Part shown: one piece after another, positions 1 through 59,343 of the stretch
Layout: each line of letters opens with the position of its first letter
Position numbering within the stretch: the first letter of the stretch is position 1
Notes under the pieces: model-generated
Databases searched by the model: none
What the model was told of the DNA's origin: nothing
Seen by the model: only the letters and a program-made list of their open reading frames with translations
Virus record (IMG/VR): IMGVR_UViG_3300027970_000030
Location: 1-59,343 of that record
DNA from: a virus
Direction: 5' to 3' (one strand)
Length of the DNA: 59,343 nt
Made by a program: the position numbers and the translations under genes

Positions 1-1
1 T

Positions 2-514
2 GATTTGGATTTATATAGTTCCAAAATTAAAACTTTGGGTAATTTGGAATCAGTTGGGGGTAATTTGAATTTAGCTTATTCCCCAATTGAAAGTTTGGGT
101 AATTTGGAATCAGTTGGGGGTAATTTGAATTTAGCTTATTCCCCAATTGAAAGTTTGGGTAATTTGGAATCAGTTGGGGGTGATTTGAATTTAGATAGTT
201 CCAAAATTAAAACTTTGGGTAATTTGGAATCAGTTGGGGGTAATTTGAATTTAGCTTATTCCCCAATTGAAAGTTTGGGTAATTTGGAATCAGTTGGGGG
301 TAATTTGAATTTAGATAGTTCCAAAATTAAAACTTTGGGTAATTTGGAATCAGTTGGGGGTAATTTGAATTTATATAATACCCAAATTGAAAGTTTGGGT
401 AATTTGGAATCAGTTGGGGGCGATTTGTATTTAAGAGATACTCCACTTTCTGATGCAACCACTGAAGAAGAATTAAGAAGTAAAATAAATGTTGAAGGGG
501 AGATATTACTATGA
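2..514 (+). CDS. Leucine-rich-repeat protein, N-terminus cut by window edge
   Basis: The open frame runs off the left edge, so only the C-terminal ~170 residues are seen. It is built of about seven tandem 20-residue leucine-rich units with the invariant core LGNLESVGG and a variable segment (AYSPIES, DSSKIKT, YNTQIES), followed by a short non-repeat tail ending KINVEGEILL. The units are encoded by nearly identical 60-bp DNA repeats. Such repeats usually form a binding solenoid; the ligand is unknown. The last codons overlap the ATG of a 27-codon ORF (ATGA overlap). It lies on the opposite strand to the following island. Confidence 0.85.
   Translation, partial: DLDLYSSKIKTLGNLESVGGNLNLAYSPIESLGNLESVGGNLNLAYSPIESLGNLESVGGDLNLDSSKIKTLGNLESVGGNLNLAYSPIESLGNLESVGGNLNLDSSKIKTLGNLESVGGNLNLYNTQIESLGNLESVGGDLYLRDTPLSDATTEEELRSKINVEGEILL
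29..448 (+). repeat. 60-bp tandem repeat array inside the LRR gene
   Basis: About seven direct 60-bp units are visible. Each contains the block TTTGGGTAATTTGGAATCAG, almost without change, plus a short variable stretch. The period equals one 20-residue protein repeat, so the array is coding and not CRISPR-like. The identity of the constant part suggests recent duplication or gene conversion between units. Confidence 0.9.
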
Positions 515-594
515 AAATAATAATAACTGAATCACAACTTAGGTTGATTGTTGAGAATGAGGAAAAGAATCTTTTGGATTTTACTGGACATTAA
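511..594 (+). CDS. Leader-only 27-residue ORF (candidate capsid-targeting leader remnant)
   Basis: The frame starts MKIIITESQLRLIVENEEKN and stops after 27 codons. Its first 15 residues closely match the N-terminus of the zincin at 809-1456 (MKIIISEQQLKQLITEG). It therefore looks like the shared leader with almost no cargo: a remnant of a deleted gene, or a decoy peptide. The ATG overlaps the stop of the LRR gene (ATGA), which suggests translational coupling. Whether it is expressed cannot be told from sequence. Confidence 0.45.
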   Translation: MKIIITESQLRLIVENEEKNLLDFTGH

Positions 595-604
595 AATAAT
601 AAGG

Positions 605-802
605 TTATTTAATATGTTTGAATACTTTTCTGATATTCTTTGGTAATGAATTTATTGGGATTAATTTGGCTTTAATTGTTTTAAGTTTTTGTTTAACAGC
701 TTTTTGGGCTCTGTGATGACCATCAATTATGGTTAAGAACTTATTATCATCATTAACAAATATTAGTATAGGATATTTCTTGGATTCTATATATTTGTTC
801 AT
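605..802 (-). CDS. ParB/sulfiredoxin-like small protein
   Basis: This is a 65-residue protein with the motif IIDGHHRAQKAVK, the D-G-H-x-R signature of the ParB/Srx nuclease-like fold. It is much shorter than a full ParB domain, so it covers only the core, or is the remnant of a larger protein. The larger leader protein at 1453-2418 ends with a related motif (ISDGRHRLLAA). It lies just downstream of the zincin gene on the same strand. No leader is present. Confidence 0.6.
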   Translation of the reverse strand: MNKYIESKKYPILIFVNDDNKFLTIIDGHHRAQKAVKQKLKTIKAKLIPINSLPKNIRKVFKHIK

Positions 803-808
803 TTAAGT

Positions 809-1456
809 TCATTTCCATTTTGCTTGAGGTAATAATTTTTTTCCGAATTCGATTAGTTTATCTTTAACTTTGTTCATTTCTTTTTTTGATTTAAATCTGT
901 CTTTTCTTTCGTCAGCCCATTCATCAATAACATCATCCATATACATTTTTCTTGTTTTGGCTTGGGTATAAAAACCTTGGATATATGCTGGTAGTTCTCT
1001 TGGTGTTAATACTTCTTGTGCAAATGAGTTATACGCCTTATTTCTAACATCTTTTTCCGGATTTTCGGTTTGGGATATGTGTTCGATTTCGTGTCTGATT
1101 GTATCTTTTAATTCCGCCAATAATTTATTTATTTGATTACCTTTAAATAGTTTTGGGTTAATATCAATTGTAAAATCAATAATATTAAGGTAATTTTCAT
1201 CATCAAATTCATAACCACCACTGATATCAAATGCTATTTCTGAATCAGTTTTAGTTAGATGTAATTCAACGGTAAATACTTCTTCATCAAATGATTCGTG
1301 AATATACTCATTTTCCCAGTCAATTTCTTCATCATCACTTTTGAGGAAGGATTTAATTTCTTTCATTAAGTCCATACTGATTTCTCTTGTGACTTGACTA
1401 TATCTTCCCTCAGTGATGAGTTGTTTAAGTTGTTGTTCTGATATTATTATTTTCAT
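809..1456 (-). CDS. Leader-bearing HExxH zincin-like protein
   Basis: The protein is 215 residues. The N-terminus MKIIISEQQLKQLITEG is a leader ending in I-T-E, a T4-type prohead-protease consensus. Around residue 120 lies IRHEIEHISQ, a zinc-metalloprotease HExxH helix, followed by LTPRELPAYIQGF, whose glutamate is a candidate third zinc ligand. I infer a metallopeptidase carried in the virion; the substrate is unknown. The gene start overlaps the end of the next gene by 4 bp, so it belongs to one operon running to 4876. Confidence 0.75.
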   Translation of the reverse strand: MKIIISEQQLKQLITEGRYSQVTREISMDLMKEIKSFLKSDDEEIDWENEYIHESFDEEVFTVELHLTKTDSEIAFDISGGYEFDDENYLNIIDFTIDINPKLFKGNQINKLLAELKDTIRHEIEHISQTENPEKDVRNKAYNSFAQEVLTPRELPAYIQGFYTQAKTRKMYMDDVIDEWADERKDRFKSKKEMNKVKDKLIEFGKKLLPQAKWK

Positions 1457-2418
1457 TTTAAGTTTGATTCTAAGTAGTTAATATCTTCTTCATTTGGATT
1501 TTGTATTTCAAATGGGAATTCTTCTAATCCTAGATTAAATGCTGCCAATAGTCGGTGTCTTCCATCTGAAATTCCAATTTTTGGTTCTTTGTTTTTAACT
1601 TTTTGTCCACTATCATCATATCCCCAATTTTCAACATATAATGCGGTTGGTTGATATGCTTCAACATCTGTATTTTTAAGATATTCCATTGCTTTCTCCA
1701 GTCTATTTCCAATTCTTACACCTTGATTTCTGATATCAAAACTTGAACCCATATCTTTACCGACTCTTTCTAATACTTTTTGTGGTGAAAGATAAATAAC
1801 TTCTGAGTTGTTACTTCTTTTTACAATTGTTTTTGAACCCCAGTCAATATTGAATTTCTTTGATGTTTTGGTTGTTTTATTTGAGGTGATGTCGTTGTAA
1901 GTATTTTCTAGTAATTGGTTAATGTATTTAATTAATTCAAACATTGAATTATTATCTTTGTATATTAATTGATAATAATTGTTAATATTTGATTTAAGAG
2001 TTTCTTTATCTGAGGTTGATGTATTTTTAATTTCATTTATAGATTTTTCAATTTGGTAATATAACTTAACCATATAATTGAAATAATCATAGAACTTATT
2101 GATTCCTGTTCTATCTATATCCTCTTCCTTTACTATAATTCGTTTAAGCCTAGATTCATTGAGTAACCCAAGTGTTGATTCACAATACTTTGCATTAATG
2201 AATATTTGTCTAAATAATACATCTAAACCTTTTAAAAATTCTTCAATAAAACTTAATATATTTTGTTTATTATTTTTGGGACTTTCATTGAATATGGTTT
2301 TTAATTTGTTCATTGCATCATCTATATGTTTATGATTTGCAATTAGATAGTGTAACTCTTTATCCAATTTGGTTGTTTCTTCCCTCAATATTCTTCTTAT
2401 TGTTTGTTTTAGGCTCAT
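1453..2418 (-). CDS. Leader-bearing protein with C-terminal ParB-like domain
   Basis: The protein is 321 residues and starts MSLKQTIRRILREE, a basic amphipathic leader with an L-R-E site. The middle is helical and low in recognisable motifs. The last ~110 residues include a ParB/Srx-like signature, IGISDGRHRLLAAFNLG, near residue 280. ParB-like folds bind or cut DNA, hydrolyse CTP or act as ATP-dependent enzymes, so activity cannot be assigned. It overlaps its neighbours by a few bases on both sides. Confidence 0.7.
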   Translation of the reverse strand: MSLKQTIRRILREETTKLDKELHYLIANHKHIDDAMNKLKTIFNESPKNNKQNILSFIEEFLKGLDVLFRQIFINAKYCESTLGLLNESRLKRIIVKEEDIDRTGINKFYDYFNYMVKLYYQIEKSINEIKNTSTSDKETLKSNINNYYQLIYKDNNSMFELIKYINQLLENTYNDITSNKTTKTSKKFNIDWGSKTIVKRSNNSEVIYLSPQKVLERVGKDMGSSFDIRNQGVRIGNRLEKAMEYLKNTDVEAYQPTALYVENWGYDDSGQKVKNKEPKIGISDGRHRLLAAFNLGLEEFPFEIQNPNEEDINYLESNLK

Positions 2419-2675
2419 TATTTTGTTTTTTTAACACAATTAGGGTATCTTTTTCCGAACATTGTTTTCATTCCTTTTTGGGTATAACCTTTCCAACATT
2501 TTTCGGTTAATTCTGTTTTTGAATTATCGTGACCACACTTATGACATAAATATGGGTCATCCCCACCATCAGATAATTTCCAAGAATGATTACATTGACC
2601 ACAGATTACTTTTTCATCTTCTGTGACTAAGTTCATCATTTCTTGAATTCTTTGTATTTGTTCTTGTAGGTTCAT
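2418..2675 (-). CDS. Small zinc-ribbon protein with phage CWKGY tail motif
   Basis: The protein is 85 residues. After a helical N-terminus (MNLQEQIQRIQEMMNLVTED, ending V-T-E like a leader) comes a zinc ribbon, CGQCNHSW then CHKCGHDN. The C-terminal motif CWKGYTQKGM...YPNCVKK recurs in marine phage proteins of unknown role. The cysteines fit one four-cysteine zinc site plus a second Cys pair. It sits between two leader genes in the same operon. Confidence 0.7.
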   Translation of the reverse strand: MNLQEQIQRIQEMMNLVTEDEKVICGQCNHSWKLSDGGDDPYLCHKCGHDNSKTELTEKCWKGYTQKGMKTMFGKRYPNCVKKTK

Positions 2676-2679
2676 AATT

Positions 2680-3750
2680 TTAAAAATCCATTACATCAAA
2701 GTGAATTAATTCACCATCTTTTATTCCCATATTACCGCCGTGTAAATCTGCGGTTGGGACAACATTATCTTCCAATTTTAATAAAAGTTCTTCATATTTT
2801 TCAATATAATCAACAATTTCACTATAATCTAAGTCATATGGTTCTAGTTCATCTTTTGGTCTAGGATTTGACAATCTTTCAGATACTATATCTATTATTT
2901 CATCTCTTTCATCATCATCACCATTGAATAAGTCCCAAAAAGTACTATCTGAATATCTAGCTTCTTCATAAAATAATACGGTATATACGGTTTCATCTTT
3001 TTCTGATAATAATTCAACTTCATCCATTAAGATTGCATACACTTTTGATTTTGGGTAATATTTTACATCATAGTAATGGATAACACCAGGAACAGTTCCT
3101 CCCAATTTTTTTTGTATATTTATTACTTTTTTGATTCCTCTAATTTCATCATCATTATTTGTTAGTTTGAGGATTTTGTCATCATCAACCATAAATGCCA
3201 TTCCGAAATGACCTTCACCGGCATATTTAATTTTATTTATATTGAAATCATTTTTGAGGATTTTTATTGTTTCACCTAGGTTATCACCAATACTTTGATG
3301 TATCTTTCCAACACCTCTTGGTTCATTTGATTTTACATATTTGTCAAAATCTTTTTGTAGTTTTTCAGGATTGGATAAGTCACCATAATCGGTAAAATCT
3401 TCAGATAGATTTTTGGCTTGATAAACCCATTTGATATATTTGGGGTCATTTTTTATTCTATCTCCATATATCATTTTTAATAATTCTGGTGTGTTTGGTA
3501 TTATCCAAGTATCGGTGTCAAAATTTATTAATCTATCGTGAAAAGAATCAATCTCTGTGAAGTATTTCTTAAATGGATTATATTTTTGGTATAATTCTTC
3601 TTTGGTTATTTCCAATGTGTCAAGCATGTTATCCAACCCCATTGAATGTATTAAGGACATTAGTCCCATTGTTTCAATAAGTTTTTCCATTTTGGACTTT
3701 GGGGTTTTTTCAGATTCTTCCCTCAGTATTCTTCTAATTAAGTTTCTCAT
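2680..3750 (-). CDS. Leader-bearing protein-kinase-like protein
   Basis: The protein is 356 residues with leader MRNLIRRILREES (L-R-E site). Next comes a region shared with the 4406-4876 protein (PKSKMEKLIE then GLDN.LD.L). The C-terminal half looks like a protein kinase fold: a glycine loop GEGHFGMAFMV near residue 178, a candidate ATP lysine in KILKLT, the catalytic loop DLHGGNMG near residue 335 and FDVMDF in place of DFG. The gene ends soon after, so the C-lobe is minimal. I infer a small-molecule or protein kinase delivered with the virion; the substrate is unknown. Confidence 0.75.
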   Translation of the reverse strand: MRNLIRRILREESEKTPKSKMEKLIETMGLMSLIHSMGLDNMLDTLEITKEELYQKYNPFKKYFTEIDSFHDRLINFDTDTWIIPNTPELLKMIYGDRIKNDPKYIKWVYQAKNLSEDFTDYGDLSNPEKLQKDFDKYVKSNEPRGVGKIHQSIGDNLGETIKILKNDFNINKIKYAGEGHFGMAFMVDDDKILKLTNNDDEIRGIKKVINIQKKLGGTVPGVIHYYDVKYYPKSKVYAILMDEVELLSEKDETVYTVLFYEEARYSDSTFWDLFNGDDDERDEIIDIVSERLSNPRPKDELEPYDLDYSEIVDYIEKYEELLLKLEDNVVPTADLHGGNMGIKDGELIHFDVMDF

Positions 3751-3764
3751 TTTATTATATTTAA

Positions 3765-4409
3765 CTAAAACAAATCTTCTATTTTGTCCATATGTTTTTT
3801 GACTATTGGTAAATCCACTATATCTGAATATTCCATACCCTTTCTTTTCATCTGTTGTATTTGTTTATGTAATGTTTTCATCATATTTCTTATTGAGTGC
3901 CCCATAGACGGATAATTCAAAATAATGTCACTTAATTGGTAATGTTGTTTTGGAAGATTCAACTCGTTCCCTAATTTTTTAACCCATTCCATTCCATAAT
4001 TATGAGCATCTATTTCCATTTCCCAATAAAGTTTATATAGTTCTTCAAAATCTTCAATTTCACCTGACATTGGGTTTTTTTGTTTTAATTTACCCATTTG
4101 TATTTCGTGTTGTATTTCGTGGAATAATATATAAATAAATTCGGATATTGTATTAAAACTTGTTGGTGAACAAATTATTATAAAGTTTTTTGTTCTCACT
4201 CCCTTAAATCCTGTCTCACAATTGTTTAATACTTTGATATTAAAACCTTCTTCATTTATATAGTTTTTTATCTTTTCAAAAACATCTTCAATTTTATCTT
4301 CATAACTTTTTGGTGTTATTGATTTAAAATGTTTTAGTATAGTATCAAAATTACTAGTCTTAGATAAATCTTCCCTCAGTATTCTTCTAATTGTTTCTTT
4401 TAGTTTCAT
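3765..4409 (-). CDS. Leader-bearing HExxH metallopeptidase-like protein
   Basis: The protein is 214 residues starting MKLKETIRRILRED, with an L-R-E site. Around residue 97 lies LFHEIQHEIQMG, a zinc-binding HExxH helix. About 30 residues later comes YWEMEIDAHNYGM, whose acidic residues could give the third ligand. It is unlike the other zincin at 809-1456 outside the motif, so two different peptidase-like cargoes share the leader type. It overlaps the upstream gene by 4 bp. Confidence 0.75.
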   Translation of the reverse strand: MKLKETIRRILREDLSKTSNFDTILKHFKSITPKSYEDKIEDVFEKIKNYINEEGFNIKVLNNCETGFKGVRTKNFIIICSPTSFNTISEFIYILFHEIQHEIQMGKLKQKNPMSGEIEDFEELYKLYWEMEIDAHNYGMEWVKKLGNELNLPKQHYQLSDIILNYPSMGHSIRNMMKTLHKQIQQMKRKGMEYSDIVDLPIVKKHMDKIEDLF

Positions 4410-4876
4410 TCTAAATTATGAGTTATTTGGAATTCAACACCTTTTGGTATCATTGGTTTAAGGTAGGAAAAAACAATTATACTACTAATTTCATTTTGGA
4501 CTTCCCACCACCAGTATTGTTGCCATAAATCAGAGTCCCATAAATCAAATTCTCCATCATCTAAAATTACAGAACCATCTAATATTTTAACATATATATC
4601 CCAAATATCATCAGTATAAACAATGTCTTTAATAACAAAATTAAAATCATATGGCCCTACTTCACTTTTATTTAATTTTTTTGTTGAAACTTCTTTGTCA
4701 AGGATGAAGTCTTTAAATAAATCAATTGCTGTGGTATCTAATATATCCAAAATATTATCCAAACCAACTGATTTAACTGTGGATATAATCCCAAGTTTTT
4801 CAATAAGTTTTTCCATCTTAGATTTTGGGACATTCTCGTTTTCTTCCCTCAGTATTTTTCTAATTAAGTTTCGCAT
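4406..4876 (-). CDS. Leader-bearing protein of unknown function
   Basis: I place the start at the methionine of MRNLIRKILREEN, because that gives the canonical leader; an in-frame methionine five codons upstream exists. The first ~50 residues are paralogous to the kinase-like protein (PKSKMEKLIE, GLDNILDIL). The rest is acidic and tryptophan-rich (LWQQYWWWEVQNE) with no known domain. It is the first gene of the island operon and has an ATATTTATA box 3 nt upstream of the ATG. Confidence 0.7.
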   Translation of the reverse strand: MRNLIRKILREENENVPKSKMEKLIEKLGIISTVKSVGLDNILDILDTTAIDLFKDFILDKEVSTKKLNKSEVGPYDFNFVIKDIVYTDDIWDIYVKILDGSVILDDGEFDLWDSDLWQQYWWWEVQNEISSIIVFSYLKPMIPKGVEFQITHNLE

Positions 4877-4879
4877 AAA

Positions 4880-4888
4880 TATAAATAT
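4880..4888 (-). promoter_or_regulatory. Candidate late promoter box ATATTTATA
   Basis: The box lies 3 nt before the chosen ATG of the first gene of the leader island. If it is a -10 element, the transcript would be leaderless or start inside the gene. This is the least convincing spacing of the set. Confidence 0.35.
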
Positions 4889-4892
4889 CATA

Positions 4893-4935
4893 AATAATTA
4901 AAGGTGATAAGTTAAACCTATCACCTTTAATTATT
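4893..4935. terminator. 17-bp perfect inverted repeat, bidirectional terminator
   Basis: The arms AATAATTAAAGGTGATA and TATCACCTTTAATTATT pair perfectly around a 9-nt loop. A-rich and T-rich edges flank it on both sides. It separates the small-gene operon ending at 4947 from the leader island and probably stops transcription of the former. Confidence 0.7.
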
Positions 4936-4946
4936 AATCCCCACTA

Positions 4947-5147
4947 TTATTCTTCTAAATAAACTCTAATCTTAGTGAACTTATTACATTCATCAAATAC
5001 CCATTCAATGTCTTTGATTTTGAAATCCATTATACCTGATTTTACAAATGGGAATACAAATGTTTCACCTTTTCTTGGTGCCTATGGTAAATATACCTTG
5101 ATATCATTGATATCGTGTATTAAAAAAATTACTTGTGTTAATATCAT
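4947..5147 (-). pseudogene. Small gene interrupted by an in-frame TAG
   Basis: The frame starts MILTQVIFLIHDIND and reads 21 codons to a TAG at 5082-5084. It then continues without frame change through APRKGETFVFPFVKSGIMD to a TAA at 4947-4949. CAG (Gln) to TAG is one C-to-T step. The codon content on both sides looks like coding sequence. It could be a nonsense allele, a readthrough product or a base-call error. The function is not recognised. Confidence 0.55.
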
Positions 5148-5148
5148 A

Positions 5149-5571
5149 TTATAATTTTATCCAGTCTGTTGTGTATTCATTTCTTATGTTATATAATCCT
5201 GGTTCAAATGTTTGTGTCACTAGTACTATCTGAAGGACTATTTCGAGTTCTCTGTGAATCTTTTCAGCTCTTTGACTATCTTCCTTGTCCCACCCCAATA
5301 TTTCCGCTATATCGGATTCTACTGAGGTATTACCATAAGGTCGTTTGGGATCAATCATTGGCGCTCCATATTCTGACGCTCTCCACATAATGTGAGAATG
5401 TTTAAGTAACTTTAGATGTTCTTCTGTAACTTCAAATATTTTTCCTTTGATATCATTTAGATTCTCGGCTTGTTTTAATAGTTCATCCAAGTCTTTCCAT
5501 TCTATTTCACATTGGTGGGGGTTTCCGTAATTGTTTTCCAATTGTGATTTCAACCATTTTAATGAATTCAT
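5149..5571 (-). CDS. Conserved phage protein, unknown function
   Basis: The protein is 140 residues. The central stretch LLKHSHIMWRASEYGAP followed by DPKRPYGNTSV and DIAEILGW is a pattern I associate with conserved hypothetical proteins of Bacteroidota phages and prophages. No catalytic motif is evident. It is the promoter-distal end of the small-gene operon, just upstream of the TAG-interrupted gene. Confidence 0.75.
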   Translation of the reverse strand: MNSLKWLKSQLENNYGNPHQCEIEWKDLDELLKQAENLNDIKGKIFEVTEEHLKLLKHSHIMWRASEYGAPMIDPKRPYGNTSVESDIAEILGWDKEDSQRAEKIHRELEIVLQIVLVTQTFEPGLYNIRNEYTTDWIKL

Positions 5572-5581
5572 ATTTTTTATA

Positions 5582-5788
5582 TTATTTTAATCCTTTATTT
5601 AAAATATTTTGTAATGTATCAGCACATTTTGTAAATCCCCTTTCAAACTCATTTTGATTTTGTTCCTTTTCCAGTTCGAGGGCTTCATTATATTTGGTTT
5701 GTAATAGAGAATCATCAGGATATTCAATGAAACCTAAATCGCAAAGGTCTTTAAAGAATTGTTCTACCGCTGTCTGTTTATTTAACAT
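5582..5788 (-). CDS. Small hypothetical protein
   Basis: The protein is 68 residues, probably helical and acidic (YNEALELEKEQNQNEFERGF). It overlaps the start of the downstream gene region and shares 11 bp with the 3' end of the upstream gene. No known domain is seen. It is supported by its place in a tightly packed operon. Confidence 0.65.
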   Translation of the reverse strand: MLNKQTAVEQFFKDLCDLGFIEYPDDSLLQTKYNEALELEKEQNQNEFERGFTKCADTLQNILNKGLK

Positions 5789-6185
5789 TTTCTTTTAACA
5801 TTTTTATAAGTTCATTTAAACAATTTAATTCAGCTTCTTCTGGTGTTTCAAAATAATCATCAGTGATGATATCTTTGAATCCCTCCCAAATCACATATGT
5901 GAATATATTTTTACCATTATCATAACCACCCTCAACTAGTCCAATAAGATTATATTTCTCACGGATAAATTTGAATGCTTGTGAGAATGTTGGTAATCCA
6001 ATGTTCTCAACTGGTTTACCATCAATTTTGGCATCCCATTCTTCTTGAATGTTTGTAATTGGGCTTCTGCCCTCTGAGTAACAATACCTAACATCTTCGT
6101 CAGGTATATTATACCAAGCCCAACAAGGTTCGTTGAATCCAAGTTGTTTAAGTTCTAGGGCTTGAGTGTAGGGTATGAATTCCAT
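5778..6185 (-). CDS. Conserved phage protein, paralog of next gene
   Basis: The protein is 135 residues. The N-terminus MEFIPYTQALELKQLGFNEP, the block PTFSQAFKFIREKYNL and the C-terminal EEAELNCLNELIKML match the next gene (6188-6631) block by block. The pair thus arose by tandem duplication. This family is common in Bacteroidota phages and prophages and has no known function. Confidence 0.8.
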   Translation of the reverse strand: MEFIPYTQALELKQLGFNEPCWAWYNIPDEDVRYCYSEGRSPITNIQEEWDAKIDGKPVENIGLPTFSQAFKFIREKYNLIGLVEGGYDNGKNIFTYVIWEGFKDIITDDYFETPEEAELNCLNELIKMLKENVK

Positions 6186-6187
6186 TG

Positions 6188-6631
6188 TTATTTATTTTTT
6201 GTTAATTCAATTAATTTATCAAGGCAAGCAAGTTCTGCTTCTTCGTAGGTTTTGAATTTTCTAGTTTCATCATCTATTGAATAATCAACAAGAGGCTTGT
6301 AATTACCTTTTTCATCTAAATCAGTTCCAATGATGGCAATTGCATAATCCCAGTCAATTCCTGTTTTATCATCAATAAAATCAGTAATAGAATTTCTTAA
6401 CTCATACTTCTCCCTAAACCATCTAAATGCTTGTGAGAATGTTGGTGCTAGTATTGTCACCTCTGTCTGTTTAGCATATTGACCAAATTCAAAAACAAGT
6501 TCCGTTTCTTCTGACTGAGGATTTAACATAGGATATGATTCCTTGTAATAATATCTACCAAGACAAGGTTCATCAAAACCTAGTTCTTTCAACTGGAGTG
6601 CGATTCCATAAGGGACAAATTCTTTTTTCAT
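6188..6631 (-). CDS. Conserved phage protein, paralog of previous gene
   Basis: The protein is 147 residues with FVPYGIALQLKELGFDEPC at the start, PTFSQAFRWFREKYEL in the middle and EEAELACLDKLIEL at the end. It is the second copy of the tandem pair with 5778-6185. The middle carries an extra stretch (IDDKTGIDWDYAIAIIGTD). The role is unknown. Confidence 0.8.
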   Translation of the reverse strand: MKKEFVPYGIALQLKELGFDEPCLGRYYYKESYPMLNPQSEETELVFEFGQYAKQTEVTILAPTFSQAFRWFREKYELRNSITDFIDDKTGIDWDYAIAIIGTDLDEKGNYKPLVDYSIDDETRKFKTYEEAELACLDKLIELTKNK

Positions 6632-6637
6632 TGTTAT

Positions 6638-7012
6638 TTATTTTTTGATTTTAAAATATTCTTCGTCTGACAATGTTCTAAACCAAGGAATGTCGGTTCT
6701 TAGTTCCCCAACCTTACCAGTAATTTCACAAATTGTAAAACTTTCTTTTTCGGCTTTATGAATTCGGTTGAATACTTCATTTGATCCATCATTGATATAG
6801 ATTCTGATTCCTCCGAATTTTTCTTTAACTTGACATACTTCTTTATTCCAACCTAGATTAATAAGGTCGGTGATAAGGTCTTTGATAAGAGGAAACCAAC
6901 CTGAATCAACTTCAAAGAAATATGAATCTGTAATTGGTGGTTGGTCATTATACATACCATTTTTAAGTCCCCCAATTGACTGGAGGAATTCATCCATTTC
7001 TTCTTTGTTCAT
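6638..7012 (-). CDS. Conserved phage protein of the KEKFGGIR family
   Basis: The protein is 124 residues. VDSGWFPLIKDLITDLI, QVKEKFGGIRIYIND and CEITGKVGELR...WFRTLS form a pattern I have seen in phage and prophage hypothetical proteins. That family usually has a zinc-knuckle-like CxxCG near the end; here the second cysteine is replaced (CEITG). The 5' end lies inside the 3' end of the upstream gene. Confidence 0.75.
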   Translation of the reverse strand: MNKEEMDEFLQSIGGLKNGMYNDQPPITDSYFFEVDSGWFPLIKDLITDLINLGWNKEVCQVKEKFGGIRIYINDGSNEVFNRIHKAEKESFTICEITGKVGELRTDIPWFRTLSDEEYFKIKK

Positions 7013-7376
7013 ATGAGGAAAAATATTTATCGGTATAGTGTTTTATAAAATTATCTTGATTGTTTGTTTGGGTGGTTAATTTAGAACCAAAGAATATGCT
7101 ATTATCATCAATTATTAATAGATGATTATCTCTGATGGATTCAAAATCCAAATCTAATAATTGAAATTGATTAACACGATTTTCAAATGATTCTATCCAA
7201 ATGTTGATTCTATTCAAATCAACATTTGGAAATAGGTATTTTAATCTTGTTAATGTTTTTGGATAAATGAATTTTAGTTCTTTATTCAATAGAATAAGAA
7301 GTCCAATATTCACTCGTTCATCCAATATGGCTGAAGGTCTGAATTTCAATACACTATATTCAATGTGGTTGTTCAT
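6990..7376 (-). CDS. DUF3037-like protein
   Basis: The protein is about 128 residues. The N-terminal pattern EYSVLKFRPSAILDERVNIG resembles the DUF3037 family (Y-S-V-L..P....E..NIG). I chose the second methionine (MNNHIEYS); two codons upstream is another. It overlaps both neighbours, as is usual in this operon. No biochemical role is known. Confidence 0.7.
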   Translation of the reverse strand: MNNHIEYSVLKFRPSAILDERVNIGLLILLNKELKFIYPKTLTRLKYLFPNVDLNRINIWIESFENRVNQFQLLDLDFESIRDNHLLIIDDNSIFFGSKLTTQTNNQDNFIKHYTDKYFSSYEQRRNG

Positions 7377-7638
7377 AATCAATAATATCTTTTATAAGGT
7401 TTAACATTGTTTCATTCTCCATATAACCATCAAATGGTTCTCCGTGATTATCTATGGATAGAATATTTTCACCACTAACAGCGTCAAATACTTTGGTTGT
7501 TGGTTCTTTACTGACATAGACATTGAAATTACCCCATCTGTATCTAATATAGAACATTCTTCCATCCTCAAAAGTTCCCTGCCATTGAGATGGACATACA
7601 TCACAGGTTTTAATTAATTCTTTTATTTTTGGTTTCAT
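7360..7638 (-). CDS. Small conserved phage protein
   Basis: The protein is 92 residues with CDVCPSQWQGTFEDGRMFY followed by IRYRWGNFNVYVS, a pattern seen in small phage proteins from many hosts. CxxC near the N-terminus could bind zinc, but no second pair follows. The function is unknown. It overlaps the genes on both sides. Confidence 0.75.
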   Translation of the reverse strand: MKPKIKELIKTCDVCPSQWQGTFEDGRMFYIRYRWGNFNVYVSKEPTTKVFDAVSGENILSIDNHGEPFDGYMENETMLNLIKDIIDYEQPH

Positions 7639-7874
7639 ACTATGTTAAAATTATATCCCTCAGTTCCATTATATGTTATAAACTCAACTTCCATACCAAT
7701 AAATGGTTTAATAGATTGTCTTTTAACAATTCCACTACCACCAATAGATGTCACATCAATTAAAACTTTTGGAAATCCACTTTCATCAGTTCCTCTTATT
7801 GGTAAGATAAAATTTTTACCATCAGGAGTTTCAACAGATCCATCACTTTTTATAATTCCCTTTAGTGTCACCAA
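7635..7874 (-). CDS. Small beta-rich hypothetical protein
   Basis: The protein is 79 residues with alternating hydrophobic stretches (MVTLKGIIKSDGSVETPDG, GMEVEFITYNGTEGYNF) that suggest a small OB-like or beta-barrel fold. No conserved catalytic residue is evident. It overlaps both neighbours by 4-7 bp. Confidence 0.65.
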   Translation of the reverse strand: MVTLKGIIKSDGSVETPDGKNFILPIRGTDESGFPKVLIDVTSIGGSGIVKRQSIKPFIGMEVEFITYNGTEGYNFNIV

Positions 7875-8242
7875 CCTTTATCTTTCAATTTGTTTAAGAA
7901 TAATTTGAAATCTTTGATACCTTCATCATCCATTGAACGATGAATTGAACGAATAGCATCTTTAATTGATTCTGGGTTATCTTCTAATACACCTTTAAAC
8001 CAATTCATATTATCCCAATGTTCTTCTTTCCAAGGAAGAGTTGTTTTGTCAGTAAATTCAATATCAAAACCCTCATAGAATGTTTCACCATCATCTTTAT
8101 AGAGTCTGGATGCTTTCCATACATAATCATCAGTTTCACAGATTGATCCAATGAAATCAATTACTTCAATTTCTTTTGTTTCGGTTTTAGGTTCTGTTTC
8201 TCTAACATACCAAACACCATTGATTAATATTCTATCTTCCAT
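7868..8242 (-). CDS. Hypothetical protein
   Basis: The protein is 124 residues, acidic, with aromatic patches (NGVWYVRETEP, WKEEHWDNMNWFKG). I do not recognise a domain. It belongs to the small-gene operon and overlaps the downstream gene by 7 bp. Confidence 0.7.
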   Translation of the reverse strand: MEDRILINGVWYVRETEPKTETKEIEVIDFIGSICETDDYVWKASRLYKDDGETFYEGFDIEFTDKTTLPWKEEHWDNMNWFKGVLEDNPESIKDAIRSIHRSMDDEGIKDFKLFLNKLKDKGW

Positions 8243-8284
8243 AATTTTTATTTTATATTTTTTTTGTGAACCAATAATAACAAA

Positions 8285-8575
8285 TTACCATCCTTCTTCC
8301 TTTAATCTTTTTGTATTTTCATCAAGAGTTTCAATTATCTTTTCAAGAGTTTTACCAGATGGATCTGTTGTTTCAAGCCTTAGTATTTGAGAAATGACAG
8401 ATTCAACTAAAAGATTCAATCCCCAACCTGAACTACATTTATCAGCTTCACGCCCAAACATTTCAATAAATTTATCCTAAACGGATTCTCTTAAAGGAAA
8501 ATCTCCTCCAAAAGGAACTCCATTTCTATCTATTGCTCCTATAATACAATACCAAAATTCTAATTTTTCTTCCAT
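8285..8575 (-). pseudogene. Small gene interrupted by an in-frame TAG
   Basis: The frame starts MEEKLEFWYCIIGAIDRNG and reaches a TAG at codon 33 (8477-8479). It then continues in the same frame as DKFIEMFGREADKCSSGWGL to a TAA at 8285-8287, 97 codons in all. The sequence across the stop reads like one globular protein (PLRESV-stop-DKFIEMFG). CAG to TAG would be one transition. The intergenic sequence before it is near-identical to that before its downstream neighbour (both end in an AATTTTTATTTTATATTTTT-like stretch on the + strand). Confidence 0.6.
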
Positions 8576-8654
8576 AATTTTTATTTTATATTTTTTTGTA
8601 GTCCATAAATCAAATACCTTTCATAAACCCATTTAGTTCCAAGAACTAAAACTT

Positions 8655-8933
8655 TTATTCAGATTTTATTTTCTCCAAGATATATTTTGAATTATTTGTG
8701 TCAAACTTTAACACATTACCATCATATTCAAATGAGGTTATCTCTGTGGTTAACCAGGTGTATGTGAATAAATGGGGTTCAAGAATAACTGATCTTCCTA
8801 TTGCTGGTTCATCGTGAACTTTGGAGAATCTTCCATCTTCATCCCACTCAACGAATTTAACAACTCTACCACCAAGAATTCTATTATCTTTTTCCCTGGT
8901 TAATTTGTATGTATCACTAGTTAGTTTATTCAT
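8655..8933 (-). CDS. Small hypothetical protein
   Basis: The protein is 92 residues, mostly predicted beta (LGGRVVKFVEWDEDGRFSKV, FTYTWLTTEITSFEYDGN). No recognised domain. It overlaps the upstream gene by 8 bp, which supports translation. Confidence 0.65.
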   Translation of the reverse strand: MNKLTSDTYKLTREKDNRILGGRVVKFVEWDEDGRFSKVHDEPAIGRSVILEPHLFTYTWLTTEITSFEYDGNVLKFDTNNSKYILEKIKSE

Positions 8934-9111
8934 AATCTTCTTCTATTTTTTCAATGTTTGTTATTATGGTAAAGTTAATCGGAAAACAAGCAACGGTTTC
9001 ATCTTTATACCAAAATCTATAGAGACCATTAATTGCTTCAAAATTACCAGCAAAAACTTTGAAGCTCTTAGTATTGTCTCCTACTATAACGGATATCTCA
9101 AATTTGTTCAT
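8926..9111 (-). CDS. Small hypothetical protein
   Basis: The protein is 61 residues (MNKFEISVIVGDNTKSFKVF), beta-rich, with no known domain. It is coupled by overlap to the downstream gene. Its start codon is preceded by a T-rich spacer of 12 bp after the upstream gene. Confidence 0.6.
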   Translation of the reverse strand: MNKFEISVIVGDNTKSFKVFAGNFEAINGLYRFWYKDETVACFPINFTIITNIEKIEEDYE

Positions 9112-9123
9112 AGTTGTATTTTT

Positions 9124-9684
9124 TTAATATATATAATTTCCAACCCATTCAAATTTAGTTTCCATTTTAAATTCAAAACCAATTGGATATTTTGTTAAGG
9201 TTTTTAACTCCTGTTCATAAAACCATTCTTGTCTTTCCTCGTAGTCCATATCTTTCCAATTTGATGGATAATTTTCTTCATATCCATTTCTATCAGAACC
9301 ATTATATCTTTCTCTAAGTTCCCAACCCCTTGAAAATATTTTCCGTAAATCTTCTTCTGTGTATTTGTATTTCTCCTTGGCTTTCTTATAACCAATCATA
9401 AGAATATTGGAAATTGATTTGTTACAACTTTCGGAAATTGATTTCTCATATTCATCTTCTTGAAGTGGTGGAAGTAGTGGAATGTTTTTCAAATTATTGG
9501 CACTTAATGGTAAATGTGCCAATATTTTTTTATGGACTAGGGGATGTATATCGTTTAATGTGTCAATCTGTTCCAATCCATTTGTACCATCCACATAAGT
9601 TTCCAATACTATATCCCCTTCTTTAATTTCTGAATCATCCACAACAAGTAGATAGTTTTCTGTTTTAATTATATCGTATTTCAT
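9124..9684 (-). CDS. Hypothetical phage protein
   Basis: The protein is 186 residues. The N-terminal ~60 residues are beta-rich. The C-terminal part contains YTEEDLRKIFSRGWELRERY and YEERQEWFYEQEL, a helical pattern seen in hypothetical phage proteins. There are no catalytic motifs. It is the second gene of the operon. Confidence 0.7.
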   Translation of the reverse strand: MKYDIIKTENYLLVVDDSEIKEGDIVLETYVDGTNGLEQIDTLNDIHPLVHKKILAHLPLSANNLKNIPLLPPLQEDEYEKSISESCNKSISNILMIGYKKAKEKYKYTEEDLRKIFSRGWELRERYNGSDRNGYEENYPSNWKDMDYEERQEWFYEQELKTLTKYPIGFEFKMETKFEWVGNYIY

Positions 9685-9685
9685 A

Positions 9686-9838
9686 TTATTGTTTTTTTAA
9701 ATCAATTAATAATAATTTACCAATAACAAAACCAAGACCCATAATAAGAGTCTCCTGATAACCACATAATTTAACACATAATATTACTATTGATACACCT
9801 AATATCATAGCTAAAACATAAATTAATAATTCTTTCAT
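9686..9838 (-). CDS. Small two-helix membrane protein
   Basis: The frame encodes 50 residues, MKELLIYVLAMILGVSIVIL followed by CVKLCGYQETLIMGLGFVIG and a lysine-containing tail. Two hydrophobic segments (about residues 3-24 and 30-44) predict two membrane passes. The gene sits first in the small-gene operon, directly downstream of a perfect TATCTTTG box. Confidence 0.55.
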   Translation of the reverse strand: MKELLIYVLAMILGVSIVILCVKLCGYQETLIMGLGFVIGKLLLIDLKKQ

Positions 9839-9860
9839 AATTTTTGATTTTAATTTTAAA

Positions 9861-9868
9861 CAAAGATA
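9861..9868 (-). promoter_or_regulatory. Bacteroidota-type -7 box TATCTTTG
   Basis: On the minus strand the sequence reads TATCTTTG, an exact match to the Bacteroidota consensus TAnnTTTG. It lies 22 nt upstream of the first gene of the 4.9-9.8 kb operon. A clear -33 TTTG is not visible at the usual spacing. Confidence 0.5.
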
Positions 9869-9901
9869 GGTAATTGGTTTTATAATTTAAAATGTTTGGG
9901 G

Positions 9902-9910
9902 ATATTTATT
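9902..9910 (+). promoter_or_regulatory. Candidate late promoter box ATATTTATT
   Basis: The box lies 10 nt upstream of the ATG of a + strand leader gene, followed by the A-rich stretch TTAAAAAAGA. It is divergent from the TATCTTTG box about 35 bp away, so this gap separates an early-type and a late-type unit. Confidence 0.5.
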
Positions 9911-9920
9911 TTAAAAAAGA

Positions 9921-10286
9921 ATGAAAAGAATTGTTAGATTAACTGAACAAGATTTGGTTAGATTGGTGAAGAGGGTAATCAATGAAGATGACGATGAGAG
10001 TAAATTAATTGATTTATTAAGAAGTAAGAATATTAATAATGTTAAACTTGGATTAATGCTTTATGATTCTCAGGATATTGGTGTTAAAAAGGATGTGGTT
10101 GATAAAGCTAAAGCAAATGTGTTAAGTATGTATCTAATTAATTTATCAGATTTAGAGGTAAATAATTTTGCTGATGAACTTGGTTTTGGTGATTGGTTTA
10201 AAGGTAAAGATATTGACAGTTTAACCAAAAAAATTGTGAGATTTGGACATTGGGATAAAATAAAGATAAAAATATTATATTCGTGA
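9921..10286 (+). CDS. Leader-bearing small protein
   Basis: The protein is 121 residues. The N-terminus MKRIVRLTEQDLVRLVKRV-INED is the longer leader type also seen at 28973-29377 and 56059-56466; it ends I-N-E. The remainder is a small charged helical domain without known motif. It is translationally coupled to the next gene (GTGA overlap). Confidence 0.7.
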   Translation: MKRIVRLTEQDLVRLVKRVINEDDDESKLIDLLRSKNINNVKLGLMLYDSQDIGVKKDVVDKAKANVLSMYLINLSDLEVNNFADELGFGDWFKGKDIDSLTKKIVRFGHWDKIKIKILYS

Positions 10287-10654
10287 TTTTTATCAAAGAT
10301 AACGAGCGTGATAAAATAATTAGAGAAATAAGAAGACGAGTTAAGGAACACGATAATAGAAAATCAAAATACGATAAATACTTTGCTGAAAAGAATACAA
10401 ATATTAGTAAGGGTAAAGAATTTGTAAGTAAAAAAACTGATAGTGGGATTAGTTTACATTGGGATCGATATGATAATCAATATCTTATATATTTCCCAGA
10501 AAATGAAGTAGATACTCAAATATTACCTTTTGGTGATAGTGATACTGATTTAAGATTGGGTGAAGAAATTTTTGAACTTATTAAAACTTTGGAAGAAAAT
10601 GGAATGTCATCTGAAAAACTATATAGATATGCAGAAATAGTAAAAAACAAATAA
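10283..10654 (+). CDS. Hypothetical protein
   Basis: The protein is 123 residues, starting at a GTG that overlaps the upstream stop. The N-terminal half is very basic and helical (KIIREIRRRVKEHDNRKSKY); the rest is beta and acidic. The function is unknown. A terminator hairpin follows within 20 bp, so this gene ends a two-gene unit. Confidence 0.65.
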   Translation: MIFIKDNERDKIIREIRRRVKEHDNRKSKYDKYFAEKNTNISKGKEFVSKKTDSGISLHWDRYDNQYLIYFPENEVDTQILPFGDSDTDLRLGEEIFELIKTLEENGMSSEKLYRYAEIVKNK

Positions 10655-10663
10655 CAACAAGAA

Positions 10664-10696
10664 ACACCCACCCTTTTGAGTGGGGTTTTTTATTAT
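10664..10696 (+). terminator. Rho-independent terminator
   Basis: A short GC-rich stem (ACCCAC ... GTGGGG) is followed by GTTTTTT on the + strand. It directly follows the stop of the + strand unit 9921-10654. Confidence 0.65.
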
Positions 10697-10773
10697 TAAA
10701 ACTTATGACTCACCCCCAATGAAAATCCAATACCAGGATTAGTTTCAACTTTATATGGTTGGTTAAATTTCAT
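10696..10773 (-). CDS. 25-residue ORF resembling an outer-membrane protein C-terminus
   Basis: The frame reads MKFNQPYKVETNPGIGFSLG then VSHKF and stop. Alternating residues and a C-terminal phenylalanine are the hallmark of the last beta-strand of outer-membrane barrels. The ATG overlaps the stop region of the 10763-11674 reading frame. It may be a relic of a host-like barrel protein or a chance frame; evidence is weak. Confidence 0.25.
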   Translation of the reverse strand: MKFNQPYKVETNPGIGFSLGVSHKF

Positions 10774-11674
10774 TTAATCTATCTGTCAGTCTATCATTGT
10801 ACAACTCTTCATCTATATCCGCATACCAATAATCATAAAAGCTTGGTATTGGTTTATCAATAGAACCCTCATCAAGTAAAGCACCAAAAAGACATTTGGG
10901 GTCATCATTACAGTCTTCATAAGTTTCAAAATAATCATTAATATCATTATCACTAAAGAGGTCTTTTAAATCAATTTGCATTTTGATTTTCTCACTACTA
11001 AATTCAAATACATTACCCAATTTATTTAAAGCGGTTTCTAATGCGTCTCTCAAATATTGAGCATATTCATCACTTTCAATATCACTCATAGCGTCATTAA
11101 TTGCATTTTTAATTTCGTCAGTGTCATCATATTGTTCAATCATTTCTTTCAAACTAATATTCTCATCAGTTTCATTAATCATTTCTCTGATTTTACTTTC
11201 GTTATCGGAATCAACATAATATAAATTATCTTTCCAACTACCACCATCACCTCGATACATATCCCAAACATCATCACTCATTATTTTTTCATAGTAATAT
11301 ACTTTTCTTTTCGCATCATTTCCTGCTGGAGTTTTAAAAATATATGAACTATAATGATAATCACCTCCCAAATAATAACCAATATCACTTGAGTCAAATT
11401 CTATTGTAAATGTTGTAACAAATAGTTTCGCTTCAATAATACCCATTTGGGCTAACTTACTTTGCAAACTTCTTCTGTTGAATAGTTTAGGTCTTTCATT
11501 GTAAAGTTTTCTTATTGTTTCGTTAGGTAAATCTGAAATTTTGAAATCTTGGTTTGATGCGTATTCCGATCCAAAACCTTGGATTAAATAATCACCAGCT
11601 TCTCTAACATCAAATAATGGTAAAATATATTTGTGATATTCTTCTTTTGGTTTTGAATTTTTAGGACCTTTTAA
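10763..11674 (-). CDS. Continuation of PcfJ-like repeat protein beyond an in-frame TAG
   Basis: This frame is continuous with the gene at 11675-14035; the only interruption is the TAG at 11675-11677. It starts LKGPKNSKPKEEYHKYILPL, the exact continuation expected from paralogous domains, and runs 303 further residues without a stop. The last part is acidic (MSDIESDEYAQYLRDAL, LIDKPIPSFYDYWYADID-like pattern). Separate translation from an internal TTG near 11467 cannot be excluded. It shares its late-part character with 16602-17642 (SDNDxxxYFxTY, YNDRL). Confidence 0.6.
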   Translation of the reverse strand, partial: LKGPKNSKPKEEYHKYILPLFDVREAGDYLIQGFGSEYASNQDFKISDLPNETIRKLYNERPKLFNRRSLQSKLAQMGIIEAKLFVTTFTIEFDSSDIGYYLGGDYHYSSYIFKTPAGNDAKRKVYYYEKIMSDDVWDMYRGDGGSWKDNLYYVDSDNESKIREMINETDENISLKEMIEQYDDTDEIKNAINDAMSDIESDEYAQYLRDALETALNKLGNVFEFSSEKIKMQIDLKDLFSDNDINDYFETYEDCNDDPKCLFGALLDEGSIDKPIPSFYDYWYADIDEELYNDRLTDRLNEI

Positions 11675-14035
11675 CTAATATAATATACCATCTGTTCCTA
11701 TAGATGCTGTTAAATGACTTCTGTTTATTTTAAATTTCCCACCTGGTAACTTTTTATCACTTCTTAATGAATATAGATATCCATATGAACTTCTTCCGCA
11801 ATGTCCCATTCTTTGACATTCTTCATCTGAATTGTTTGTTTCTAGGTCAACCCAATAATATCCTTCACCATCTTTTCTAAAATCAATAATGATTGGGTGG
11901 GTTTCTTCATAATTGATTGCACCATCACCAATATTTAAACTATCGTGCCATATCTTTGCGTCTGTAATTATATCAGTTATACTAGTTTCTTTGTCGTAGT
12001 GACTTGTAATTTTATTATCTAAACCTCCAACACTTTTTGGCGCTCGATTATAATCCATTATTGATACTAAAACCGGTATTATTCTTTGGGGATGTAATTC
12101 ATTTATTTTCTTCTTAGCTGCATTTAAAACATCCGCTTTAGTCATACCATAATTAATTAAATCGATATTGTTATCATAGTACATTTTAAGATATTTGTTA
12201 GCAATCCAAACAGAAGTTTTTCCACACACTCGGTCGAATGTTTCTGCTAATCCTGGTTTCATCCCAATTTTTTCAGTTAAGATTTTTAATCTCTCCTCTT
12301 GTTTATCTTCAGTTAATAATCCAAAATTTTCATTATATTCTTTCAAAATGTTTATAACATCTCTATCACTATAATTTTCATTAATTGAGTTGCTTTTGAG
12401 CTTTCTGTCTAAAATCTTTCTAAGATAAAAATTGAATTGATTTCTATCTAAATCTATTGTTGGATAAGACCAAGTTGGTAAATCAATTAGTTTATTATCT
12501 AATAATCCATAAAATACATCTGCAACAAGATAACCATCTTGATCAGAGTTCATTTCAAATTCTTGAAACACTTGTAATACAGTATCACTATTAACATTAA
12601 CTAGGTTTGTTAGGTCACCTTCTATTATTATAGCTTCATCCCTTTGTTCATCATTAACATACCCATAATGTTCTAAAGTTACAATCAATGAATCTTTATA
12701 TTCTTCTCTTGCCGATTCTAACATAGTTTGTGTGGTAGCCTGTTCTATAGCATATGATATGTCCTCACGTATATCATATGATTCAATCATATCATTTATA
12801 CTACCTTCAACAAATTCTTTGTTTTCTTTTTTAGCTAATATTTTTAAGAGTTCAATTATTTTATTTTTATTTTCATCTCTAATATATTCTGTTGCTTCAA
12901 ACCAATGTATAAAATCCAAATTATCAATTACAAAATCATTAAATTGTTCAAAATAATTCTCATTGTGAAAGGTTTTTAATATAACTTCAGATAAGTAAAC
13001 ATCTCTTTTAGTGTTATAATAATTATTTGAAATCTGTTGATACAATTTTGTGTCATTTTTAATTAAAGTATGAACTATACTATAATCAAAATTAATATAA
13101 TATTCTGTATTAAAATTAAATCTACTTGTAACTCCAAGTTCTTGTAATTTTTTATAATCATTAACTCCAGTATATAAATCAGGTCTTTCTTTGTATAATT
13201 CTAAAAATTCATTATCTGTTAAGTCAGTTAATTTGAAGTCATTCCCAGTCACATATTCTTTACCAAAATAATTAATGAAATATCCCCCATCATCTAATTT
13301 AAGTTGTAAAAGTGGTATGATATATTTGTGATATTCTGATTTTGGTTTGGAGTTATTCTTTCCTTTTAATTGATATACTATACCATCACCATTAATTGCT
13401 GCGGTTAAATGACTATCATTTAGTGTATATTTTTTTCCTGGTGCGTATTTGTAACTTCTTAAAGAATATAATGTACCTTTATCACTTCTACCACAATGTG
13501 ACATTCTATTGCATTCATCTTCTGAATAATCTCCTTTTAGGTCAATCCAATAATATCCTATCCCATTTTCACGAAAATCTAATCCTGGTATAATATTTTC
13601 TTCTTTTTCTTTGTAATTATGTTTACCACTATTTTTTTCCCATTCTGTTGCTAAGATTCTAATATCCTCCAAATTTAATTTTTCTAATGATTTTGTTTTT
13701 CCACTTAATTCGTATGTAATATAATCTTTTATCATCATGTATTGTCTGTTTATTTCTTCATTTTGTAAATCAATGTCAGATAACGCGCTTTTAACTGTTG
13801 GATATGTATTTGGCATCAATATTTTAGAATAATATTCACCAATTTTATTAGCCATAAAAATTGTGTTGGATTTGAATATACTTTCAAATAGTTTGGCCTT
13901 GTCTTCTGACATTCCAAATACTTTAACCAAAGTATCAACATTTTTGGCTTCAGTTATTAAAGTTCCAAACTTGTCATTATATTCTTTAAGAAGTCTGACA
14001 ATGCTATTTTCGTAATATTGTTCTTTTAGTTTCAT
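11675..14035 (-). CDS. Large leader protein with two PcfJ-like domains
   Basis: The protein is 786 residues to the TAG, 1090 if read through. It starts MKLKEQYYENSIVRLLKEYN and then TLITEAK, a leader-like module that recurs at about residue 555 (DVINILKEYNENFGLLTED) before the second domain. Each module precedes a domain with the motif ECxRMxHCGRS, SLRS, SHLTA and GDGIVYQLKG...NSKPKSEYH. That pattern resembles PcfJ-like proteins (G.CV....SLR...H.T.E...I.Q.KG..N..P...Y). The second domain is cut by TAG exactly where the others have Gln. Function is unknown. Confidence 0.75.
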   Translation of the reverse strand: MKLKEQYYENSIVRLLKEYNDKFGTLITEAKNVDTLVKVFGMSEDKAKLFESIFKSNTIFMANKIGEYYSKILMPNTYPTVKSALSDIDLQNEEINRQYMMIKDYITYELSGKTKSLEKLNLEDIRILATEWEKNSGKHNYKEKEENIIPGLDFRENGIGYYWIDLKGDYSEDECNRMSHCGRSDKGTLYSLRSYKYAPGKKYTLNDSHLTAAINGDGIVYQLKGKNNSKPKSEYHKYIIPLLQLKLDDGGYFINYFGKEYVTGNDFKLTDLTDNEFLELYKERPDLYTGVNDYKKLQELGVTSRFNFNTEYYINFDYSIVHTLIKNDTKLYQQISNNYYNTKRDVYLSEVILKTFHNENYFEQFNDFVIDNLDFIHWFEATEYIRDENKNKIIELLKILAKKENKEFVEGSINDMIESYDIREDISYAIEQATTQTMLESAREEYKDSLIVTLEHYGYVNDEQRDEAIIIEGDLTNLVNVNSDTVLQVFQEFEMNSDQDGYLVADVFYGLLDNKLIDLPTWSYPTIDLDRNQFNFYLRKILDRKLKSNSINENYSDRDVINILKEYNENFGLLTEDKQEERLKILTEKIGMKPGLAETFDRVCGKTSVWIANKYLKMYYDNNIDLINYGMTKADVLNAAKKKINELHPQRIIPVLVSIMDYNRAPKSVGGLDNKITSHYDKETSITDIITDAKIWHDSLNIGDGAINYEETHPIIIDFRKDGEGYYWVDLETNNSDEECQRMGHCGRSSYGYLYSLRSDKKLPGGKFKINRSHLTASIGTDGILY

Positions 14036-14038
14036 ATT

Positions 14039-15865
14039 TTATCTATCTTCAAGTTCATTTAATATTTCATTTAACATTTCATTGAATCTATCGTTATCCA
14101 ATTCAATGGTGTTTAAATCTGGTTTATTCCAATATGGTTTTGGGATAATGTATTCTTGTACTAATTTATCAAATACCATATCAACATAAATTTCATCAAA
14201 GTCATATTCAACATCATCATATGCTTTTAAAACCTCTGGATTGCCCACATCAACCAATTCGGCTAAATCACCAACTATAGTAATATCATTTTTACCAAAT
14301 ATAATATGTCCATTATAGTAGTCTTCAACATATTTGTTAAGTGTATTTTTTAATGATTCTTTAAATAAACCAAGACCTTTATCCACTAACAATTGTCTTT
14401 GGATGTCATATAAATAATACAATATACTCTCACCCATTTCAGTATCAATTAATAATTCTGAGAGTGGTTTGTTTTCATATTTTATTTTATCTTCCTCACT
14501 AGCACCTTGAACATTTACAATATCGTCAATAATCATTCTTTTCATCTGACTTTTAAGACCATCATAAACATAATTATTTAATATATTTTCAATTCTGTAT
14601 AATTCCGATTGTCTATTTGATATAGTCCCTGGTGAATAATCGTGATGAATGTCAATGTAAGATGCCATATCTTCATAATCATTTAACACTACTATTTCAG
14701 ATAACATAATTTGTCTCCTACTACCATATCCTGTTCTATCGTAAGCAACTTCATCCCCATAAATGTAGTAAGTAAGTATTTCAGCCCCTATTTCAATTTG
14801 AAATGCTGTTGGTAAATCTTCCGTTTCAATTTCAATACCTAATTCCTTCATTTTTTCTTTTAACCTACGATTACCTTTGAATATATCCGGTCTTTTTGAA
14901 TAAATCGCTTTCAAGGTTTCTAGTGGTAAATCTTCCAATCTAAAATCTTGTTGTGAAGCATATTCTTTACCAAATCCAGTTATGAAATATTCATCACCGT
15001 CATCTATCATATCAAACAATGGTAAAATATATGGGTGATATTCTTCTTTTGGTTTGGAATTCTTTGGTCCTTTTAATTGAAATAATATACCATCGTCCCC
15101 AATTGCTGCGGTTAAATGACTTTTGTTTAATTTTATGTCAGTTCCTGGATATAATCTGTAACTTCTTAATGAGAGTAATCTACCTTTGGAACTTCTCCCA
15201 CAATGCCCCATTCTTTCACATTCTTCTGGGGAGTTATATGTTTCCAAATCTGCCCAATAATATCCTATACCATTTTGATTACGGAAATCAAGAATAATTG
15301 GATGTTTTTCTTCATAATCCATTTTATCGTCACCGATATTTAAGTTTTTGTGCCAATCTTGTGATAGTCTGTATATTTCACTAAAATTTTCATTCTTAAC
15401 ACTTTCTATATTATTCTCTAGACCACCAATACTTCTTGGTGCTCTAACATAATCCATTATTGATGTTAGGTTTTCTCTAGCCCAATTTGGAAAGACTTTA
15501 GACATTTCTCTTTTTGCTACTACTAATATTTCACTATCAGTAACTTCTTTTTCCGAAACACTTCTAAGATATTTAAAACTAGATTTCAGTAATGTGTTAG
15601 CTAATTGTATTGCTAATTTTTTCCCCACCTCATTGAATACCTTAGCGGTTTCGGGATTTAATCCAAGTTTTTTAACTAGAGTATTTATTCTTTCCTCTTC
15701 CTTTTTATCCTTGTTCTCATTTAATAAGTCATACTTTGAGTTATATTCCCTCAATAAATTTATTACTTGGATATCTCTGTTTTCCTTAATCAATTTTGGT
15801 CCAAACTTATTATTATATTCTCTTAAAAGTTCAATTATCTTCTTATCTTGTGTTATTTTCCTCAT
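14039..15865 (-). CDS. Leader-bearing PcfJ-like protein
   Basis: The protein is 608 residues. Two leader-like modules stand in tandem at the N-terminus (KKIIELLREYNNKFG, then IQVINLLREYNSKYDLLNEN). Then come a helical region and the PcfJ-like block: ECERMGHCGRSSKGRLLSLR, SHLTAAIGDDGILFQLKG, NSKPKEEYHPYILPL. The intact FQLKG gives the reference for the TAG in the neighbouring paralog. The C-terminal third is acidic and helical. It is first in a two-gene operon with an ATATTTATA box 17 nt upstream. Confidence 0.75.
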   Translation of the reverse strand: MRKITQDKKIIELLREYNNKFGPKLIKENRDIQVINLLREYNSKYDLLNENKDKKEEERINTLVKKLGLNPETAKVFNEVGKKLAIQLANTLLKSSFKYLRSVSEKEVTDSEILVVAKREMSKVFPNWARENLTSIMDYVRAPRSIGGLENNIESVKNENFSEIYRLSQDWHKNLNIGDDKMDYEEKHPIILDFRNQNGIGYYWADLETYNSPEECERMGHCGRSSKGRLLSLRSYRLYPGTDIKLNKSHLTAAIGDDGILFQLKGPKNSKPKEEYHPYILPLFDMIDDGDEYFITGFGKEYASQQDFRLEDLPLETLKAIYSKRPDIFKGNRRLKEKMKELGIEIETEDLPTAFQIEIGAEILTYYIYGDEVAYDRTGYGSRRQIMLSEIVVLNDYEDMASYIDIHHDYSPGTISNRQSELYRIENILNNYVYDGLKSQMKRMIIDDIVNVQGASEEDKIKYENKPLSELLIDTEMGESILYYLYDIQRQLLVDKGLGLFKESLKNTLNKYVEDYYNGHIIFGKNDITIVGDLAELVDVGNPEVLKAYDDVEYDFDEIYVDMVFDKLVQEYIIPKPYWNKPDLNTIELDNDRFNEMLNEILNELEDR

Positions 15866-15882
15866 AATTGGTTATATATTAA

Positions 15883-15891
15883 TATAAATAT
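15883..15891 (-). promoter_or_regulatory. Candidate late promoter box ATATTTATA
   Basis: It lies 17 nt upstream of the ATG at 15865 (leader PcfJ-like gene), back to back with a + strand copy 15 bp away that serves the divergent gene at 15930. Confidence 0.5.
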
Positions 15892-15906
15892 TTAACTTAT
15901 CATCTT

Positions 15907-15915
15907 ATATTTATA
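15907..15915 (+). promoter_or_regulatory. Candidate late promoter box ATATTTATA
   Basis: It lies 14 nt upstream of the ATG at 15930 and is followed by an A-run. It forms a divergent pair with the box at 15883-15891. Confidence 0.5.
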
Positions 15916-15929
15916 ATATAAAAAAAATA

Positions 15930-16601
15930 ATGAAACGAAAAGCAGATTCACTACTTGATTTTTACTTTTATAAGTACTTAAAGGGTGGTGAAAAACAAAT
16001 AGACTTGAATGGTTTTATTCTAACCCCAACATTTGATGAAGAAGAACAAAGAATAATTTGGATTCCTAGTAACCCAAATAAATTATCTTTTGCCAAATAT
16101 ACATTGTCATCCCATGTTGAAGAACCACTATTCAAGTTTTCTAAAATGGCTTATGACCCTGATTTTTTTGCCGATGTAGTGGCAAGACAACAAATTGATG
16201 TTGTACAGAAACTTTTTATATCACCAAAAGATTATGACATTTTTATGGATGAATTAAAAAAATTGGAGTTGTTTAGTTTTGAAAATTTTGAATTCAAGAC
16301 CAAAGTATTAGATTTAGAGATTAAAAATGATGGTGGGGATGAAATGGACTTCTATGTTGATTTTGAAATATCAAACCCCATTGATTCCGAAACTGGTGAG
16401 AAAATAACTTTTACTGAATTAAGTGAAAGAATGTATGGTTTGAATGAAGATGACTCTTTTGTTGATAAGATTGATATTTGGTTTCTTCAGTTTTTTGATT
16501 TTCTTTTAAAGGAACGTCCAAGTCTTGTGTGTCGTGATACAACTCCAAATTATTATCCAAATTTTTTAATGAAAAATGGTAGACCAATTAAATATTGGTA
16601 A
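15930..16601 (+). CDS. Hypothetical protein
   Basis: The protein is 223 residues. The N-terminus MKRKADSLLDFYFYKYLKGG is basic and helical but lacks the I/L-x-E site. The centre is acidic and mixed alpha/beta; the end reads NYYPNFLMKNGRPIKYW. I do not recognise a family. The stop abuts the 3' end of the convergent gene at 16602. Confidence 0.65.
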   Translation: MKRKADSLLDFYFYKYLKGGEKQIDLNGFILTPTFDEEEQRIIWIPSNPNKLSFAKYTLSSHVEEPLFKFSKMAYDPDFFADVVARQQIDVVQKLFISPKDYDIFMDELKKLELFSFENFEFKTKVLDLEIKNDGGDEMDFYVDFEISNPIDSETGEKITFTELSERMYGLNEDDSFVDKIDIWFLQFFDFLLKERPSLVCRDTTPNYYPNFLMKNGRPIKYW

Positions 16602-17642
16602 TTATAGGTATTCTTTTAAATAGGAATTAAGGTTTTGTTTAAGTGAAGCATAGTTTGGGTAATCTGGTATTCTAAAACTTAGACGCTCCCAAATACTACA
16701 ACTAAATAAACCTTTAATCAAGTAATCATAACTTCCATAGTTAAAAACACTATCACAATGATCTGCTTCGGTTACAAATTGTTTTATTGTTTTTGGTAGT
16801 GATTTAGTTACCTTAAATTTGGTATATTTTTTTTTGTTATAATAAAATTCCTCACCATATTCGTTACCAGGGTCAATAACACCAAATTCTAATTCTTCCC
16901 ATACATTGTTACTTACTTCATCATAATAAGTCTCATTATATGCACTATCATACATTGAGTGTAGTTTTTCGGCTACATCATCCAAATAATTATCAAAAAG
17001 AAAAGTCATAGTATCATTGTCACTGAATAAATCCATAACATTCTCGTTTGTAATATAAAATTCATAATCACCATTTTCATCCTCAGTCCCAATTCTTTCA
17101 ATTACATCAGTTACATTTTTAATTGGCACGCCTATTAAATCTTTTCCGTAATTTTCAACTATTCTATTGCGTAAATATTGTTTGTTTTCATTGGTTAATT
17201 CATCATAAACATTATCCATTAAATCAATATATTTCCAATCAGTAGTGAATATTTCATCATAATCTTCCTTGAATACTCTTTTTGCCACATCATATGAACT
17301 TACATCTCTACCACTATCACTAAAATAATCAGCCATATCTTCTTTGTCTCTAACTTCATAATAATAATCCTTACCATCAAAACTAATATCACTAAAACTA
17401 TTACCTATAGTTTCTATTGCATTTTTATAAGTGCTTTCATCATTCAAAAGATATGTCCAGATTTTGTTTTCAACCTCAGTATCATCCATTAGTTGGTATT
17501 GGTCAAAATCAATATATTGTATTACATCAGAATTGAACAATACATCTAATAATTCTTCAATATCAATACCCATCATTTTAGCAATGGCCTCAATACCTTT
17601 GTCATTAACTAAATCAACTATCTTTTGTAATTTGGGTGTCAT
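16602..17642 (-). CDS. Acidic hypothetical protein
   Basis: The protein is 346 residues, rich in Asp, Glu and Tyr. The N-terminus (LQKIVDLVNDKGIEAIAKMM, then GIDIEELLDVL) resembles the region after the leader in the proteins at 2680 and 4406 (LIE..G......G.D..LD.L), but without the leader. The central part has SDNDTMTFLFDNYLDD. It is translated right after the Dps-like gene (stop and start abut). Function unknown. Confidence 0.65.
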   Translation of the reverse strand: MTPKLQKIVDLVNDKGIEAIAKMMGIDIEELLDVLFNSDVIQYIDFDQYQLMDDTEVENKIWTYLLNDESTYKNAIETIGNSFSDISFDGKDYYYEVRDKEDMADYFSDSGRDVSSYDVAKRVFKEDYDEIFTTDWKYIDLMDNVYDELTNENKQYLRNRIVENYGKDLIGVPIKNVTDVIERIGTEDENGDYEFYITNENVMDLFSDNDTMTFLFDNYLDDVAEKLHSMYDSAYNETYYDEVSNNVWEELEFGVIDPGNEYGEEFYYNKKKYTKFKVTKSLPKTIKQFVTEADHCDSVFNYGSYDYLIKGLFSCSIWERLSFRIPDYPNYASLKQNLNSYLKEYL

Positions 17643-18089
17643 CTATTTTAAGAATTTTAACTTATATAAAGTTTGGTTAAGTAAAGTACACACATTATCA
17701 ACTTCGTTCTGAAACCAAGTATCATCACAACAATCCCTTAATTCTGTTACTTTGTCACAAGTCTTTTTAAGGAAATTTATTGATGTTTCAACTCCTTTAT
17801 ATTCAACCAAAGGATAACTCTTATAACCTTTAACAATTCCATATTTGCCTTGATATGATTCAACAATCGTATCAACTAATGGAACAATACCATCATAATA
17901 TCCTTGTAAGGCGATGTGTTCTGCGTATGATTCTGTCTGTAAATGAAATGTGTGAGTTTGTGTACGAGAATGAAATAACAATGAAATCATCTCAGTAATA
18001 TCAGAATTTGATTCTTTCTCATCTTGTTCCAAGAATAACCCTCTTTTCTTGGCCTCTTCCATAACCGTTTTTTTAATTCTGTCTTCCAT
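17643..18089 (-). CDS. Ferritin/Dps-like four-helix protein
   Basis: The protein is 148 residues. HTFHLQTESYAEHIALQGYY followed by LVDTIVESYQGKYG matches the pattern of ferritin-like proteins found in phages (H..T....H.AL..YY......E...G). His and Glu residues could form a di-iron centre. The N-terminus IKKTVMEEAKKRGLFLEQ is helical and loosely leader-like (F-L-E). The gene is first in its operon, with an ATATTTATA box 11 nt upstream. Confidence 0.6.
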   Translation of the reverse strand: MEDRIKKTVMEEAKKRGLFLEQDEKESNSDITEMISLLFHSRTQTHTFHLQTESYAEHIALQGYYDGIVPLVDTIVESYQGKYGIVKGYKSYPLVEYKGVETSINFLKKTCDKVTELRDCCDDTWFQNEVDNVCTLLNQTLYKLKFLK

Positions 18090-18100
18090 AATTTTTTATT

Positions 18101-18109
18101 TATAAATAT
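18101..18109 (-). promoter_or_regulatory. Candidate late promoter box ATATTTATA
   Basis: It lies 11 nt upstream of the ATG at 18089. Here the box is part of the palindrome TATTTATAAATA, which also contains the T4 late motif TATAAATA on the same strand. Confidence 0.5.
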
Positions 18110-18120
18110 AACTAAATAAC

Positions 18121-18200
18121 GAAAAAAGCAGACAATAATGTCTCCCTTTTATTAGGACCGAATGAATCGGACTCCACCACCTTGTTTGTGAACAAGGAAA
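18121..18200 (-). ncRNA. Structured 3' region with three hairpins and terminator
   Basis: Downstream of the lipoprotein stop the minus strand folds locally into three hairpins: CCTTGTT/AACAAGG at 18180-18197, CCGA/TCGG at 18158-18170, and AGACA/TGTCT at 18130-18143 followed by GCTTTTTT. The last is a terminator. The two upstream hairpins in an otherwise AT-rich genome suggest a structured 3' UTR or a small RNA. No tRNA or tmRNA fold could be completed. Confidence 0.4.
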
Positions 18201-18329
18201 CTACTTGTGGCAAGAACTATCTTGTTCAACCTTGTGACAGGTTTTTTCAGCTTTCTTACAACAACTCTTCTTTGCTGGACAGCAAGATGCCATAAGTACC
18301 ACAAACACACCAAATAAAAACAATCTCAT
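18201..18329 (-). CDS. Small cysteine-rich lipoprotein
   Basis: The frame encodes 42 residues: a signal peptide MRLFLFGVFVVLMASC with lipobox-like LMASC, then CPAKKSCCKKAEKTCHK and a polar tail. After cleavage the mature peptide would be 27 residues, lipid-anchored, basic and cysteine-rich. It is likely displayed in the host envelope; superinfection exclusion is one possible role (inference). It ends directly before three hairpins. Confidence 0.6.
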   Translation of the reverse strand: MRLFLFGVFVVLMASCCPAKKSCCKKAEKTCHKVEQDSSCHK

Positions 18330-18347
18330 ATTATAACAATTTAAGGT

Positions 18348-18623
18348 TTATTTTGTGACCAGAGCTTCAATCTTTGATTTGACAATCTCCGTCATATCAT
18401 AAGTATTTACACCAGTCGTAATTATTGAATCAACTAACTTATCATAGGGAATATGAATTAAAAAGTCAACTCCATTGAAGAATGTTAAGGAATTTTTAAG
18501 TTCCAATGATCCGTGAATCATCTTGAGAAATAGTTTGAACTGAACATCATTGATGAAGTTCTCATTAAGGATTGTTCCGAATTTTTCGTTAACAATTTTG
18601 ATGTTATAAGCAGTTGTGTTCAT
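18348..18623 (-). CDS. Small hypothetical protein
   Basis: The protein is 91 residues (MNTTAYNIKIVNEKFGTILN ... IVKSKIEALVTK). It is probably mixed alpha/beta. No recognised domain. It lies downstream of the SmpB cluster on the same strand. Confidence 0.65.
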   Translation of the reverse strand: MNTTAYNIKIVNEKFGTILNENFINDVQFKLFLKMIHGSLELKNSLTFFNGVDFLIHIPYDKLVDSIITTGVNTYDMTEIVKSKIEALVTK

Positions 18624-18634
18624 TTGTTTGGATT

Positions 18635-18895
18635 TTATTCAGTAATAATGTTTGATATATTCTTTTCATTGAAGTTTGATGCAAACTCCATTACTTCTTC
18701 TAAAGTTTTCCAAGTTGTTACAGTCCATAGAGAGTTCCAAGTTGCATTATCTTTCTTTCTTGTTGCCAAGATATACCAACTCAAATTAAGTCTCTCAATA
18801 GAGATATAAAAACCATTCTTTCTACAATTCCAAGATAATGTTCTGTTGTCCATTTTCTGAGTGAATGTTGTCTTGTTGAATACTTTCTTTTCCAT
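18635..18895 (-). CDS. Small hypothetical protein
   Basis: The protein is 86 residues, basic N-terminus and tryptophan-rich centre (RKKDNATWNSLWTVTTWKTL). Its ATG overlaps the stop of SmpB, so the two are co-translated. Function unknown. Confidence 0.65.
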   Translation of the reverse strand: MEKKVFNKTTFTQKMDNRTLSWNCRKNGFYISIERLNLSWYILATRKKDNATWNSLWTVTTWKTLEEVMEFASNFNEKNISNIITE

Positions 18896-19305
18896 TAGTT
18901 GTTTCTTTGAATGTCTCTTTGAATATCTCGTTCTTTAATCGTATTTCTTTTATCGTGGATTTTCTTCCCTTGTGCTAAAACAATCTCAACCTTAATTAAG
19001 TTCCGTTCATTGAAATAAATTTTTGTTGGAACAATTGTCAGACCATTGATTAATTTTGATTTCAATCTTCTGAGTTGTGATTTCTTTAATAACAACTTTC
19101 TTTCTCGTTTTGGTTCCCCATTTGCCAAAGAAATTGAAATATTTTTAACAAAGAGTTCATCATCCTTGAAATAACAATATGTGTCGGTCAGGTTAACATT
19201 ACCTAGTCGGATGGATTTAACTTCCATTCCGGTCAATACAATACCAGCCTCATATGTTTCCAAAAAGGTATATTCAAATCTAGTTTTTTTGTTTTCAATC
19301 TTCAT
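18895..19305 (-). CDS. smpB: SmpB, tmRNA-binding protein
   Basis: The protein is about 136 residues. The SmpB core is intact: FLETYEAGIVLTGMEVKSIR, then RKLLLKKSQLRRLKSKL, TIVPTKIYF and VLAQGKKIHDKRNTIKERD. In bacteria SmpB binds tmRNA and positions it in stalled ribosomes for trans-translation. The basic C-terminal tail that enters the mRNA channel is present but short. I chose the methionine of MKIENKK; several Met codons lie just upstream. No tmRNA gene is visible here, so it would act with host tmRNA or as a competitor. Confidence 0.9.
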   Translation of the reverse strand: MKIENKKTRFEYTFLETYEAGIVLTGMEVKSIRLGNVNLTDTYCYFKDDELFVKNISISLANGEPKRERKLLLKKSQLRRLKSKLINGLTIVPTKIYFNERNLIKVEIVLAQGKKIHDKRNTIKERDIQRDIQRNN

Positions 19306-19525
19306 CATCTTCATCATCTTCAACTCCCCAATTGGCTTCATAGAATTTGTCATTAACATACTTTTCCAATTGTTCCGCAACTTCCAAATATTTTTTTCTT
19401 AATTGGTGGAATTGTTCATCCTCTATTTCTTCAAAACTTGAGTAATGTTTGAAACAATAGTGGAATCCTTCATCTCTCATTTTGGCGTCGAGATATGTCC
19501 AGTTTTCTGCTTCTTGTGCTTTCAT
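19295..19525 (-). CDS. Small acidic protein upstream of SmpB
   Basis: The protein is 76 residues, helical, ending in an acidic tail (EANWGVEDDEDDED). The GATGATGAAGAT codons of that tail double as the start region of smpB in another frame, so the genes overlap and are probably coupled. No known domain. Confidence 0.65.
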   Translation of the reverse strand: MKAQEAENWTYLDAKMRDEGFHYCFKHYSSFEEIEDEQFHQLRKKYLEVAEQLEKYVNDKFYEANWGVEDDEDDED

Positions 19526-19529
19526 AATT

Positions 19530-19937
19530 TTATTTTAATAAATTTGTATAAACTTCAATAGTTTTTTTAAAAAAATCATTTCTAACTATCATTTCATGAT
19601 ATTTTGTATAATCGTTCAACATTTTTCTTGAGTATATTGAAAATAATTCAGTGTCAAACATTTGTTTAAATAAATTTGTATTGTGTTCATTTATTAGTTT
19701 AGTATATTCTTTATATCTTTCTTCAAAATTTTCGTTTTTAATCACTATTTCTGCAAAACAACCGAGAAATATAATTGTATTATTAGTTTTTTTTGATGAA
19801 AAAACATATAAAGTGTTTTCAATTGGATATCCTGAATTCCAAACTAATTCTTTTCCGCTTTTACATTCAATCCAAATAATAAAACCGTCAACACAAACAA
19901 TAAAATCAGGTGATTTTTGACTATTGAAGGGTTGTTT
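19530..19937 (-). pseudogene. PD-(D/E)xK nuclease-like fragment lacking a start
   Basis: The frame is open from just after a TGA at 19938-19940 to the TAA at 19530. It contains SQKSPDFIVCVDGFIIWIEC then KSGK, which fits the PD...(E)xK catalytic core of restriction-like endonucleases. No in-frame ATG precedes the motif. A plausible ATG (19941, MKTTLQ) is in another frame and hits TAG after six codons. A frameshift or 5' loss is likely. The C-terminal 70 residues could be made from an internal GTG at 19745. Confidence 0.5.
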
Positions 19938-19981
19938 TCATTATTTTTGATATTTAGTAGTGAATAATATTAATACAACCT

Positions 19982-19989
19982 CAAAGGTA
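19982..19989 (-). promoter_or_regulatory. Bacteroidota-type promoter TTTG-N20-TACCTTTG
   Basis: The minus strand reads TACCTTTG, an exact TAnnTTTG, with a TTTG about 20 nt upstream in the terminator's T-rich arm. It would drive the nuclease fragment, SmpB and lipoprotein cluster. Confidence 0.5.
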
Positions 19990-20010
19990 GGAAATAAGTT
20001 TCAATAAAAC

Positions 20011-20049
20011 AAAAAACCCCAATAAATTTCTGCATTTATTGAGGTTTTT
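20011..20049. terminator. Bidirectional terminator
   Basis: The stem CCCAATAAA/TTTATTGaGG is flanked by AAAAAA on the left and TTTTT on the right. It can end transcription of the Nudix gene on the minus strand and of anything arriving on the + strand. Confidence 0.65.
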
Positions 20050-20124
20050 AATATATATTAACCAACATAAAGAAAGGGAGTTGGGGGTTGTGAAATATAA
20101 ATATATCAATATTTTCAAAAAATC

Positions 20125-20508
20125 TTATTTATAATAAAAAAAAGTTGTTTTTCCACCTTTTCTGGCAAGTTTTTTTTTATTAAACCATTTACACTCATCG
20201 TGTTCATACCCATCTCTAGCACCATCCAAATCAATATCAACCTTTGTTGAAATCTCATACATAAACAAATAATATTTCATTCTTGATGCACCATTCAATG
20301 TTGCAACATAATCCAAGTTATCAATAATCTGAAGTCCAGTTTCTTCCCTAAATTCCCTTATTGCCCCTTCCTCAATCTTTTCACCCTTTTCTAAATGTCC
20401 ACCAGGAACTGACCATATACCTGGTAAACTTCCCTTCTGACTACGTTTACACAATAAACATTGATTCTTATATTTTAATAATATACCAGCACAATTTCCC
20501 ATATTCAA
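20125..20508 (-). CDS. Nudix hydrolase
   Basis: The protein is 127 residues. GGHLEKGEKIEEGAIREFRE followed by ETGL is a complete Nudix box (Gx5Ex7REUxEExGU). Nudix enzymes cleave nucleoside diphosphates linked to other groups; candidate substrates are oxidised or modified dNTPs, or NAD-like caps. CxLCKRSQKGSLPGIWSVPGG is typical of MutT-like members. It is divergent from the DUF192 gene, with only 20 bp between the starts. Confidence 0.9.
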   Translation of the reverse strand: MNMGNCAGILLKYKNQCLLCKRSQKGSLPGIWSVPGGHLEKGEKIEEGAIREFREETGLQIIDNLDYVATLNGASRMKYYLFMYEISTKVDIDLDGARDGYEHDECKWFNKKKLARKGGKTTFFYYK

Positions 20509-20516
20509 TTATTCTT

Positions 20517-20525
20517 ATATTTATA
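20517..20525 (+). promoter_or_regulatory. Candidate late promoter box ATATTTATA
   Basis: It lies 3 nt upstream of the DUF192 ATG and within the 20-bp divergent gap to the Nudix gene. The short spacing implies a leaderless mRNA if it is a promoter. Confidence 0.35.
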
Positions 20526-20528
20526 TAT

Positions 20529-20876
20529 ATGAAGTTAAGTATAAATGATAATAAATTCAAGGTAAAAGTTCAAACATCCCCAAAAGAAACTCAAGAAGGG
20601 ATGATGAACAAAACCTTTGATAAAACATTCAACGGAATGTTATTTGTTATGAAAAACCAAGAACATTGTTTTTGGATGAAAAATTGTATTATATCCTTGG
20701 ATATGATATTCATTGACGGTGATAAGATAACAAAAATTTATCATAATTGTCCCCCCTGTGAAGATGAACCTTGTAAAAGATATTGTGGAGATGGTGGTTA
20801 TATCTTGGAAGTCAAAGGTGGAACTTGCAAGAAATTGGGAATAAAAAAAGGGGATGTTGTTACATTCCCCTCTTAA
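20529..20876 (+). CDS. DUF192 family protein
   Basis: The protein is 115 residues with TPKETQEGMMNK-like opening, FVMKNQEHCFWMKNCIISLD then MIFIDGDKITKIYHN, and the close LGIKKGDVVTF. This is the DUF192 signature (F.f......fwMkNt...LDi.Fid). Family members are small beta proteins of unknown role. An extra cysteine cluster CPPCEDEPCKRYC sits in the middle. I used the ATG at 20529; an upstream open frame would run through the Nudix gene and is unlikely. Confidence 0.8.
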   Translation: MKLSINDNKFKVKVQTSPKETQEGMMNKTFDKTFNGMLFVMKNQEHCFWMKNCIISLDMIFIDGDKITKIYHNCPPCEDEPCKRYCGDGGYILEVKGGTCKKLGIKKGDVVTFPS

Positions 20877-20878
20877 TA

Positions 20879-22549
20879 TTATCTTAATACTCTTTTTATT
20901 ATATTCCTAAAATAACTCTCATTTACATTGGTTTCACTTTGCATCATCTGAACCAATTTACCCTTAAATGATTGAGCAATTTTTTTTACAAATCCAACAT
21001 ATGGTGTCTCGTCTTCTTTAACCGAAAATGGATTATATTTTCCTATCTTAACAACCCTACCATTTTCAATTTTCATTATTTCTGAAGTATCTTGAATGTA
21101 ATATTGCCCATCAGATAATGGTTTTTTATTTCCTTTTTTATCCAATTTAGATACAGTTGAATCCACCTCAATATTCTCAACAATTAAATCAGTACTATAA
21201 ACATTATTAACTCTAACGGTTTCTCTTGCTGGTCGTTTTTCCTCTTTATTGGGGGGTCTGTTGGATCTCTTCAAATAGTTAAGTCCTGATATATTGGTAA
21301 TACATTTATGTCCACCACTATTTTTAAGAACAATGTCCCAACCACTAATTACAATGTTATCCAATACTTCTTTGTCTTCCTCATTTAAATTAATGAATTG
21401 GGTGTCCATAATTCTTTCCAAATCTTCTTCTGAGACACTTTCATCCATCATCTCATATACATTCCCATATAACGCTTTTAAGTCCTTGTAAGTAAAACCA
21501 ACTGACTCTTCATTAAATCCTGGGTCACTCTCGGATATCCATTTCAAACTTGATAATCTAACCTTAATTTTTTTAAGTTCCCCCTCAAATTCTTTTAAAA
21601 CATCATCCTTGACTTCACCAAGATTAATACCTTTTAACTTTCTATCTTCTTTAAATGGATTACATGATACTTGAACCATCCCCATTGGATATGCCGTTAT
21701 TAAAAAGTCCCCATCTGGATTATTGATAAATGGGGTATATCTATCATACGAACCCTTTGGTCTAATATAACCCAACCCATATTGGAATATTACACTATCT
21801 TCAATGTTAATGTCCTTATCGGTTGTTCTACGTTCAGTATAATCTGTTTGATTCTGTAATAAGTCTTCAACTAATTCATTGAAATCTCCACCAAGTAATT
21901 GTCTTATCTTTAGATAAATGCTAATAATTGATGGTGTACAATCTAAAACTAATGTTTCCAAGAAATTGTCCTGACTTTTGAATGTTAATAACAATTTATT
22001 AACAACAAAGGTGAGCATAAATCTATTCTTCTTACTAGAGTTTTTGAAATCAAAGTTTAGAATATCTTGTGGAGTAATACCATATCTAATAAAGTCAGCA
22101 CTATCCACCGTTGAGATTGCTTGAATGTCCGTGTTTGTGAATATATCACTTGATGATATTATTTCAGATACCGTCTTAACATTTTACCTTGAATGTGAGA
22201 ATTGTTTTGATTTTGTAAATTCAGCCCCAGCTTGTGTATCGTGGTGGTCAGTATGAATAACAAACATTGGTTTTCCGTGAGCAAAATCTACTAATACTGG
22301 CATAACCTCACCACTCGCATTTGGTTTCTTTATGGCGAATTCTGAGGGTCCGTATTGAATGGTTTCGGCATCAACAACTTTGATTCCATAATCCTCCAAA
22401 TATTTTTTCATGGCCAAGGCCGTTGTAACTCCGTCAAGTCAAAGGTCCTGATGAAAGTAGATTTTCGCTTTTTTATATCTGTCAGCTAATTTATTTATGT
22501 TTTGTATACCACTTTCTAGTAGTAAACTTTTTTTCTTATAAATTTTCAT
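20879..22549 (-). pseudogene. DHH-family phosphoesterase gene with two in-frame stops
   Basis: One frame spans 22549 to 20879. It starts MKIYKKKSLLLESGIQ, hits TGA at 22439-22441 inside the first DHH motif (HQDL-stop-LDGVTTALAM), resumes through HTDHHDT, hits TAA at 22184-22186 (SHSR-stop-NVKTV) and then is open to the end. The longest intact piece is 22183-20879 (from a GTG at 22108, 409 residues). The TGA appears as a 6-bp quasi-duplication of CTTGAC; the TAA as one substitution. DHH enzymes cleave nucleic acid ends or cyclic dinucleotides. The C-terminus ends FRNIIKRVLR, like the leaders. Confidence 0.7.
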
Positions 22550-22557
22550 TTTAATCG

Positions 22558-23475
22558 TTATATTAATTTCATTAATAGTTCAATAGGATCTACTCTTGAA
22601 CTATGTGGTGGTGAGGGTGGTGATGTGACTTGTGGTGGTGTTATTGGTTCTGTATCACTACTTTGAGCCAATATATTTTTTGACTCTGGAGTTGATGCGT
22701 ATTGGGCTACTTTGGTATCTAAATCAGGTACAATTTTTCTTAATTCATCTTCAGTTCCTTTAAAGTCAGTTAATCCGTACCAATCTAACCAACCCATATA
22801 CCATTTAGTATTCCCCATCAATTTTCTAACTGCTGGTCTACCTAAAGACTCAAATGTCTTTAATTCCTTTCCTGCTAATCCAAAAATTTCTAACCAAGAT
22901 TTTGCAGTATTAACGAACCCTCCACCTAAAAATGGAATATATTTAGCGGTTTGTTCTAACATTTTTATTACTTTTTCACCCCAAAATGGTGCTTTCTCAA
23001 GAATTTTTACAACAGGACCACCAACATTTTTTGCAGTTTCAGCTATTTTTGCGGCGTCTTTTGCTAATATTGCGGCTTTTAAAAGATTAACCCCTTTACC
23101 ACCAACCTTTATTAAATTAAATGTCGGTTTTAATACACCCCCAAGAATGTCGCCAATTAATGGTACTGCACTAATCCAAGACAAAATAGCAAATAGGATG
23201 TCGCCTTGTCTCCAATAACTATATCCATTATATAAGTCAATTGGTGTTCCAACAACAGGAAGCATACCTAAAACATCCATAACTGTATTATACCAACGAG
23301 CTTCATTAATATTTATTTTTTTATTTGGGTACAATACATTATATATTTCCAAAACAATTTTTTTCTCGTTTTTAGATAATTTATTCCATTTTTGTTTTGT
23401 TATTATTTTTTCTTTTTCTTCATGGTACAATTGATTGACTTTTTGTTTGAATTGCACATCAGTTAAAATTTCCAT
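22558..23475 (-). CDS. Hydrophobic-core protein resembling pretoxin or virion proteins
   Basis: The protein is 305 residues. After a helical start (MEILTDVQFKQKVNQLYHEE) comes a glycine- and proline-punctuated hydrophobic region: MLPVVGTPIDLYNGYSYWR, FAILSWISAVPLIGDILGG. This pattern is found in pretoxin domains of polymorphic toxins and some phage virion proteins. A Pro/Ser-rich linker (PPQVTSPPSPPHSSR) and a hydrophobic C-terminus (IELLMKLI) follow. It may be membrane-active; no enzyme domain is recognised. Confidence 0.6.
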   Translation of the reverse strand: MEILTDVQFKQKVNQLYHEEKEKIITKQKWNKLSKNEKKIVLEIYNVLYPNKKININEARWYNTVMDVLGMLPVVGTPIDLYNGYSYWRQGDILFAILSWISAVPLIGDILGGVLKPTFNLIKVGGKGVNLLKAAILAKDAAKIAETAKNVGGPVVKILEKAPFWGEKVIKMLEQTAKYIPFLGGGFVNTAKSWLEIFGLAGKELKTFESLGRPAVRKLMGNTKWYMGWLDWYGLTDFKGTEDELRKIVPDLDTKVAQYASTPESKNILAQSSDTEPITPPQVTSPPSPPHSSRVDPIELLMKLI

Positions 23476-23487
23476 AAATATGTTTTC

Positions 23488-23496
23488 TATAAATAC
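23488..23496 (-). promoter_or_regulatory. Candidate late promoter box GTATTTATA
   Basis: It lies 12 nt upstream of the ATG at 23475, one base different from the common form. A second ATATTTATG overlaps the start codon itself. Confidence 0.4.
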
Positions 23497-23517
23497 TCAA
23501 CAAACTAAAAAAGGAAC

Positions 23518-24351
23518 TCAATGAGTCCCTTCCATATTCTTAAATATATGTGCTATCACATCCACCGTCCATCCATTCCCCAACATTTTATACCTCTGAG
23601 TATTTGATAACCCACTCGTATAATTTAGTGGTAATGTTTGCATTAACTCACAATCTTGTGGTGAGTATTTATAAATCTGTCCCAATTCATTTTTACAAAA
23701 TGAATTAACTTGTCCCTTATACATTGTCGCGGTTAAACAAGATGCTTTCTCTTTGTAGTGTTGGACAACATCCTTTCTAATCTTTGGTCCCCCATAAAAT
23801 AATAAGTCCAAGTAGTTCGGATATTTGTCTTTAAATTCTGGACTGATAACATCACATATTCTTAAACCCAAATCTTTTGGTTGTGTTATGTTTGGAATAT
23901 TTGTCCAATATAATCTTGGTCTATTCTGACAAGAGACCAATTTACTATTTATCTGAATTGGTTTAACACCCATTTGTTCAGATATAATATCTTGCCACTC
24001 CTGTTTCATTACAACATTTTCAAGTAGAAAATATTTTGGATTACATTCATTTTTTATTCTAACAAACTCAAAGAATAATTTACTCCTTGGGTCATCAAAG
24101 TTCAATCCCTTTCCAACATTTGAAAATCCTTGGCAAGGTGACCCACCAATTATAAGGTGGATTGGTGGTAAGTCAGAACCTTTAATTTGTGTAACATCCC
24201 CAAGTTGAATTGTGTTGGGGAAATTCTTTTGTGTTATTTTGATTGCATAGGGATCAACTTCACTTGAGAAATAATTTTCATATTTTATTCCTATTTTATT
24301 AAGTGCGACTTGTCCACAGCTAACCCCATCGAAAAGACTTAGTACATTCAT
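23518..24351 (-). CDS. DNA (cytosine-5) methyltransferase
   Basis: The protein is 277 residues with the C5-methyltransferase motifs: I LFDGVSCGQVAL, IV GGSPCQGFSN (catalytic Cys), VI LLENVV, VIII QNRPRLYWTNI and X MLGNGWTVDVIAH. The small size and motif style are of the Dnmt3-like group. It transfers methyl from SAM to cytosine C5, possibly protecting phage DNA from host restriction. It is a paralog of the gene at 24989-26050. Confidence 0.92.
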   Translation of the reverse strand: MNVLSLFDGVSCGQVALNKIGIKYENYFSSEVDPYAIKITQKNFPNTIQLGDVTQIKGSDLPPIHLIIGGSPCQGFSNVGKGLNFDDPRSKLFFEFVRIKNECNPKYFLLENVVMKQEWQDIISEQMGVKPIQINSKLVSCQNRPRLYWTNIPNITQPKDLGLRICDVISPEFKDKYPNYLDLLFYGGPKIRKDVVQHYKEKASCLTATMYKGQVNSFCKNELGQIYKYSPQDCELMQTLPLNYTSGLSNTQRYKMLGNGWTVDVIAHIFKNMEGTH

Positions 24352-24371
24352 TATTTAATATTTTTATAAAA

Positions 24372-24992
24372 TTAGTTGATTTTATTTGAAATGTCAATTT
24401 GTCTGATAACACAATCCAAGATATATTTCCCAACATTGGGATCAACACAATTTCTTATTATTTGGTCTTTTCTATGTTTTAGTTTAAACACCCTTAAATC
24501 AAAATATCCTTTGTCAGACATACCTCTTTCGTTATGGGTTAAACCATCTTTAATTTCAATTTTGGGAATATCAATGTTTGTCCAAAACAAATGTCTTCCC
24601 AAATTTATAGTTGGCTGAACAAGTGTCTCATAGTATGGTTTAACATTTTCAACAACGAATTTTATATTGGTGTTTTTTGTATAATTTTGTAAGAAAATAA
24701 TCTCAGCCCATAATTTCATATCTGGCATAACTGAATCGTAACTTCCACTTTTACTTGCCATCATTCTAACTTTGCTATGACTTTGACAAGGTGGACTAGA
24801 CCAAATAAAATCAAAGTTTCTCCAATTCTTGGCAAGGTATTCGTGAGCATCACCAACAATTACATTATCATTCGGAAAAAAATGTTTATATACATTTGCA
24901 ATTTCTTCATTATACTCAATGGCTGTTACTTCAACATTTTCCCAATATTTTCTATTTCCCCCAATTCCAGCATATAGATTTAATACATTCAT
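24372..24992 (-). CDS. Short DNA cytosine methyltransferase-like protein
   Basis: The protein is 206 residues: motif I NLYAGIGGNRKYW, motif IV SSPPCQSHSKV with the catalytic cysteine, motif VI VVENVKPYY. It lacks an obvious target-recognition domain and motif X, so it is shorter than the flanking enzymes and not closely related to them. It overlaps the upstream methyltransferase by 4 bp. Confidence 0.85.
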   Translation of the reverse strand: MNVLNLYAGIGGNRKYWENVEVTAIEYNEEIANVYKHFFPNDNVIVGDAHEYLAKNWRNFDFIWSSPPCQSHSKVRMMASKSGSYDSVMPDMKLWAEIIFLQNYTKNTNIKFVVENVKPYYETLVQPTINLGRHLFWTNIDIPKIEIKDGLTHNERGMSDKGYFDLRVFKLKHRKDQIIRNCVDPNVGKYILDCVIRQIDISNKIN

Positions 24993-26050
24993 TGTTCAAT
25001 ATTTTTTAATATGTGTGCAATAACGTCCACCGTCCATCCATTTCCCAACATTTTTCTCGCTTGAGTTGATGTGACAACATTAGTATAGTTATCAGGAATT
25101 GTTTGTAGTCGTTCCATTTCAATTAAATGTAGTTTTCTATATCTCCAAGTATTATCAACAATATAATCCAATGGTGACTCTACTGTAACCAAACAATTAC
25201 CTTTACCATTTTTCTGCTGTGCATACATCTTATGTTCTTTACTCCTAGGTGTTGAGTCCTTACCAGTTTCCTGTCTTATCTTTCTCCTCATATCTTTACC
25301 CTCTTGAGTTCTTGTTTCATAAAATGAAATTGGTGTGTTATCTGACAAATTAACAACAATTTTTTTACTATTAATTGCCTTGAAAGTTATTGCTAATTCA
25401 TTCTGTTCAAAATCTATACTAGACCTTAAATTTGAAATTTTTTCATCAATTGATAACCCCATCGGTTGTTCTTCAACTATATCTTTCAACATAATTTTCT
25501 TATCAATAGGTTGGGTTACATTGGGAATGTTTGTCCAATACAATCTTCTTCTGTTTTGTGCTGAAACAAGTGCTGAATTGATTTCAATAGGTTTGACTCC
25601 CAAGACATCAGAAATCATATTTTCCCACTTCTTTAACATCTTAACGTTTTCTAGTAGAAAATATTTTGGTTTAACTTCTTTCAGTATTCTAACATATTCC
25701 CAAAATAGATAAGATTGTCCTTGTAACTCAAATCCATCATTTTTCAATCTTAGATATTCATCCAAAGTAGTAATCTCATAATTGTCTTTTGTTGCCATAC
25801 CTTTCATATTACCAGCAAAAGACAAGTTTTGACAAGGTGAACCACCAAATAAAATGTCTATTGCAGGTAGATTACTACTAGTTATTTCTTTTATGTCCCC
25901 CAATTGAATTGTATTGGGGTAATTGTGTTGTGTTACTTTAATAGCATACTTATCCACTTCTGAGGCAAAGTAATTATCATACTTTATCCCAGCACGATTC
26001 AATGCAACTTGGCCACAACTAATTCCATCAAACAGACTTAATACATTCAT
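24989..26050 (-). CDS. DNA (cytosine-5) methyltransferase
   Basis: The protein is 353 residues. Motifs LFDGISCGQVAL, GGSPCQNLSFAG, LLENVKM, QNRRRLYWTNI and MLGNGWTVDVIAHIL are intact. Compared with 23518-24351 it has an insertion of about 70 residues after motif VIII that probably changes target recognition. It is the third of three consecutive cytosine methyltransferases and overlaps the upstream DUF3310 gene by 4 bp. Confidence 0.92.
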   Translation of the reverse strand: MNVLSLFDGISCGQVALNRAGIKYDNYFASEVDKYAIKVTQHNYPNTIQLGDIKEITSSNLPAIDILFGGSPCQNLSFAGNMKGMATKDNYEITTLDEYLRLKNDGFELQGQSYLFWEYVRILKEVKPKYFLLENVKMLKKWENMISDVLGVKPIEINSALVSAQNRRRLYWTNIPNVTQPIDKKIMLKDIVEEQPMGLSIDEKISNLRSSIDFEQNELAITFKAINSKKIVVNLSDNTPISFYETRTQEGKDMRRKIRQETGKDSTPRSKEHKMYAQQKNGKGNCLVTVESPLDYIVDNTWRYRKLHLIEMERLQTIPDNYTNVVTSTQARKMLGNGWTVDVIAHILKNIEQ

Positions 26051-26292
26051 TTATTTTCCAATTGATTAATATGATGTTGAAGATACCACAAGGCTTTTTT
26101 AAGGTCTTCAATTTCTTTTGATTTATCTTTCTTTCCAGCTCTACTAATATACTTTACGGTGTTACCCAAAGCAAATCCTAATTCCCAAGCATCAATAACT
26201 TTGATGGCTTCATATACATTTGATTCTCCCCCATAATGACTGGGGTGATTGATATTTTCTTTCTTCTCCCAAGTTTTAGTTACGGTCTCCAT
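26047..26292 (-). CDS. DUF3310 protein
   Basis: The protein is 81 residues: INHPSHYGGESNVYEAIKVI, then GFALGNTVKYISRAGKK and DLKKALWYLQ. This is the DUF3310 pattern, common in phages and often called a nucleotide-kinase-like protein without proof. It is coupled by overlap to the methyltransferase downstream. Confidence 0.88.
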   Translation of the reverse strand: METVTKTWEKKENINHPSHYGGESNVYEAIKVIDAWELGFALGNTVKYISRAGKKDKSKEIEDLKKALWYLQHHINQLENK

Positions 26293-26486
26293 TTGATTTC
26301 TTCATTTTTAGTTTTATTCATATTTTTTCCTGTTTTTTCATAATCTTGGAGAAGTTGTTCAACTATATTATCCAAAGGATTATTTCCGTTTTCTTTTTGG
26401 GATTGATAAACGGATAAGGATACATCTTTTGTTTCCTTCCAACCTTTTGTGTTGGTCAATGTGATTCTGATTTTTAATGATTCCAT
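26280..26486 (-). CDS. Small hypothetical protein
   Basis: The protein is 68 residues (MESLKIRITLTNTKGWKETK, then a helical second half). It overlaps the DUF3310 start by 13 bp. No domain is recognised. Confidence 0.65.
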   Translation of the reverse strand: MESLKIRITLTNTKGWKETKDVSLSVYQSQKENGNNPLDNIVEQLLQDYEKTGKNMNKTKNEEIKWRP

Positions 26487-26525
26487 ATGTTTTTTAAAAA
26501 TGATAAAATATTTCAGTTAAATTGT

Positions 26526-27221
26526 CTATCTAATTGTTAAGTTTTTTGATTGGAATATATAAGACAATACCTTTCTCTTTATTAATGGAAATAACGTTTC
26601 TTCGAATGGAACGTCTTTGGAACAAAAGATATTGAACACTGGTAACTCATTCTCTTTTGATATGATAATTTTTAATATGTTGGGATCAGTAACTTCAGTA
26701 AATGTTGTCTTGTTTGAATTCTTATACTTTCTAATATTATACTCCCAAATCTTGGTAAAATTATTAGATTTGGTATTACAATAACCCTTCTTTGAAGTTA
26801 AGTTATCTTCGTTTAAAATGGAGGTTACTTCAATGGAATCGTAAACTACTGTCCATATTGATTTAATGATATTGAAATAATCCTGAAGTTTTGTATCACT
26901 ATATTTCAATATTTCTTTTAATTCGGTTCTTTTTGGTTCTGTAAGATTGGGGATTTCTTTTGTCTTTAAATCGGTAAAACTTAATTCTTCATCAATTGAT
27001 TTAAGTTTTTTATCAACATATATAATTTTTCCGTGTTTGGATATGTTTTTGATATTTGCTAAATGGAGGGTTATTTCCGTAAACATTGGATAAACTTTCA
27101 TTTCTTCCAATTGGGTATTTAATTTTTGGAAATAACCCAACAAAACATATTGTTTTTGTTCTGCATCAATTACACCATGGAACAACCAATCTGTATCCAT
27201 CAAAAACTTTAATTTCTTCAT
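26526..27221 (-). CDS. Conserved phage hypothetical protein
   Basis: The protein is 231 residues. KKLKFLMDTDWLFHGVIDAE, QKQYVLLGYFQKLN and YPMFTEITLHLANIKNI are conserved-looking blocks I have seen in uncharacterised phage proteins. There is no catalytic signature. It is first in the operon that contains DUF3310 and the methyltransferases. Confidence 0.75.
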   Translation of the reverse strand: MKKLKFLMDTDWLFHGVIDAEQKQYVLLGYFQKLNTQLEEMKVYPMFTEITLHLANIKNISKHGKIIYVDKKLKSIDEELSFTDLKTKEIPNLTEPKRTELKEILKYSDTKLQDYFNIIKSIWTVVYDSIEVTSILNEDNLTSKKGYCNTKSNNFTKIWEYNIRKYKNSNKTTFTEVTDPNILKIIISKENELPVFNIFCSKDVPFEETLFPLIKRKVLSYIFQSKNLTIR

Positions 27222-27257
27222 AATACCAAATATAATTAAAGTTTTGATTAAAATAAA

Positions 27258-28604
27258 TTAATTAATTCTCATTACAACAAATCTATGTCTTTGACCATCC
27301 GAGGTTGTAACCATTTGTTCATCATAACTCGACAAAATTCTAATTCCATCAATATCTACCATCTCTTTAGCTATTTCATCAATATCCACATAATATTTCA
27401 AATCAGCACCCATATTTGTTAGATAATCAATTGGGCTTTCACTATCAACCAATGAATCAACTTTATCTTCAATCATTTCATCTGTTGGTTCGGTGTCAGG
27501 TTCAATACCATCAAGTTCCTCTTGAGCATTATCAATCAGTTCTTGAATTTCATCATATTTTTCAGAATATTCATCTGGGTCTTCAATTTCATCTTCCAAA
27601 TTACTTTGTTGTTCTTCCAATTGACTAATATAATTTTCCAATTGTTCTTTTCTTTCTTCTTGTTCTTCTGTTAACTCAAAGTCATCAGAGTCAAACCAAG
27701 ATTCTGGACTATCACGGATACTATCTTCATAATGTTCTCTCATTTCATCTCTTACTTGGTCTTCATCAATGTATTGTGCTAAATCAACACCTTCAAGTCC
27801 AAGTTCTATCGTATATTGTAAAGCAGATTTTTCAGCGTCAGCCATAGTTCCAACAGCATATTCTTTCCCTCTATGTCCAACAACTTCAAACATACTCATC
27901 TCATAGTGTCTATATTTCATTGGTATGATAGAATATACATCGGCAACATCGTTAGTCAAATCATCAATTTCTTCTTGTAGATTATCAATTTCATTATATA
28001 ATTCTTCCCTTTCTTCGGAGTCTGGGTCTAATTCAGCACCTTGTTGTACTAATTCTTCAATTCTTTCCTTTAAAGATTCAATTTCTTCTTTCGTATCTTC
28101 ATCCATTTCATCTAGTTCTCCTTCACTAACCAAATATTGGTATAAGGCATTGACTATTAGTCCTTCGTCATCTATATCAGGATTATCCAAATCCCATTCA
28201 CCACTTTCTTTTCTTTCTAGGGCTAATTCCTTTTTTTCTTGTTCCTCTCGTGCAATCCTTCGTTTTTCTATGGGTGTACCCCAATCAGTAACATAACCTT
28301 TTACAATGGTTTTACCAATGTCAGATATCTTGGTATGTGATACATCTAAATTACCATAAATGTAAGCAACATTACCCAACTCAGTCATTTCTGGCATATC
28401 ACTCAATTTTAAATTACCTGTTATGTAAAGTGGTTTTCCTTTGAATTTTTTAATATAAGTTGCATCGGCTTGATAATACGCCATCTTCATTAATGTTCTA
28501 TATTCATCTGGTGCCATTATATAATACTCATAATCCTCATTTTGTTCTTTCAACAATTTGATTAACCTTTTGAATTGTTCTTCGTTTAATATTATTTTTC
28601 TCAT
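27258..28604 (-). CDS. Leader-bearing coiled-coil protein with LRR-like start
   Basis: The protein is 448 residues. The leader MRKIILNEEQFKRLIKLLKE ends L-K-E. Residues ~50-100 contain LRR-like turns (LYITGNLKLSDMPEMTELGN, YIYGNLDVSHTKISDIG) related in style to the array at the left edge. A long acidic coiled coil follows (EEIESLKERIEELVQQ, EEQQSNLEDEIEDPDE). The C-terminal ~70 residues are globular. It could be an internal scaffold or core protein carried with the head (inference). Confidence 0.7.
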   Translation of the reverse strand: MRKIILNEEQFKRLIKLLKEQNEDYEYYIMAPDEYRTLMKMAYYQADATYIKKFKGKPLYITGNLKLSDMPEMTELGNVAYIYGNLDVSHTKISDIGKTIVKGYVTDWGTPIEKRRIAREEQEKKELALERKESGEWDLDNPDIDDEGLIVNALYQYLVSEGELDEMDEDTKEEIESLKERIEELVQQGAELDPDSEEREELYNEIDNLQEEIDDLTNDVADVYSIIPMKYRHYEMSMFEVVGHRGKEYAVGTMADAEKSALQYTIELGLEGVDLAQYIDEDQVRDEMREHYEDSIRDSPESWFDSDDFELTEEQEERKEQLENYISQLEEQQSNLEDEIEDPDEYSEKYDEIQELIDNAQEELDGIEPDTEPTDEMIEDKVDSLVDSESPIDYLTNMGADLKYYVDIDEIAKEMVDIDGIRILSSYDEQMVTTSDGQRHRFVVMRIN

Positions 28605-28942
28605 AATAGTTTTCTTAATGTTCTTCTTATTTGTTCTGACATCTCTCTACCAGGATTTATATTATCTGATTTATCATCCTTAGTTGGTTGTCCACCACCA
28701 GTTCCAATTGGTTCATATGTTACATTAGGTTCTTTATATTTGAATGGACCATCATTGAATTTGAATGGGGGGTCATCATCGTCACAATCATAATATCCTT
28801 TTTTGCAACAATCCAACCATGTTCCCGCCATACTAAACATTTCTTGTGCTTGTTTATGATGAGGGTCTTTTCTCATTCTACCTTCATCGTGTTTAGGTTT
28901 TAATAATTTACTATATTTCTTTTTAATAAAATTAAGTCTCAT
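28601..28942 (-). CDS. Hypothetical protein with leader-like C-terminal helix
   Basis: The protein is 113 residues. The centre has WLDCCKKGYYDCDDDDPPFK; the start is basic (MRLNFIKKKYSKLLKPKHD). The end reads EMSEQIRRTLRKLL, which matches the leader helix (TIRRILRE) in composition but is C-terminal and lacks the glutamate. It overlaps the downstream leader gene by 4 bp. Confidence 0.65.
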   Translation of the reverse strand: MRLNFIKKKYSKLLKPKHDEGRMRKDPHHKQAQEMFSMAGTWLDCCKKGYYDCDDDDPPFKFNDGPFKYKEPNVTYEPIGTGGGQPTKDDKSDNINPGREMSEQIRRTLRKLL

Positions 28943-28972
28943 TTTTCTTATTTCTTCTACTGATACCCCAAT

Positions 28973-29377
28973 TTATTTTGATAGTAATTCAGCAAACTCA
29001 TAAAACTTGGGATCAGGTAAATGGTCATATTTTTTAATGAAATCATTTATCTTTTCTTCATTACTATTTGATGAAAAATTTCTTTGAGCAGGTAAATCTA
29101 CCCCACTTTTATATTTCTTTTTCAATTCATCTACCTTATAGTGTGCGGTATTGTATATCCTGTGTAACATATTCAAATGTTTTTTATCACAAACATTATC
29201 ACTTGGTGCTAACTCATTCAAATGTTCATCTAGTTCCATCATAAAAGAATATGCTTCGTCAAAAGATGTGTAAGTATTATTTTCACCAATCGTAGGTTCG
29301 TTTAGTTTGGATTCATTTAACACCCTTTTAACCAACTTGGTTAAATCTCGTTCTGTACGTCTGATTATTTTTCTCAT
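28973..29377 (-). CDS. Leader-bearing small protein
   Basis: The protein is 134 residues from the methionine of MRKIIRRTERDLTKLVKRVL-NES, a long-type leader ending L-N-E. The frame is open far upstream, but that extension is AT-rich noncoding-like sequence overlapping the divergent GIY-YIG gene. The body is helical (YSFMMELDEHLNELAPSDN). The leader is closely related to those at 9921 and 56059. Confidence 0.7.
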   Translation of the reverse strand: MRKIIRRTERDLTKLVKRVLNESKLNEPTIGENNTYTSFDEAYSFMMELDEHLNELAPSDNVCDKKHLNMLHRIYNTAHYKVDELKKKYKSGVDLPAQRNFSSNSNEEKINDFIKKYDHLPDPKFYEFAELLSK

Positions 29378-29407
29378 TAAAAAAGTATTTTTGTTTAATT
29401 TACATAT

Positions 29408-29416
29408 AATAAATAT
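29408..29416 (-). promoter_or_regulatory. Candidate late promoter box ATATTTATT
   Basis: It lies 30 nt upstream of the leader gene start at 29377, in the short divergent gap to the GIY-YIG gene. Confidence 0.4.
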
Positions 29417-29428
29417 ATCAGTAATTAG

Positions 29429-29437
29429 ATATTTATG
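29429..29437 (+). promoter_or_regulatory. Candidate late promoter box ATATTTATG
   Basis: It lies 3 nt before the ATG at 29441 and 13 bp from the minus-strand box, giving a divergent arrangement. The short spacing makes it doubtful as a promoter. Confidence 0.3.
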
Positions 29438-29440
29438 GTT

Positions 29441-30037
29441 ATGAATATTGGGATATATAAAATACAAAATAAAATAAACAATAAAGTTTATATTGGTAGT
29501 TCTATTGTTTTGAATAAAAGAAAGTATAAACATTTTTGGATGCTGAACAAAGGTGTTCACCCAAACATTTATTTACAGAAATCTTATAATAAAAATGGTA
29601 CTGAGGTTTTTGAATTTGAAATATTGGAATTATGTGAAGAAAATGATTTAATTTCAAGAGAAAATTATTATATTAATTATTATAAGTCTAATGAGATGGA
29701 GTTTGGTTACAATTTAGCATTGGTTGGGGATTCAAGAAGAAATATTGTAAGCGATGAAGTTAAAATGAAATTATCAAAACATAATCAAATTAAAAATGGT
29801 AATTTTTCAAAATATAGTTTAATCAATTTGAAAAATAATATATTTAACATTTTTGATAACTTAAAGGATGGTGCTAGATATTTATTAGATAATGGGTTCG
29901 CTAATGGTAATGAAAAAAATGTTAGACAAACATTATCAGTTTGTTTGAGGGGTAAACCAATAGACAATGGTAATAAAAAATGTAATACAATCAGACAAAC
30001 TTGTTATAGTCATAGATTTGAAATCATAAACAACTAA
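29441..30037 (+). CDS. GIY-YIG homing endonuclease
   Basis: The protein is 198 residues. NIGIYKIQNKINNKVYIGSS is the GIY-YIG catalytic motif, followed by LNKRKYKHFW and a helical linker. The C-terminal part (YSLINLKNNIFNIFDNLKDG, then NVRQTLSVCLRG) looks like a DNA-binding module of Seg/intron-encoded nucleases. It is free-standing and on the opposite strand to most genes, as expected of a mobile gene. The start is the second methionine of MVMNIG. Confidence 0.85.
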   Translation: MNIGIYKIQNKINNKVYIGSSIVLNKRKYKHFWMLNKGVHPNIYLQKSYNKNGTEVFEFEILELCEENDLISRENYYINYYKSNEMEFGYNLALVGDSRRNIVSDEVKMKLSKHNQIKNGNFSKYSLINLKNNIFNIFDNLKDGARYLLDNGFANGNEKNVRQTLSVCLRGKPIDNGNKKCNTIRQTCYSHRFEIINN

Positions 30038-30051
30038 AAAACAAAACAATT

Positions 30052-30201
30052 ATGGCCGGATGTGGATGTAAAAACAAACCAGTTCAACCTACCCATTCAA
30101 CTCCAGCGAATCAATCTCAGCCAAACACTCAGAATTCGCAAAGTAACACAATTCAGGAGTCAATCAAGAAAGTCGTTGAGAAATATTATAAGAAAAAATA
30201 A
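30052..30201 (+). CDS. Small MAGCGCKNK protein
   Basis: The frame encodes 49 residues: MAGCGCKNKPVQPTHSTPAN, a Gln/Asn/Ser-rich middle and a basic amphipathic C-terminus, IQESIKKVVEKYYKKK. Small proteins with this start occur near head genes of Bacteroidota phages, as far as I recall. The C-terminal helix resembles a leader placed at the other end. A terminator follows. Confidence 0.6.
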   Translation: MAGCGCKNKPVQPTHSTPANQSQPNTQNSQSNTIQESIKKVVEKYYKKK

Positions 30202-30228
30202 TATTTTTTGATGGGGAGGTAAAATGAA

Positions 30229-30251
30229 GGGGACATTATTTGTCCCTTTTT
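30229..30251 (+). terminator. Rho-independent terminator
   Basis: GGGGACA/TGTCCC with loop TTATT is followed by TTTTTTT. It ends the + strand unit of the GIY-YIG and MAGCGCKNK genes. Confidence 0.75.
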
Positions 30252-30297
30252 TTATTTATATTGTCATAATTTTTTTGTATACATTAATTAAAAAATT

Positions 30298-31119
30298 ATG
30301 AAATACATAAACACATTTTCAAAGGAGGGGTTTGTTAATCTATTTGCGGATTATATAATAAAAAATATTGACCCCATCCACAAATCACGTTTTCAAGTTA
30401 TTGATTTTAAATCATTTTTGGTTGTATATGGTTCAACATCCTCTGATACTGTTTTGGACTTAAATAAACTTAGAGACACCTTTGTTGAACAACATAAATC
30501 TTTAATTGATTTTCTAAATCTAAAACATATTAACATCATTGACTTAATTGATTATAGAGAACCACTAAATTCAAATGAATTTCATTTCACATATTACAAT
30601 AGTGATAGACCAATATTCAATCAAAAGGTAATTGATGAAGTTAATAGAGAAACAGAATATAACAAAGAGTTTTTGAATAACATAAATTATACAGACAAGT
30701 TGGAGTTAGAATTCTATTCCCCATTTATGTCTCACAACTTAACTATTGTCAATTCTACGAACTTTATGTCCGTGTCCTCATCTTTCCCTTATGGTTATAG
30801 TCTAAATCTTGGTAGGAGAGAGTTTTATTATGGGGAGTATGTCTGTAATCATCTGTTTGATATTTTGGTCACAGATAAGATTCTATTCAAATATACCTCT
30901 GATATAATTGATGATGATTTGAATGTAGATATTGTTTGTGATTCAATATATGATTTTAAAGATATCAAATCATTGGTGCTAGATGTATTTGATTTTAACT
31001 TTAATAAGTTCGTCAATGACTATCTAAATGACTTTGATATTGAAACCGATATTACTAATCAGTTGGGCGATAAACCTTGGTTGGTTAAAGATAGAATGAA
31101 AGATTTGATTATATTTTAA
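30298..31119 (+). CDS. Hypothetical protein
   Basis: The protein is 273 residues (MKYINTFSKEGFVNLFADYI). It is mixed alpha/beta with many Asp/Asn, and ends DKPWLVKDRMKDLIIF. No family is recognised. It is alone between two terminators on the + strand, so it forms its own transcription unit; TTATTTATA occurs 37 nt upstream. Confidence 0.7.
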   Translation: MKYINTFSKEGFVNLFADYIIKNIDPIHKSRFQVIDFKSFLVVYGSTSSDTVLDLNKLRDTFVEQHKSLIDFLNLKHINIIDLIDYREPLNSNEFHFTYYNSDRPIFNQKVIDEVNRETEYNKEFLNNINYTDKLELEFYSPFMSHNLTIVNSTNFMSVSSSFPYGYSLNLGRREFYYGEYVCNHLFDILVTDKILFKYTSDIIDDDLNVDIVCDSIYDFKDIKSLVLDVFDFNFNKFVNDYLNDFDIETDITNQLGDKPWLVKDRMKDLIIF

Positions 31120-31122
31120 ATT

Positions 31123-31155
31123 AAAAATCCCCACCTTAGAGATGGGGATTTTTTG
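31123..31155. terminator. Bidirectional terminator
   Basis: AAAAATCCCCA(cc) pairs with TGGGGATTTTTT around TTAGA. It lies between two convergent genes and can serve both. Confidence 0.8.
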
Positions 31156-31157
31156 TT

Positions 31158-31610
31158 TTAGTTAATTGTGTATAACTCAAAATATACATACAATTCACCC
31201 TGAAAGTTATCAGCTCCTTCGGTTGCGGGATTTGCGTTATATAACTTAAATTCCAATCCTATAGGACCTCCAGTTGAAATCAAATAAGGTATTGCGTTAT
31301 CATCACCTGTCTGACTATAATACACCGAGAACTGTACATACACATTATCTATATTACCTACAGTTAAATCCAATGCTGGATTATTGATGTAAAATGTTAC
31401 ATTACTAGTAAACGCGGATGTTGGTGCTGTTGCCGCTGTAATATTAGTAATGTCAATAATCCCAAATGTTGTATCTACTGTAACGGTATTAGTTACATCC
31501 AAATCCAATTCATAATGTTTAGTGTCTTTTCCAGTTACATTGATTCCGTTTACTGATAACGAAGTTGTGTCAACTGTGTCTGTGATTAATCTGTCTACTT
31601 TTAATGGCAT
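31158..31610 (-). CDS. Candidate virion structural protein
   Basis: The protein is 150 residues, almost all beta and rich in Thr, Val and Asn: MPLKVDRLITDTVDTTSLSV, NGINVTG, TFYINNPALDL, GELYVYFELYTIN. No Lys/Arg-rich DNA-binding part and no Cys. Single-gene unit with its own late box and terminator suggests an abundant virion component, for example a head decoration or tail protein (inference). Confidence 0.65.
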   Translation of the reverse strand: MPLKVDRLITDTVDTTSLSVNGINVTGKDTKHYELDLDVTNTVTVDTTFGIIDITNITAATAPTSAFTSNVTFYINNPALDLTVGNIDNVYVQFSVYYSQTGDDNAIPYLISTGGPIGLEFKLYNANPATEGADNFQGELYVYFELYTIN

Positions 31611-31643
31611 AATTTGTTTTTTTTTAGTTTATGTTTATTTCAA

Positions 31644-31652
31644 TATAAATAT
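31644..31652 (-). promoter_or_regulatory. Candidate late promoter box ATATTTATA
   Basis: It lies 33 nt upstream of the candidate structural gene (start 31610), giving a short 5' leader rich in A. Confidence 0.5.
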
Positions 31653-31686
31653 TTACAATATCAATAAAGTCATTATAATGTGAAAT

Positions 31687-31719
31687 CAAAAATCCCCACC
31701 GATTATGATGGGGATTGTT
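31687..31719 (-). terminator. Terminator after the redox gene pair
   Basis: On the minus strand AATCCCCATC and GGTGGGGATT pair and are followed by TTTGATTT. It directly follows the stop of the glutaredoxin-like gene. Confidence 0.7.
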
Positions 31720-32007
31720 TTACATTAAGAACTTTTTAATTATTTCAAGACCTTCCTCCAATTCATTGAAATCAACCTCTGGAGCAAATAACATTGGTAT
31801 TGGTTCATCTGATTCACTTTCATCAACCAACATAAATGATGGAACGTAATCCTTACCAGTTAATTCAACAAAGATGTCAAACTCATCACTATACTCATCA
31901 ATGTCCCTATCGTAAAAATGAATTCCATTATCTTTTAACATTTGTTTGAAGACTACACAATGGGGGCATCCCTTCATTGTATATAGGATTACCAACTTAT
32001 TATCCAT
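31720..32007 (-). CDS. Glutaredoxin-like protein
   Basis: The protein is 95 residues: KLVILYTMKGCPHCVVFKQM then LKDNGIHFYDRDIDEY. CPHC is the redox-active site, followed by a thioredoxin-fold pattern and the cis-proline region VPSFMLVD. It could reduce ribonucleotide reductase or other phage enzymes. It overlaps the thioredoxin gene by 8 bp. Confidence 0.88.
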   Translation of the reverse strand: MDNKLVILYTMKGCPHCVVFKQMLKDNGIHFYDRDIDEYSDEFDIFVELTGKDYVPSFMLVDESESDEPIPMLFAPEVDFNELEEGLEIIKKFLM

Positions 32008-32308
32008 TGATTAAGTTTTTAACGATTGTATTTAATTCTCCTTCAGTCATTATTCCCGACTTAGTAAATACTTCCCCACCATTATTAAATGCCTTTGTTG
32101 TTGGTACAGCTCTGACACCTAATTCTATGGCATAGTCCCCATTGTGTTCAACGTTCATTGTGTACATAGGTATTTGAGAGTTTTCGGAAACTTTCTCAAA
32201 TGTTGGTTTATACATTTTACATGGGCCGCAAAAGGACACCCAAAAGTCAACTATGACTTGTTCCCCATTATTAATCTTTGACTTTAATTCTTCACTTGTA
32301 ATTTCCAT
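32000..32308 (-). CDS. Thioredoxin
   Basis: The protein is 102 residues. VIVDFWVSFCGPCKMYKPTF carries the CGPC active site (Phe replaces the usual Trp before it). LGVRAVPTTKAFNNGG has the cis-proline. The length is typical. It acts as a cytoplasmic disulfide reductant. It is coupled to genes on both sides. Confidence 0.92.
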   Translation of the reverse strand: MEITSEELKSKINNGEQVIVDFWVSFCGPCKMYKPTFEKVSENSQIPMYTMNVEHNGDYAIELGVRAVPTTKAFNNGGEVFTKSGIMTEGELNTIVKNLING

Positions 32309-32625
32309 TATTTGTTTAATTTTATAAGATTATGTAATGTAAATTCGGCAACATTCAATCTGTCTACCGTAGTAAAAATAAATATATTAATACCCCCTTT
32401 TATGTAAATAAGAATTCCACTTGAGTCATATTCGACTAGTCTGTCCACCTCAACAATCTTATAGTCAATGACTTCCTTATTCACATATATAAGATATGAT
32501 TTGTTAAGGAATTTCTCAATTTTTTCCTTATCAATTTTTTCATTTTCAAGATATAAAATTGATGGTTCAACCTTATATCTTTCCTTGAAAATTCTGGTTA
32601 TTCGTTCATCAAAAGAGTAGTTCAT
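32308..32625 (-). CDS. Hypothetical protein
   Basis: The protein is 105 residues (MNYSFDERITRIFKERYKVE). A helical start is followed by beta strands (LIYIKGGINIFIFTTVDRL). Unknown family. It overlaps the PcfJ-like gene upstream by 17 bp and abuts the thioredoxin gene. Confidence 0.65.
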   Translation of the reverse strand: MNYSFDERITRIFKERYKVEPSILYLENEKIDKEKIEKFLNKSYLIYVNKEVIDYKIVEVDRLVEYDSSGILIYIKGGINIFIFTTVDRLNVAEFTLHNLIKLNK

Positions 32626-34324
32626 CTATAAAGTTTGTATCTGGTGTTCTAATTAAGTTAAAGGATGGTTTATATATTTCAATTGAGCTATTATCAAATC
32701 TCAATGTTCTATTTATTTTTTTCCCTCTTTGTCCTGGTGTCATATATATTTCCTTAAGGTCATTAAAGATAATTTTCCCTTCAAGTTTCACCCCTTTATA
32801 TTCAACAGAATAATTTGGTAGTTCAAATATATTATTATCCATTATATATTTAATCCGTTTATCCATTTCTTCCAAATATGAATCCCAAGTTATGTCCAAT
32901 TGTTTATTAAACCTACCCAAACTTTGAACTCTAACCAATTCAATATTATCTTCATCTCCATATATTTTGTACTCCACAGAAGCTCTTTCCTCCCCTTCTA
33001 TGTCACCAACCCTAATGGATATAATTATTGATTCTGGACGATTGTTGTAAGTTCTAACACAATTTGATTGGACAATACTTTCCATTGAATATTCTTGAAA
33101 TGTTGTTAATAAGACTGGATAATAGTTATCCATTGGTTCTTCAACAATTTCCTTAAATCTTGGGTTATACATTCTTTGATATCTTGGATCTTTGAATTTG
33201 GCAACCTTCTCACTCCAAATGAAATGTTCTGAATTAAATTCGGCATATGTTTTTGATTTCCAAGTTACAGGTTCAAATTGACTAAGTTTATCTCTGAATT
33301 CCAAATGGTCAATGAATGTATTATGATTGATTGAACCATTTATCATAAGTTTGAATATATCAAAACAATTTAATAACTCATTTTTGGAAAATGAATACAT
33401 ATAATACGGATAATAGAGATGTTCTATACCAGGCATTGGGGGTGATTCAACAATATATTTAATCACACTATCCTCCTTGGATAATATAAAATTATTACCA
33501 AATAATTCTAAAGCAAATCTCAAATTATATATTCCCCTAACTGTTGTAACTGTATGTAGAACCCTTTTAATCTTATCACCATTCAATCTATTAACACTCA
33601 TATAAGCATCAATGAATTTGAACTTATGTTTCTTATATATTTTCTTGGTTATTTGGGGGTATGATGGTTTAAATATATGCCAATTGTTTGGTAATTTAAC
33701 CCCAATTCCATCCAAATAATGTTTATATATTCTGATGTCAGGACTAACAATTGAATTGTCTAGATTGGGGATATGTTCCAAAAATAAGTCAAAGCACTTA
33801 TTGATTTCTTTTGTATTTAAATCAACTTCTTCAAAAGTTTGTGGTTTAATATTATTTGGTTTAAAATATTGGAATATAACCTTGGAGAGAGTTGAAAGTG
33901 GGGTTAAATACCAAGTATTTTTATGGATAGTATTAAATTTCTTTTTTCTTCGTATTGTATTATTACCTGTGTATATTTCATTTTTCTTGTAATTGTAAGT
34001 TACAAATTTAATGAACATATGTTTATTAAAATACTTTTGTCCCACCATTCTATGATTACTATAAAAATAGAACTTGAGTGAGACCTTATCTTCTGAGGTT
34101 TCTACTTTAATCCTATATCTATCGTGTCTACATTCAGCAAATTGATTTCCGTAATTACTAACAAAAGATTTGTCATCAAATAATGTTTCCAATAAACTGT
34201 CAAAAATATATTCCGGCTGAAAAAAGAATGGGTTGTCTTGTTTCGGTTTGTCTATTATGTCACAATAATTCTTATATGTTTTTGTTAGATATTTTTCAAT
34301 CTTATATTCGTATATTACCCCCAT
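32609..34324 (-). CDS. PcfJ-like protein
   Basis: The protein is 571 residues. The C-terminal part reads EYSMESIVQSNCVRTYNNRP, SIIISIRVG, RASVEYKIYG and RVQSLGRFNKQLDITW, which fits the PcfJ-like pattern (cysteine block, I-S-R, T/S-V-E-Y, Q..G..N). PcfJ was named for a conjugative plasmid gene; its biochemistry is unknown. Unlike the PcfJ-like proteins at 10.7-15.9 kb it has no leader. It is first in an operon with the redox genes. Confidence 0.7.
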   Translation of the reverse strand: MGVIYEYKIEKYLTKTYKNYCDIIDKPKQDNPFFFQPEYIFDSLLETLFDDKSFVSNYGNQFAECRHDRYRIKVETSEDKVSLKFYFYSNHRMVGQKYFNKHMFIKFVTYNYKKNEIYTGNNTIRRKKKFNTIHKNTWYLTPLSTLSKVIFQYFKPNNIKPQTFEEVDLNTKEINKCFDLFLEHIPNLDNSIVSPDIRIYKHYLDGIGVKLPNNWHIFKPSYPQITKKIYKKHKFKFIDAYMSVNRLNGDKIKRVLHTVTTVRGIYNLRFALELFGNNFILSKEDSVIKYIVESPPMPGIEHLYYPYYMYSFSKNELLNCFDIFKLMINGSINHNTFIDHLEFRDKLSQFEPVTWKSKTYAEFNSEHFIWSEKVAKFKDPRYQRMYNPRFKEIVEEPMDNYYPVLLTTFQEYSMESIVQSNCVRTYNNRPESIIISIRVGDIEGEERASVEYKIYGDEDNIELVRVQSLGRFNKQLDITWDSYLEEMDKRIKYIMDNNIFELPNYSVEYKGVKLEGKIIFNDLKEIYMTPGQRGKKINRTLRFDNSSIEIYKPSFNLIRTPDTNFIDELLF

Positions 34325-34348
34325 ATAATTTCTTTTAGAAATTAATAA

Positions 34349-34390
34349 TAAAAAATGGGGAGAATATCAAGTATCTCCCCATTTTATTTT
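34349..34390 (-). terminator. Terminator of the DUF932 gene
   Basis: The stem AATGGGGAGA/TCTCCCCATT with flanking A and T runs lies just beyond the stop at 34390. It can work in both directions. Confidence 0.75.
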
Positions 34391-35139
34391 TAATAGACAA
34401 GAGTGTCGGCAAGTTCCCAGAGTTTGGTGTTCATGGTGTTGGTCGCCATAATGTTCTTGAGACCTTTGAGAGAGGTTTTCTTGCCAGCCTGACTTCTGTA
34501 CTCAAGTCCGCCTTTTACGAACTTCTCTTGTACAATGTTGAAGGTAGTCCAAAGGTTGTCATCATTGTCGCCAGTTCTTTGTGGAGTAATCAACTCCTCA
34601 TAATCCACGAATGGAACTGAACCCATTCCCCACTTGATGATTGATGCGTCCTTTGCAAACTGAATCTTCTCACCTTCCGTCATCATTCTGTCCATCATCT
34701 TATCAACTGAGCTTTGGATGAGTGGAAGTTTCTTGGAGAAACTCTCAGTAAGTTTCTTAACTTCCTCACTATCAAATCCCATGTGACGGATATTGAATTG
34801 TTCGGCTGTTGCAGTTGGGACTGTAAGACCGTTGGAACAAACCAATCTGAAGAGCCCAGCACCTACATTCAGAGTTGTCATACCATTGTGGCTGTTACGG
34901 ATTATTGCCTCAACTAATGTGTCACCAACTTTTGGTAGTTCTCCGTTTCTGAACCTCAACTCGTGAGTACCATACAAATCCTTACCATTTTGTTTGACTG
35001 AGGAGAGTTCCCATCCTTGGTTGGTAAAGTTTTCCACTATATCCATAGTTGGTACAAACATGTATTTGTTGGACATTTTAGGATCTGCTGAAGTTGCGAA
35101 TACTGCTGGAGCGATAGATTTGATTTCTTGGATTGTCAT
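34390..35139 (-). CDS. DUF932 (phage/plasmid-like) protein
   Basis: The protein is 249 residues. LFRLVCSNGLTVPT followed by LWTTFNIVQEKFVKGGLEYR is typical of the DUF932 phage/plasmid-like family, which resembles LGT_TIGR03299 proteins linked to DNA metabolism. Codon use is less AT-rich than in neighbours, which fits high expression or recent gain. It has its own promoter cassette. Confidence 0.85.
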   Translation of the reverse strand: MTIQEIKSIAPAVFATSADPKMSNKYMFVPTMDIVENFTNQGWELSSVKQNGKDLYGTHELRFRNGELPKVGDTLVEAIIRNSHNGMTTLNVGAGLFRLVCSNGLTVPTATAEQFNIRHMGFDSEEVKKLTESFSKKLPLIQSSVDKMMDRMMTEGEKIQFAKDASIIKWGMGSVPFVDYEELITPQRTGDNDDNLWTTFNIVQEKFVKGGLEYRSQAGKKTSLKGLKNIMATNTMNTKLWELADTLVY

Positions 35140-35169
35140 ATGATTTATGTTTTTAATTGGTTGATAATT

Positions 35170-35211
35170 AACTTACAATACTATAAACCTAAGATTGGGG
35201 TGGAAAGTTCC
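35170..35211 (-). promoter_or_regulatory. Repeated promoter cassette 1
   Basis: On the minus strand GGAACTTTCCACCCCAATCT is followed by TAGGTTTATAGTATTGTAAG. TAGTATTG differs from the Bacteroidota -7 box in one position. A 42-bp near-copy lies before the next gene, which points to a shared strong promoter or operator. Confidence 0.6.
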
Positions 35212-35224
35212 TATAGTTTAAAAT

Positions 35225-35449
35225 TTATTTTACTAATTCAATATAAGTACTCCCCATAAATGAACCTTTAAGGTTGAAAGTTAAGGTAGAAAATAAACCT
35301 GAATGATTACTTTCTTTGAAGTATCTACCTGATGGAGTAATTTCTGTTACAACACCTTCTTCACCATCAACATTTAAAAATTTTTTATGGAGAACTGAAT
35401 CTTGTCCTACTGAAATAGTAATTCCCATTTTGTTAGTGAATGTCTTCAT
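35225..35449 (-). CDS. Small hypothetical protein
   Basis: The protein is 74 residues, beta-rich (MKTFTNKMGITISVGQDSVL, EEGVVTEITPSGRYFKES). It may be a small SH3-like barrel. Function unknown. It is preceded by promoter cassette 2. Confidence 0.65.
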   Translation of the reverse strand: MKTFTNKMGITISVGQDSVLHKKFLNVDGEEGVVTEITPSGRYFKESNHSGLFSTLTFNLKGSFMGSTYIELVK

Positions 35450-35479
35450 ATCAGATATATTTTTTATTGGTGGATAATA

Positions 35480-35521
35480 AACTTACAATATTATAAACCT
35501 AAGATTGGGGTGGAAAGTTCC
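35480..35521 (-). promoter_or_regulatory. Repeated promoter cassette 2
   Basis: It is nearly identical over 42 bp to the cassette at 35170-35211, with TAATATTGTAAG in the -7 region. The conservation ends at the edges of the gap, so it is not part of a gene duplication. Confidence 0.6.
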
Positions 35522-35539
35522 CTAAAGATTTATATTTTT

Positions 35540-35731
35540 TTAAAATTTGGTTTTGAACCGTAAATTCAATTCATCGAATAAAGAATTAATCTTATCAATT
35601 TCCTTTTGGTAAAATTCCTTTACCTCTGTATATTCAGTTTTATCCATTTCTCTAACGAAATGATTTCTGAGAGTAAGTGTGTGTGCTGTCAAGAGAACAA
35701 ATTGTTCCCCAGATAATTTGAAGTTTTTCAT
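35540..35731 (-). CDS. Small hypothetical protein
   Basis: The protein is 63 residues, helical (MKNFKLSGEQFVLLTAHTLT, FYQKEIDKINSLFDELNLRF). No known domain. Independent promoter cassette upstream. Confidence 0.65.
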   Translation of the reverse strand: MKNFKLSGEQFVLLTAHTLTLRNHFVREMDKTEYTEVKEFYQKEIDKINSLFDELNLRFKTKF

Positions 35732-35757
35732 AATGATGGATTTTAATATTAAATAAT

Positions 35758-35800
35758 CAACTTACAATACAATAAACCAAGGTCACCCCCAGTTAGTTCC
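35758..35800 (-). promoter_or_regulatory. Degenerate promoter cassette 3
   Basis: The minus strand keeps GGTTTATTGTATTGTAAGTT and an upstream GGAACTAACTGGGGGTG-like block, a divergent version of cassettes 1 and 2 before the 35540-35731 gene. Confidence 0.5.
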
Positions 35801-35818
35801 AAGAAGTTCAAAATATTT

Positions 35819-36097
35819 TTAATTTAATGAAAATAAACCATATTTGGTTTCAATGAATACACCATCCAAAGTTAATATTCCTTTTGGATTTTTCTTAATA
35901 CTCACAACAACATCAATCAGTTGTGTTCTGGTTGGGATGAGATCCAATCCAGCGTCAAGGTTTTTATAACAAAGTTCTTTTACCTTCTCATAAAAAACTT
36001 CTTTGAGGTCTCCCCCAATTAATTCCATTAACTCGTTGGGGTTTTTCTCAAAGAAGTTTATAAAATTCTTAATGTATATTTCAACATCTATGTTCAT
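35819..36097 (-). CDS. Hypothetical protein
   Basis: The protein is 92 residues (MNIDVEIYIKNFINFFEKNP, then LIPTRTQLIDVVVSIKKNPK). Mixed helix and strand; no family recognised. It lies 13 bp downstream of the LRR leader gene on the same strand. Confidence 0.65.
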   Translation of the reverse strand: MNIDVEIYIKNFINFFEKNPNELMELIGGDLKEVFYEKVKELCYKNLDAGLDLIPTRTQLIDVVVSIKKNPKGILTLDGVFIETKYGLFSLN

Positions 36098-36110
36098 AAT
36101 AATTTATTTT

Positions 36111-37673
36111 TTATTGTACATAAAACATTCCATCTTTTCTTTCAATCAATTTCTCTTTCAAAACTGGTGGTATCATAGGATTACTACCTCTAAGTACTAT
36201 AAAATTCAATTCTTCCAATTCACTGATACTTTCTGGTAGTTGTTTCACTAGGGGACAATTAAGAATAGAAAGAAATGTCAAGTTTTTCAAGTTTGAAACT
36301 GTATTTGGGATATTTTTAGCTGAAGCGTCAAATACCAATGAAGTTAGTTCGGTAAATCTACCAATAGAATCTGGTATTTCAAAAGCTCTGTTTTGGTCTT
36401 TTGTACTGTTAATAAGTTGTAAAATTTTAATATTAGCAGGTAATTTATCTAACAAAGCTTCAAAACCAAATATTTCAAAAATTCCTTTACTAGTTGGGTA
36501 GGTAATGATTGCTTCCTCATTACTACTCATAACATATTTTTTAAATAACATCTCAAATCCCTCTCTGAATATTGGTAATCCATCAAATATTTCTCTCATT
36601 ATACCATTCTGACCAAAATATTTACCCAAATCAATTTGGCGGTCTAATAAATCCATAAATTGTTCTTTAATGAAATTAAATTGGAATCTATTTTTTGGTA
36701 ATCCCGACTTTGGTGATACATTACCACCGTCATTTGTTGGTAAAATAACATACAATGGGGAATCTATAGCACATTTTGTTTTAACATTTTCATAAGGTGT
36801 TGTGTAATAATCAAAGTTACTTACATATCCTTTTTCACCTTTTAATAGAGCGTTACCTGGTGCCGAAGTACACCAATTAGACTCACCATCATTTTTCAAT
36901 TGACTTCCACCATAAAATACTGCCGCGTGTCTAGCCAATGGATTTTTAGGATTAATTTCAACAACAACCCAATCTTTACCTTGATAAACTATCGGACAAT
37001 CAAATTTACTATAAGGATTATCACCTTGAACTTTTTCAGCTTCTTTCCTAACCTGTTTATTTATATTTTTTTCCGGTATTTGATAATTCATACAGACATC
37101 ACCCAAATCTTTTGGTGTTAATTTATTGATGTCTTTTTTATCTAAAGGTAATAAATCTTTAAATTTCTTTAATTGATGGAATTTAATTAAATCAGTTTTA
37201 AGACTAGGTAAATCCTCAATAAAAAGTCTACGATATTCTGTAACTGCTCTTTTGTATTCTGGTGATTTGGGGTCTAGTTCTTTTATATTACTTGGTAATT
37301 TTGCGGCATAATAAGATAATATCCAATTTGCATATTCACCAACTTTCACTTTTTCCATATCATCTATACTAGCACCATCAATATCAAAATTAGATGGCTC
37401 AGTTCCAGCTATACAAGGTGATGTTGCACAAGGTATTGTTGTTGGGTCGGAAAATATGATTTGTTTTAATACTTGAAATGGTGTTATTTGTACTTGTTCC
37501 AATTCATTTGTTTGGTCATTAAGTTTAGTCATTGTACTACCAGCCAATTTACCTTTTGCATTTGGATTTTTTCTGAGGTCTTCTTCTGATGGTATTACCA
37601 ATTTATCATACAACATCTTGAATCTAGATGTATTTTCAAGTATTAATCGTTTTAGTATTGATTTGAATCTCAT
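36111..37673 (-). CDS. Leader-bearing protein with WCTS block and C-terminal LRRs
   Basis: The protein is 520 residues. The leader MRFKSILKRLILENT ends I-L-E. Near residue 265 GESNWCTSAPGN recalls the cysteine block of the PcfJ-like proteins, and PLYVILPTNDGG follows. The last ~110 residues are leucine-rich repeats: IPDSIGRFTELTSLVF, IPNTVSNLKNLTFLSI, LPESISELEELNFIVL. An injected LRR effector is one inference. The late box lies 15 nt upstream of the ATG. Confidence 0.75.
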   Translation of the reverse strand: MRFKSILKRLILENTSRFKMLYDKLVIPSEEDLRKNPNAKGKLAGSTMTKLNDQTNELEQVQITPFQVLKQIIFSDPTTIPCATSPCIAGTEPSNFDIDGASIDDMEKVKVGEYANWILSYYAAKLPSNIKELDPKSPEYKRAVTEYRRLFIEDLPSLKTDLIKFHQLKKFKDLLPLDKKDINKLTPKDLGDVCMNYQIPEKNINKQVRKEAEKVQGDNPYSKFDCPIVYQGKDWVVVEINPKNPLARHAAVFYGGSQLKNDGESNWCTSAPGNALLKGEKGYVSNFDYYTTPYENVKTKCAIDSPLYVILPTNDGGNVSPKSGLPKNRFQFNFIKEQFMDLLDRQIDLGKYFGQNGIMREIFDGLPIFREGFEMLFKKYVMSSNEEAIITYPTSKGIFEIFGFEALLDKLPANIKILQLINSTKDQNRAFEIPDSIGRFTELTSLVFDASAKNIPNTVSNLKNLTFLSILNCPLVKQLPESISELEELNFIVLRGSNPMIPPVLKEKLIERKDGMFYVQ

Positions 37674-37688
37674 TGTAAAATTTTTATT

Positions 37689-37697
37689 TATAAATAT
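37689..37697 (-). promoter_or_regulatory. Candidate late promoter box ATATTTATA
   Basis: It lies 15 nt upstream of the ATG at 37673 and sits in the palindrome TATTTATAAATA, as at 18101. Confidence 0.55.
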
Positions 37698-37761
37698 CTT
37701 AAAAAATCAAAATCTTTATTAGTTATAAAAGTATGGTATTTTTATAATAAAAAATATAGAT

Positions 37762-37908
37762 ATGAAACAAGAAAAAAGTTGCAAAAGTTGCAAAAAAGGT
37801 TTAAGTGGGCAACAAATTGGGTTATTCGGATTATCATTATTTATCCTTGGAACTTCCATTTATGGGACAATATTATTATTCAAAAATATTATTTCCCTTT
37901 TCTATTAA
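37762..37908 (+). CDS. Small CxxC membrane protein
   Basis: The frame encodes 48 residues: [20 protein letters not shown] then [20 protein letters not shown] and KNIISLFY. One hydrophobic segment predicts a single or hairpin membrane pass; CKSC at the N-terminus could bind metal. The last 20 bp overlap the convergent dnaJ gene. The TATTTTTATA stretch upstream resembles the late box. Confidence 0.55.
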
Positions 37909-38806
37909 ATTTAACATTTAGATAGATAATCAAATCCCCAATATACTCACCCCTATATCCTTTTCCTTTTACCCTCAATGGTTTGGTTGAATCAAAATCA
38001 TCTGGTAATTTGACGAGGATATTTCCATTGGGGTGGGGTATTTCAAGATTTTCTTTGGATAAATCATTTAAGCTTAGATATGATTGATATATTAAATGAT
38101 TTTCTCTCTTCTCAAAATTATCTTTTGGTTTAATGAACACACGAATAATTAAATTACCATATCCCCCACTAAAATAATCACCCTTACCTTGTAATCTTAG
38201 AAACTGTCCTTCATCAATACCTTGGGGTATTTTGACCTTAATTGAATCTTTTTTGGGGTTTGTACCAGAACCACCACATCCATTACAAACTTTTTTAAAT
38301 AACTCACCAACGCCTCTACAAGTGTTACAAGGTTGTCTTATTACTTGTTGAAAAAACCCTGACCCCATTGTTATTGTTGTATGTCCAACACCATTACATT
38401 GATGACATCTTATTCTTTCACCTCCAGCACCATTACAAGGTTCACATTTAATCTTTCGTTCATATTCAAATGTCTTTTCAACACCAATATATGATTCAAG
38501 ACAACCAATTTCAACATTAACAACTTTCTCAGGAGCACTGGTTTTACGTTGTGTAAATCCCCCGCCATTGAAGAAGTCATTAAACATACTGCCTAAGTCA
38601 CCATATGGATTTTTTCTTTGGTTATCGTATTGTTGTCGTTTGGTATCATCCCCCAATATATCATAGGCTTGAGATATTTTTTTAAACTTCTCTTCATCCC
38701 CACTTTTGTCTGGATGATGTTCCATTGCCAACTTTCTATATGTCTTTTTGATTTCATCTGGGGTGGCGGTTTCAGTTACACCCAATATGTCATAGTAATT
38801 TTCCAT
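37889..38806 (-). CDS. dnaJ: DnaJ (Hsp40) co-chaperone
   Basis: The protein is 305 residues. The J domain has [14 protein letters not shown]; a short Gly/Phe region follows ([13 protein letters not shown]). The four zinc repeats [24 protein letters not shown] and CNGCGGSG are all present. The C-terminal substrate domain includes [19 protein letters not shown]. It is shorter than bacterial DnaJ (about 375) by truncation of the C-terminal domain II or dimerisation region. It would recruit host DnaK, perhaps for virion assembly or replication. Confidence 0.95.
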
Positions 38807-38842
38807 TATTTATATTATTTAAAGTCTAATTATTTTTATATT

Positions 38843-39481
38843 ATGAACTACCAAATAGTCCTATTCAAAAATAAAGAAAAGAAAAAAATAATCAATAAGT
38901 TTATCACCTTTGATAAGGCAAAGAAAGGTTATGAAAATCTGTTAAAGAAAAGTGAAAATGTTATTTTCAATGTTCAGACTCAGAATGGAAAACCTTGTAA
39001 TTATGAAATCGCCTTAATCGGAAAAGATAAACGAAAGGATCCAATATACCTTAAAGATAGTTTGGGTAGGAATATTAAGGTTGAATTGGACACTGATGAG
39101 TTCAGTATTATAAAGATTCATCAATACAACAAGGAAGAATCATTTTTGGATTACAAGACAAAAAATAAAATAACCACCAACCAATTTATAAACAAATATT
39201 TAAAGGGTGGTGGTTTAAAAATGATATCAAAACTAAACAACAAGATTGTTCTTCAAAATGAAGAAAAGATAAATCTATTTACATTCAAAAGTGAAGAAGA
39301 TGCTCTTAGGTTCACCGATGTTTTATCAAATTTATTTGTTAAAACAAATCGTAAAGATTGTATGATTGTTAATGATTATTCCACAATACAGAGGAAATCA
39401 TTATATGATATGTTGGTGGATAATGGGTTTTCTAGAGAGTATCTCCAGACATATTCAACTGCGTTTCTTTTAAAAAAATAA
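38843..39481 (+). CDS. Hypothetical protein
   Basis: The protein is 212 residues from the ATG at 38843 (MNYQIVLFKNKEKKKIINKF). It is Lys-rich, with FDKAKKGYENLLKKSENVIF and a C-terminal FLLKK. The sequence upstream in frame belongs to the dnaJ strand and is not used. Its last 50 bp overlap the convergent gene at 39432. Confidence 0.65.
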   Translation: MNYQIVLFKNKEKKKIINKFITFDKAKKGYENLLKKSENVIFNVQTQNGKPCNYEIALIGKDKRKDPIYLKDSLGRNIKVELDTDEFSIIKIHQYNKEESFLDYKTKNKITTNQFINKYLKGGGLKMISKLNNKIVLQNEEKINLFTFKSEEDALRFTDVLSNLFVKTNRKDCMIVNDYSTIQRKSLYDMLVDNGFSREYLQTYSTAFLLKK

Positions 39482-39680
39482 ACTCAGTTCCAGAAATATC
39501 TATTTTAAATTGGGTGGTATTTGAAAAGTCATTCACTTGAGTTTTAATCATATTGAAATCATTATCATTAAGGGAATATACAACTACCACTTTTGAGTTT
39601 GGTATTATGTCTAATAATCCATCTGACACCATTGCCATTTTTTGAATTAACCCATTAACACCTTCTTGATTCTTTGCCAT
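39432..39680 (-). CDS. Small hypothetical protein
   Basis: The protein is 82 residues (MAKNQEGVNGLIQKMAMVSD, SKVVVVYSLNDNDFNMIKTQ). Mixed alpha/beta. It overlaps the upstream gene start region by 34 bp and the convergent gene at its 3' end. Confidence 0.6.
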   Translation of the reverse strand: MAKNQEGVNGLIQKMAMVSDGLLDIIPNSKVVVVYSLNDNDFNMIKTQVNDFSNTTQFKIDISGTEFIFLKETQLNMSGDTL

Positions 39681-39832
39681 ATTGTTAGTTTCTTTGGTTT
39701 TTGTGGTAAAATATCTTCTTTTTTATATTTTTTGATTTCCTTGATTGTTTCAAGTTTTTGGAGGTTGGTTTGATTTTCACCTTTTTTAATCTCACTAAAC
39801 AGCCACTCTATCTGTGTTGATTTGTTCTTCAT
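39647..39832 (-). CDS. Small hypothetical protein
   Basis: The protein is 61 residues, basic, ending KPKKLTIWQRIKKVLMG. No domain is recognised. It is overlapped at both ends by neighbouring genes in a compact operon. Confidence 0.6.
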   Translation of the reverse strand: MKNKSTQIEWLFSEIKKGENQTNLQKLETIKEIKKYKKEDILPQKPKKLTIWQRIKKVLMG

Positions 39833-40235
39833 CGTCTTCCAATTTTAATTTTTGTTTGGGATCAATTATTTCATTAATTTGAAAATTCAAACCCTTTAAT
39901 TTATCTAAATTTTGTTTCTCAAATATCCGTTTAAGTTCATTAACTTTGTCTTCAAACAATTTGTCCTTTTCTTCCCTTTCCTTATTGTACTTGATGATAC
40001 TACAAATGTTTTGATATACCCGTTCTATTTCAGTTTCATTAAATTCACTTACATATGAAAATAATCTTTCATTTGGTACTGTACTTTGTTGTTCCATGAT
40101 TTTGGTTTCATCAACATATTTCTTGGGTATTTTCCAAGTATTAGGAAAACTGATATCAAAAGACAAATACGTTTCAATCTTTCTTACAGATTGTATATAT
40201 GGAAATAGTGTTGAAAATTCTTTATATAAACTCAT
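39795..40235 (-). CDS. Hypothetical protein with coiled coil
   Basis: The protein is 146 residues. SLYKEFSTLFPYIQSVRKIE and FPNTWKIPKKYV form a globular start; EREEKDKLFEDKVNELKRIF suggests a coiled coil. The family is not recognised. The start overlaps the 3' end of the small membrane protein gene by 4 bp. Confidence 0.65.
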   Translation of the reverse strand: MSLYKEFSTLFPYIQSVRKIETYLSFDISFPNTWKIPKKYVDETKIMEQQSTVPNERLFSYVSEFNETEIERVYQNICSIIKYNKEREEKDKLFEDKVNELKRIFEKQNLDKLKGLNFQINEIIDPKQKLKLEDDEEQINTDRVAV

Positions 40236-40420
40236 ATTCTAATTAAGTATGTTATTATGTATGATATTGTCATCCCTAACAATATTAGCTCTCTACTATT
40301 AAAAATTAACCTTCGAGGGGGATTTGAAAAGAGAGAGCTAACAAATGTAATGCAAGTCCTTGTTAGGACAAGAATTGAAAAAATAAACACGAATAAAAAT
40401 AAACTATCTAAACTAAGCAT
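40232..40420 (-). CDS. Small two-helix membrane protein
   Basis: The protein is 62 residues. SLFLFVFIFSILVLTRTCIT and LILLGMTISYIITYLIRI are two hydrophobic segments separated by a basic loop (NPPRRLIFNSRE). The ATG overlaps the stop of the Hc1-like gene by 8 bp. Confidence 0.6.
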   Translation of the reverse strand: MLSLDSLFLFVFIFSILVLTRTCITFVSSLFSNPPRRLIFNSRELILLGMTISYIITYLIRI

Positions 40421-40592
40421 CGGTTTTTTTTCTTTCTTCTAAAATTTCAGTTCTAAGTGTTTGTAGTTGAATTTTAATATCTTGTGCTAATTTTCTCGCT
40501 CTAGTTCCAGCACTGTTATTACCCTTAAAGAATTTTGTTGTATCTGTTGTCAATTCTTCAACTAATGTTTTGATTTTTTCTAATGTTTCCAT
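40413..40592 (-). CDS. Hc1-like histone H1-type protein
   Basis: The frame encodes 59 residues: METLEKIKTLVEELTTDTTK then FFKGNNSAGTRARKLAQDIK and LRTEILEERKK. The pattern F..GN..AGTR.RK..Q.LK...Q..R.E matches the Hc1 family of small nucleoid proteins common in Bacteroidota. It probably binds DNA, either host nucleoid or packaged phage DNA. It is a useful host marker and was missed by length-based gene finding. Confidence 0.8.
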   Translation of the reverse strand: METLEKIKTLVEELTTDTTKFFKGNNSAGTRARKLAQDIKIQLQTLRTEILEERKKTDA

Positions 40593-40645
40593 TGTTTTTT
40601 TTATTTAATTTTAGATTTATTTTATTTAATTGTAAATAGAAAAAG

Positions 40646-41113
40646 TTAAATAGACATATTCTTATCAAGGTTTTTATATATAACTGAAATCAAATCTAAA
40701 TCAGATTTTGAAAATGATGTCTTAGTATTAAACAATTGCATTAAGAAAGTTTTAACACTACTTTTAACCTTTTCCTCCTTTTGGTTATAGTACACATCCA
40801 TAAAAAAACTTTTGAAATAATCAAAATGTTCCCCCTTCTTTTTAAAAACAAGTCCTTCTTTCTTAAAGTTTTCAATTGTCTTGTTAAAACACCATTCAAA
40901 ATGGTTTAAATTATCTTCATTGGTTAATTTTATCTTAGTTTCATTACTATCTGTTGTATTACCCAAATAGGTCTCACATATAATCATATGTAATGAAAGA
41001 CTAAAGTCAGAATATAATTCCAATTTCTCTGGGATTATATTATTGACTCTAAACCAAACATCAACATCATCGGAGGGTAAGGGTTTTGATAAATAATTAA
41101 AAAAATTCTCCAT
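40646..41113 (-). CDS. Hypothetical protein
   Basis: The protein is 155 residues (MENFFNYLSKPLPSDDVDVW ... VIYKNLDKNMSI), mostly helical. No family is recognised. The start codon lies in the 3' arm of a terminator-like hairpin and the poly-T encodes Phe-Phe, so translation may depend on hairpin opening. Confidence 0.7.
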   Translation of the reverse strand: MENFFNYLSKPLPSDDVDVWFRVNNIIPEKLELYSDFSLSLHMIICETYLGNTTDSNETKIKLTNEDNLNHFEWCFNKTIENFKKEGLVFKKKGEHFDYFKSFFMDVYYNQKEEKVKSSVKTFLMQLFNTKTSFSKSDLDLISVIYKNLDKNMSI

Positions 41114-41131
41114 AAGGATTAGCTTATGGAG
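41104..41131 (-). terminator. Terminator hairpin overlapping a start codon
   Basis: On the minus strand TTCTCCATAAG and CTTATGGAGAA pair over a 6-nt loop and TTTTTTT follows. The ATG of the gene at 41113 lies within the 3' arm. It probably ends the transcript of the 41162-42535 gene and may gate the next one. Confidence 0.7.
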
Positions 41132-41161
41132 AAATTATAATGTATATTTAACAAATGTATA

Positions 41162-42535
41162 TTATTGAGTTTTTCTATTATATGAAAATAAATTTTTTAT
41201 TCGGTCAAATTCTTCATTTAAGATATTGATTCTTTTCTCATCAATAGTTTCCATTTTTAAATTCAACTTTCCAACTTCCTCAAATTTTTCATCAAATACT
41301 GGTTGTGATACGCGTTTGTAAGATTGGTCTTTTAGTTTCTTTAGAGTATTCTTTTTTCTCATCTTATTGAATCTTTCATTGGCATCAGATTCTAAGGCGT
41401 TTCCACCAGGTGCATTTCCAGTTGTTGAGTCTCCTTTAAAGTATTTATCCATACGTTTTTCATTAAACTCAATTCCGTCAGAAACTGGGAAATTTTGTCC
41501 TCCAATTTCATAATTAAAGTCTTCCAACTCATCTGTCATCTCATAAGCTTTTTTACTCATTTCTCCCAATTCGCCATTCCCAACTGGAAACTTTTTAGGG
41601 TTCATTTCATATTTTCCTTTTGATCCGTCTTTAAGATAATCTTTCATCTTTTTACCCAAAGATGTCATATAGTCTTTGTTTTCTTTTCCAGATTCTCTAT
41701 GAGCTTTTTCATATGTTACCATACCTCTAGGTTTTTCCAATGATTTCATTTTTGTCTTTTGTTCATTAACAATATTTTCAATTAAATCAACCATATCATC
41801 CTCACTTAATCTGATGATATCTCCACGACTATCTTTAATACGATATTCAATAGATTCTTTTAGTTTAACACCACGTCCTTTTAAAATGTCCTTTCTTGTT
41901 ACTTTACCATCACCAGTTAAATCGGGGAATTTCTTACCTTCTTTGGTCTCTTCACGATGTTTGCCTTTACGAAGAAGTTTGAAATCCTCTGAGTCAAGTT
42001 TTCCATTTTTGTTCTTGTCCAAATTTCTTTGATTACCTTTAAGTTGTCTACTTTCAACATAATCAAATTTGTTTTTACGATTTAAGTCATGTGATCTCTC
42101 GTTTAATTTACTATAACCACACTCATTACATTCACCTTCATTCATTTTACCAACACCACATTGTTCGCATAATCTTCCTTCAGTAACTAAATCATCGTTA
42201 CCACCTTCAGGGTCTAAGAAATACTCGCCATTGTCGTCATCATCTTCAATTTTGCCCAATAAATCTTTTAACATATTTTCAAATTCACGTTTTCGTGTTA
42301 TACCTCCAATGTCGCCATCTTTAAGGTCATCAAATTTTTTACCTGATTTAAATTTACGCAATCTAGTTCCTTTTGGTAAAAAAGGAGTGTTGTCCCCCAT
42401 GCCTTTCTCGTCTCCAAAAGCTTCTTCAATTTCCATTTCTTTTATTTTACCATACAACATATCAGCCTTGTCTTTCAAGGTTTCATTAAGGTTATGTCTA
42501 ATAGCTTTTTTTAAGTATTTGTCTGAGTATTTCAT
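41162..42535 (-). CDS. Leader-bearing protein with zinc ribbon and EF-hand-like loops
   Basis: The protein is 457 residues. The start MKYSDKYLKKAIRHNLNET has an L-N-E leader site. Around residue 140 a zinc ribbon CEQCGVGKMNEGECNECGY appears. Then come two EF-hand-like calcium loops: DKNKNGKLDSED and DLTGDGKVTRKD. The rest is highly charged, Lys/Glu/Asp-rich and low in hydrophobics. It looks like an internal or core head protein that could bind calcium and zinc (inference). It has its own late box and a terminator, indicating strong late expression. Confidence 0.7.
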   Translation of the reverse strand: MKYSDKYLKKAIRHNLNETLKDKADMLYGKIKEMEIEEAFGDEKGMGDNTPFLPKGTRLRKFKSGKKFDDLKDGDIGGITRKREFENMLKDLLGKIEDDDDNGEYFLDPEGGNDDLVTEGRLCEQCGVGKMNEGECNECGYSKLNERSHDLNRKNKFDYVESRQLKGNQRNLDKNKNGKLDSEDFKLLRKGKHREETKEGKKFPDLTGDGKVTRKDILKGRGVKLKESIEYRIKDSRGDIIRLSEDDMVDLIENIVNEQKTKMKSLEKPRGMVTYEKAHRESGKENKDYMTSLGKKMKDYLKDGSKGKYEMNPKKFPVGNGELGEMSKKAYEMTDELEDFNYEIGGQNFPVSDGIEFNEKRMDKYFKGDSTTGNAPGGNALESDANERFNKMRKKNTLKKLKDQSYKRVSQPVFDEKFEEVGKLNLKMETIDEKRINILNEEFDRIKNLFSYNRKTQ

Positions 42536-42548
42536 TGTTTGTTTTTAT

Positions 42549-42557
42549 TATAAATAT
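42549..42557 (-). promoter_or_regulatory. Candidate late promoter box ATATTTATA
   Basis: It lies 13 nt upstream of the ATG at 42535, within the 3' end region of the upstream operon, so the gene can be transcribed separately. Confidence 0.55.
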
Positions 42558-42559
42558 GT

Positions 42560-43276
42560 TCATTTTATGTTTGAGTAATGATTGATTATCATTTTCTTAA
42601 TCATTTGTTCACTAAGATTATATTTTTTACTTAATTCAGAAATCGTTCTTTTTATCATTTCTTCATTAGTAAACTTTAATGCTTTGATATCCCCTTGGTT
42701 ACAATATGGAAATTTTTTACATTTCTTTTTTACGGTTACGAATTTACCACCAGGTATTTGAGTTTTACTCTTGCCTCTCCAATCTTTTTTACTTGTTGAC
42801 TTAGCCCAAGCCGCTGGAGTCACATAAGAACCTGAAGACGCAACTCCAGTTGCTTCCTTGAATTCACCTTTATCTGATTTTCCTTGACAATGTGCTTTTT
42901 GACTGAAACCTTTTGGATTGTCACAGTCAATAGAATCTTTATATTTTTGACTCCATTTTTCTGTCATATCTTTTTTATTAGTTGTAAATAGCGGGACGGA
43001 ATATCCACCGGCACTACCTGACCCAGTAACTTCTTTAGTCTCTGATTTTCCCATTGAATATAATTTACCAATAGGTTTGTCCATTTTTGGTGTTTTTTGG
43101 GACAGATTATTAACTATATCCCCTTTTTTAATCTTTTTCTTGATTATTGTGTTTTCTGTTTGTTCTAGTTTACTCATAATATCACTAGTTGATTTAAATA
43201 ATTCTCCTTGGTCTTCCCCTCCACTTGATGTGGCAAGATTTCCAATTTTATTCGCCAAGTTTTTAGTTAAACTCAT
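42560..43276 (-). CDS. Candidate virion protein with KGFSQKAHC motif
   Basis: The protein is 238 residues, basic and Ser/Gly/Lys-rich. DSIDCDNPKGFSQKAHCQGK is a motif recurring in proteins of T4-like cyanophages and marine phages. KKKCKKFPYCNQGD follows. The C-terminal helix MIKRTISELSKKYNLSEQMI then KKMIINHYSNIK resembles a leader placed at the C-terminus. Role unknown; probably virion-associated. Confidence 0.65.
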   Translation of the reverse strand: MSLTKNLANKIGNLATSSGGEDQGELFKSTSDIMSKLEQTENTIIKKKIKKGDIVNNLSQKTPKMDKPIGKLYSMGKSETKEVTGSGSAGGYSVPLFTTNKKDMTEKWSQKYKDSIDCDNPKGFSQKAHCQGKSDKGEFKEATGVASSGSYVTPAAWAKSTSKKDWRGKSKTQIPGGKFVTVKKKCKKFPYCNQGDIKALKFTNEEMIKRTISELSKKYNLSEQMIKKMIINHYSNIK

Positions 43277-43278
43277 AT

Positions 43279-43947
43279 TTATGGCATTTTAGTTAATTTT
43301 CTATTACCTAATACTTTGGACCATTTTGATTTGAACTTTTCATAATAAGTTTTTAGTTTTTGTATCATTTCCATAAAATCATCATCGGTATTAATCATTT
43401 CCCCTCTGATATATATTCCATTTTCTTCACCTAATGAAAATATAAAATCAATTTCAAACTCAATTAATTTACCAGACCATTCAACTAAATTTGGATAAAC
43501 ATTTAATTGATTAAACTCAGCTAAATCAGATACTTCAGTTACAAATTCATTCATTGTTTCTTGAAAAGCCACTTTTTCATCTGTAGTTATTTCAAGTTCT
43601 GATTGTTTTTTCCCATGAAAGACTAAAATACCCCCAGATATTCTATATGCCTGTCTTTTATCTCTTGGTGATGATTTAGTTTCTTCATCATAAGACATAT
43701 CCCTATCAGGTTGTCTCCTATCTCCCCCTCTATCAGATTGTCTTTGTCTACCAAAATCCATATCATCTTCAATTGCTGAAGCTACATTAATTTTTTTGGT
43801 TATATCACCAGAAGTTGGGACAACACCTTGTTCTAATATTAGGCTATATTTTTGTCTGATTTCATTCATTTCATAAATTGTATTACTACTAGACAACATA
43901 TTTTGTGATGCTTTTAGTAATCTCTTTATTTCATCATGTTTGTTCAT
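43279..43947 (-). CDS. Candidate head-associated protein
   Basis: The protein is 222 residues. The helical N-terminus MNKHDEIKRLLKASQ...YSLILEQG has an I-L-E site near residue 40. An Arg/Gln/Asp-rich linker follows (GRQRQSDRGGDRRQPDRDMS). The C-terminal domain is mixed alpha/beta (YRISGGILVFHGKKQSELEI). It lies between the endolysin and the KGFSQKAHC protein; overlap of 4 bp with the endolysin. Confidence 0.6.
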   Translation of the reverse strand: MNKHDEIKRLLKASQNMLSSSNTIYEMNEIRQKYSLILEQGVVPTSGDITKKINVASAIEDDMDFGRQRQSDRGGDRRQPDRDMSYDEETKSSPRDKRQAYRISGGILVFHGKKQSELEITTDEKVAFQETMNEFVTEVSDLAEFNQLNVYPNLVEWSGKLIEFEIDFIFSLGEENGIYIRGEMINTDDDFMEMIQKLKTYYEKFKSKWSKVLGNRKLTKMP

Positions 43948-44534
43948 ATATCTATTATGTTTCTTAATTTATCAAAATCAAAAGAAGGGTTTACATCAGT
44001 ATAATTCACATCAAAATTACTCCTAGATACAATTCCCTTAAATATTTCAATTCCGTTTATTTTTGTATTGTGTCCTGTTATTTCTTTGGTTATTTTCATC
44101 TCATCCATTATTGTTTTGAGTAGATAACCCAAACTTTCAATTTGATTTGATGTATATTTATCCCAAAAAAAATAATCCCTCCACTTTCTCTCATAAGGAA
44201 TACCCTTATAAATATCACCAATCCAATTAACATAATAATTTTCCAATGGTTGTTTTTCTAACCACCCCAAATTTTCTAAACTTATTATGATTCCGTTTCT
44301 GTTTATATTGGGTTCATTGAAATAATTGGTGTGTTCAATATTGTCCAGTAATTGCAATATATCCCCATTTTTCTTTATTACATAATTTGGAATTCTATCA
44401 AATTTTCCATTACATCTATATAACAAAGAAGCCAAATAATTCTCAACATTCCTTCCGGTGTGTGTGAGAATTATTTGGTTTTTCTTCTTTTGTTTACCTA
44501 ATGGTTTAAAGTTTCCGTATTTAATTACCTCCAC
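43944..44534 (-). CDS. N-acetylmuramoyl-L-alanine amidase-like endolysin
   Basis: The protein is 196 residues. LTHTGRNVENYLASLLYRCN, YVIKKNGDILQLLDNIEHTN, NRNGIIISLENLGWL and VNPSFDFDKLRN follow the amidase_2 (PGRP-like) order. Candidate zinc ligands are the early His, the IEHTN His and the late His/Asp in ITGHN or VNP. It would cut the MurNAc-L-Ala bond of peptidoglycan. No signal peptide is seen, so it needs the holin. It is adjacent to holin and spanin candidates. Confidence 0.75.
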   Translation of the reverse strand: MEVIKYGNFKPLGKQKKKNQIILTHTGRNVENYLASLLYRCNGKFDRIPNYVIKKNGDILQLLDNIEHTNYFNEPNINRNGIIISLENLGWLEKQPLENYYVNWIGDIYKGIPYERKWRDYFFWDKYTSNQIESLGYLLKTIMDEMKITKEITGHNTKINGIEIFKGIVSRSNFDVNYTDVNPSFDFDKLRNIIDI

Positions 44535-44535
44535 T

Positions 44536-45285
44536 TTATTGTATTTTAGTATATGTTAATTTTCTTGGTTTTGGTTTCTCAATATATTGTGGTTTTGGTA
44601 TGAATTGTATTGTTGGTAGTGTTGTTGTCTCAGTTATACTTTCAACTTCTTCAGCAATTATTTCCTCAACTTCTTGAGTCTCTTCAACTTTTGGTTCTTC
44701 TTGAATTGGTTCTTTTTTCTTTCTTCCCCTCTTTGTCTTTGGTTTTTCTTCTTGTTCCAATGTTGATTTCAAATCAAACAAAGATACTATTTCCAAATCC
44801 CTATCGTTCTCAATTATTGGTTTGGGTTTTTCATATCTCACAAAGAAATGTAATGATGTTAATGATATGATTGGGAGTAATCCCCCACCTAGTATTGCCA
44901 ACCATCTTTTATGTGAAATCACATCCGTTGGTTCTGTCCCAAATATCTCAAATATTGGGGACATAAGTTCAACCCAGGCTTTGAATAACTCACCATTTGC
45001 ATCAATCTCCTTATATGAATAGAATATATTTCCAATCATTTGAACGAATGTGACCAATCCGAACATAAACCATACCCCACCTTTAATCTTCTGTGTAGCG
45101 GCAATTAGAGCGGTAATCGCACCTATTTCTATTGCCACCGATAGATAGATTGCCCAACTGAATGGATTGGTAATATCATACCAAGCAACAACGTGAGATA
45201 TGGATATACCCGCCACCAAAAAGATGGGGACTAAGAACATTGATCGGATGGGATTATCTTTAATCCATTTTAATAAGTTATTCAT
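44536..45285 (-). CDS. Four-helix membrane protein, holin candidate
   Basis: The protein is 249 residues. Four membrane segments are visible: MFLVPIFLVAGISISHVVAW, AIYLSVAIEIGAITALIAAT, FMFGLVTFVQMIGNIFYSY and WLAILGGGLLPIISLTSLHF. A charged C-terminal tail (KTKRGRKKKEPIQEEPKVEE) follows. The position between endolysin and spanin-like gene suggests a holin, though the tail is longer than usual. Confidence 0.65.
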   Translation of the reverse strand: MNNLLKWIKDNPIRSMFLVPIFLVAGISISHVVAWYDITNPFSWAIYLSVAIEIGAITALIAATQKIKGGVWFMFGLVTFVQMIGNIFYSYKEIDANGELFKAWVELMSPIFEIFGTEPTDVISHKRWLAILGGGLLPIISLTSLHFFVRYEKPKPIIENDRDLEIVSLFDLKSTLEQEEKPKTKRGRKKKEPIQEEPKVEETQEVEEIIAEEVESITETTTLPTIQFIPKPQYIEKPKPRKLTYTKIQ

Positions 45286-45575
45286 TTATCTAAGGTCTTG
45301 AGTTCTTTATCTATTTCAGCTTGTCTATTCAAATCCATTATTTTTCTGTCAGTTGATTGTATCATTCTTTTCTCAACTTTCAATCCTTCAACTTTGATTT
45401 CTTTTTGTAGAGTTTTGGTCAAGATATCCAAACTTTTTTGGACTCCCTCAACTTGTTTTAACATTTTCTTTTCACTCATTTTTCTACTCATAGAAGTAGT
45501 ACAAGTGGACACCATTAATAGAACGAATACTACGATTAGTCCGTGTTTCCCAATAAATTCAGTTATTGTTTTCAT
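45282..45575 (-). CDS. Spanin-like membrane-anchored coiled-coil protein
   Basis: The protein is 97 residues. One N-terminal hydrophobic segment (HGLIVVFVLLMVSTCTTSM; VSTC may act as a lipobox) is followed by a periplasmic coiled coil (KQVEGVQKSLDILTKTLQKE). This is the plan of an Rz-type i-spanin or lipid-anchored o-spanin. It overlaps the holin candidate by 4 bp and has its own late box. Confidence 0.6.
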   Translation of the reverse strand: MKTITEFIGKHGLIVVFVLLMVSTCTTSMSRKMSEKKMLKQVEGVQKSLDILTKTLQKEIKVEGLKVEKRMIQSTDRKIMDLNRQAEIDKELKTLDK

Positions 45576-45587
45576 ACTTTATTTTTT

Positions 45588-45596
45588 TATAAATAT
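45588..45596 (-). promoter_or_regulatory. Candidate late promoter box ATATTTATA
   Basis: It lies 12 nt upstream of the spanin-like gene, at the head of the lysis cassette, downstream of the sigma-factor gene end. Confidence 0.55.
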
Positions 45597-45609
45597 TAGT
45601 TAATTGTTA

Positions 45610-46410
45610 TTACATCCACTCAAATAAATCATTGGATAAGTTTCTCAACTTTCTCAAACTTTTTTCCTTTATCTGGCGCACCCTCTCTTTCGTCAAATTA
45701 AAGTCACCACCGATGTCTTCCAATGTTCTTGGTGCTCCTGTCAACCCAAAATAATCTTCCACTATAACTCGTTCTCGTTCATCCAAACAGGTCAATAGTC
45801 CCAGCAATTTGGTTCTAAGAATGTCTTTGGTGTTAAATGACTCATCCGGCATATCCGCCTCATCATTTTTGATAACATCAAATAAACTATCACCCTCTTC
45901 ATTGATATCCATATCAAGGTTAATCATTGATGGTAATGACGCAAACTTACCTTCCAATTCACCACCCTTGGCTTCAATCTCCTTCTTGGCTCTATGTAAG
46001 TCTTGGACAACATTAACTGGGAGACGAATGGTTCTTGCATTGTCATTCAAACTTTGAATAATTGATTGTTTAACCCACCACACAGCATAGGATATAAACC
46101 TCAAATCTTTATTCCAGTCAAAGTTCTTGATTGCTTTCATTAAACCATAATTACCTTCAGCAATTAGTTCAGCCAAATCAAGTCCTTGATTTTGATATTG
46201 TTTGGCAACCGTAATTACAAATCGTAAATTACCTTCCAATAGTTCTTTGTTAACATCCTCAATCTGTCTTGGTGTCAATTCACCAGACTTCATTAGGACG
46301 GATAGTTCTTTCTCCCTCTCAGGAGTCATAACTTTCTTCTTACGAATGTCCTTGAGGTAGGATTGGATCTCTTCTTGATTAATTGGAATACCTGAATTTT
46401 TCTCTTTCAT
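45610..46410 (-). CDS. Sigma-70 family RNA polymerase sigma factor
   Basis: The protein is 266 residues. Region 1.2 is IQSYLKDIRKKKVMTPEREK; region 2 is EGNYGLMKAIKNFDWNKDLR then FISYAVWWVKQSIIQSL; region 4.2 is LEDIGGDFNLTKERVRQIKE. It is a complete group-1/2-like factor without region 1.1, similar in style to Bacteroidota RpoD. It can redirect host RNA polymerase to phage promoters; the ATATTTATA box is the obvious candidate target (inference). It is coupled to the gene upstream. Confidence 0.93.
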   Translation of the reverse strand: MKEKNSGIPINQEEIQSYLKDIRKKKVMTPEREKELSVLMKSGELTPRQIEDVNKELLEGNLRFVITVAKQYQNQGLDLAELIAEGNYGLMKAIKNFDWNKDLRFISYAVWWVKQSIIQSLNDNARTIRLPVNVVQDLHRAKKEIEAKGGELEGKFASLPSMINLDMDINEEGDSLFDVIKNDEADMPDESFNTKDILRTKLLGLLTCLDERERVIVEDYFGLTGAPRTLEDIGGDFNLTKERVRQIKEKSLRKLRNLSNDLFEWM

Positions 46411-46973
46411 TTTGAATATTTTTTTAACAATTCTTTTTCTTCGTCAGTCAATGACTTCATACCACTAACATTAATCTTGTCCAAAAGTTCATCCAAGGTG
46501 GGAATATGTTTAACAACTTCCTTTTTGTCATCACCGAATAAACGATTAAATCTATCACTAAAGTGTCTGCTACTAGGAGGTGGTCCCCATTCTCCTTTTG
46601 GTTTTTTTGGTACATCATTGAATCCAAGGAATAAATCATCCCTAAGTTCATCTTGTTCATCTTCTGAATAATCATCATTTGTTGCACACAAATCCGTACC
46701 AAATAGATGTTGTTCATTCTCTTTATTAAACCAATATGACATTTTGTCAGTTTGTGCTAATACAAAGGGGATTGATAAGTCACCCAAGATTGCATTAAAG
46801 AAATCTGTGGCCTGTTTGAAAGATGACCTGGTTTCAAATGTCATTAGGATGGTTTGTTCCCCATAAAAATATTTAACTTCTTTTGAGGTGAGGGTTTGGA
46901 CTTCTTTTGCCAAAGAGATGACAAAATCTTCCTGTTTTTTGTGTGACACAAAAACTGTTAATAGATACTTCAT
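46407..46973 (-). CDS. Hypothetical protein
   Basis: The protein is 188 residues. The N-terminal half is alpha/beta (MKYLLTVFVSHKKQEDFVIS); the middle is acidic. The C-terminal LDELLDKINVSGMKSLTDEE then KELLKKYSK resembles tails on Bacteroidota rhomboid-family proteins. Function unknown. It lies between gp46 and sigma and overlaps sigma by 4 bp. Confidence 0.65.
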   Translation of the reverse strand: MKYLLTVFVSHKKQEDFVISLAKEVQTLTSKEVKYFYGEQTILMTFETRSSFKQATDFFNAILGDLSIPFVLAQTDKMSYWFNKENEQHLFGTDLCATNDDYSEDEQDELRDDLFLGFNDVPKKPKGEWGPPPSSRHFSDRFNRLFGDDKKEVVKHIPTLDELLDKINVSGMKSLTDEEKELLKKYSK

Positions 46974-46997
46974 ATTGATGTGTTTTAAATTGTGGAA

Positions 46998-47005
46998 TAT
47001 AAAGG
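46998..47005 (-). promoter_or_regulatory. Possible host-type -7 box TACCTTTA
   Basis: The minus strand reads TTACCTTTATATT about 25 nt upstream of the gene at 46973. It misses the last G of TAnnTTTG. It could start a transcript for the 46407 gene and sigma. Confidence 0.3.
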
Positions 47006-47015
47006 TAAGAAACTT

Positions 47016-49235
47016 TTATTGACTTACACTACTGATATTATTTTCCTTTGTAATTTTAACAATGTTATCCGCCCAATTACTAACAAGTGGGTTATGAGTT
47101 ATAACAAACAACTTCTCAAAATAGTTCTTTATTTTACCAAAAAATTCACCAACCATATCAAGATTTTCATTTGATATTTTTCCAAACACTTCATCCATTA
47201 CCACAATATTCGGTTTTGGTAAAGAACTTATTTTAGTTAGTACCGCTCTCAACGCCAATGATGCCACAGTTCTTTCATAACCTGATCCTGATGACATAAG
47301 TTTCTCAATCTGGGTATTATTATCAATCATTATAAATTCAACCTCATTCTTGTCATTTATGTTAATCTCCAATCTAAAATGACAGCTATCTTCCAATAAC
47401 CTTTGTAACTCAGAATTCAACATCGGAATCATTGTTTTCATTATGGTTTTGGATATTCCATTCTTCCCAAAGATTTCCAAATATAACTTATAGATTTTCT
47501 CCTTGTTAGCTTCTTCTTTAATCTTAACAATTGTTTGTTCATTCTGCTCAATCTTATCTTTCAATGACTGAACCTGATAATTGTTTGAATCAATAATTCT
47601 TTGAACGGAAGTCTTCTCCCTATCTAATTCCTCAATTCTTAGGTTAGCTTTGATAAGTTGGGTTTCAATCTTGCTGTTGGTGGATATGTTATCCTGTAAC
47701 AAATTGAATTTTTCCAACTTATCTTCCAATCCTTTAATTTTCATCACATACCCTTCAATTGTCAATTCATATTTTTCTTTGATAAGTTTGTTTTTCTCAT
47801 ACTCATCAAATTCTTTTTTGAGTTGGACATACTTGGCTTCTTTGTCAATTATAATATTCATTTCCCCCTCAAATTGGTTCTTTTGTATGTTATAATTGTC
47901 AAGTTCAGATATTTTTGATTGGGTTATGGATGCCATCATCAATTCAATCCCACAATGTTCGCACTTAATCCCACCATCAACGGAGGATTTAAGTTCATTG
48001 ATTGATTTGATTTTCTGTTCAATCTGAACAATTTCTTTGTATAGAACTTTATGGGTTTCCTTTAACTTATCGTGTTCTTGTTCTGAATAAAACTCTGTTG
48101 GCTCAATAACCTTGAGTTCTTTTAATTGTCTATCAACACCTTGTTTTAGGGTTTTAATTCCCATAATTTCGCTTTGAACATTTTCCGGTACAATCTTGGC
48201 GATTTCAATATCAATATCCATATGTTTGGATTTCAATAGATTATCCCTATATTCTTGTCCCTTGATTATTCTGTTCTGAACATCAATCAAATTGTTTTGT
48301 TGGGTGATATTGTCTGATGTTAATTCATTTATCCTGGTGGAATATCCATCATTATCTGACTTCAGTTTCTCACTGGAATAAACATTTGATAACATTGATT
48401 TTGAAAACTCCGAATAGATTTCCTTTCCAATTTCTTCTTTCTTTTTAAGGAAGTCCAATCCCATAAACTTGGATAATACTTGTCCTCTTGCTGTGGGTTT
48501 GGAATCAATTAACTCTTCAAGGTTTGTTGCCGTGGTTAGAATTGTCATTAAGAAATCATCCTTTGTTCCAATGGATGTTTTAATAAAGTTTTCCGTTTCT
48601 CTTCTTTGTTCCCCAGTAAAGTTCTGTAATGAACCATCTGATAATTTCTTATAGAAGTCCAATTCAGTTTTTACATTCCAGGTGTCATCCTTTTTCTTTT
48701 TTCTTTCAATATTTCTGATGATGATATATTCATCCCCATCAATTATTATTTCACCTTTGACATGGACTTTATCGTAGTTTGAGAATCTATTGAATATTTC
48801 TTCAGCTTTGGTTGTCTTGGTTGTTTCATTGAAGAATAAGAATAACAATAGATCAACGGTTAGAACGGTGTTATGAGACACAATACCATTTGTATAATAT
48901 TGATGAACTTCAGCAACTTGGATATCATATAGGTCATCTTTAATGTCCAATAATTCAATGTTGGAGACATTACTACTACCACTAATAGTTTGTATGCTTT
49001 CACCAATTTTAATCTCTTTAAGAACAACGAATTGGTTATCGGTATTTTTTAACTTATGATAATCGGCACCTTCAACAGACATCCCATTATCAAGTTCGCA
49101 TCTATAAACTTCAGCATTTTTTTCAGTTATACCACACCATTCAATGTTTTTATACCCATATGGTGTGTTTACTTTAAACCCTAAATCACCATATTTTTGG
49201 TATAAATTATATAAATCCCCTATTTTAATTTTCAT
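47016..49235 (-). CDS. gp46/SbcC-like nuclease subunit, C-terminal half with C-intein
   Basis: The protein is 739 residues. Residues ~1-122 are an intein C-part (MKIKIGDLYNLYQKYGDLGF ... VHQYYTNGIVSHN) ending in HN before Thr. The extein continues TVLTVDLLLFLFFNE, completing the Walker A begun in the N-half. A coiled coil with the zinc hook KCEHCGIELM follows, then the ABC signature MSSGSGYERT and Walker B NIVVMDEVFG. With gp47 it would resect DNA ends for recombination-dependent replication. Function requires protein trans-splicing. Confidence 0.9.
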   Translation of the reverse strand: MKIKIGDLYNLYQKYGDLGFKVNTPYGYKNIEWCGITEKNAEVYRCELDNGMSVEGADYHKLKNTDNQFVVLKEIKIGESIQTISGSSNVSNIELLDIKDDLYDIQVAEVHQYYTNGIVSHNTVLTVDLLLFLFFNETTKTTKAEEIFNRFSNYDKVHVKGEIIIDGDEYIIIRNIERKKKKDDTWNVKTELDFYKKLSDGSLQNFTGEQRRETENFIKTSIGTKDDFLMTILTTATNLEELIDSKPTARGQVLSKFMGLDFLKKKEEIGKEIYSEFSKSMLSNVYSSEKLKSDNDGYSTRINELTSDNITQQNNLIDVQNRIIKGQEYRDNLLKSKHMDIDIEIAKIVPENVQSEIMGIKTLKQGVDRQLKELKVIEPTEFYSEQEHDKLKETHKVLYKEIVQIEQKIKSINELKSSVDGGIKCEHCGIELMMASITQSKISELDNYNIQKNQFEGEMNIIIDKEAKYVQLKKEFDEYEKNKLIKEKYELTIEGYVMKIKGLEDKLEKFNLLQDNISTNSKIETQLIKANLRIEELDREKTSVQRIIDSNNYQVQSLKDKIEQNEQTIVKIKEEANKEKIYKLYLEIFGKNGISKTIMKTMIPMLNSELQRLLEDSCHFRLEININDKNEVEFIMIDNNTQIEKLMSSGSGYERTVASLALRAVLTKISSLPKPNIVVMDEVFGKISNENLDMVGEFFGKIKNYFEKLFVITHNPLVSNWADNIVKITKENNISSVSQ

Positions 49236-50235
49236 TTTTTAAAAATTTTACACACTTTTTAATAACCTCATCTTTTTCTTTTCTATACTCAGAATCCCAT
49301 ATCACTAACACATCAAAATTATGTCTATTGGCTAATTTAATCTTAACCTCATCTTTTTTCCAAATATCTTCAGATGTTATACTTTTACGGAAAGGATTTG
49401 GGGTATCTGTAGTTATAAAAATATTAGGATTTGCATGATAACTATCTCCATTGTATTCAATAATTTTTTTATTAAAAGTATCGGTAAAGTCATATCTATA
49501 AAACCCTTCATCACCAGTTAATACAAATTCACCACCTTTTTTAGCAAACATAACATAATTCAATTCTTCAATATTTTCGTAATATTTTAATAATTCAAAA
49601 AACAAATCTTGTGACACTTTTGAATATCCTGATTTTAAATTACCGTTTTTATATAGTGATTGTTGCCATTTTTTTTGTCTTTCAAAAAATATCTTTTTAC
49701 CCTCATCTTCCCCATATTTCTCAATACATTTAACTAAACTAAATTTATTTTGGAATTCTGAAACTTTATTTTTTGACTCTTCAACTGAAAATCCTTTTTT
49801 TATCCAATATTCAACACTTCTTGGTGAGTGTAATTTACCTTCTTTAAGTTTTTTTTCTTGAAAAAGTTTAACTCCATCTTTTTCACCATATTTTATTATG
49901 AATGACCTTTCAGTGTTCATCAAGTGTAATTCTGTTTGAAGTTTAGCATCTTCTAATGAAAATCCTCTACTTATCCAATATTCAATTAAATTTGGTTTCA
50001 TTTCTTTAACTTTCTTTTTCGATTCTTCTTCAGTTAAACCCCTTTGAATCCAATATTTAACACTAAATGCAGAACCTTTAGCAATAGTAATTCCCGCATC
50101 TTTTAATCTTTTAACAATTGTTGATGTATCAACATTGTATTTTTTGGATATAAAAGTTGTGGATTTCATTTCATTGATATATAAATTTATTATATCTTGA
50201 ATTTGATTTTCCGTAAAATTACACATTTTTCCCAT
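49225..50235 (-). CDS. Free-standing homing endonuclease with Vsr-like domain
   Basis: The protein is 336 residues. An N-terminal helix-turn-helix (TTFISKKYNVDTSTIVKRLK) is followed by repeats of a W-I..G(L/F)(T/S).EE/DAK module (YWIQRGLTEEESKKKV, YWISRGFSLEDAK, YWIKKGFSVEESK). The C-terminal nuclease reads YRYDFTDTFNKKIIEYNGDS, YHANPNIF, WKKDEVKIKLANRHNFDVLV and IWDSE, a Vsr/EDxHD-like pattern. It lies between the two gp46 halves, as in published fractured genes with split inteins. It overlaps the C-half by 11 bp. Confidence 0.85.
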   Translation of the reverse strand: MGKMCNFTENQIQDIINLYINEMKSTTFISKKYNVDTSTIVKRLKDAGITIAKGSAFSVKYWIQRGLTEEESKKKVKEMKPNLIEYWISRGFSLEDAKLQTELHLMNTERSFIIKYGEKDGVKLFQEKKLKEGKLHSPRSVEYWIKKGFSVEESKNKVSEFQNKFSLVKCIEKYGEDEGKKIFFERQKKWQQSLYKNGNLKSGYSKVSQDLFFELLKYYENIEELNYVMFAKKGGEFVLTGDEGFYRYDFTDTFNKKIIEYNGDSYHANPNIFITTDTPNPFRKSITSEDIWKKDEVKIKLANRHNFDVLVIWDSEYRKEKDEVIKKCVKFLKNEN

Positions 50236-50246
50236 ACCTTTTTAGA

Positions 50247-50255
50247 AATAAATAT
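50247..50255 (-). promoter_or_regulatory. Candidate late promoter box ATATTTATT
   Basis: It lies 11 nt upstream of the homing endonuclease ATG, inside the fractured gp46 locus, so the nuclease and the C-half may be expressed later than the N-half. Confidence 0.45.
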
Positions 50256-50290
50256 ACCCATATAACTAAAAAGGTAAGGAGTGAATGTAA

Positions 50291-50896
50291 TTATTTTAAT
50301 TCATTGGGTAAAAACCCTAACTTATTAATTATATAGTCAATATCAAATTCTATTTCAATCTCCGTATCACCCCTAACGCATTTCCCGCCAAAATTACTAG
50401 GCGTTGATTCCACCACCGAGATACCATTACATTTGTCAAAATCTATTTTTTGATTTTGTCCATAAGATAAGAAATTGGAGAATTCAATATTTTTGATATA
50501 CCATTTTTTGAATGGGGTTACATCTTCATCTGATAATAGTCTATTATCAACTATTCTGTCAAGATTGAATATTTCATCTGACAATTGATTTTGATTTTTG
50601 GTGTCAAGGTATGATTTAACCAATTCATATTGATAATTTTTATCAAGGATATTGAAGGAGACATCAACCGATTGATTTGTTGTTTCAACTGATTTTGTCT
50701 TGGTTATAACATTGATATTGGTTGAGTTATATTTTTTTTGGAAGTAATGTTTTACACTTTTTATTTTTTCTTGTGTGAAGTTTTCGGCATAATCTTCCCA
50801 AATAACCTGGATGTATGGATTATCAAATTTGTTGAAATCTATATCTTTTATCATAAAATTGTAATTGTATTCTGGTGGTGGATTAAATAAATCCAT
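50291..50896 (-). CDS. gp46/SbcC-like subunit, N-terminal half with N-intein
   Basis: The protein is 201 residues. A phage-specific N-terminal region is followed by WYIKNIEFSNFLSYGQNQKI and the start of Walker A, ESTPSNFGGK. At this point the intein begins: CVRGDTEIEIEFDIDYIINK and nine more residues to the stop. The intein N-part is thus only about 29 residues. Cys1 and the GDT motif are intact. Splicing to the other half would give NFGGK-T at the ATP-binding loop. Confidence 0.88.
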   Translation of the reverse strand: MDLFNPPPEYNYNFMIKDIDFNKFDNPYIQVIWEDYAENFTQEKIKSVKHYFQKKYNSTNINVITKTKSVETTNQSVDVSFNILDKNYQYELVKSYLDTKNQNQLSDEIFNLDRIVDNRLLSDEDVTPFKKWYIKNIEFSNFLSYGQNQKIDFDKCNGISVVESTPSNFGGKCVRGDTEIEIEFDIDYIINKLGFLPNELK

Positions 50897-50976
50897 ATTT
50901 GTTATTGGATGTTTTGGATTTTATCAAACTTTCGTAAACATTTGTGTTATAAGTAATTGCTACCATTCCGTTTCAA

Positions 50977-51078
50977 ATGGAGTTTCGTGATGAAAAACAA
51001 AAAGAATTTCCCAACCTTTTCAGGTCATTCCTACCGCAGGTCACTTACAGGAAACGCCCCACAACAAGAATTTTATAG
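50977..51078 (+). CDS. Doubtful small ORF in a GC-richer gap
   Basis: The frame reads MEFRDEKQKEFPNLFRSFLP and then QVTYRKRPTTRIL (33 residues). The segment 50908-51072 is less AT-rich than its surroundings and has no gene on the minus strand. A second + frame (MKNKKNFPTFSGHSYRRSLT) overlaps it. I cannot tell whether this is a gene, a UTR or imported sequence. Confidence 0.2.
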   Translation: MEFRDEKQKEFPNLFRSFLPQVTYRKRPTTRIL

Positions 51079-51207
51079 GTTTTCAATTTCTGTTTTGACT
51101 AATAAAATATCACAAGAGGTTGAACCGTCCCTACCATAGGGATATAATTCATCATATTCATCTCTTAAACTTAACCACTTAATTTTTAATTCTTTTAATT
51201 TTTCCAT
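51073..51207 (-). CDS. Small hypothetical protein
   Basis: The frame encodes 44 residues (MEKLKELKIKWLSLRDEYDE ... LLVKTEIENL), helical. It lies 27 bp downstream of the 51235 gene on the same strand. Low sequence complexity is absent and codon use matches neighbours, so it is plausible. Confidence 0.5.
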   Translation of the reverse strand: MEKLKELKIKWLSLRDEYDELYPYGRDGSTSCDILLVKTEIENL

Positions 51208-51234
51208 AAGTTTAATTGTTTTTAAAGTTCGTTA

Positions 51235-51498
51235 TTACCCAGGAAAATCGGTATCAACATCACTTTCTCTATTTTCCAATTCACTTGGATCAACGATTGA
51301 GAAGCCAAGTTCTTGTCCCCCAATTGAAACCTTCAAATCATTTTCAAGTTGTTCATTTTGGGTTAATTTTTCTTGGTATTCTTTTAATTTTTGTTCCAAC
51401 AATTGTGTGTATTGTTTTTGAAACTTTTTCTTCTCAGTAGCAATCTTTTCGTTTCTTTTGGCTACTTTCTTTCTGTGTTCTTTAGCTTTTTTTCCCAT
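51235..51498 (-). CDS. Small charged coiled-coil protein
   Basis: The protein is 87 residues. The N-terminal half is very basic (MGKKAKEHRKKVAKRNEKIA); the middle is Gln/Lys coiled coil; the end is acidic (SELENRESDVDTDFPG). Similar small proteins occur in many large phages. It might bind nucleic acid or act as a scaffold. Confidence 0.65.
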   Translation of the reverse strand: MGKKAKEHRKKVAKRNEKIATEKKKFQKQYTQLLEQKLKEYQEKLTQNEQLENDLKVSIGGQELGFSIVDPSELENRESDVDTDFPG

Positions 51499-51507
51499 TT
51501 TTTTTAT

Positions 51508-51714
51508 TTATTTAAATTTTTGTATTGAAAACATTTTTTCTCCGTAACATCTTAATGTGTGAAGAACATCCTTAATTGAGTGATTAACTTTGTAGAACTC
51601 ATTTGGATTTACGGTTGTAATCATTGTAACATTATCCCCATCTTTATAAACGGAAACTATTTTATCCAAATTAATATAAACAGAACTTTCTTCTTGTTTG
51701 AATTCGATGAACAT
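51508..51714 (-). CDS. Small hypothetical protein
   Basis: The protein is 68 residues, beta-rich then helical (MFIEFKQEESSVYINLDKIV, HSIKDVLHTLRCYGEKMF). No domain is recognised. It sits in a run of short genes on one strand. Confidence 0.65.
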   Translation of the reverse strand: MFIEFKQEESSVYINLDKIVSVYKDGDNVTMITTVNPNEFYKVNHSIKDVLHTLRCYGEKMFSIQKFK

Positions 51715-51715
51715 A

Positions 51716-51949
51716 TTATAATTGTTTTAAAAGTTTAACCCATCCCAATCCATTACAATAAGAATATCCAGCTTCTTTAGCCTTCAATCTACATTCATCA
51801 TTGTCATTTTGGTATTCTTCAGGAGCAAAATTGGATTCCCATTTGATTATGGTATCTTGTCCATCCATTTCAGCAACATCTTGATCTGGTGTTAGATAAT
51901 GAATATCTTTACCACCATTACCTTTCATTGTAAATTCATATACTATCAT
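51716..51949 (-). CDS. Small hypothetical protein
   Basis: The protein is 77 residues from MIVYEFTMKGNGGKDIHYLT. The in-frame Met 19 codons upstream is less likely because its extension is AT-rich and lies in the intergenic gap. The end reads EAGYSYCNGLGWVKLLKQL. Unknown function. Confidence 0.6.
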   Translation of the reverse strand: MIVYEFTMKGNGGKDIHYLTPDQDVAEMDGQDTIIKWESNFAPEEYQNDNDECRLKAKEAGYSYCNGLGWVKLLKQL

Positions 51950-52008
51950 CGTCTTAAATTTTAATTGTGATAGATGAATAATAGAAAATTTGGGTGAGAT
52001 TGTCAAAC

Positions 52009-52038
52009 AAAAATTCCACCTTTATTGGGGTGGAATCT
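52009..52038 (-). terminator. Terminator overlapping the end of a small gene
   Basis: On the minus strand GATTCCACC pairs with GGTGGAATT and TTTGTTT follows. The stop codon of the 52022-52267 gene lies in the loop. Confidence 0.7.
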
Positions 52039-52267
52039 CTTTAATTATAACCTCAGATTCGGTGATAATAACAACCCTGGCACCACACGAAAGGAGGGGT
52101 TTATCATTTCCACCATATATAACTTTACTCGGACCTAATATCTCAACTTCATTACAATAGGTATTCTTCTTACCTTGTTTTACGGTTATAACAGGTAAGT
52201 TTGTTCCTTTTGTTTTATTGGAACGGATGTGATGTTGATTGACATGGATATAGGTTTTCATTACCAA
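52022..52267 (-). CDS. Small hypothetical protein
   Basis: The protein is 81 residues (MVMKTYIHVNQHHIRSNKTK, PVITVKQGKKNTYCNEVEIL). It is a beta-rich pattern known to me from small phage proteins of unknown role. It overlaps the upstream leader gene by 7 bp. Confidence 0.65.
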   Translation of the reverse strand: MVMKTYIHVNQHHIRSNKTKGTNLPVITVKQGKKNTYCNEVEILGPSKVIYGGNDKPLLSCGARVVIITESEVIIKEIPPQ

Positions 52268-52632
52268 TTACGATCTGTTTTGTTGCGAATAAGTTCAATT
52301 TCTTTGATGCGTAATCTTATAGATGTTATTTGTTTGAAGTAGAATTCAATTTCAGAATAAATTGGCTCAAAATTATAGTGAGACATAAGTCCTTCAGAAT
52401 AAGTATTTACTGTAGCAACTAAACCTCTTTCATTTTCACCCAAATCAATTACATCTATTTTTACAATAGAATCAATCCAATCAGTAATATCTTCATTATA
52501 TTCATTTGGATTATCATTTTCTTCAATATCCGTTTTAATGGTATTGAGTATTTCATTAATTGTTTTTTCAACCTTTCTTCTTTGTTTCTCGCTGGTTTGT
52601 TCTTCTAATATTTTTCTGATAATATCTCTCAT
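52261..52632 (-). CDS. Leader-bearing small protein
   Basis: The protein is 123 residues with leader MRDIIRKILEEQTSEK (I-L-E site). The body is mixed: WIDSIVKIDVIDLGENERGL then FEPIYSEIEFYFKQITSIRL. No domain is recognised. Its own late box lies 11 nt upstream. Confidence 0.7.
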   Translation of the reverse strand: MRDIIRKILEEQTSEKQRRKVEKTINEILNTIKTDIEENDNPNEYNEDITDWIDSIVKIDVIDLGENERGLVATVNTYSEGLMSHYNFEPIYSEIEFYFKQITSIRLRIKEIELIRNKTDRNW

Positions 52633-52643
52633 TGTGTTTTAAT

Positions 52644-52652
52644 AATAAATAT
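52644..52652 (-). promoter_or_regulatory. Candidate late promoter box ATATTTATT
   Basis: It lies 11 nt upstream of the leader gene at 52632 and overlaps the end of the 39-residue gene upstream. Confidence 0.5.
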
Positions 52653-52655
52653 TGA

Positions 52656-52775
52656 TTAAATCTTGTTTTTCATCTTTAATACCTTATAGATATGTTCGGT
52701 AATATATTGGGTATCACCATTTGGTGCCATAATCAAATATCCATCCTTTAATTCTTTTAATACTACAAATTTCAT
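52656..52775 (-). CDS. Small 39-residue protein
   Basis: The frame reads MKFVVLKELKDGYLIMAPNG then DTQYITEHIYKVLKMKNKI. The compact beta-beta-helix pattern and start directly after the ABC-domain gene stop support a real gene. No function is known. Confidence 0.55.
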   Translation of the reverse strand: MKFVVLKELKDGYLIMAPNGDTQYITEHIYKVLKMKNKI

Positions 52776-52776
52776 A

Positions 52777-53610
52777 TTATATTTTTATTCGGTTAACAAC
52801 ATCTTTCATTCTCGCAAAGATTTCCATAGCAATAGGAAATGACATCAGAGAGATTAAAAACTGATTAATGTAAGCATACATCGCAACAGCTTCACCCTGG
52901 GTCATATTAAAATTATAACTAGTAAATATCACCAAGGCTAACACCAAAAAGATACTTTTAACAATATTCAACGACGCCCAATTCTTACCCTGTATTGTTG
53001 ACATACCGACAATAACTTTAGCTCTCCTCTTATAAAATGTTTCAATGTTTGTATCATCATTTGTTTCCATTGTCTTCGTCTTTTGTTCGTAGTGGGTATG
53101 TGAGACTCGTGTGGCTTGAGCAATCTTGTTATAGAATAAATAAACAATCAATGATATTGGTAGAATACAACTAATGACAACAAATCCTGTTAATGTATGT
53201 TGATAAAATATAAAAACCAAACTTCCAACAATATTAATTAATGCCATTACAAAATAATGAATGTCACTCTCCAAGAAGTTAATCACATAATTGGTTAAAT
53301 CAGTTCTTGCTATCTTAACGGATGTTTCCGCATCTTTATTGTGTTTAAGGAATCTAAATATAATATCATTATACATCTTTGTATAAACCTTGGTATCATA
53401 TACCATTCTCTTATACATAAAAATATTTTGTAATATATTAATAACCAAAAAAACACCCAACCACATATAATTTTTAACCAATAAACCATCAATCGTCTTT
53501 CCCAAGATAAAAGGTTCAACCAAAAATAATAGTTGGGCTATTATGATGTATAGATATATAAACATCAAAGAAAATTTATATTCTTTGATGATATTATAGA
53601 TGTATTTCAT
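52777..53610 (-). CDS. ABC-transporter-type membrane domain without ATPase
   Basis: The protein is 277 residues with six predicted membrane segments, among them MFIYLYIIIAQLLFLVEPFI, LGVFLVINILQNIFMYKRMV, GFVVISCILPISLIVYLFYN and IFLVLALVIFTSYNF. The order and the long cytoplasmic loops match the membrane domain of type I ABC exporters. No nucleotide-binding domain is fused or adjacent. It may interfere with a host exporter or pair with a host ATPase (inference). Confidence 0.75.
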   Translation of the reverse strand: MKYIYNIIKEYKFSLMFIYLYIIIAQLLFLVEPFILGKTIDGLLVKNYMWLGVFLVINILQNIFMYKRMVYDTKVYTKMYNDIIFRFLKHNKDAETSVKIARTDLTNYVINFLESDIHYFVMALINIVGSLVFIFYQHTLTGFVVISCILPISLIVYLFYNKIAQATRVSHTHYEQKTKTMETNDDTNIETFYKRRAKVIVGMSTIQGKNWASLNIVKSIFLVLALVIFTSYNFNMTQGEAVAMYAYINQFLISLMSFPIAMEIFARMKDVVNRIKI

Positions 53611-53672
53611 TTTTTAATTAGATAATGGTATTCTTGGAGTAGTGCTTGATAATCTTTATCTAGTTTGTTCAT
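53607..53672 (-). CDS. 21-residue micro-ORF coupled to the ABC-domain gene
   Basis: The frame reads MNKLDKDYQALLQEYHYLIK then K. Its TGA overlaps the ATG of the ABC-domain gene (ATGA) and its start lies within the 3' end of the upstream gene. It fills the only gap in this operon and may act in translational coupling. Confidence 0.35.
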   Translation of the reverse strand: MNKLDKDYQALLQEYHYLIKK

Positions 53673-53865
53673 GTATATAACCTCTATTTTCTGTGTATTT
53701 GAATAATATTTGATTTTCTTTTAATTCAGGAAATCCGAATGTATAATTTTGTACCATTATGGTTTTCCAATTTTCACCAGAGTCTTCAGCATTATAAGTG
53801 AATTCTCTTGGATTGTCCAAGTTTATTAGAAAAACTGGACGAGTTATTTCAATTATATTTTCCAT
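53656..53865 (-). CDS. Small hypothetical protein
   Basis: The protein is 69 residues (MENIIEITRPVFLINLDNPR, ENWKTIMVQNYTFGFPELKE), beta-rich. No domain is recognised. It abuts the upstream gene. Confidence 0.6.
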   Translation of the reverse strand: MENIIEITRPVFLINLDNPREFTYNAEDSGENWKTIMVQNYTFGFPELKENQILFKYTENRGYIHEQTR

Positions 53866-54063
53866 CTATTTTATTAATTCAATTTGTTTTTTTAACTCAT
53901 CACATATTTCATATTCTTCGTGTTTAATGAAATATGGTAGTAAATAATTTTCTAATATCTCCAATCTTTTATGAGTTTCAAGTCCATCCATTTTGAAATC
54001 TGATTTCTTAACATCGTTATATGTCTCCCACATTACTTTGTTTAATAAATCGTAATTACTCAT
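53866..54063 (-). CDS. Small hypothetical helical protein
   Basis: The protein is 65 residues from MSNYDLLNKVMWETYNDVKK. I use this ATG because it overlaps the upstream stop (ATGAGTAA); a Met seven codons upstream would overlap more. The C-terminus is YEICDELKKQIELIK, a UvrB/UvrC-like helical pattern. Unknown function. Confidence 0.6.
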   Translation of the reverse strand: MSNYDLLNKVMWETYNDVKKSDFKMDGLETHKRLEILENYLLPYFIKHEEYEICDELKKQIELIK

Positions 54064-54919
54064 ACCACCTTTGTTTAAACTCATTTTTTTTGTTATTAAA
54101 CTCCTCTTCAGTCAATATGATTAATTCATTAGGATCATTGAACATTTCTTCAATGTGGGGTTGAGTACCAAGCAAATCCCCACTTTCATAAGCTTCCTTT
54201 ATTTCGGTTACTTCCTCAAGGTATTTTTTATAAGTTTCCATCAATTTATTATTTGGGTTTGGTGGATTAACGATATAATTGTTTAATAAGTTCCAATCAT
54301 CCAATAATGTATTTAACACTTCAAAACATAATTCTTGTGTAATTTTACTTCGTTCATAAGATCCCTTTCTACCTTGAGTTCCAGTTTTGCTTCCCCTTGG
54401 TGCTGGTTGGTGGTGACATTCCGTATTCCCATTCTTGCAAACAGGTCTTGGTATCCAAGTATTACTATTTGTCCATATATCTGTGGGTTTGGCTCGTTCA
54501 TCACCATATACGCAATACCAAATGGTATGTCTTGTGAATTCTTGCATCCAGGGCATCTTTCTCAACATCCCCCTTGGATTTTCAATAAAGAATACCATAT
54601 TGGGATTTATCTTTAACCATTCCTTTATTAAAGATATAAAATGTTGATTAACGATATCACATTTCTTGGCATATTCACTTTTGGGTTCAGTTCCGTTTCT
54701 ATGGTGGGATATTGCCGCAATTGTGTATGTTGTGCAATCTGGGGATGCCCATATAAAGTCCGGAACGAAGGGAACATCATTTAAGGTTAATTCACCAATA
54801 TCTTTTGATAAATTAATTCCCTCATATTGTTCCCAATCAACCGAGAATACCTCCATTCCCAATGATTCCGCAACCTTTCCTATTGACCTGCTCCCAGCAA
54901 ATAATTCCAATACTTTCAT
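54056..54919 (-). CDS. DNA cytosine methyltransferase-like protein with C-terminal extension
   Basis: The protein is 287 residues. Motif I is LELFAGSRSIGKVAESLGME, motif IV SPDCTTYT with a candidate catalytic cysteine, motif VI FFIENPRGMLRKM. CKNGNTECHHQPAPRGSKTG may bind zinc or DNA. The last ~70 residues are acidic helices. It is the fourth cytosine-methyltransferase-like gene of the window and unrelated in detail to the cluster at 23.5-26 kb. It overlaps genes on both sides. Confidence 0.85.
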   Translation of the reverse strand: MKVLELFAGSRSIGKVAESLGMEVFSVDWEQYEGINLSKDIGELTLNDVPFVPDFIWASPDCTTYTIAAISHHRNGTEPKSEYAKKCDIVNQHFISLIKEWLKINPNMVFFIENPRGMLRKMPWMQEFTRHTIWYCVYGDERAKPTDIWTNSNTWIPRPVCKNGNTECHHQPAPRGSKTGTQGRKGSYERSKITQELCFEVLNTLLDDWNLLNNYIVNPPNPNNKLMETYKKYLEEVTEIKEAYESGDLLGTQPHIEEMFNDPNELIILTEEEFNNKKNEFKQRWYE

Positions 54920-55266
54920 TGTTTTGGTCTGTTTTCTTCAAAATATTCAACAACCGCATTGATTGCCCATACAGCTCCAGATGATAAGATTCCATCAAAG
55001 AACCAAGAACCCCATATTGGAATTCCATATAATGTATGAATTGGTGAGAATATTACCAATGATAAAAACCATCCTCCGTGAAAACTGAAACACATCGGAC
55101 AAGATAAAATACCATCAATAAATCTTGGGAAGAATGATAATTTTGAATTTGAATCTCCAGCTTTCTTAAAGAAATCTCTTAGTCCTTGGAATATACTTCC
55201 GTAAACCATAATGTTCATTAATCCATAGGATAAGATGAACCAAGTGATAATTTGAATTGTAATCAT
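54916..55266 (-). CDS. Membrane protein, DUF1360-like
   Basis: The protein is 116 residues with about three membrane segments: ITWFILSYGLMNIMVYGSIF, HGGWFLSLVIFSPIHTLYGI and WFFDGILSSGAVWAINAVV. LSCPMCFSFHGGW is the hallmark CxxC block of small DUF1360-type membrane proteins in phages and bacteria. Role unknown. Confidence 0.7.
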   Translation of the reverse strand: MITIQIITWFILSYGLMNIMVYGSIFQGLRDFFKKAGDSNSKLSFFPRFIDGILSCPMCFSFHGGWFLSLVIFSPIHTLYGIPIWGSWFFDGILSSGAVWAINAVVEYFEENRPKQ

Positions 55267-55275
55267 ATTTGTATA

Positions 55276-55683
55276 TTATTTTTGTATGTTTATTGAAATT
55301 TTATATTTTAAACCATTATCACTCATTATATCCCAAGTAATACTTAAATCGTCAGGATTGAATAATCTTGGGGATATTACATTATCGTTTCCAAGTTTAT
55401 TAAGAGAACATTGAATACATTCAACTATTGATTTTGGAATTTCATTTGTTTTTACAAAATTGTTTATTTCCGCTTCAGTTAGATAAAGTCCGACATTACC
55501 ATCTTCATCACCAAATGTTTGTCTGAATTTTTCAACTAACCCCATTGGGAGTTCATAATTTTTTAATGTTGGGTTTGGTTCAGATTTGTCAATGTAGTAG
55601 TATATTCCTCCTTGACTTGAAATTGGGGACTTCGTAATACTATCACCTTTAGATACAATATCCATAAATCTTTTGGAGTCCAT
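55276..55683 (-). CDS. Hypothetical protein
   Basis: The protein is 135 residues (MDSKRFMDIVSKGDSITKSP, VGLYLTEAEINNFVKTNEIP). Mixed alpha/beta; no family is recognised. It is separated from neighbours by short gaps only. Confidence 0.65.
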   Translation of the reverse strand: MDSKRFMDIVSKGDSITKSPISSQGGIYYYIDKSEPNPTLKNYELPMGLVEKFRQTFGDEDGNVGLYLTEAEINNFVKTNEIPKSIVECIQCSLNKLGNDNVISPRLFNPDDLSITWDIMSDNGLKYKISINIQK

Positions 55684-55712
55684 TAATTTTTATGTTAAAT
55701 CGTTTTCCATCG

Positions 55713-56009
55713 TTAAATTATATTTGTTTTGTCATTTATTATACAAATTGACTCATCCAACTTTTCACATATTTGTTTCAATTCTTCGGTCTTGAAGTCA
55801 TCCAAACAAAACCATTCTCGTTCAATATTATAATGTTTAAATCTGAAATGGAGAGCTTTTTCAAGTTGGGTGGGGTACTTTGTTTCGTATTCAAGTATAA
55901 GGATTAAATTTGGGGAATTCAACTCCTTAAGCCTATTTTTAACCTTTCTTTTTGTATAACCAATCTTAACCTGATCTGAGTTATCTTTGATAAAGTAAAC
56001 AAATCCCAC
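55713..56009 (-). CDS. T5orf172/MUG113-type GIY-YIG-like protein
   Basis: The protein is 98 residues, starting at GTG. GFVYFIKDNSDQVKIGYTKR then VKNRLKELNSPN follows the GIY-YIG-related pattern (Y-F-I...K-I-G-T...R...L). The later EKALHFRFKHYNIEREWF has the conserved H-x-x-F and E-W-F block of the family. Members are found in phages as presumed nucleases. The start codon lies in a hairpin arm. Confidence 0.75.
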   Translation of the reverse strand: MGFVYFIKDNSDQVKIGYTKRKVKNRLKELNSPNLILILEYETKYPTQLEKALHFRFKHYNIEREWFCLDDFKTEELKQICEKLDESICIINDKTNII

Positions 56010-56038
56010 TACTTTTTTATATTAAAATAGTGGGATTA
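56003..56038 (-). terminator. Hairpin overlapping the GTG start of the GIY-YIG-like gene
   Basis: On the minus strand ATCCCACTA pairs with TAGTGGGAT around an AT-rich loop, and the GTG start lies in the 3' arm. It could end the upstream leader-gene transcript, or hide the start site. Confidence 0.5.
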
Positions 56039-56058
56039 TATAAAAGGTAAATATTATG

Positions 56059-56466
56059 TTATTTATTTTCCAATATGGTGTCAGCGACAATTGAATAGTA
56101 GAAGTCAGACAATTCATCATCTTCCATTTCTTTTATATCATCAAACCCTAAAGCATGTAATAAATTTGATATATCGTAATAATAGTATGGGATATCAATT
56201 GAACTGGGAAGTCCTTGTAACCATTCAATTAATGCTTTCTTTTGCCCATATCTTTTGATTGCCCAACCATACTCATCCAAAAATACCTCAAAAAGTTGGG
56301 TGAATTTGTTATCAACTTTCCTTTTGAAGTCATATCCTTCAAAACTAATTCTATCTTTCAAGAATTTTTTTAATTGGTCGTAGGGGTCATCTTCTCTAAT
56401 CTCATTGATTGTTCTTTTGATTAGTTTGGTTAAATCAGATTCGGTTAATCTTCTAATTCTTTTCAT
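56059..56466 (-). CDS. Leader-bearing small protein
   Basis: The protein is 135 residues from MKRIRRLTESDLTKLIKRT-INEI, a long-type leader with an I-N-E site. An upstream in-frame Met would add eight hydrophobic residues and lies inside the promoter box, so I reject it. The body is helical and acidic (YAIKRYG-like WAIKRYGQKKALIEWLQGL). Late box 12 nt upstream. Confidence 0.7.
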   Translation of the reverse strand: MKRIRRLTESDLTKLIKRTINEIREDDPYDQLKKFLKDRISFEGYDFKRKVDNKFTQLFEVFLDEYGWAIKRYGQKKALIEWLQGLPSSIDIPYYYYDISNLLHALGFDDIKEMEDDELSDFYYSIVADTILENK

Positions 56467-56478
56467 AATTGTTTTAAT

Positions 56479-56487
56479 TATAAATAT
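56479..56487 (-). promoter_or_regulatory. Candidate late promoter box ATATTTATA
   Basis: It lies 12 nt upstream of the leader gene at 56466 and touches the stop codon of the upstream repeat-protein gene. Confidence 0.55.
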
Positions 56488-57062
56488 CACAAGTTTTGAC
56501 TTATGTTTGAACCTTTCATATAAACAGCACCAGTATTTGATACCAATTGTTCAATCTTATTATTGAGTTCAGTTATTATCTTATCCTTATCACCCATTTC
56601 CCTTCTCAATTTCATCAAGGTTTCTTGTAACATAACCATCTTTTCATTTGGTTTTTCAACCTCCTTGATTACCTCAACCTGGACAATTTTTTCCACTATC
56701 TTCTCCACTTCCACCGGTACTTGGACAATTTTTTCTACTATAACCTCATTTGTGGAAAATATTTTCTGCTCAATTGGGACTTCTTTGATTATTTCAACAA
56801 TCTTCTCAACCTCTTTAATGACCTCGATTGGGATCTCTTTAATCGTCTCTTTTTCCACATATTTAATAACCTCAATCGGAATTTCTTTCTCAACATATTC
56901 AATAATTTTTTCTGTGTTATTACCAATTAAACCATATCTCTCAATATCATATCCCTTCTTAAAACATTTCTGAAAGAACTTATCAACATCTTCAATGTTA
57001 TTTAACTTACAATAATCAGTTAAATCCTTTTGGTTTTGTTTATTGAGGGTTAGTTTGTTCAT
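56487..57062 (-). CDS. Repeat-rich coiled-coil protein (VPIEVIKEVEK repeats)
   Basis: The protein is 191 residues. Residues ~55-140 are degenerate repeats such as EIPIEVIKYVEKETIKEIPI and EKIVQVPVEVEKIVEKIVQV, rich in Val, Ile, Glu and Lys. A helical coiled coil follows (MLQETLMKLRREMGDKDKII). The N-terminal 50 residues look globular. Such repeats act as rigid spacers in other proteins. It overlaps the Dam-like gene by 23 bp. Confidence 0.65.
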   Translation of the reverse strand: MNKLTLNKQNQKDLTDYCKLNNIEDVDKFFQKCFKKGYDIERYGLIGNNTEKIIEYVEKEIPIEVIKYVEKETIKEIPIEVIKEVEKIVEIIKEVPIEQKIFSTNEVIVEKIVQVPVEVEKIVEKIVQVEVIKEVEKPNEKMVMLQETLMKLRREMGDKDKIITELNNKIEQLVSNTGAVYMKGSNISQNL

Positions 57063-57873
57063 TATAGTTATATATTATTATCTCCTGACTATTCTTGGAG
57101 TTCTTATTTCTTGCCACCTTCTCATAATCACCTTCCAATATCTTATGATTAAATCCATCATCCAATAACTTATAAATAATCTCAGACTTCTCGTTGTTCT
57201 TATGTTCCCCCAATACACCACTCAACATAAATGAATGACCCATATTGTTTAATTCAACAATATAATCATACAACTGACTTTCTTTTGTCTTTGACCAATA
57301 AGCATTATATCCCGCCTCAGTATTTGTATATGGGGGATCAATATAAATCATACTGGGATTTTTGGGTTTAATCTCACTAAAATCCTTGGATATAAAATAA
57401 ATCTTATCTTTGTGGTTGGAGATATGTCCAACAAATTCATTCACCTTCTTCTCGGTTGAAGCATTCCAGGTTCTCTTTCCAAATGTCTGATTAAATTCAA
57501 AACTCTTATTGAACCTCATCATATTGTTTGTACAAGATAACATTAATGCCCATAACTTCTCTGGGGACTTATTGGTATTGAAACTTTTTCTCAATTCCAT
57601 AAACCCCTCAGAGTCATCCTTATTGACCAATACGGACTTTGTTTTGGTTATGATAGATGTTGAATCATTAACCAAATCTTTGTGGATTCCAACCAATTCT
57701 TTTATAATGTCATTGACCAATATCTTTTCATATCGGTCAACAACATTGGTATAGACCGAACCTCCACCACAAAATAAATCAACGAAATATTTCTTGGTGT
57801 AATCGAAGTTTGGAATTAGTTGGTCTAATAACTTAAACTTTGAACCGGTGTAATTGAAGGGGGTATTAACCAT
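57040..57873 (-). CDS. Dam-like DNA adenine N6-methyltransferase
   Basis: The protein is about 277 residues. NTPFNYTGSKFKLLDQLIPN (SAM and target region), FVDLFCGGGSVYTNVV (motif I) and MIYIDPPYTNTEAGY (motif IV DPPY) are all present. This is the Dam/D12 class (alpha group). The start is set at MVNTPFNY, which overlaps the gp47 stop; Met codons 5 and 12 residues upstream are alternatives. It methylates adenine, probably for protection or regulation. Confidence 0.92.
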   Translation of the reverse strand: MVNTPFNYTGSKFKLLDQLIPNFDYTKKYFVDLFCGGGSVYTNVVDRYEKILVNDIIKELVGIHKDLVNDSTSIITKTKSVLVNKDDSEGFMELRKSFNTNKSPEKLWALMLSCTNNMMRFNKSFEFNQTFGKRTWNASTEKKVNEFVGHISNHKDKIYFISKDFSEIKPKNPSMIYIDPPYTNTEAGYNAYWSKTKESQLYDYIVELNNMGHSFMLSGVLGEHKNNEKSEIIYKLLDDGFNHKILEGDYEKVARNKNSKNSQEIIIYNYNEQTNPQ

Positions 57874-58645
57874 TTGCGAGTGTTTCATTTTCGTTAAGAA
57901 TGTCTTCATATGAATTAATAACAAATTTAAGGAAAGGTCTTGGATTATCCAAATCCACAAAGGAATATTTGTTATTTATTACATCATAAATTCCAAATCC
58001 GTGTTTCTTTATATTCTCCCCATAGTTTTGTTGTACAACTGAACCTATCATATATGCTTTCTTACCATTTGGAATATCAAAAATTTGACGTTTGTGTATG
58101 TCTCCACATAGAATTAGGTCACACCCATCAAACTTATCCACTTCATATCCTGTCTCAAACTTATATCCAATGTCGGTATATAAACCAACAATGGGTCCGT
58201 GAAATAATCCAATCTTTAATCTGTCTGACTTCTCTATAATTGGTGGGATGTTGTGTTCAAATAATGAATAAACAACCCAATCTATATTCTCGTCTTGATA
58301 TACACCTCTATCCTTGTAATAAACAATATTGTCATTGTCCATTGATTGAATGATGGGGGTTAATGTGTCTAGTCTTGATAAGTTGTTTTCAAGCATGTCA
58401 TGGTTGCCTACAATTATAATTGTTTTGGCTATCTTTGAACATTCATCCAATACCCACCTTACCATTTCAATAAGTTCAGGACTGACTTGGTTTTTACTAT
58501 GGACTAAATCACCTGTGAATACCACTCTATCAGGTTTTATTTCCTTGAATTGATTGAACATATCCGTAAGGATTGTTTTATATAGGTCGTGGTCTTTAAT
58601 TAATCTCAAATGTAAATCTGAGAAATGAACCAATTTTTTAATCAT
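57866..58645 (-). CDS. gp47/SbcD-like nuclease subunit
   Basis: The protein is 259 residues. The metallophosphoesterase motifs are complete: HFSDLHLRL, VVFTGDLVHSK, IVGNHDM, GLFHGP and CGDIHKRQ. It is the Mre11/SbcD-type nuclease partner of the gp46-like ATPase, acting in DNA end resection. It is shorter than T4 gp47 (about 340 residues), lacking a distinct C-terminal domain. It is first in its operon, about 190 nt downstream of a TATCTTTG box. Confidence 0.93.
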   Translation of the reverse strand: MIKKLVHFSDLHLRLIKDHDLYKTILTDMFNQFKEIKPDRVVFTGDLVHSKNQVSPELIEMVRWVLDECSKIAKTIIIVGNHDMLENNLSRLDTLTPIIQSMDNDNIVYYKDRGVYQDENIDWVVYSLFEHNIPPIIEKSDRLKIGLFHGPIVGLYTDIGYKFETGYEVDKFDGCDLILCGDIHKRQIFDIPNGKKAYMIGSVVQQNYGENIKKHGFGIYDVINNKYSFVDLDNPRPFLKFVINSYEDILNENETLANG

Positions 58646-58851
58646 ATTAATTACAATTTTATTTTTGAATCTTGAAGGTTGTGTTGTTTAATACCTTGAT
58701 TTTGTTGGGGTTGGGGGGTACTGGATATATTTCTTAGTTATGTGTAAGTGTGGTTCTGTCCTCCGAATTAACTTCCGTGTTAGAAAATTTTAGAAAAAAC
58801 CCACCGCACATTTTTAATAATTTTTTAAGGACACAAAGATAAGGAAATTTT
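58646..58851 (-). other. 206-bp non-coding leader upstream of gp47
   Basis: No reading frame of note is present. On the minus strand it contains a promoter box near its upstream end and a C-rich stretch (AGTACCCCCCAACCCCAAC) 50-70 nt before the gp47 start. A weak GTGCGGTGGG/TTTTTT element near 58795-58812 could be the terminator of the upstream gene. The long 5' UTR is unusual for this compact genome. Confidence 0.5.
58834..58841 (-). promoter_or_regulatory. Bacteroidota-type -7 box TATCTTTG
   Basis: On the minus strand TTATCTTTGTGTCC contains an exact TAnnTTTG. It would start the gp47, Dam-like and repeat-protein transcript. The -33 region is only A/T-rich. Confidence 0.5.
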
Positions 58852-59004
58852 TTATTTTTTAATAACTTTTTTCATATATTCCTCTATAAGAGTTTCTATC
58901 AACTTTGATTTATTTAAGTTGTTTTCCTCTATATGTTTTAGAAATTACTTATATAATTCTGGATTAAGTGTATAAAAATCTTTAACTCTTCTTACTTTCG
59001 TCAT
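58852..59004 (-). pseudogene. Ribbon-helix-helix protein gene with in-frame TAA
   Basis: The frame starts MTKVRRVKDFYTLNPELYK, meets TAA at 58945-58947 and continues as FLKHIEENNLNKSKLIETLI then EEYMKKVIKK to the next TAA. Across the stop it reads as one 50-residue Arc/CopG-like ribbon-helix-helix protein (beta strand, helix A, N..KS.LI..LI.EY helix B). CAA to TAA is one transition. It would be a small repressor if intact. The start overlaps the upstream gene. Confidence 0.6.
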
Positions 59005-59343
59005 ATTCCTCAACAATTTTTATTATCTCTGATTTACCAATACTTCTTGGTCCAGCAGTATTATTATGATCCCATTTATAATTCTTTAAGAAATCTTTAA
59101 TTTCAACACTTGATTTTACAAAATAGTGTGATTGTTCTGATTTTTCATTAATTTCATCATAAATCATACCAGCATAAAATCCCACCCTTCTAAAAGAATA
59201 ATCAGGATTATCATTTTTTTTAACAAAGGTTATTAAATCAGATTTTGTTTTTAATTTTGTCTTTTCACGAACAATACTTTTTCTATCCCATATTTGAAAA
59301 ATAGATGGAACAGAATAGTTATTATCAAGTAAGGTATATGAAT
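58982..59343 (-). CDS. Hypothetical protein, N-terminus beyond window edge
   Basis: The frame is open from the right edge to TAA at 58982, about 120 residues. It reads SVPSIFQIWDRKSIVREKTK, SYSFRR-like DYSFRRVGFYAGMIYDEINE and IGKSEIIKIVEEYDESKKS. No start is seen. Unknown family. Its end overlaps the start of the ribbon-helix-helix gene, hinting at a two-gene module. Confidence 0.6.
   Translation of the reverse strand, partial: SYTLLDNNYSVPSIFQIWDRKSIVREKTKLKTKSDLITFVKKNDNPDYSFRRVGFYAGMIYDEINEKSEQSHYFVKSSVEIKDFLKNYKWDHNNTAGPRSIGKSEIIKIVEEYDESKKS

Follow-up and report, generated by a model that had tools for sequence, protein, structure and literature searches.

The DNA analysed here, 59,343 nucleotides forming IMG/VR virus record IMGVR_UViG_3300027970_000030 and hereafter called the window, raises the question why many proteins with little in common should begin with the same kind of short leader. 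An earlier note on its sequence listed 15 starts with a basic amphipathic helix ending in (I/L)-x-E, described the cargoes as completely different, and proposed a capsid-targeting and prohead-protease signal. We regard it as very likely that these leaders represent T4-type capsid-targeting sequences that a gp21-like protease cleaves off, here expanded to many tags and cargoes.

The leader in the window

All 15 leaders were found at the listed positions, each with an (I/L)-x-E within residues 1-30. The tripeptide by itself is uninformative in the window (53 N-terminal matches, 50 expected) and was discarded as evidence; it is modestly enriched in four relatives (225 against 162, 200 against 124, 226 against 151 and 222 against 149 expected). 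The signal is the helix preceding (I/L)-x-E, and it is significant in the window: the strict motif hh[KR][KR]hhxE within residues 1-40 occurs in 5 of 102 called ORFs, compared to a shuffled mean of 0.03 and a maximum of 2 in 500.

A profile seeded and trained on the relatives G001, G002, G003 and G005 only (53 sites; no window sequence) scores seven of the 15 starts (2418, 3750, 4409, 4876, 9921, 29377 and 52632) higher than any of 5,121 shuffles. The starts at 14035 (p=0.0004), 37673 (p=0.0010) and 56466 (p=0.0014) are also supported, 15865 and 42535 are weaker (p ~0.03), and 511, 1456 and 28604 are not significant with this profile (p 0.08-0.13). A first cross-validation, with eight starts above all shuffles and two at 0.002, was dropped because its training sites had been picked by a window-seeded profile and it was thus not independent. 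At 1456 the top-scoring stretch differs from the leader in both profile versions; this start and 28604 match a sister class, M-K-(I/V)-I-I-(T/S)-E-x-Q-(L/F), a regular expression composed after inspection of the data. The cargoes do differ for the most part, the exceptions being 2680 and 4406, with a common N-terminal module (59.6% over 57 aa), and the paralogs 11675 and 14039; there are therefore 15 tags on about 13 cargo groups.

It should be noted that the names kinase-like, ParB-like, zincin, DHH-like and zinc ribbon for single proteins denote motifs recognised by eye. The mini-ORF at 511 lies on the + strand and has 27 aa, which corrects the earlier note; its class C-like tag (511..555) ends IVE and has p 0.13 with the A/B profile. 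Apart from this tag and one class B tag, all window features described here are on the - strand. The zincin-like protein 809-1456 has the class C tag MKIIISEQQLKQLITE (1409..1456), and its ortholog L398:3528-4190 carries the same tag (69% identity). Class A tags recognised by the profile are found on the ParB-like protein 1453-2418 (MSLKQTIRRILRE, 2380..2418), the kinase-like protein 2680-3750 (MRNLIRRILRE, 3718..3750), the second zincin-like protein 3765-4409 (MKLKETIRRILRE, 4371..4409), the protein 4406-4876 (MRNLIRKILRE, 4844..4876) and at 52600..52632 (MRDIIRKILEE). In G001 and G002, homologs of the second zincin-like protein are found as fusions, following a post-capsid-gene protein. Ahead of the kinase-like module, ortholog comparison places an internal junction KNLSE|DF (3394..3414): the N-terminal class D tag of the ortholog L398:1580-2338 ends at this point, in TNE|DF. 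Class B tags are located at 9921..9986 (+ strand, MKRIVRLTEQDLVRLVKRVINE, by profile), 29312..29377 (MRKIIRRTERDLTKLVKRVLNE, by the independent profile) and 56401..56466 (MKRIRRLTESDLTKLIKRTINE).

The PcfJ-like protein 11675-14035 (the earlier note's name) has a tag-like N-terminus ending LITE|A (13949..14035) and, by eye, a second, internal copy of the leader in its duplicated half (12308..12385); homologs in G001, G002 and G003 are tagged MKL(I/L)ESI(R/K)QIITE. The leader-like N-terminus of the paralog 14039-15865 (15782..15865, p ~0.035) is a weak case. A class C-like tag, MRKIILNEEQFKRLIKLLKE, found by its sister-class match, stands on 27258-28604 (28545..28604). The LRR protein 36111-37673 begins with MRFKSILKRLILE|N (37635..37673); the equivalent place reads LITE|Q or LVTE|D in relatives. 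The protein 41162-42535 begins with the tag-like MKYSDKYLKKAIRHNLNE|T (42482..42535); its G002 homolog (39.9% over 426 aa) aligns from behind the leader and by eye starts ...KILKE|T.

Some features came to light beyond the earlier list. A sister-class tag of class D, MNLQEQIQRIQEMMNLVTE, is carried by a zinc-ribbon protein (2619..2675) whose cargo resembles proteins with two other tag classes: L492, of class A (53% over 45 aa), and one of class C that begins MKIIISEDQF (57% over 56 aa). An internal class B-like stretch, IIRLSEDDMVDLIENIVNE, was seen by eye within 41162-42535 (41762..41818). Two C-termini end in tag-like helices: NESYFRNIIKRVLR on 20879-22108 (20882..20923; profile 21.5, the top of 1,332 C-termini) and, weakly, SEQIRRTLRKLL on 28601-28942 (28604..28639; profile 10.6).

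Tags in related genomes

The four relatives (G001, G002, G003 and G005; 272-322 kb) have 22-32 tagged proteins each, compared to about 0.5 after shuffling. A profile other than the independent one matches 63 N-termini out of 1,707, as opposed to 2 of the same number after shuffling and 1 of 1,140 internal windows, at a cut-off derived from these same shuffled and internal nulls. One region of G005 (161-178 kb) is a putative payload array of 14 tagged genes in which classes A, B and D are mixed. The tags are enriched in viruses: a DNA pattern for one tag gave at least 120 matches in viral contigs and 4 stretches in 84,980 prokaryote genomes. Among 50,697 phage records, tblastn with a 24-aa class B tag detected nothing up to E 10 and hence no close class B tag, and the PcfJ-like cargo as search seed returned the sister contig only, plus one weak match to a Salicola phage. 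A literature search, covering few subscription journals, turned up the T4 capsid-targeting sequence and giant-phage propeptides and nothing that describes these tags; nor did its texts contain the strings RLTESDL, LTESDLTRI or LTESDLARI.

The end of the tag is sharp. In 111 class B cargo clusters, none linked to another by BLAST at E 1e-3, E22 holds 3.33 bits of information; the next two positions hold 1.20 and 0.37 bits, and those after them 0.06-0.32. E22 is present in 103 of the 111 clusters and residue 20 (P3) is I/L in 99, V in 11 and A in 1; both E22 and the I/L at residue 20 lie outside the class B search pattern. Class A has E11 in 30 of 35 clusters, while class C tags end less sharply. 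Judging from codon choice the tag is conserved at the protein level, identical codons being used between loci at 0.59, close to the 0.51 expected from codon usage. Hydrophobic moments of the tags are 0.66-0.89, above shuffles at p<0.05 for only three of five tags.

Tags also move between cargoes. The leader model and the scan for cargo swapping suggested by the earlier note found tags in the relatives and cargo families with differing tag classes, namely 22 of 309 families when the classes are loose regular expressions and the families are formed by single linkage. An (I/L)-x-E lies near 42 of 90 polyprotein junctions compared to 18.5% of random windows; the other 48 have no site, and the junction list is noisy. 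Few tag-like helices are C-terminal: the strictest cut gives 4 where 0.3 are expected, and looser cuts give 7 (2.7 expected) and 18 (7.7 expected).

Head genes

If the leader is a substrate of a prohead protease, as the earlier note supposed, the phage should encode one. The search for a gp21-type protease gave nothing in the window, where PF03420 has no match and no head genes were found, which is uninformative because the window is a genome fragment; it succeeded in the relatives. PF03420 matches above its cut-off in 4 of 20 sigma-factor relatives and in 12 of 15 large tag-carrying contigs, and all 16 contigs holding a gp23-type capsid gene have a gp21-type protease gene. The protease of G002 is encoded at 28476-29201. 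Four contigs without the gp21-type gene were re-tested (the other 15, of the sigma-factor set, were left out), and none of the four has the gp23 capsid gene either; their head region is therefore probably off the contig.

The scaffold-position proteins of G001, G002, G003 and G005 have LVKESLTE|Q. Their capsid proteins show LINE|A at residue 60, a position similar to the 65-residue length given for the T4 gp23 propeptide (PMC5694885). G026 has two class B-tagged genes between the portal- and protease-position genes; their helix is one turn longer, as it also is on the G026 payload. Flavobacterium phage immuto (MW353175), an isolate, gives a similar picture: the two top matches of both profiles are proteins encoded between the portal and capsid genes, and these are prohead-core proteins. 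The third match of the independent profile (15.5) falls inside the DNA primase gene and is presumably due to chance. The resemblance of the tag to prohead-core proteins, a comparison of sequences, is strong in immuto and G026 and moderate in G001-G005, where the scaffolds rank 15/453, 18/359, 34/416 and 34/377 (through a different stretch in the case of G005), the core protein that follows the portal 51-101 and the capsid proteins 104-112. In the scaffolds of G021 and G027 the site (LYE|Q, LRE|Q) is displaced some ten residues towards the C-terminus, and the G021 core protein has none.

Proposed mechanism and alternatives

Protease genes, tag swapping and the helix with its site in prohead-core and scaffold proteins of the relatives and immuto all favour the capsid-targeting proposal. 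We infer from the sequences that docking, cleavage, packaging and injection follow one another. The short basic amphipathic helix would dock a new protein onto the prohead core; after closure of the shell a gp21-like (S77) protease would cleave behind (I/L)-x-E and release the cargo within the head, from which it would leave together with the DNA on infection. At least four interchangeable tag classes would serve some 20-30 proteins per genome. In addition, cargoes are fused into polyproteins in which some junctions have a site, and tag-like helices occasionally stand at the C-terminus.

An alternative model postulates that the tag docks proteins onto another phage or host assembly (tail tube, replication compartment or membrane) and that (I/L)-x-E is the end of a helix and no cleavage site. 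The tag is mostly an amphipathic helix, as the moments indicate, and such helices are common in docking systems; some cargoes are peptidoglycan hydrolases, which would fit the tail or lysis too. However, the glutamate and the P3 I/L are fixed while the following residues are free, sites at internal module junctions exceed chance, prohead-core proteins have a similar helix and site, and gp21- and gp23-type genes occur together on each tested tag-carrying contig with either. We find this model unlikely. That the tag is a leader for export, membrane insertion or enhanced translation has a very small probability: the tag is N-terminal and basic and several cargoes target cell walls, but a hydrophobic core and a lipobox were not seen by eye, tag-like stretches are also internal and C-terminal, and the codon comparison above points to conservation of the protein. 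Slightly less probable still is that the leaders belong to diverged paralogs of one ancestral gene, without movement of tags, since the paralogous cargo pairs in the window and an excess of common codons among same-contig tags (0.74 against 0.50 expected) are set against 111 clusters without BLAST links, differing domain types (ART-like, lysozyme, SLT, LRR) and families with two or more tag classes.

Comparison with known systems

In T4 the internal proteins and Alt carry capsid-targeting propeptides cut by gp21 (PMC9026906; PMC5694885). T4 and the tag group both have a short N-terminal propeptide common to unrelated proteins and ending in (L/I)-x-E, a gp21-family protease, a core/scaffold/capsid gene cluster and cargo of the ADP-ribosyltransferase type (predicted in the tag group); the C-terminal processing of Alt is a parallel for the C-terminal tags. 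T4 has few propeptides, of 10-19 residues in these accounts, whereas the tag group has its four or more classes and 22-32 tagged proteins per genome and, unlike T4, tag swapping, polyproteins with internal sites and other helix sequences.

The phiKZ/SPN3US phages are likewise jumbo phages with many packed proteins and propeptides cut behind glutamate, as the tag group's putatively are, but their propeptides often exceed 100 residues and the phiKZ motif is S/A/G-x-E (PMC5694885 and PMC13282480). That motif was rejected for the tag group on the class B P3 counts. A gp22 counterpart in these phages is given as unconfirmed in the 2017 one of these two papers.

The bS21-encoding freshwater Bacteroidetes phages have genomes of up to 331 kb, and their terminase-portal-protease-capsid cluster includes a ribosomal S21 gene on the opposite strand (PMC9723584). 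G001, G002, G003 and G005 have this layout and therefore probably belong to that group; the available part of the paper does not mention tagged payloads. The jumbo phages of the tag group probably infect Bacteroidetes. Immuto shares with them the gp20/gp21/gp23-type head genes, core proteins with a tag-like helix, two tagged-looking N-termini (81525-81944 and 113188-113946) and a cargo homolog with the leader MRLLELLRE|A (L152:12261-12572). Unlike them it has 160 kb, and these profiles revealed no large tagged array (2 hits among 230 called ORFs).

Cargoes and implications

We are somewhat inclined to go further and suggest that this uncultured jumbo-phage clade has an open cargo-loading platform, in which one core and protease read several interchangeable tags and gain of a tag makes almost any gene a packaged, injected effector. 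If so, payload arrays would evolve much as secretion systems' effector repertoires do, with the same protease trimming polyproteins, and in each jumbo phage a single rule would let dozens of unknown genes be predicted as virion-delivered effectors. Cargo discovery would become a sequence search, protein delivery by phage heads would have new packaging tags to draw on, and the non-DNA content of T4-like heads, a long-standing question, would be testable at metagenome scale.

Among the cargoes, 150 tagged proteins match 16 Pfam families, including lysins, peptidoglycan binding, LRR and lipase, compared to 71 families for 150 untagged ones, where RNR, thymidylate synthase and glycosyltransferases are among the 25 listed. 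M23 and amidase domains occur in the untagged control as well. PADLOC gave one weak CorA-like match (n=150). The lysins that could be placed (L301, L307 and L322) are all on class C tags. The structure model of the kinase-like protein was poor (two sequences, pLDDT 37) and was set aside. For one other cargo an ADP-ribosyltransferase fold is predicted, its model resembling KptA/Tpt1 enzymes; T4 Alt is both an ejected head protein and an ADP-ribosyltransferase (PMC9026906).

Tagged proteins in the window and its relatives

The window has a G+C content of about 30% over 59,343 bases, and its sigma-factor gene (45610-46410) matched 122 IMG/VR relatives, 80 of which were retained. Whole records were taken for four among the largest, the phage contigs G001 (318 kb), G002 (272 kb), G003 (322 kb) and G005 (291 kb). 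The earlier note had claimed a shared N-terminal leader ending in (I/L)-x-E at 15 starts in the window, and all 15 starts exist. The ending alone is not enriched at window N-termini (53 against 50 expected), but a modest enrichment is seen in the four relatives. The combination of helix and site is clearly enriched: 5 of 102 called window ORFs carry it against 0.03 by shuffling, and the relatives have 5/453 (G001), 3/359 (G002), 4/416 (G003) and 7/377 (G005) with shuffled means of 0.08-0.11.

Of 1,707 N-termini an 11-column leader profile selected 63, whereas the same number of shuffled sequences gave 2 and 1,140 internal windows gave 1; the cut-off was derived from those same two nulls. An independent profile took its seeds and training sites from the four relatives alone. 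With it, 7 of the 15 window starts exceed all 5,121 shuffles, 3 lie at p 0.0004-0.0014 and 2 at about 0.03, and those at 511, 1456 and 28604 stay at 0.08-0.13. When sister classes are counted, using expressions for classes C, D and E composed post hoc with the data already seen, tagged ORFs number 11/102 in the window, 22/453 in G001, 23/359 in G002, 23/416 in G003 and 32/377 in G005, where shuffling gives 0.3-0.6.

Tag classes and the end of the tag

Class A reads M-x(0-5)-(L/T)-I-R-(R/K)-I-L-R-E. Class B, M-K-(K/R)-I-(I/V)-R-L-T-E-S-D-L-x-R-I-V-(K/R)-R-V-I-x-E, is in effect a short front part plus class A. Class C is M-K-I-I-I-(T/S)-E-x-Q-(L/F)-x-x-(L/I)-x-E; its end is less sharply defined. 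Class D is M-N-L-Q-E-(Q/N)-I-x-R-I-(K/Q)-x-M-M-x-x-(I/V)-x-E. One array (G005:161260-177974, locus L145) holds 14 tagged genes of classes A, B and D mixed, and by eye the cargos behind these tags include HAD-like and NTN-hydrolase-like proteins.

The DNA search pattern for class B ends at residue 17. It found at least 120 stretches in viral contigs and 4 in an 84,980-genome collection, three of them titled MAG and one an 'uncultured' assembly. The matches listed are 150 ORFs, 8 truncated by a contig end. Those of 60 aa or longer, 147 in all, group into 111 cargo clusters when linked by BLAST at E 1e-3. Among these listed matches E22 is present in 103 of 111 clusters, residue 20 is I or L in 99, and the information content is 3.33 bits at E22, then 1.20, 0.37 and 0.06-0.32. 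In the 8 exceptions residue 22 is K or R, and the eight ORFs of this kind (L223, L230, L242, L258, L263, L276, L278 and L279) show an extra helical turn with glutamate at 26. The class A pattern covers the tag up to residue 9. Its 101 stretches yielded 120 matches, of which 13 were shorter than 40 aa and were excluded; E11 occurs in 30 of 35 clusters. Class C gave at least 123 matches, of which 2 were excluded, and 47 clusters among the matches listed.

The same codon is used for the same residue at a frequency of 0.59 between contigs (0.51 expected) and 0.74 within one contig (0.50 expected), the latter indicating that some tags were copied recently. As judged from the between-contig codon use, conservation of the tag acts at the protein level.

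Link to the head proteins

No gp21-type protease was found in the 59,343-base window. The four relatives have a T4-like head cluster of portal-position protein, core protein, gp21-type protease, acidic scaffold and gp23-type capsid protein, with an S21 gene inside it on the opposite strand. A passage of PMC9723584 describes the same S21 layout in freshwater Bacteroidetes phages, and hence the hosts are probably Bacteroidetes. The prohead protease sought at the suggestion of the earlier note (PF03420) is present in 4 of 20 sigma-factor relatives and in 12 of 15 large tag-carrying contigs; the capsid family PF07068 is in the same 16 contigs, among 20, and the remaining four have neither.

The capsid protein of the cultured Flavobacterium phage immuto (MW353175) is among the closest cultured ones, and immuto was left out when either profile was built. 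Among its 230 called ORFs the first profile gave only two matches above 13.5, 123578-124660 (KKLIKKVLSE↓E, the arrow marking the presumed cut) and 125626-126867 (KDLIRDIVSQE), both situated between the portal and capsid genes. The independent profile again ranks these first (24.3) and second (16.7). The third match (15.5) falls inside the primase gene, and the N-termini of 113188-113946 and 81525-81944 come fourth and fifth; ninth is the end of the capsid pro-region, ENQAKQIVSE↓A.

Similar sites occur in the head proteins of the jumbo relatives, for which the payload profile gives moderate scores only. The scaffold has LVKESLTE↓Q in G001, G002, G003 and G005, LKE↓Q in G023 and LSE↓Q in G032, and about 10 residues later LYE↓Q in G021 and LRE↓Q in G027. 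In G001, G002, G003, G005 and G032 the protein behind the portal opens with a helix whose end reads LLE↓S or LIE↓S; G023 has V at this position and in G021 the site is absent. In the capsid proteins the site reads LINE↓A or LIYE↓A. The head cluster of G026 (412 kb) contains two genes with class B tags of the longer-helix form. In the 401-kb phage G028 a protein that is kinase-like by eye and has a class C-like tag lies between the portal-position and protease-position genes (L507:4754-5590).

A protein near the capsid gene (L508:4230-4949, L516:14413-15102) starts with (I/L)-x-E↓(A/S)-T in G001, G002, G003, G005, G021 and G032. Its C-terminus is a tag-like helix in G003, G005, G021 and G032, whereas the G001 and G002 versions are fused to a homolog of the zincin that is separate in the window. 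Its start may be a second kind of tag, one mimicking the capsid protein. After the start come a Gly/Ser-rich region and the motif G-(S/H)-(F/Y)-x-x-P, and the whole closely resembles the capsid protein immediately behind its own likely cut site (LINE↓ATSDGSSGSF). Two stretches of a similar kind occur in window 42560-43276, where T or F takes the place of I/L.

Cargo content

The tagged set (n=150) consisted of the longest representatives, 72 of 111 for class B, 45 of 47 for C and 33 of 35 for A. The control was 150 untagged proteins from 433 candidates of G002 and G005, and the two sets are unlike in source contigs and protein lengths. The tagged set matches 16 Pfam families, including peptidoglycan-binding, lysozyme, SLT, M23, cell-wall hydrolase, GDSL lipase and LRR; those domains that could be placed are class C-tagged (L301, L307, L322). 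It also matches 31 PHROG families, and the 25 listed include 'internal virion protein with endolysin domain', 'virion structural protein' and ParB-like. The control matches 71 Pfam and 116 PHROG families, and the 25 listed of each include ribonucleotide reductase, thymidylate synthase, primase, sigma factor and glycosyltransferases, with M23 and amidase also present. No replication, transcription or nucleotide-metabolism family is among those listed for the tagged set.

A structure model of the G002 cargo 225079-225489 (8 sequences, pLDDT 80.3, pTM 0.74) has a low-confidence tag helix followed by a mostly confident domain. Its first 18 matches to solved structures are all KptA/Tpt1 (best E 1.4e-4, TM 0.49; three with E under 0.001), and weak PARP matches rank next. 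The model predicts an ADP-ribosyltransferase fold, and T4 Alt is an ADP-ribosyltransferase.

Tag swapping, fusions and C-terminal helices

Cargo swapping, for which the earlier note proposed a scan, is seen in 22 of the 309 cargo families with a tagged member, which have at least two tag classes when loose expressions define the classes and single linkage the families. A zinc-ribbon cargo has tag D in the window (2418-2675), A in L492 and C in another protein; a DHH-like cargo has A in L461 and C in L388, and an ART-like cargo A in G002 and C in G003. On the 61-kb contig L398, relatives of the window's kinase-like, ParB-like and first zincin cargos are encoded side by side; their tags are D, D and C, as against A, A and C in the window.

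Of 90 junctions at which a cargo is fused inside a longer protein, 42 have (I/L)-x-E nearby, whereas random windows have it in 18.5% of cases (binomial P 1e-9); the other 48 are without it, and the list includes repeat proteins. The window kinase-like protein reads KNLSE↓DFTDYGD and a separately tagged ortholog TNE↓DFTDYGD. The C-terminal part of the protein at 2418-2675 (minus strand), residues 55-82, recurs with 89% identity within a G005 protein (171417) that has a class A tag, and this shared cargo module has LTE immediately before it.

Tag-like helices are also found at C-termini, 4 at the strictest cut against 0.3 expected. Some of them stop where the glutamate would come next, as if docking without cutting were enough there.

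Passages of PMC9026906 state that the first 10 residues of T4 IPIII are enough for packaging, that targeting and processing residues are separable, that gp21 cleaves behind L/I-x-E, and that Alt, an ejected head protein, has propeptides at both ends and is also processed at its C-terminus; they also suggest that capsid-targeting sequences (CTSs) allow T4-like phages to take in various proteins. The tag system described here fits the T4 CTS mechanism and would enlarge it.

Other window genes

The DHH-like gene at 20879-22417 (minus strand) is broken into at least two reading frames, and is one ORF of about 500 aa in L388 and L461; the best of the C-terminal tag-like helices is at the end of its downstream part. 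The protein at 22558-23475 (minus strand) contains hydrophobic segments rich in glycine, with ININE↓A at about residue 55, and by eye it is possibly a membrane-active virion protein. Short-unit direct repeats lie at 1-400 beside the mini-ORF at 511 (translation, by eye). An SbcC-like gene (47016-50896, minus strand) is apparently split by intein-like ends, possibly a split intein, and a homing-endonuclease-like ORF (49225-50235) sits within it, both by eye.
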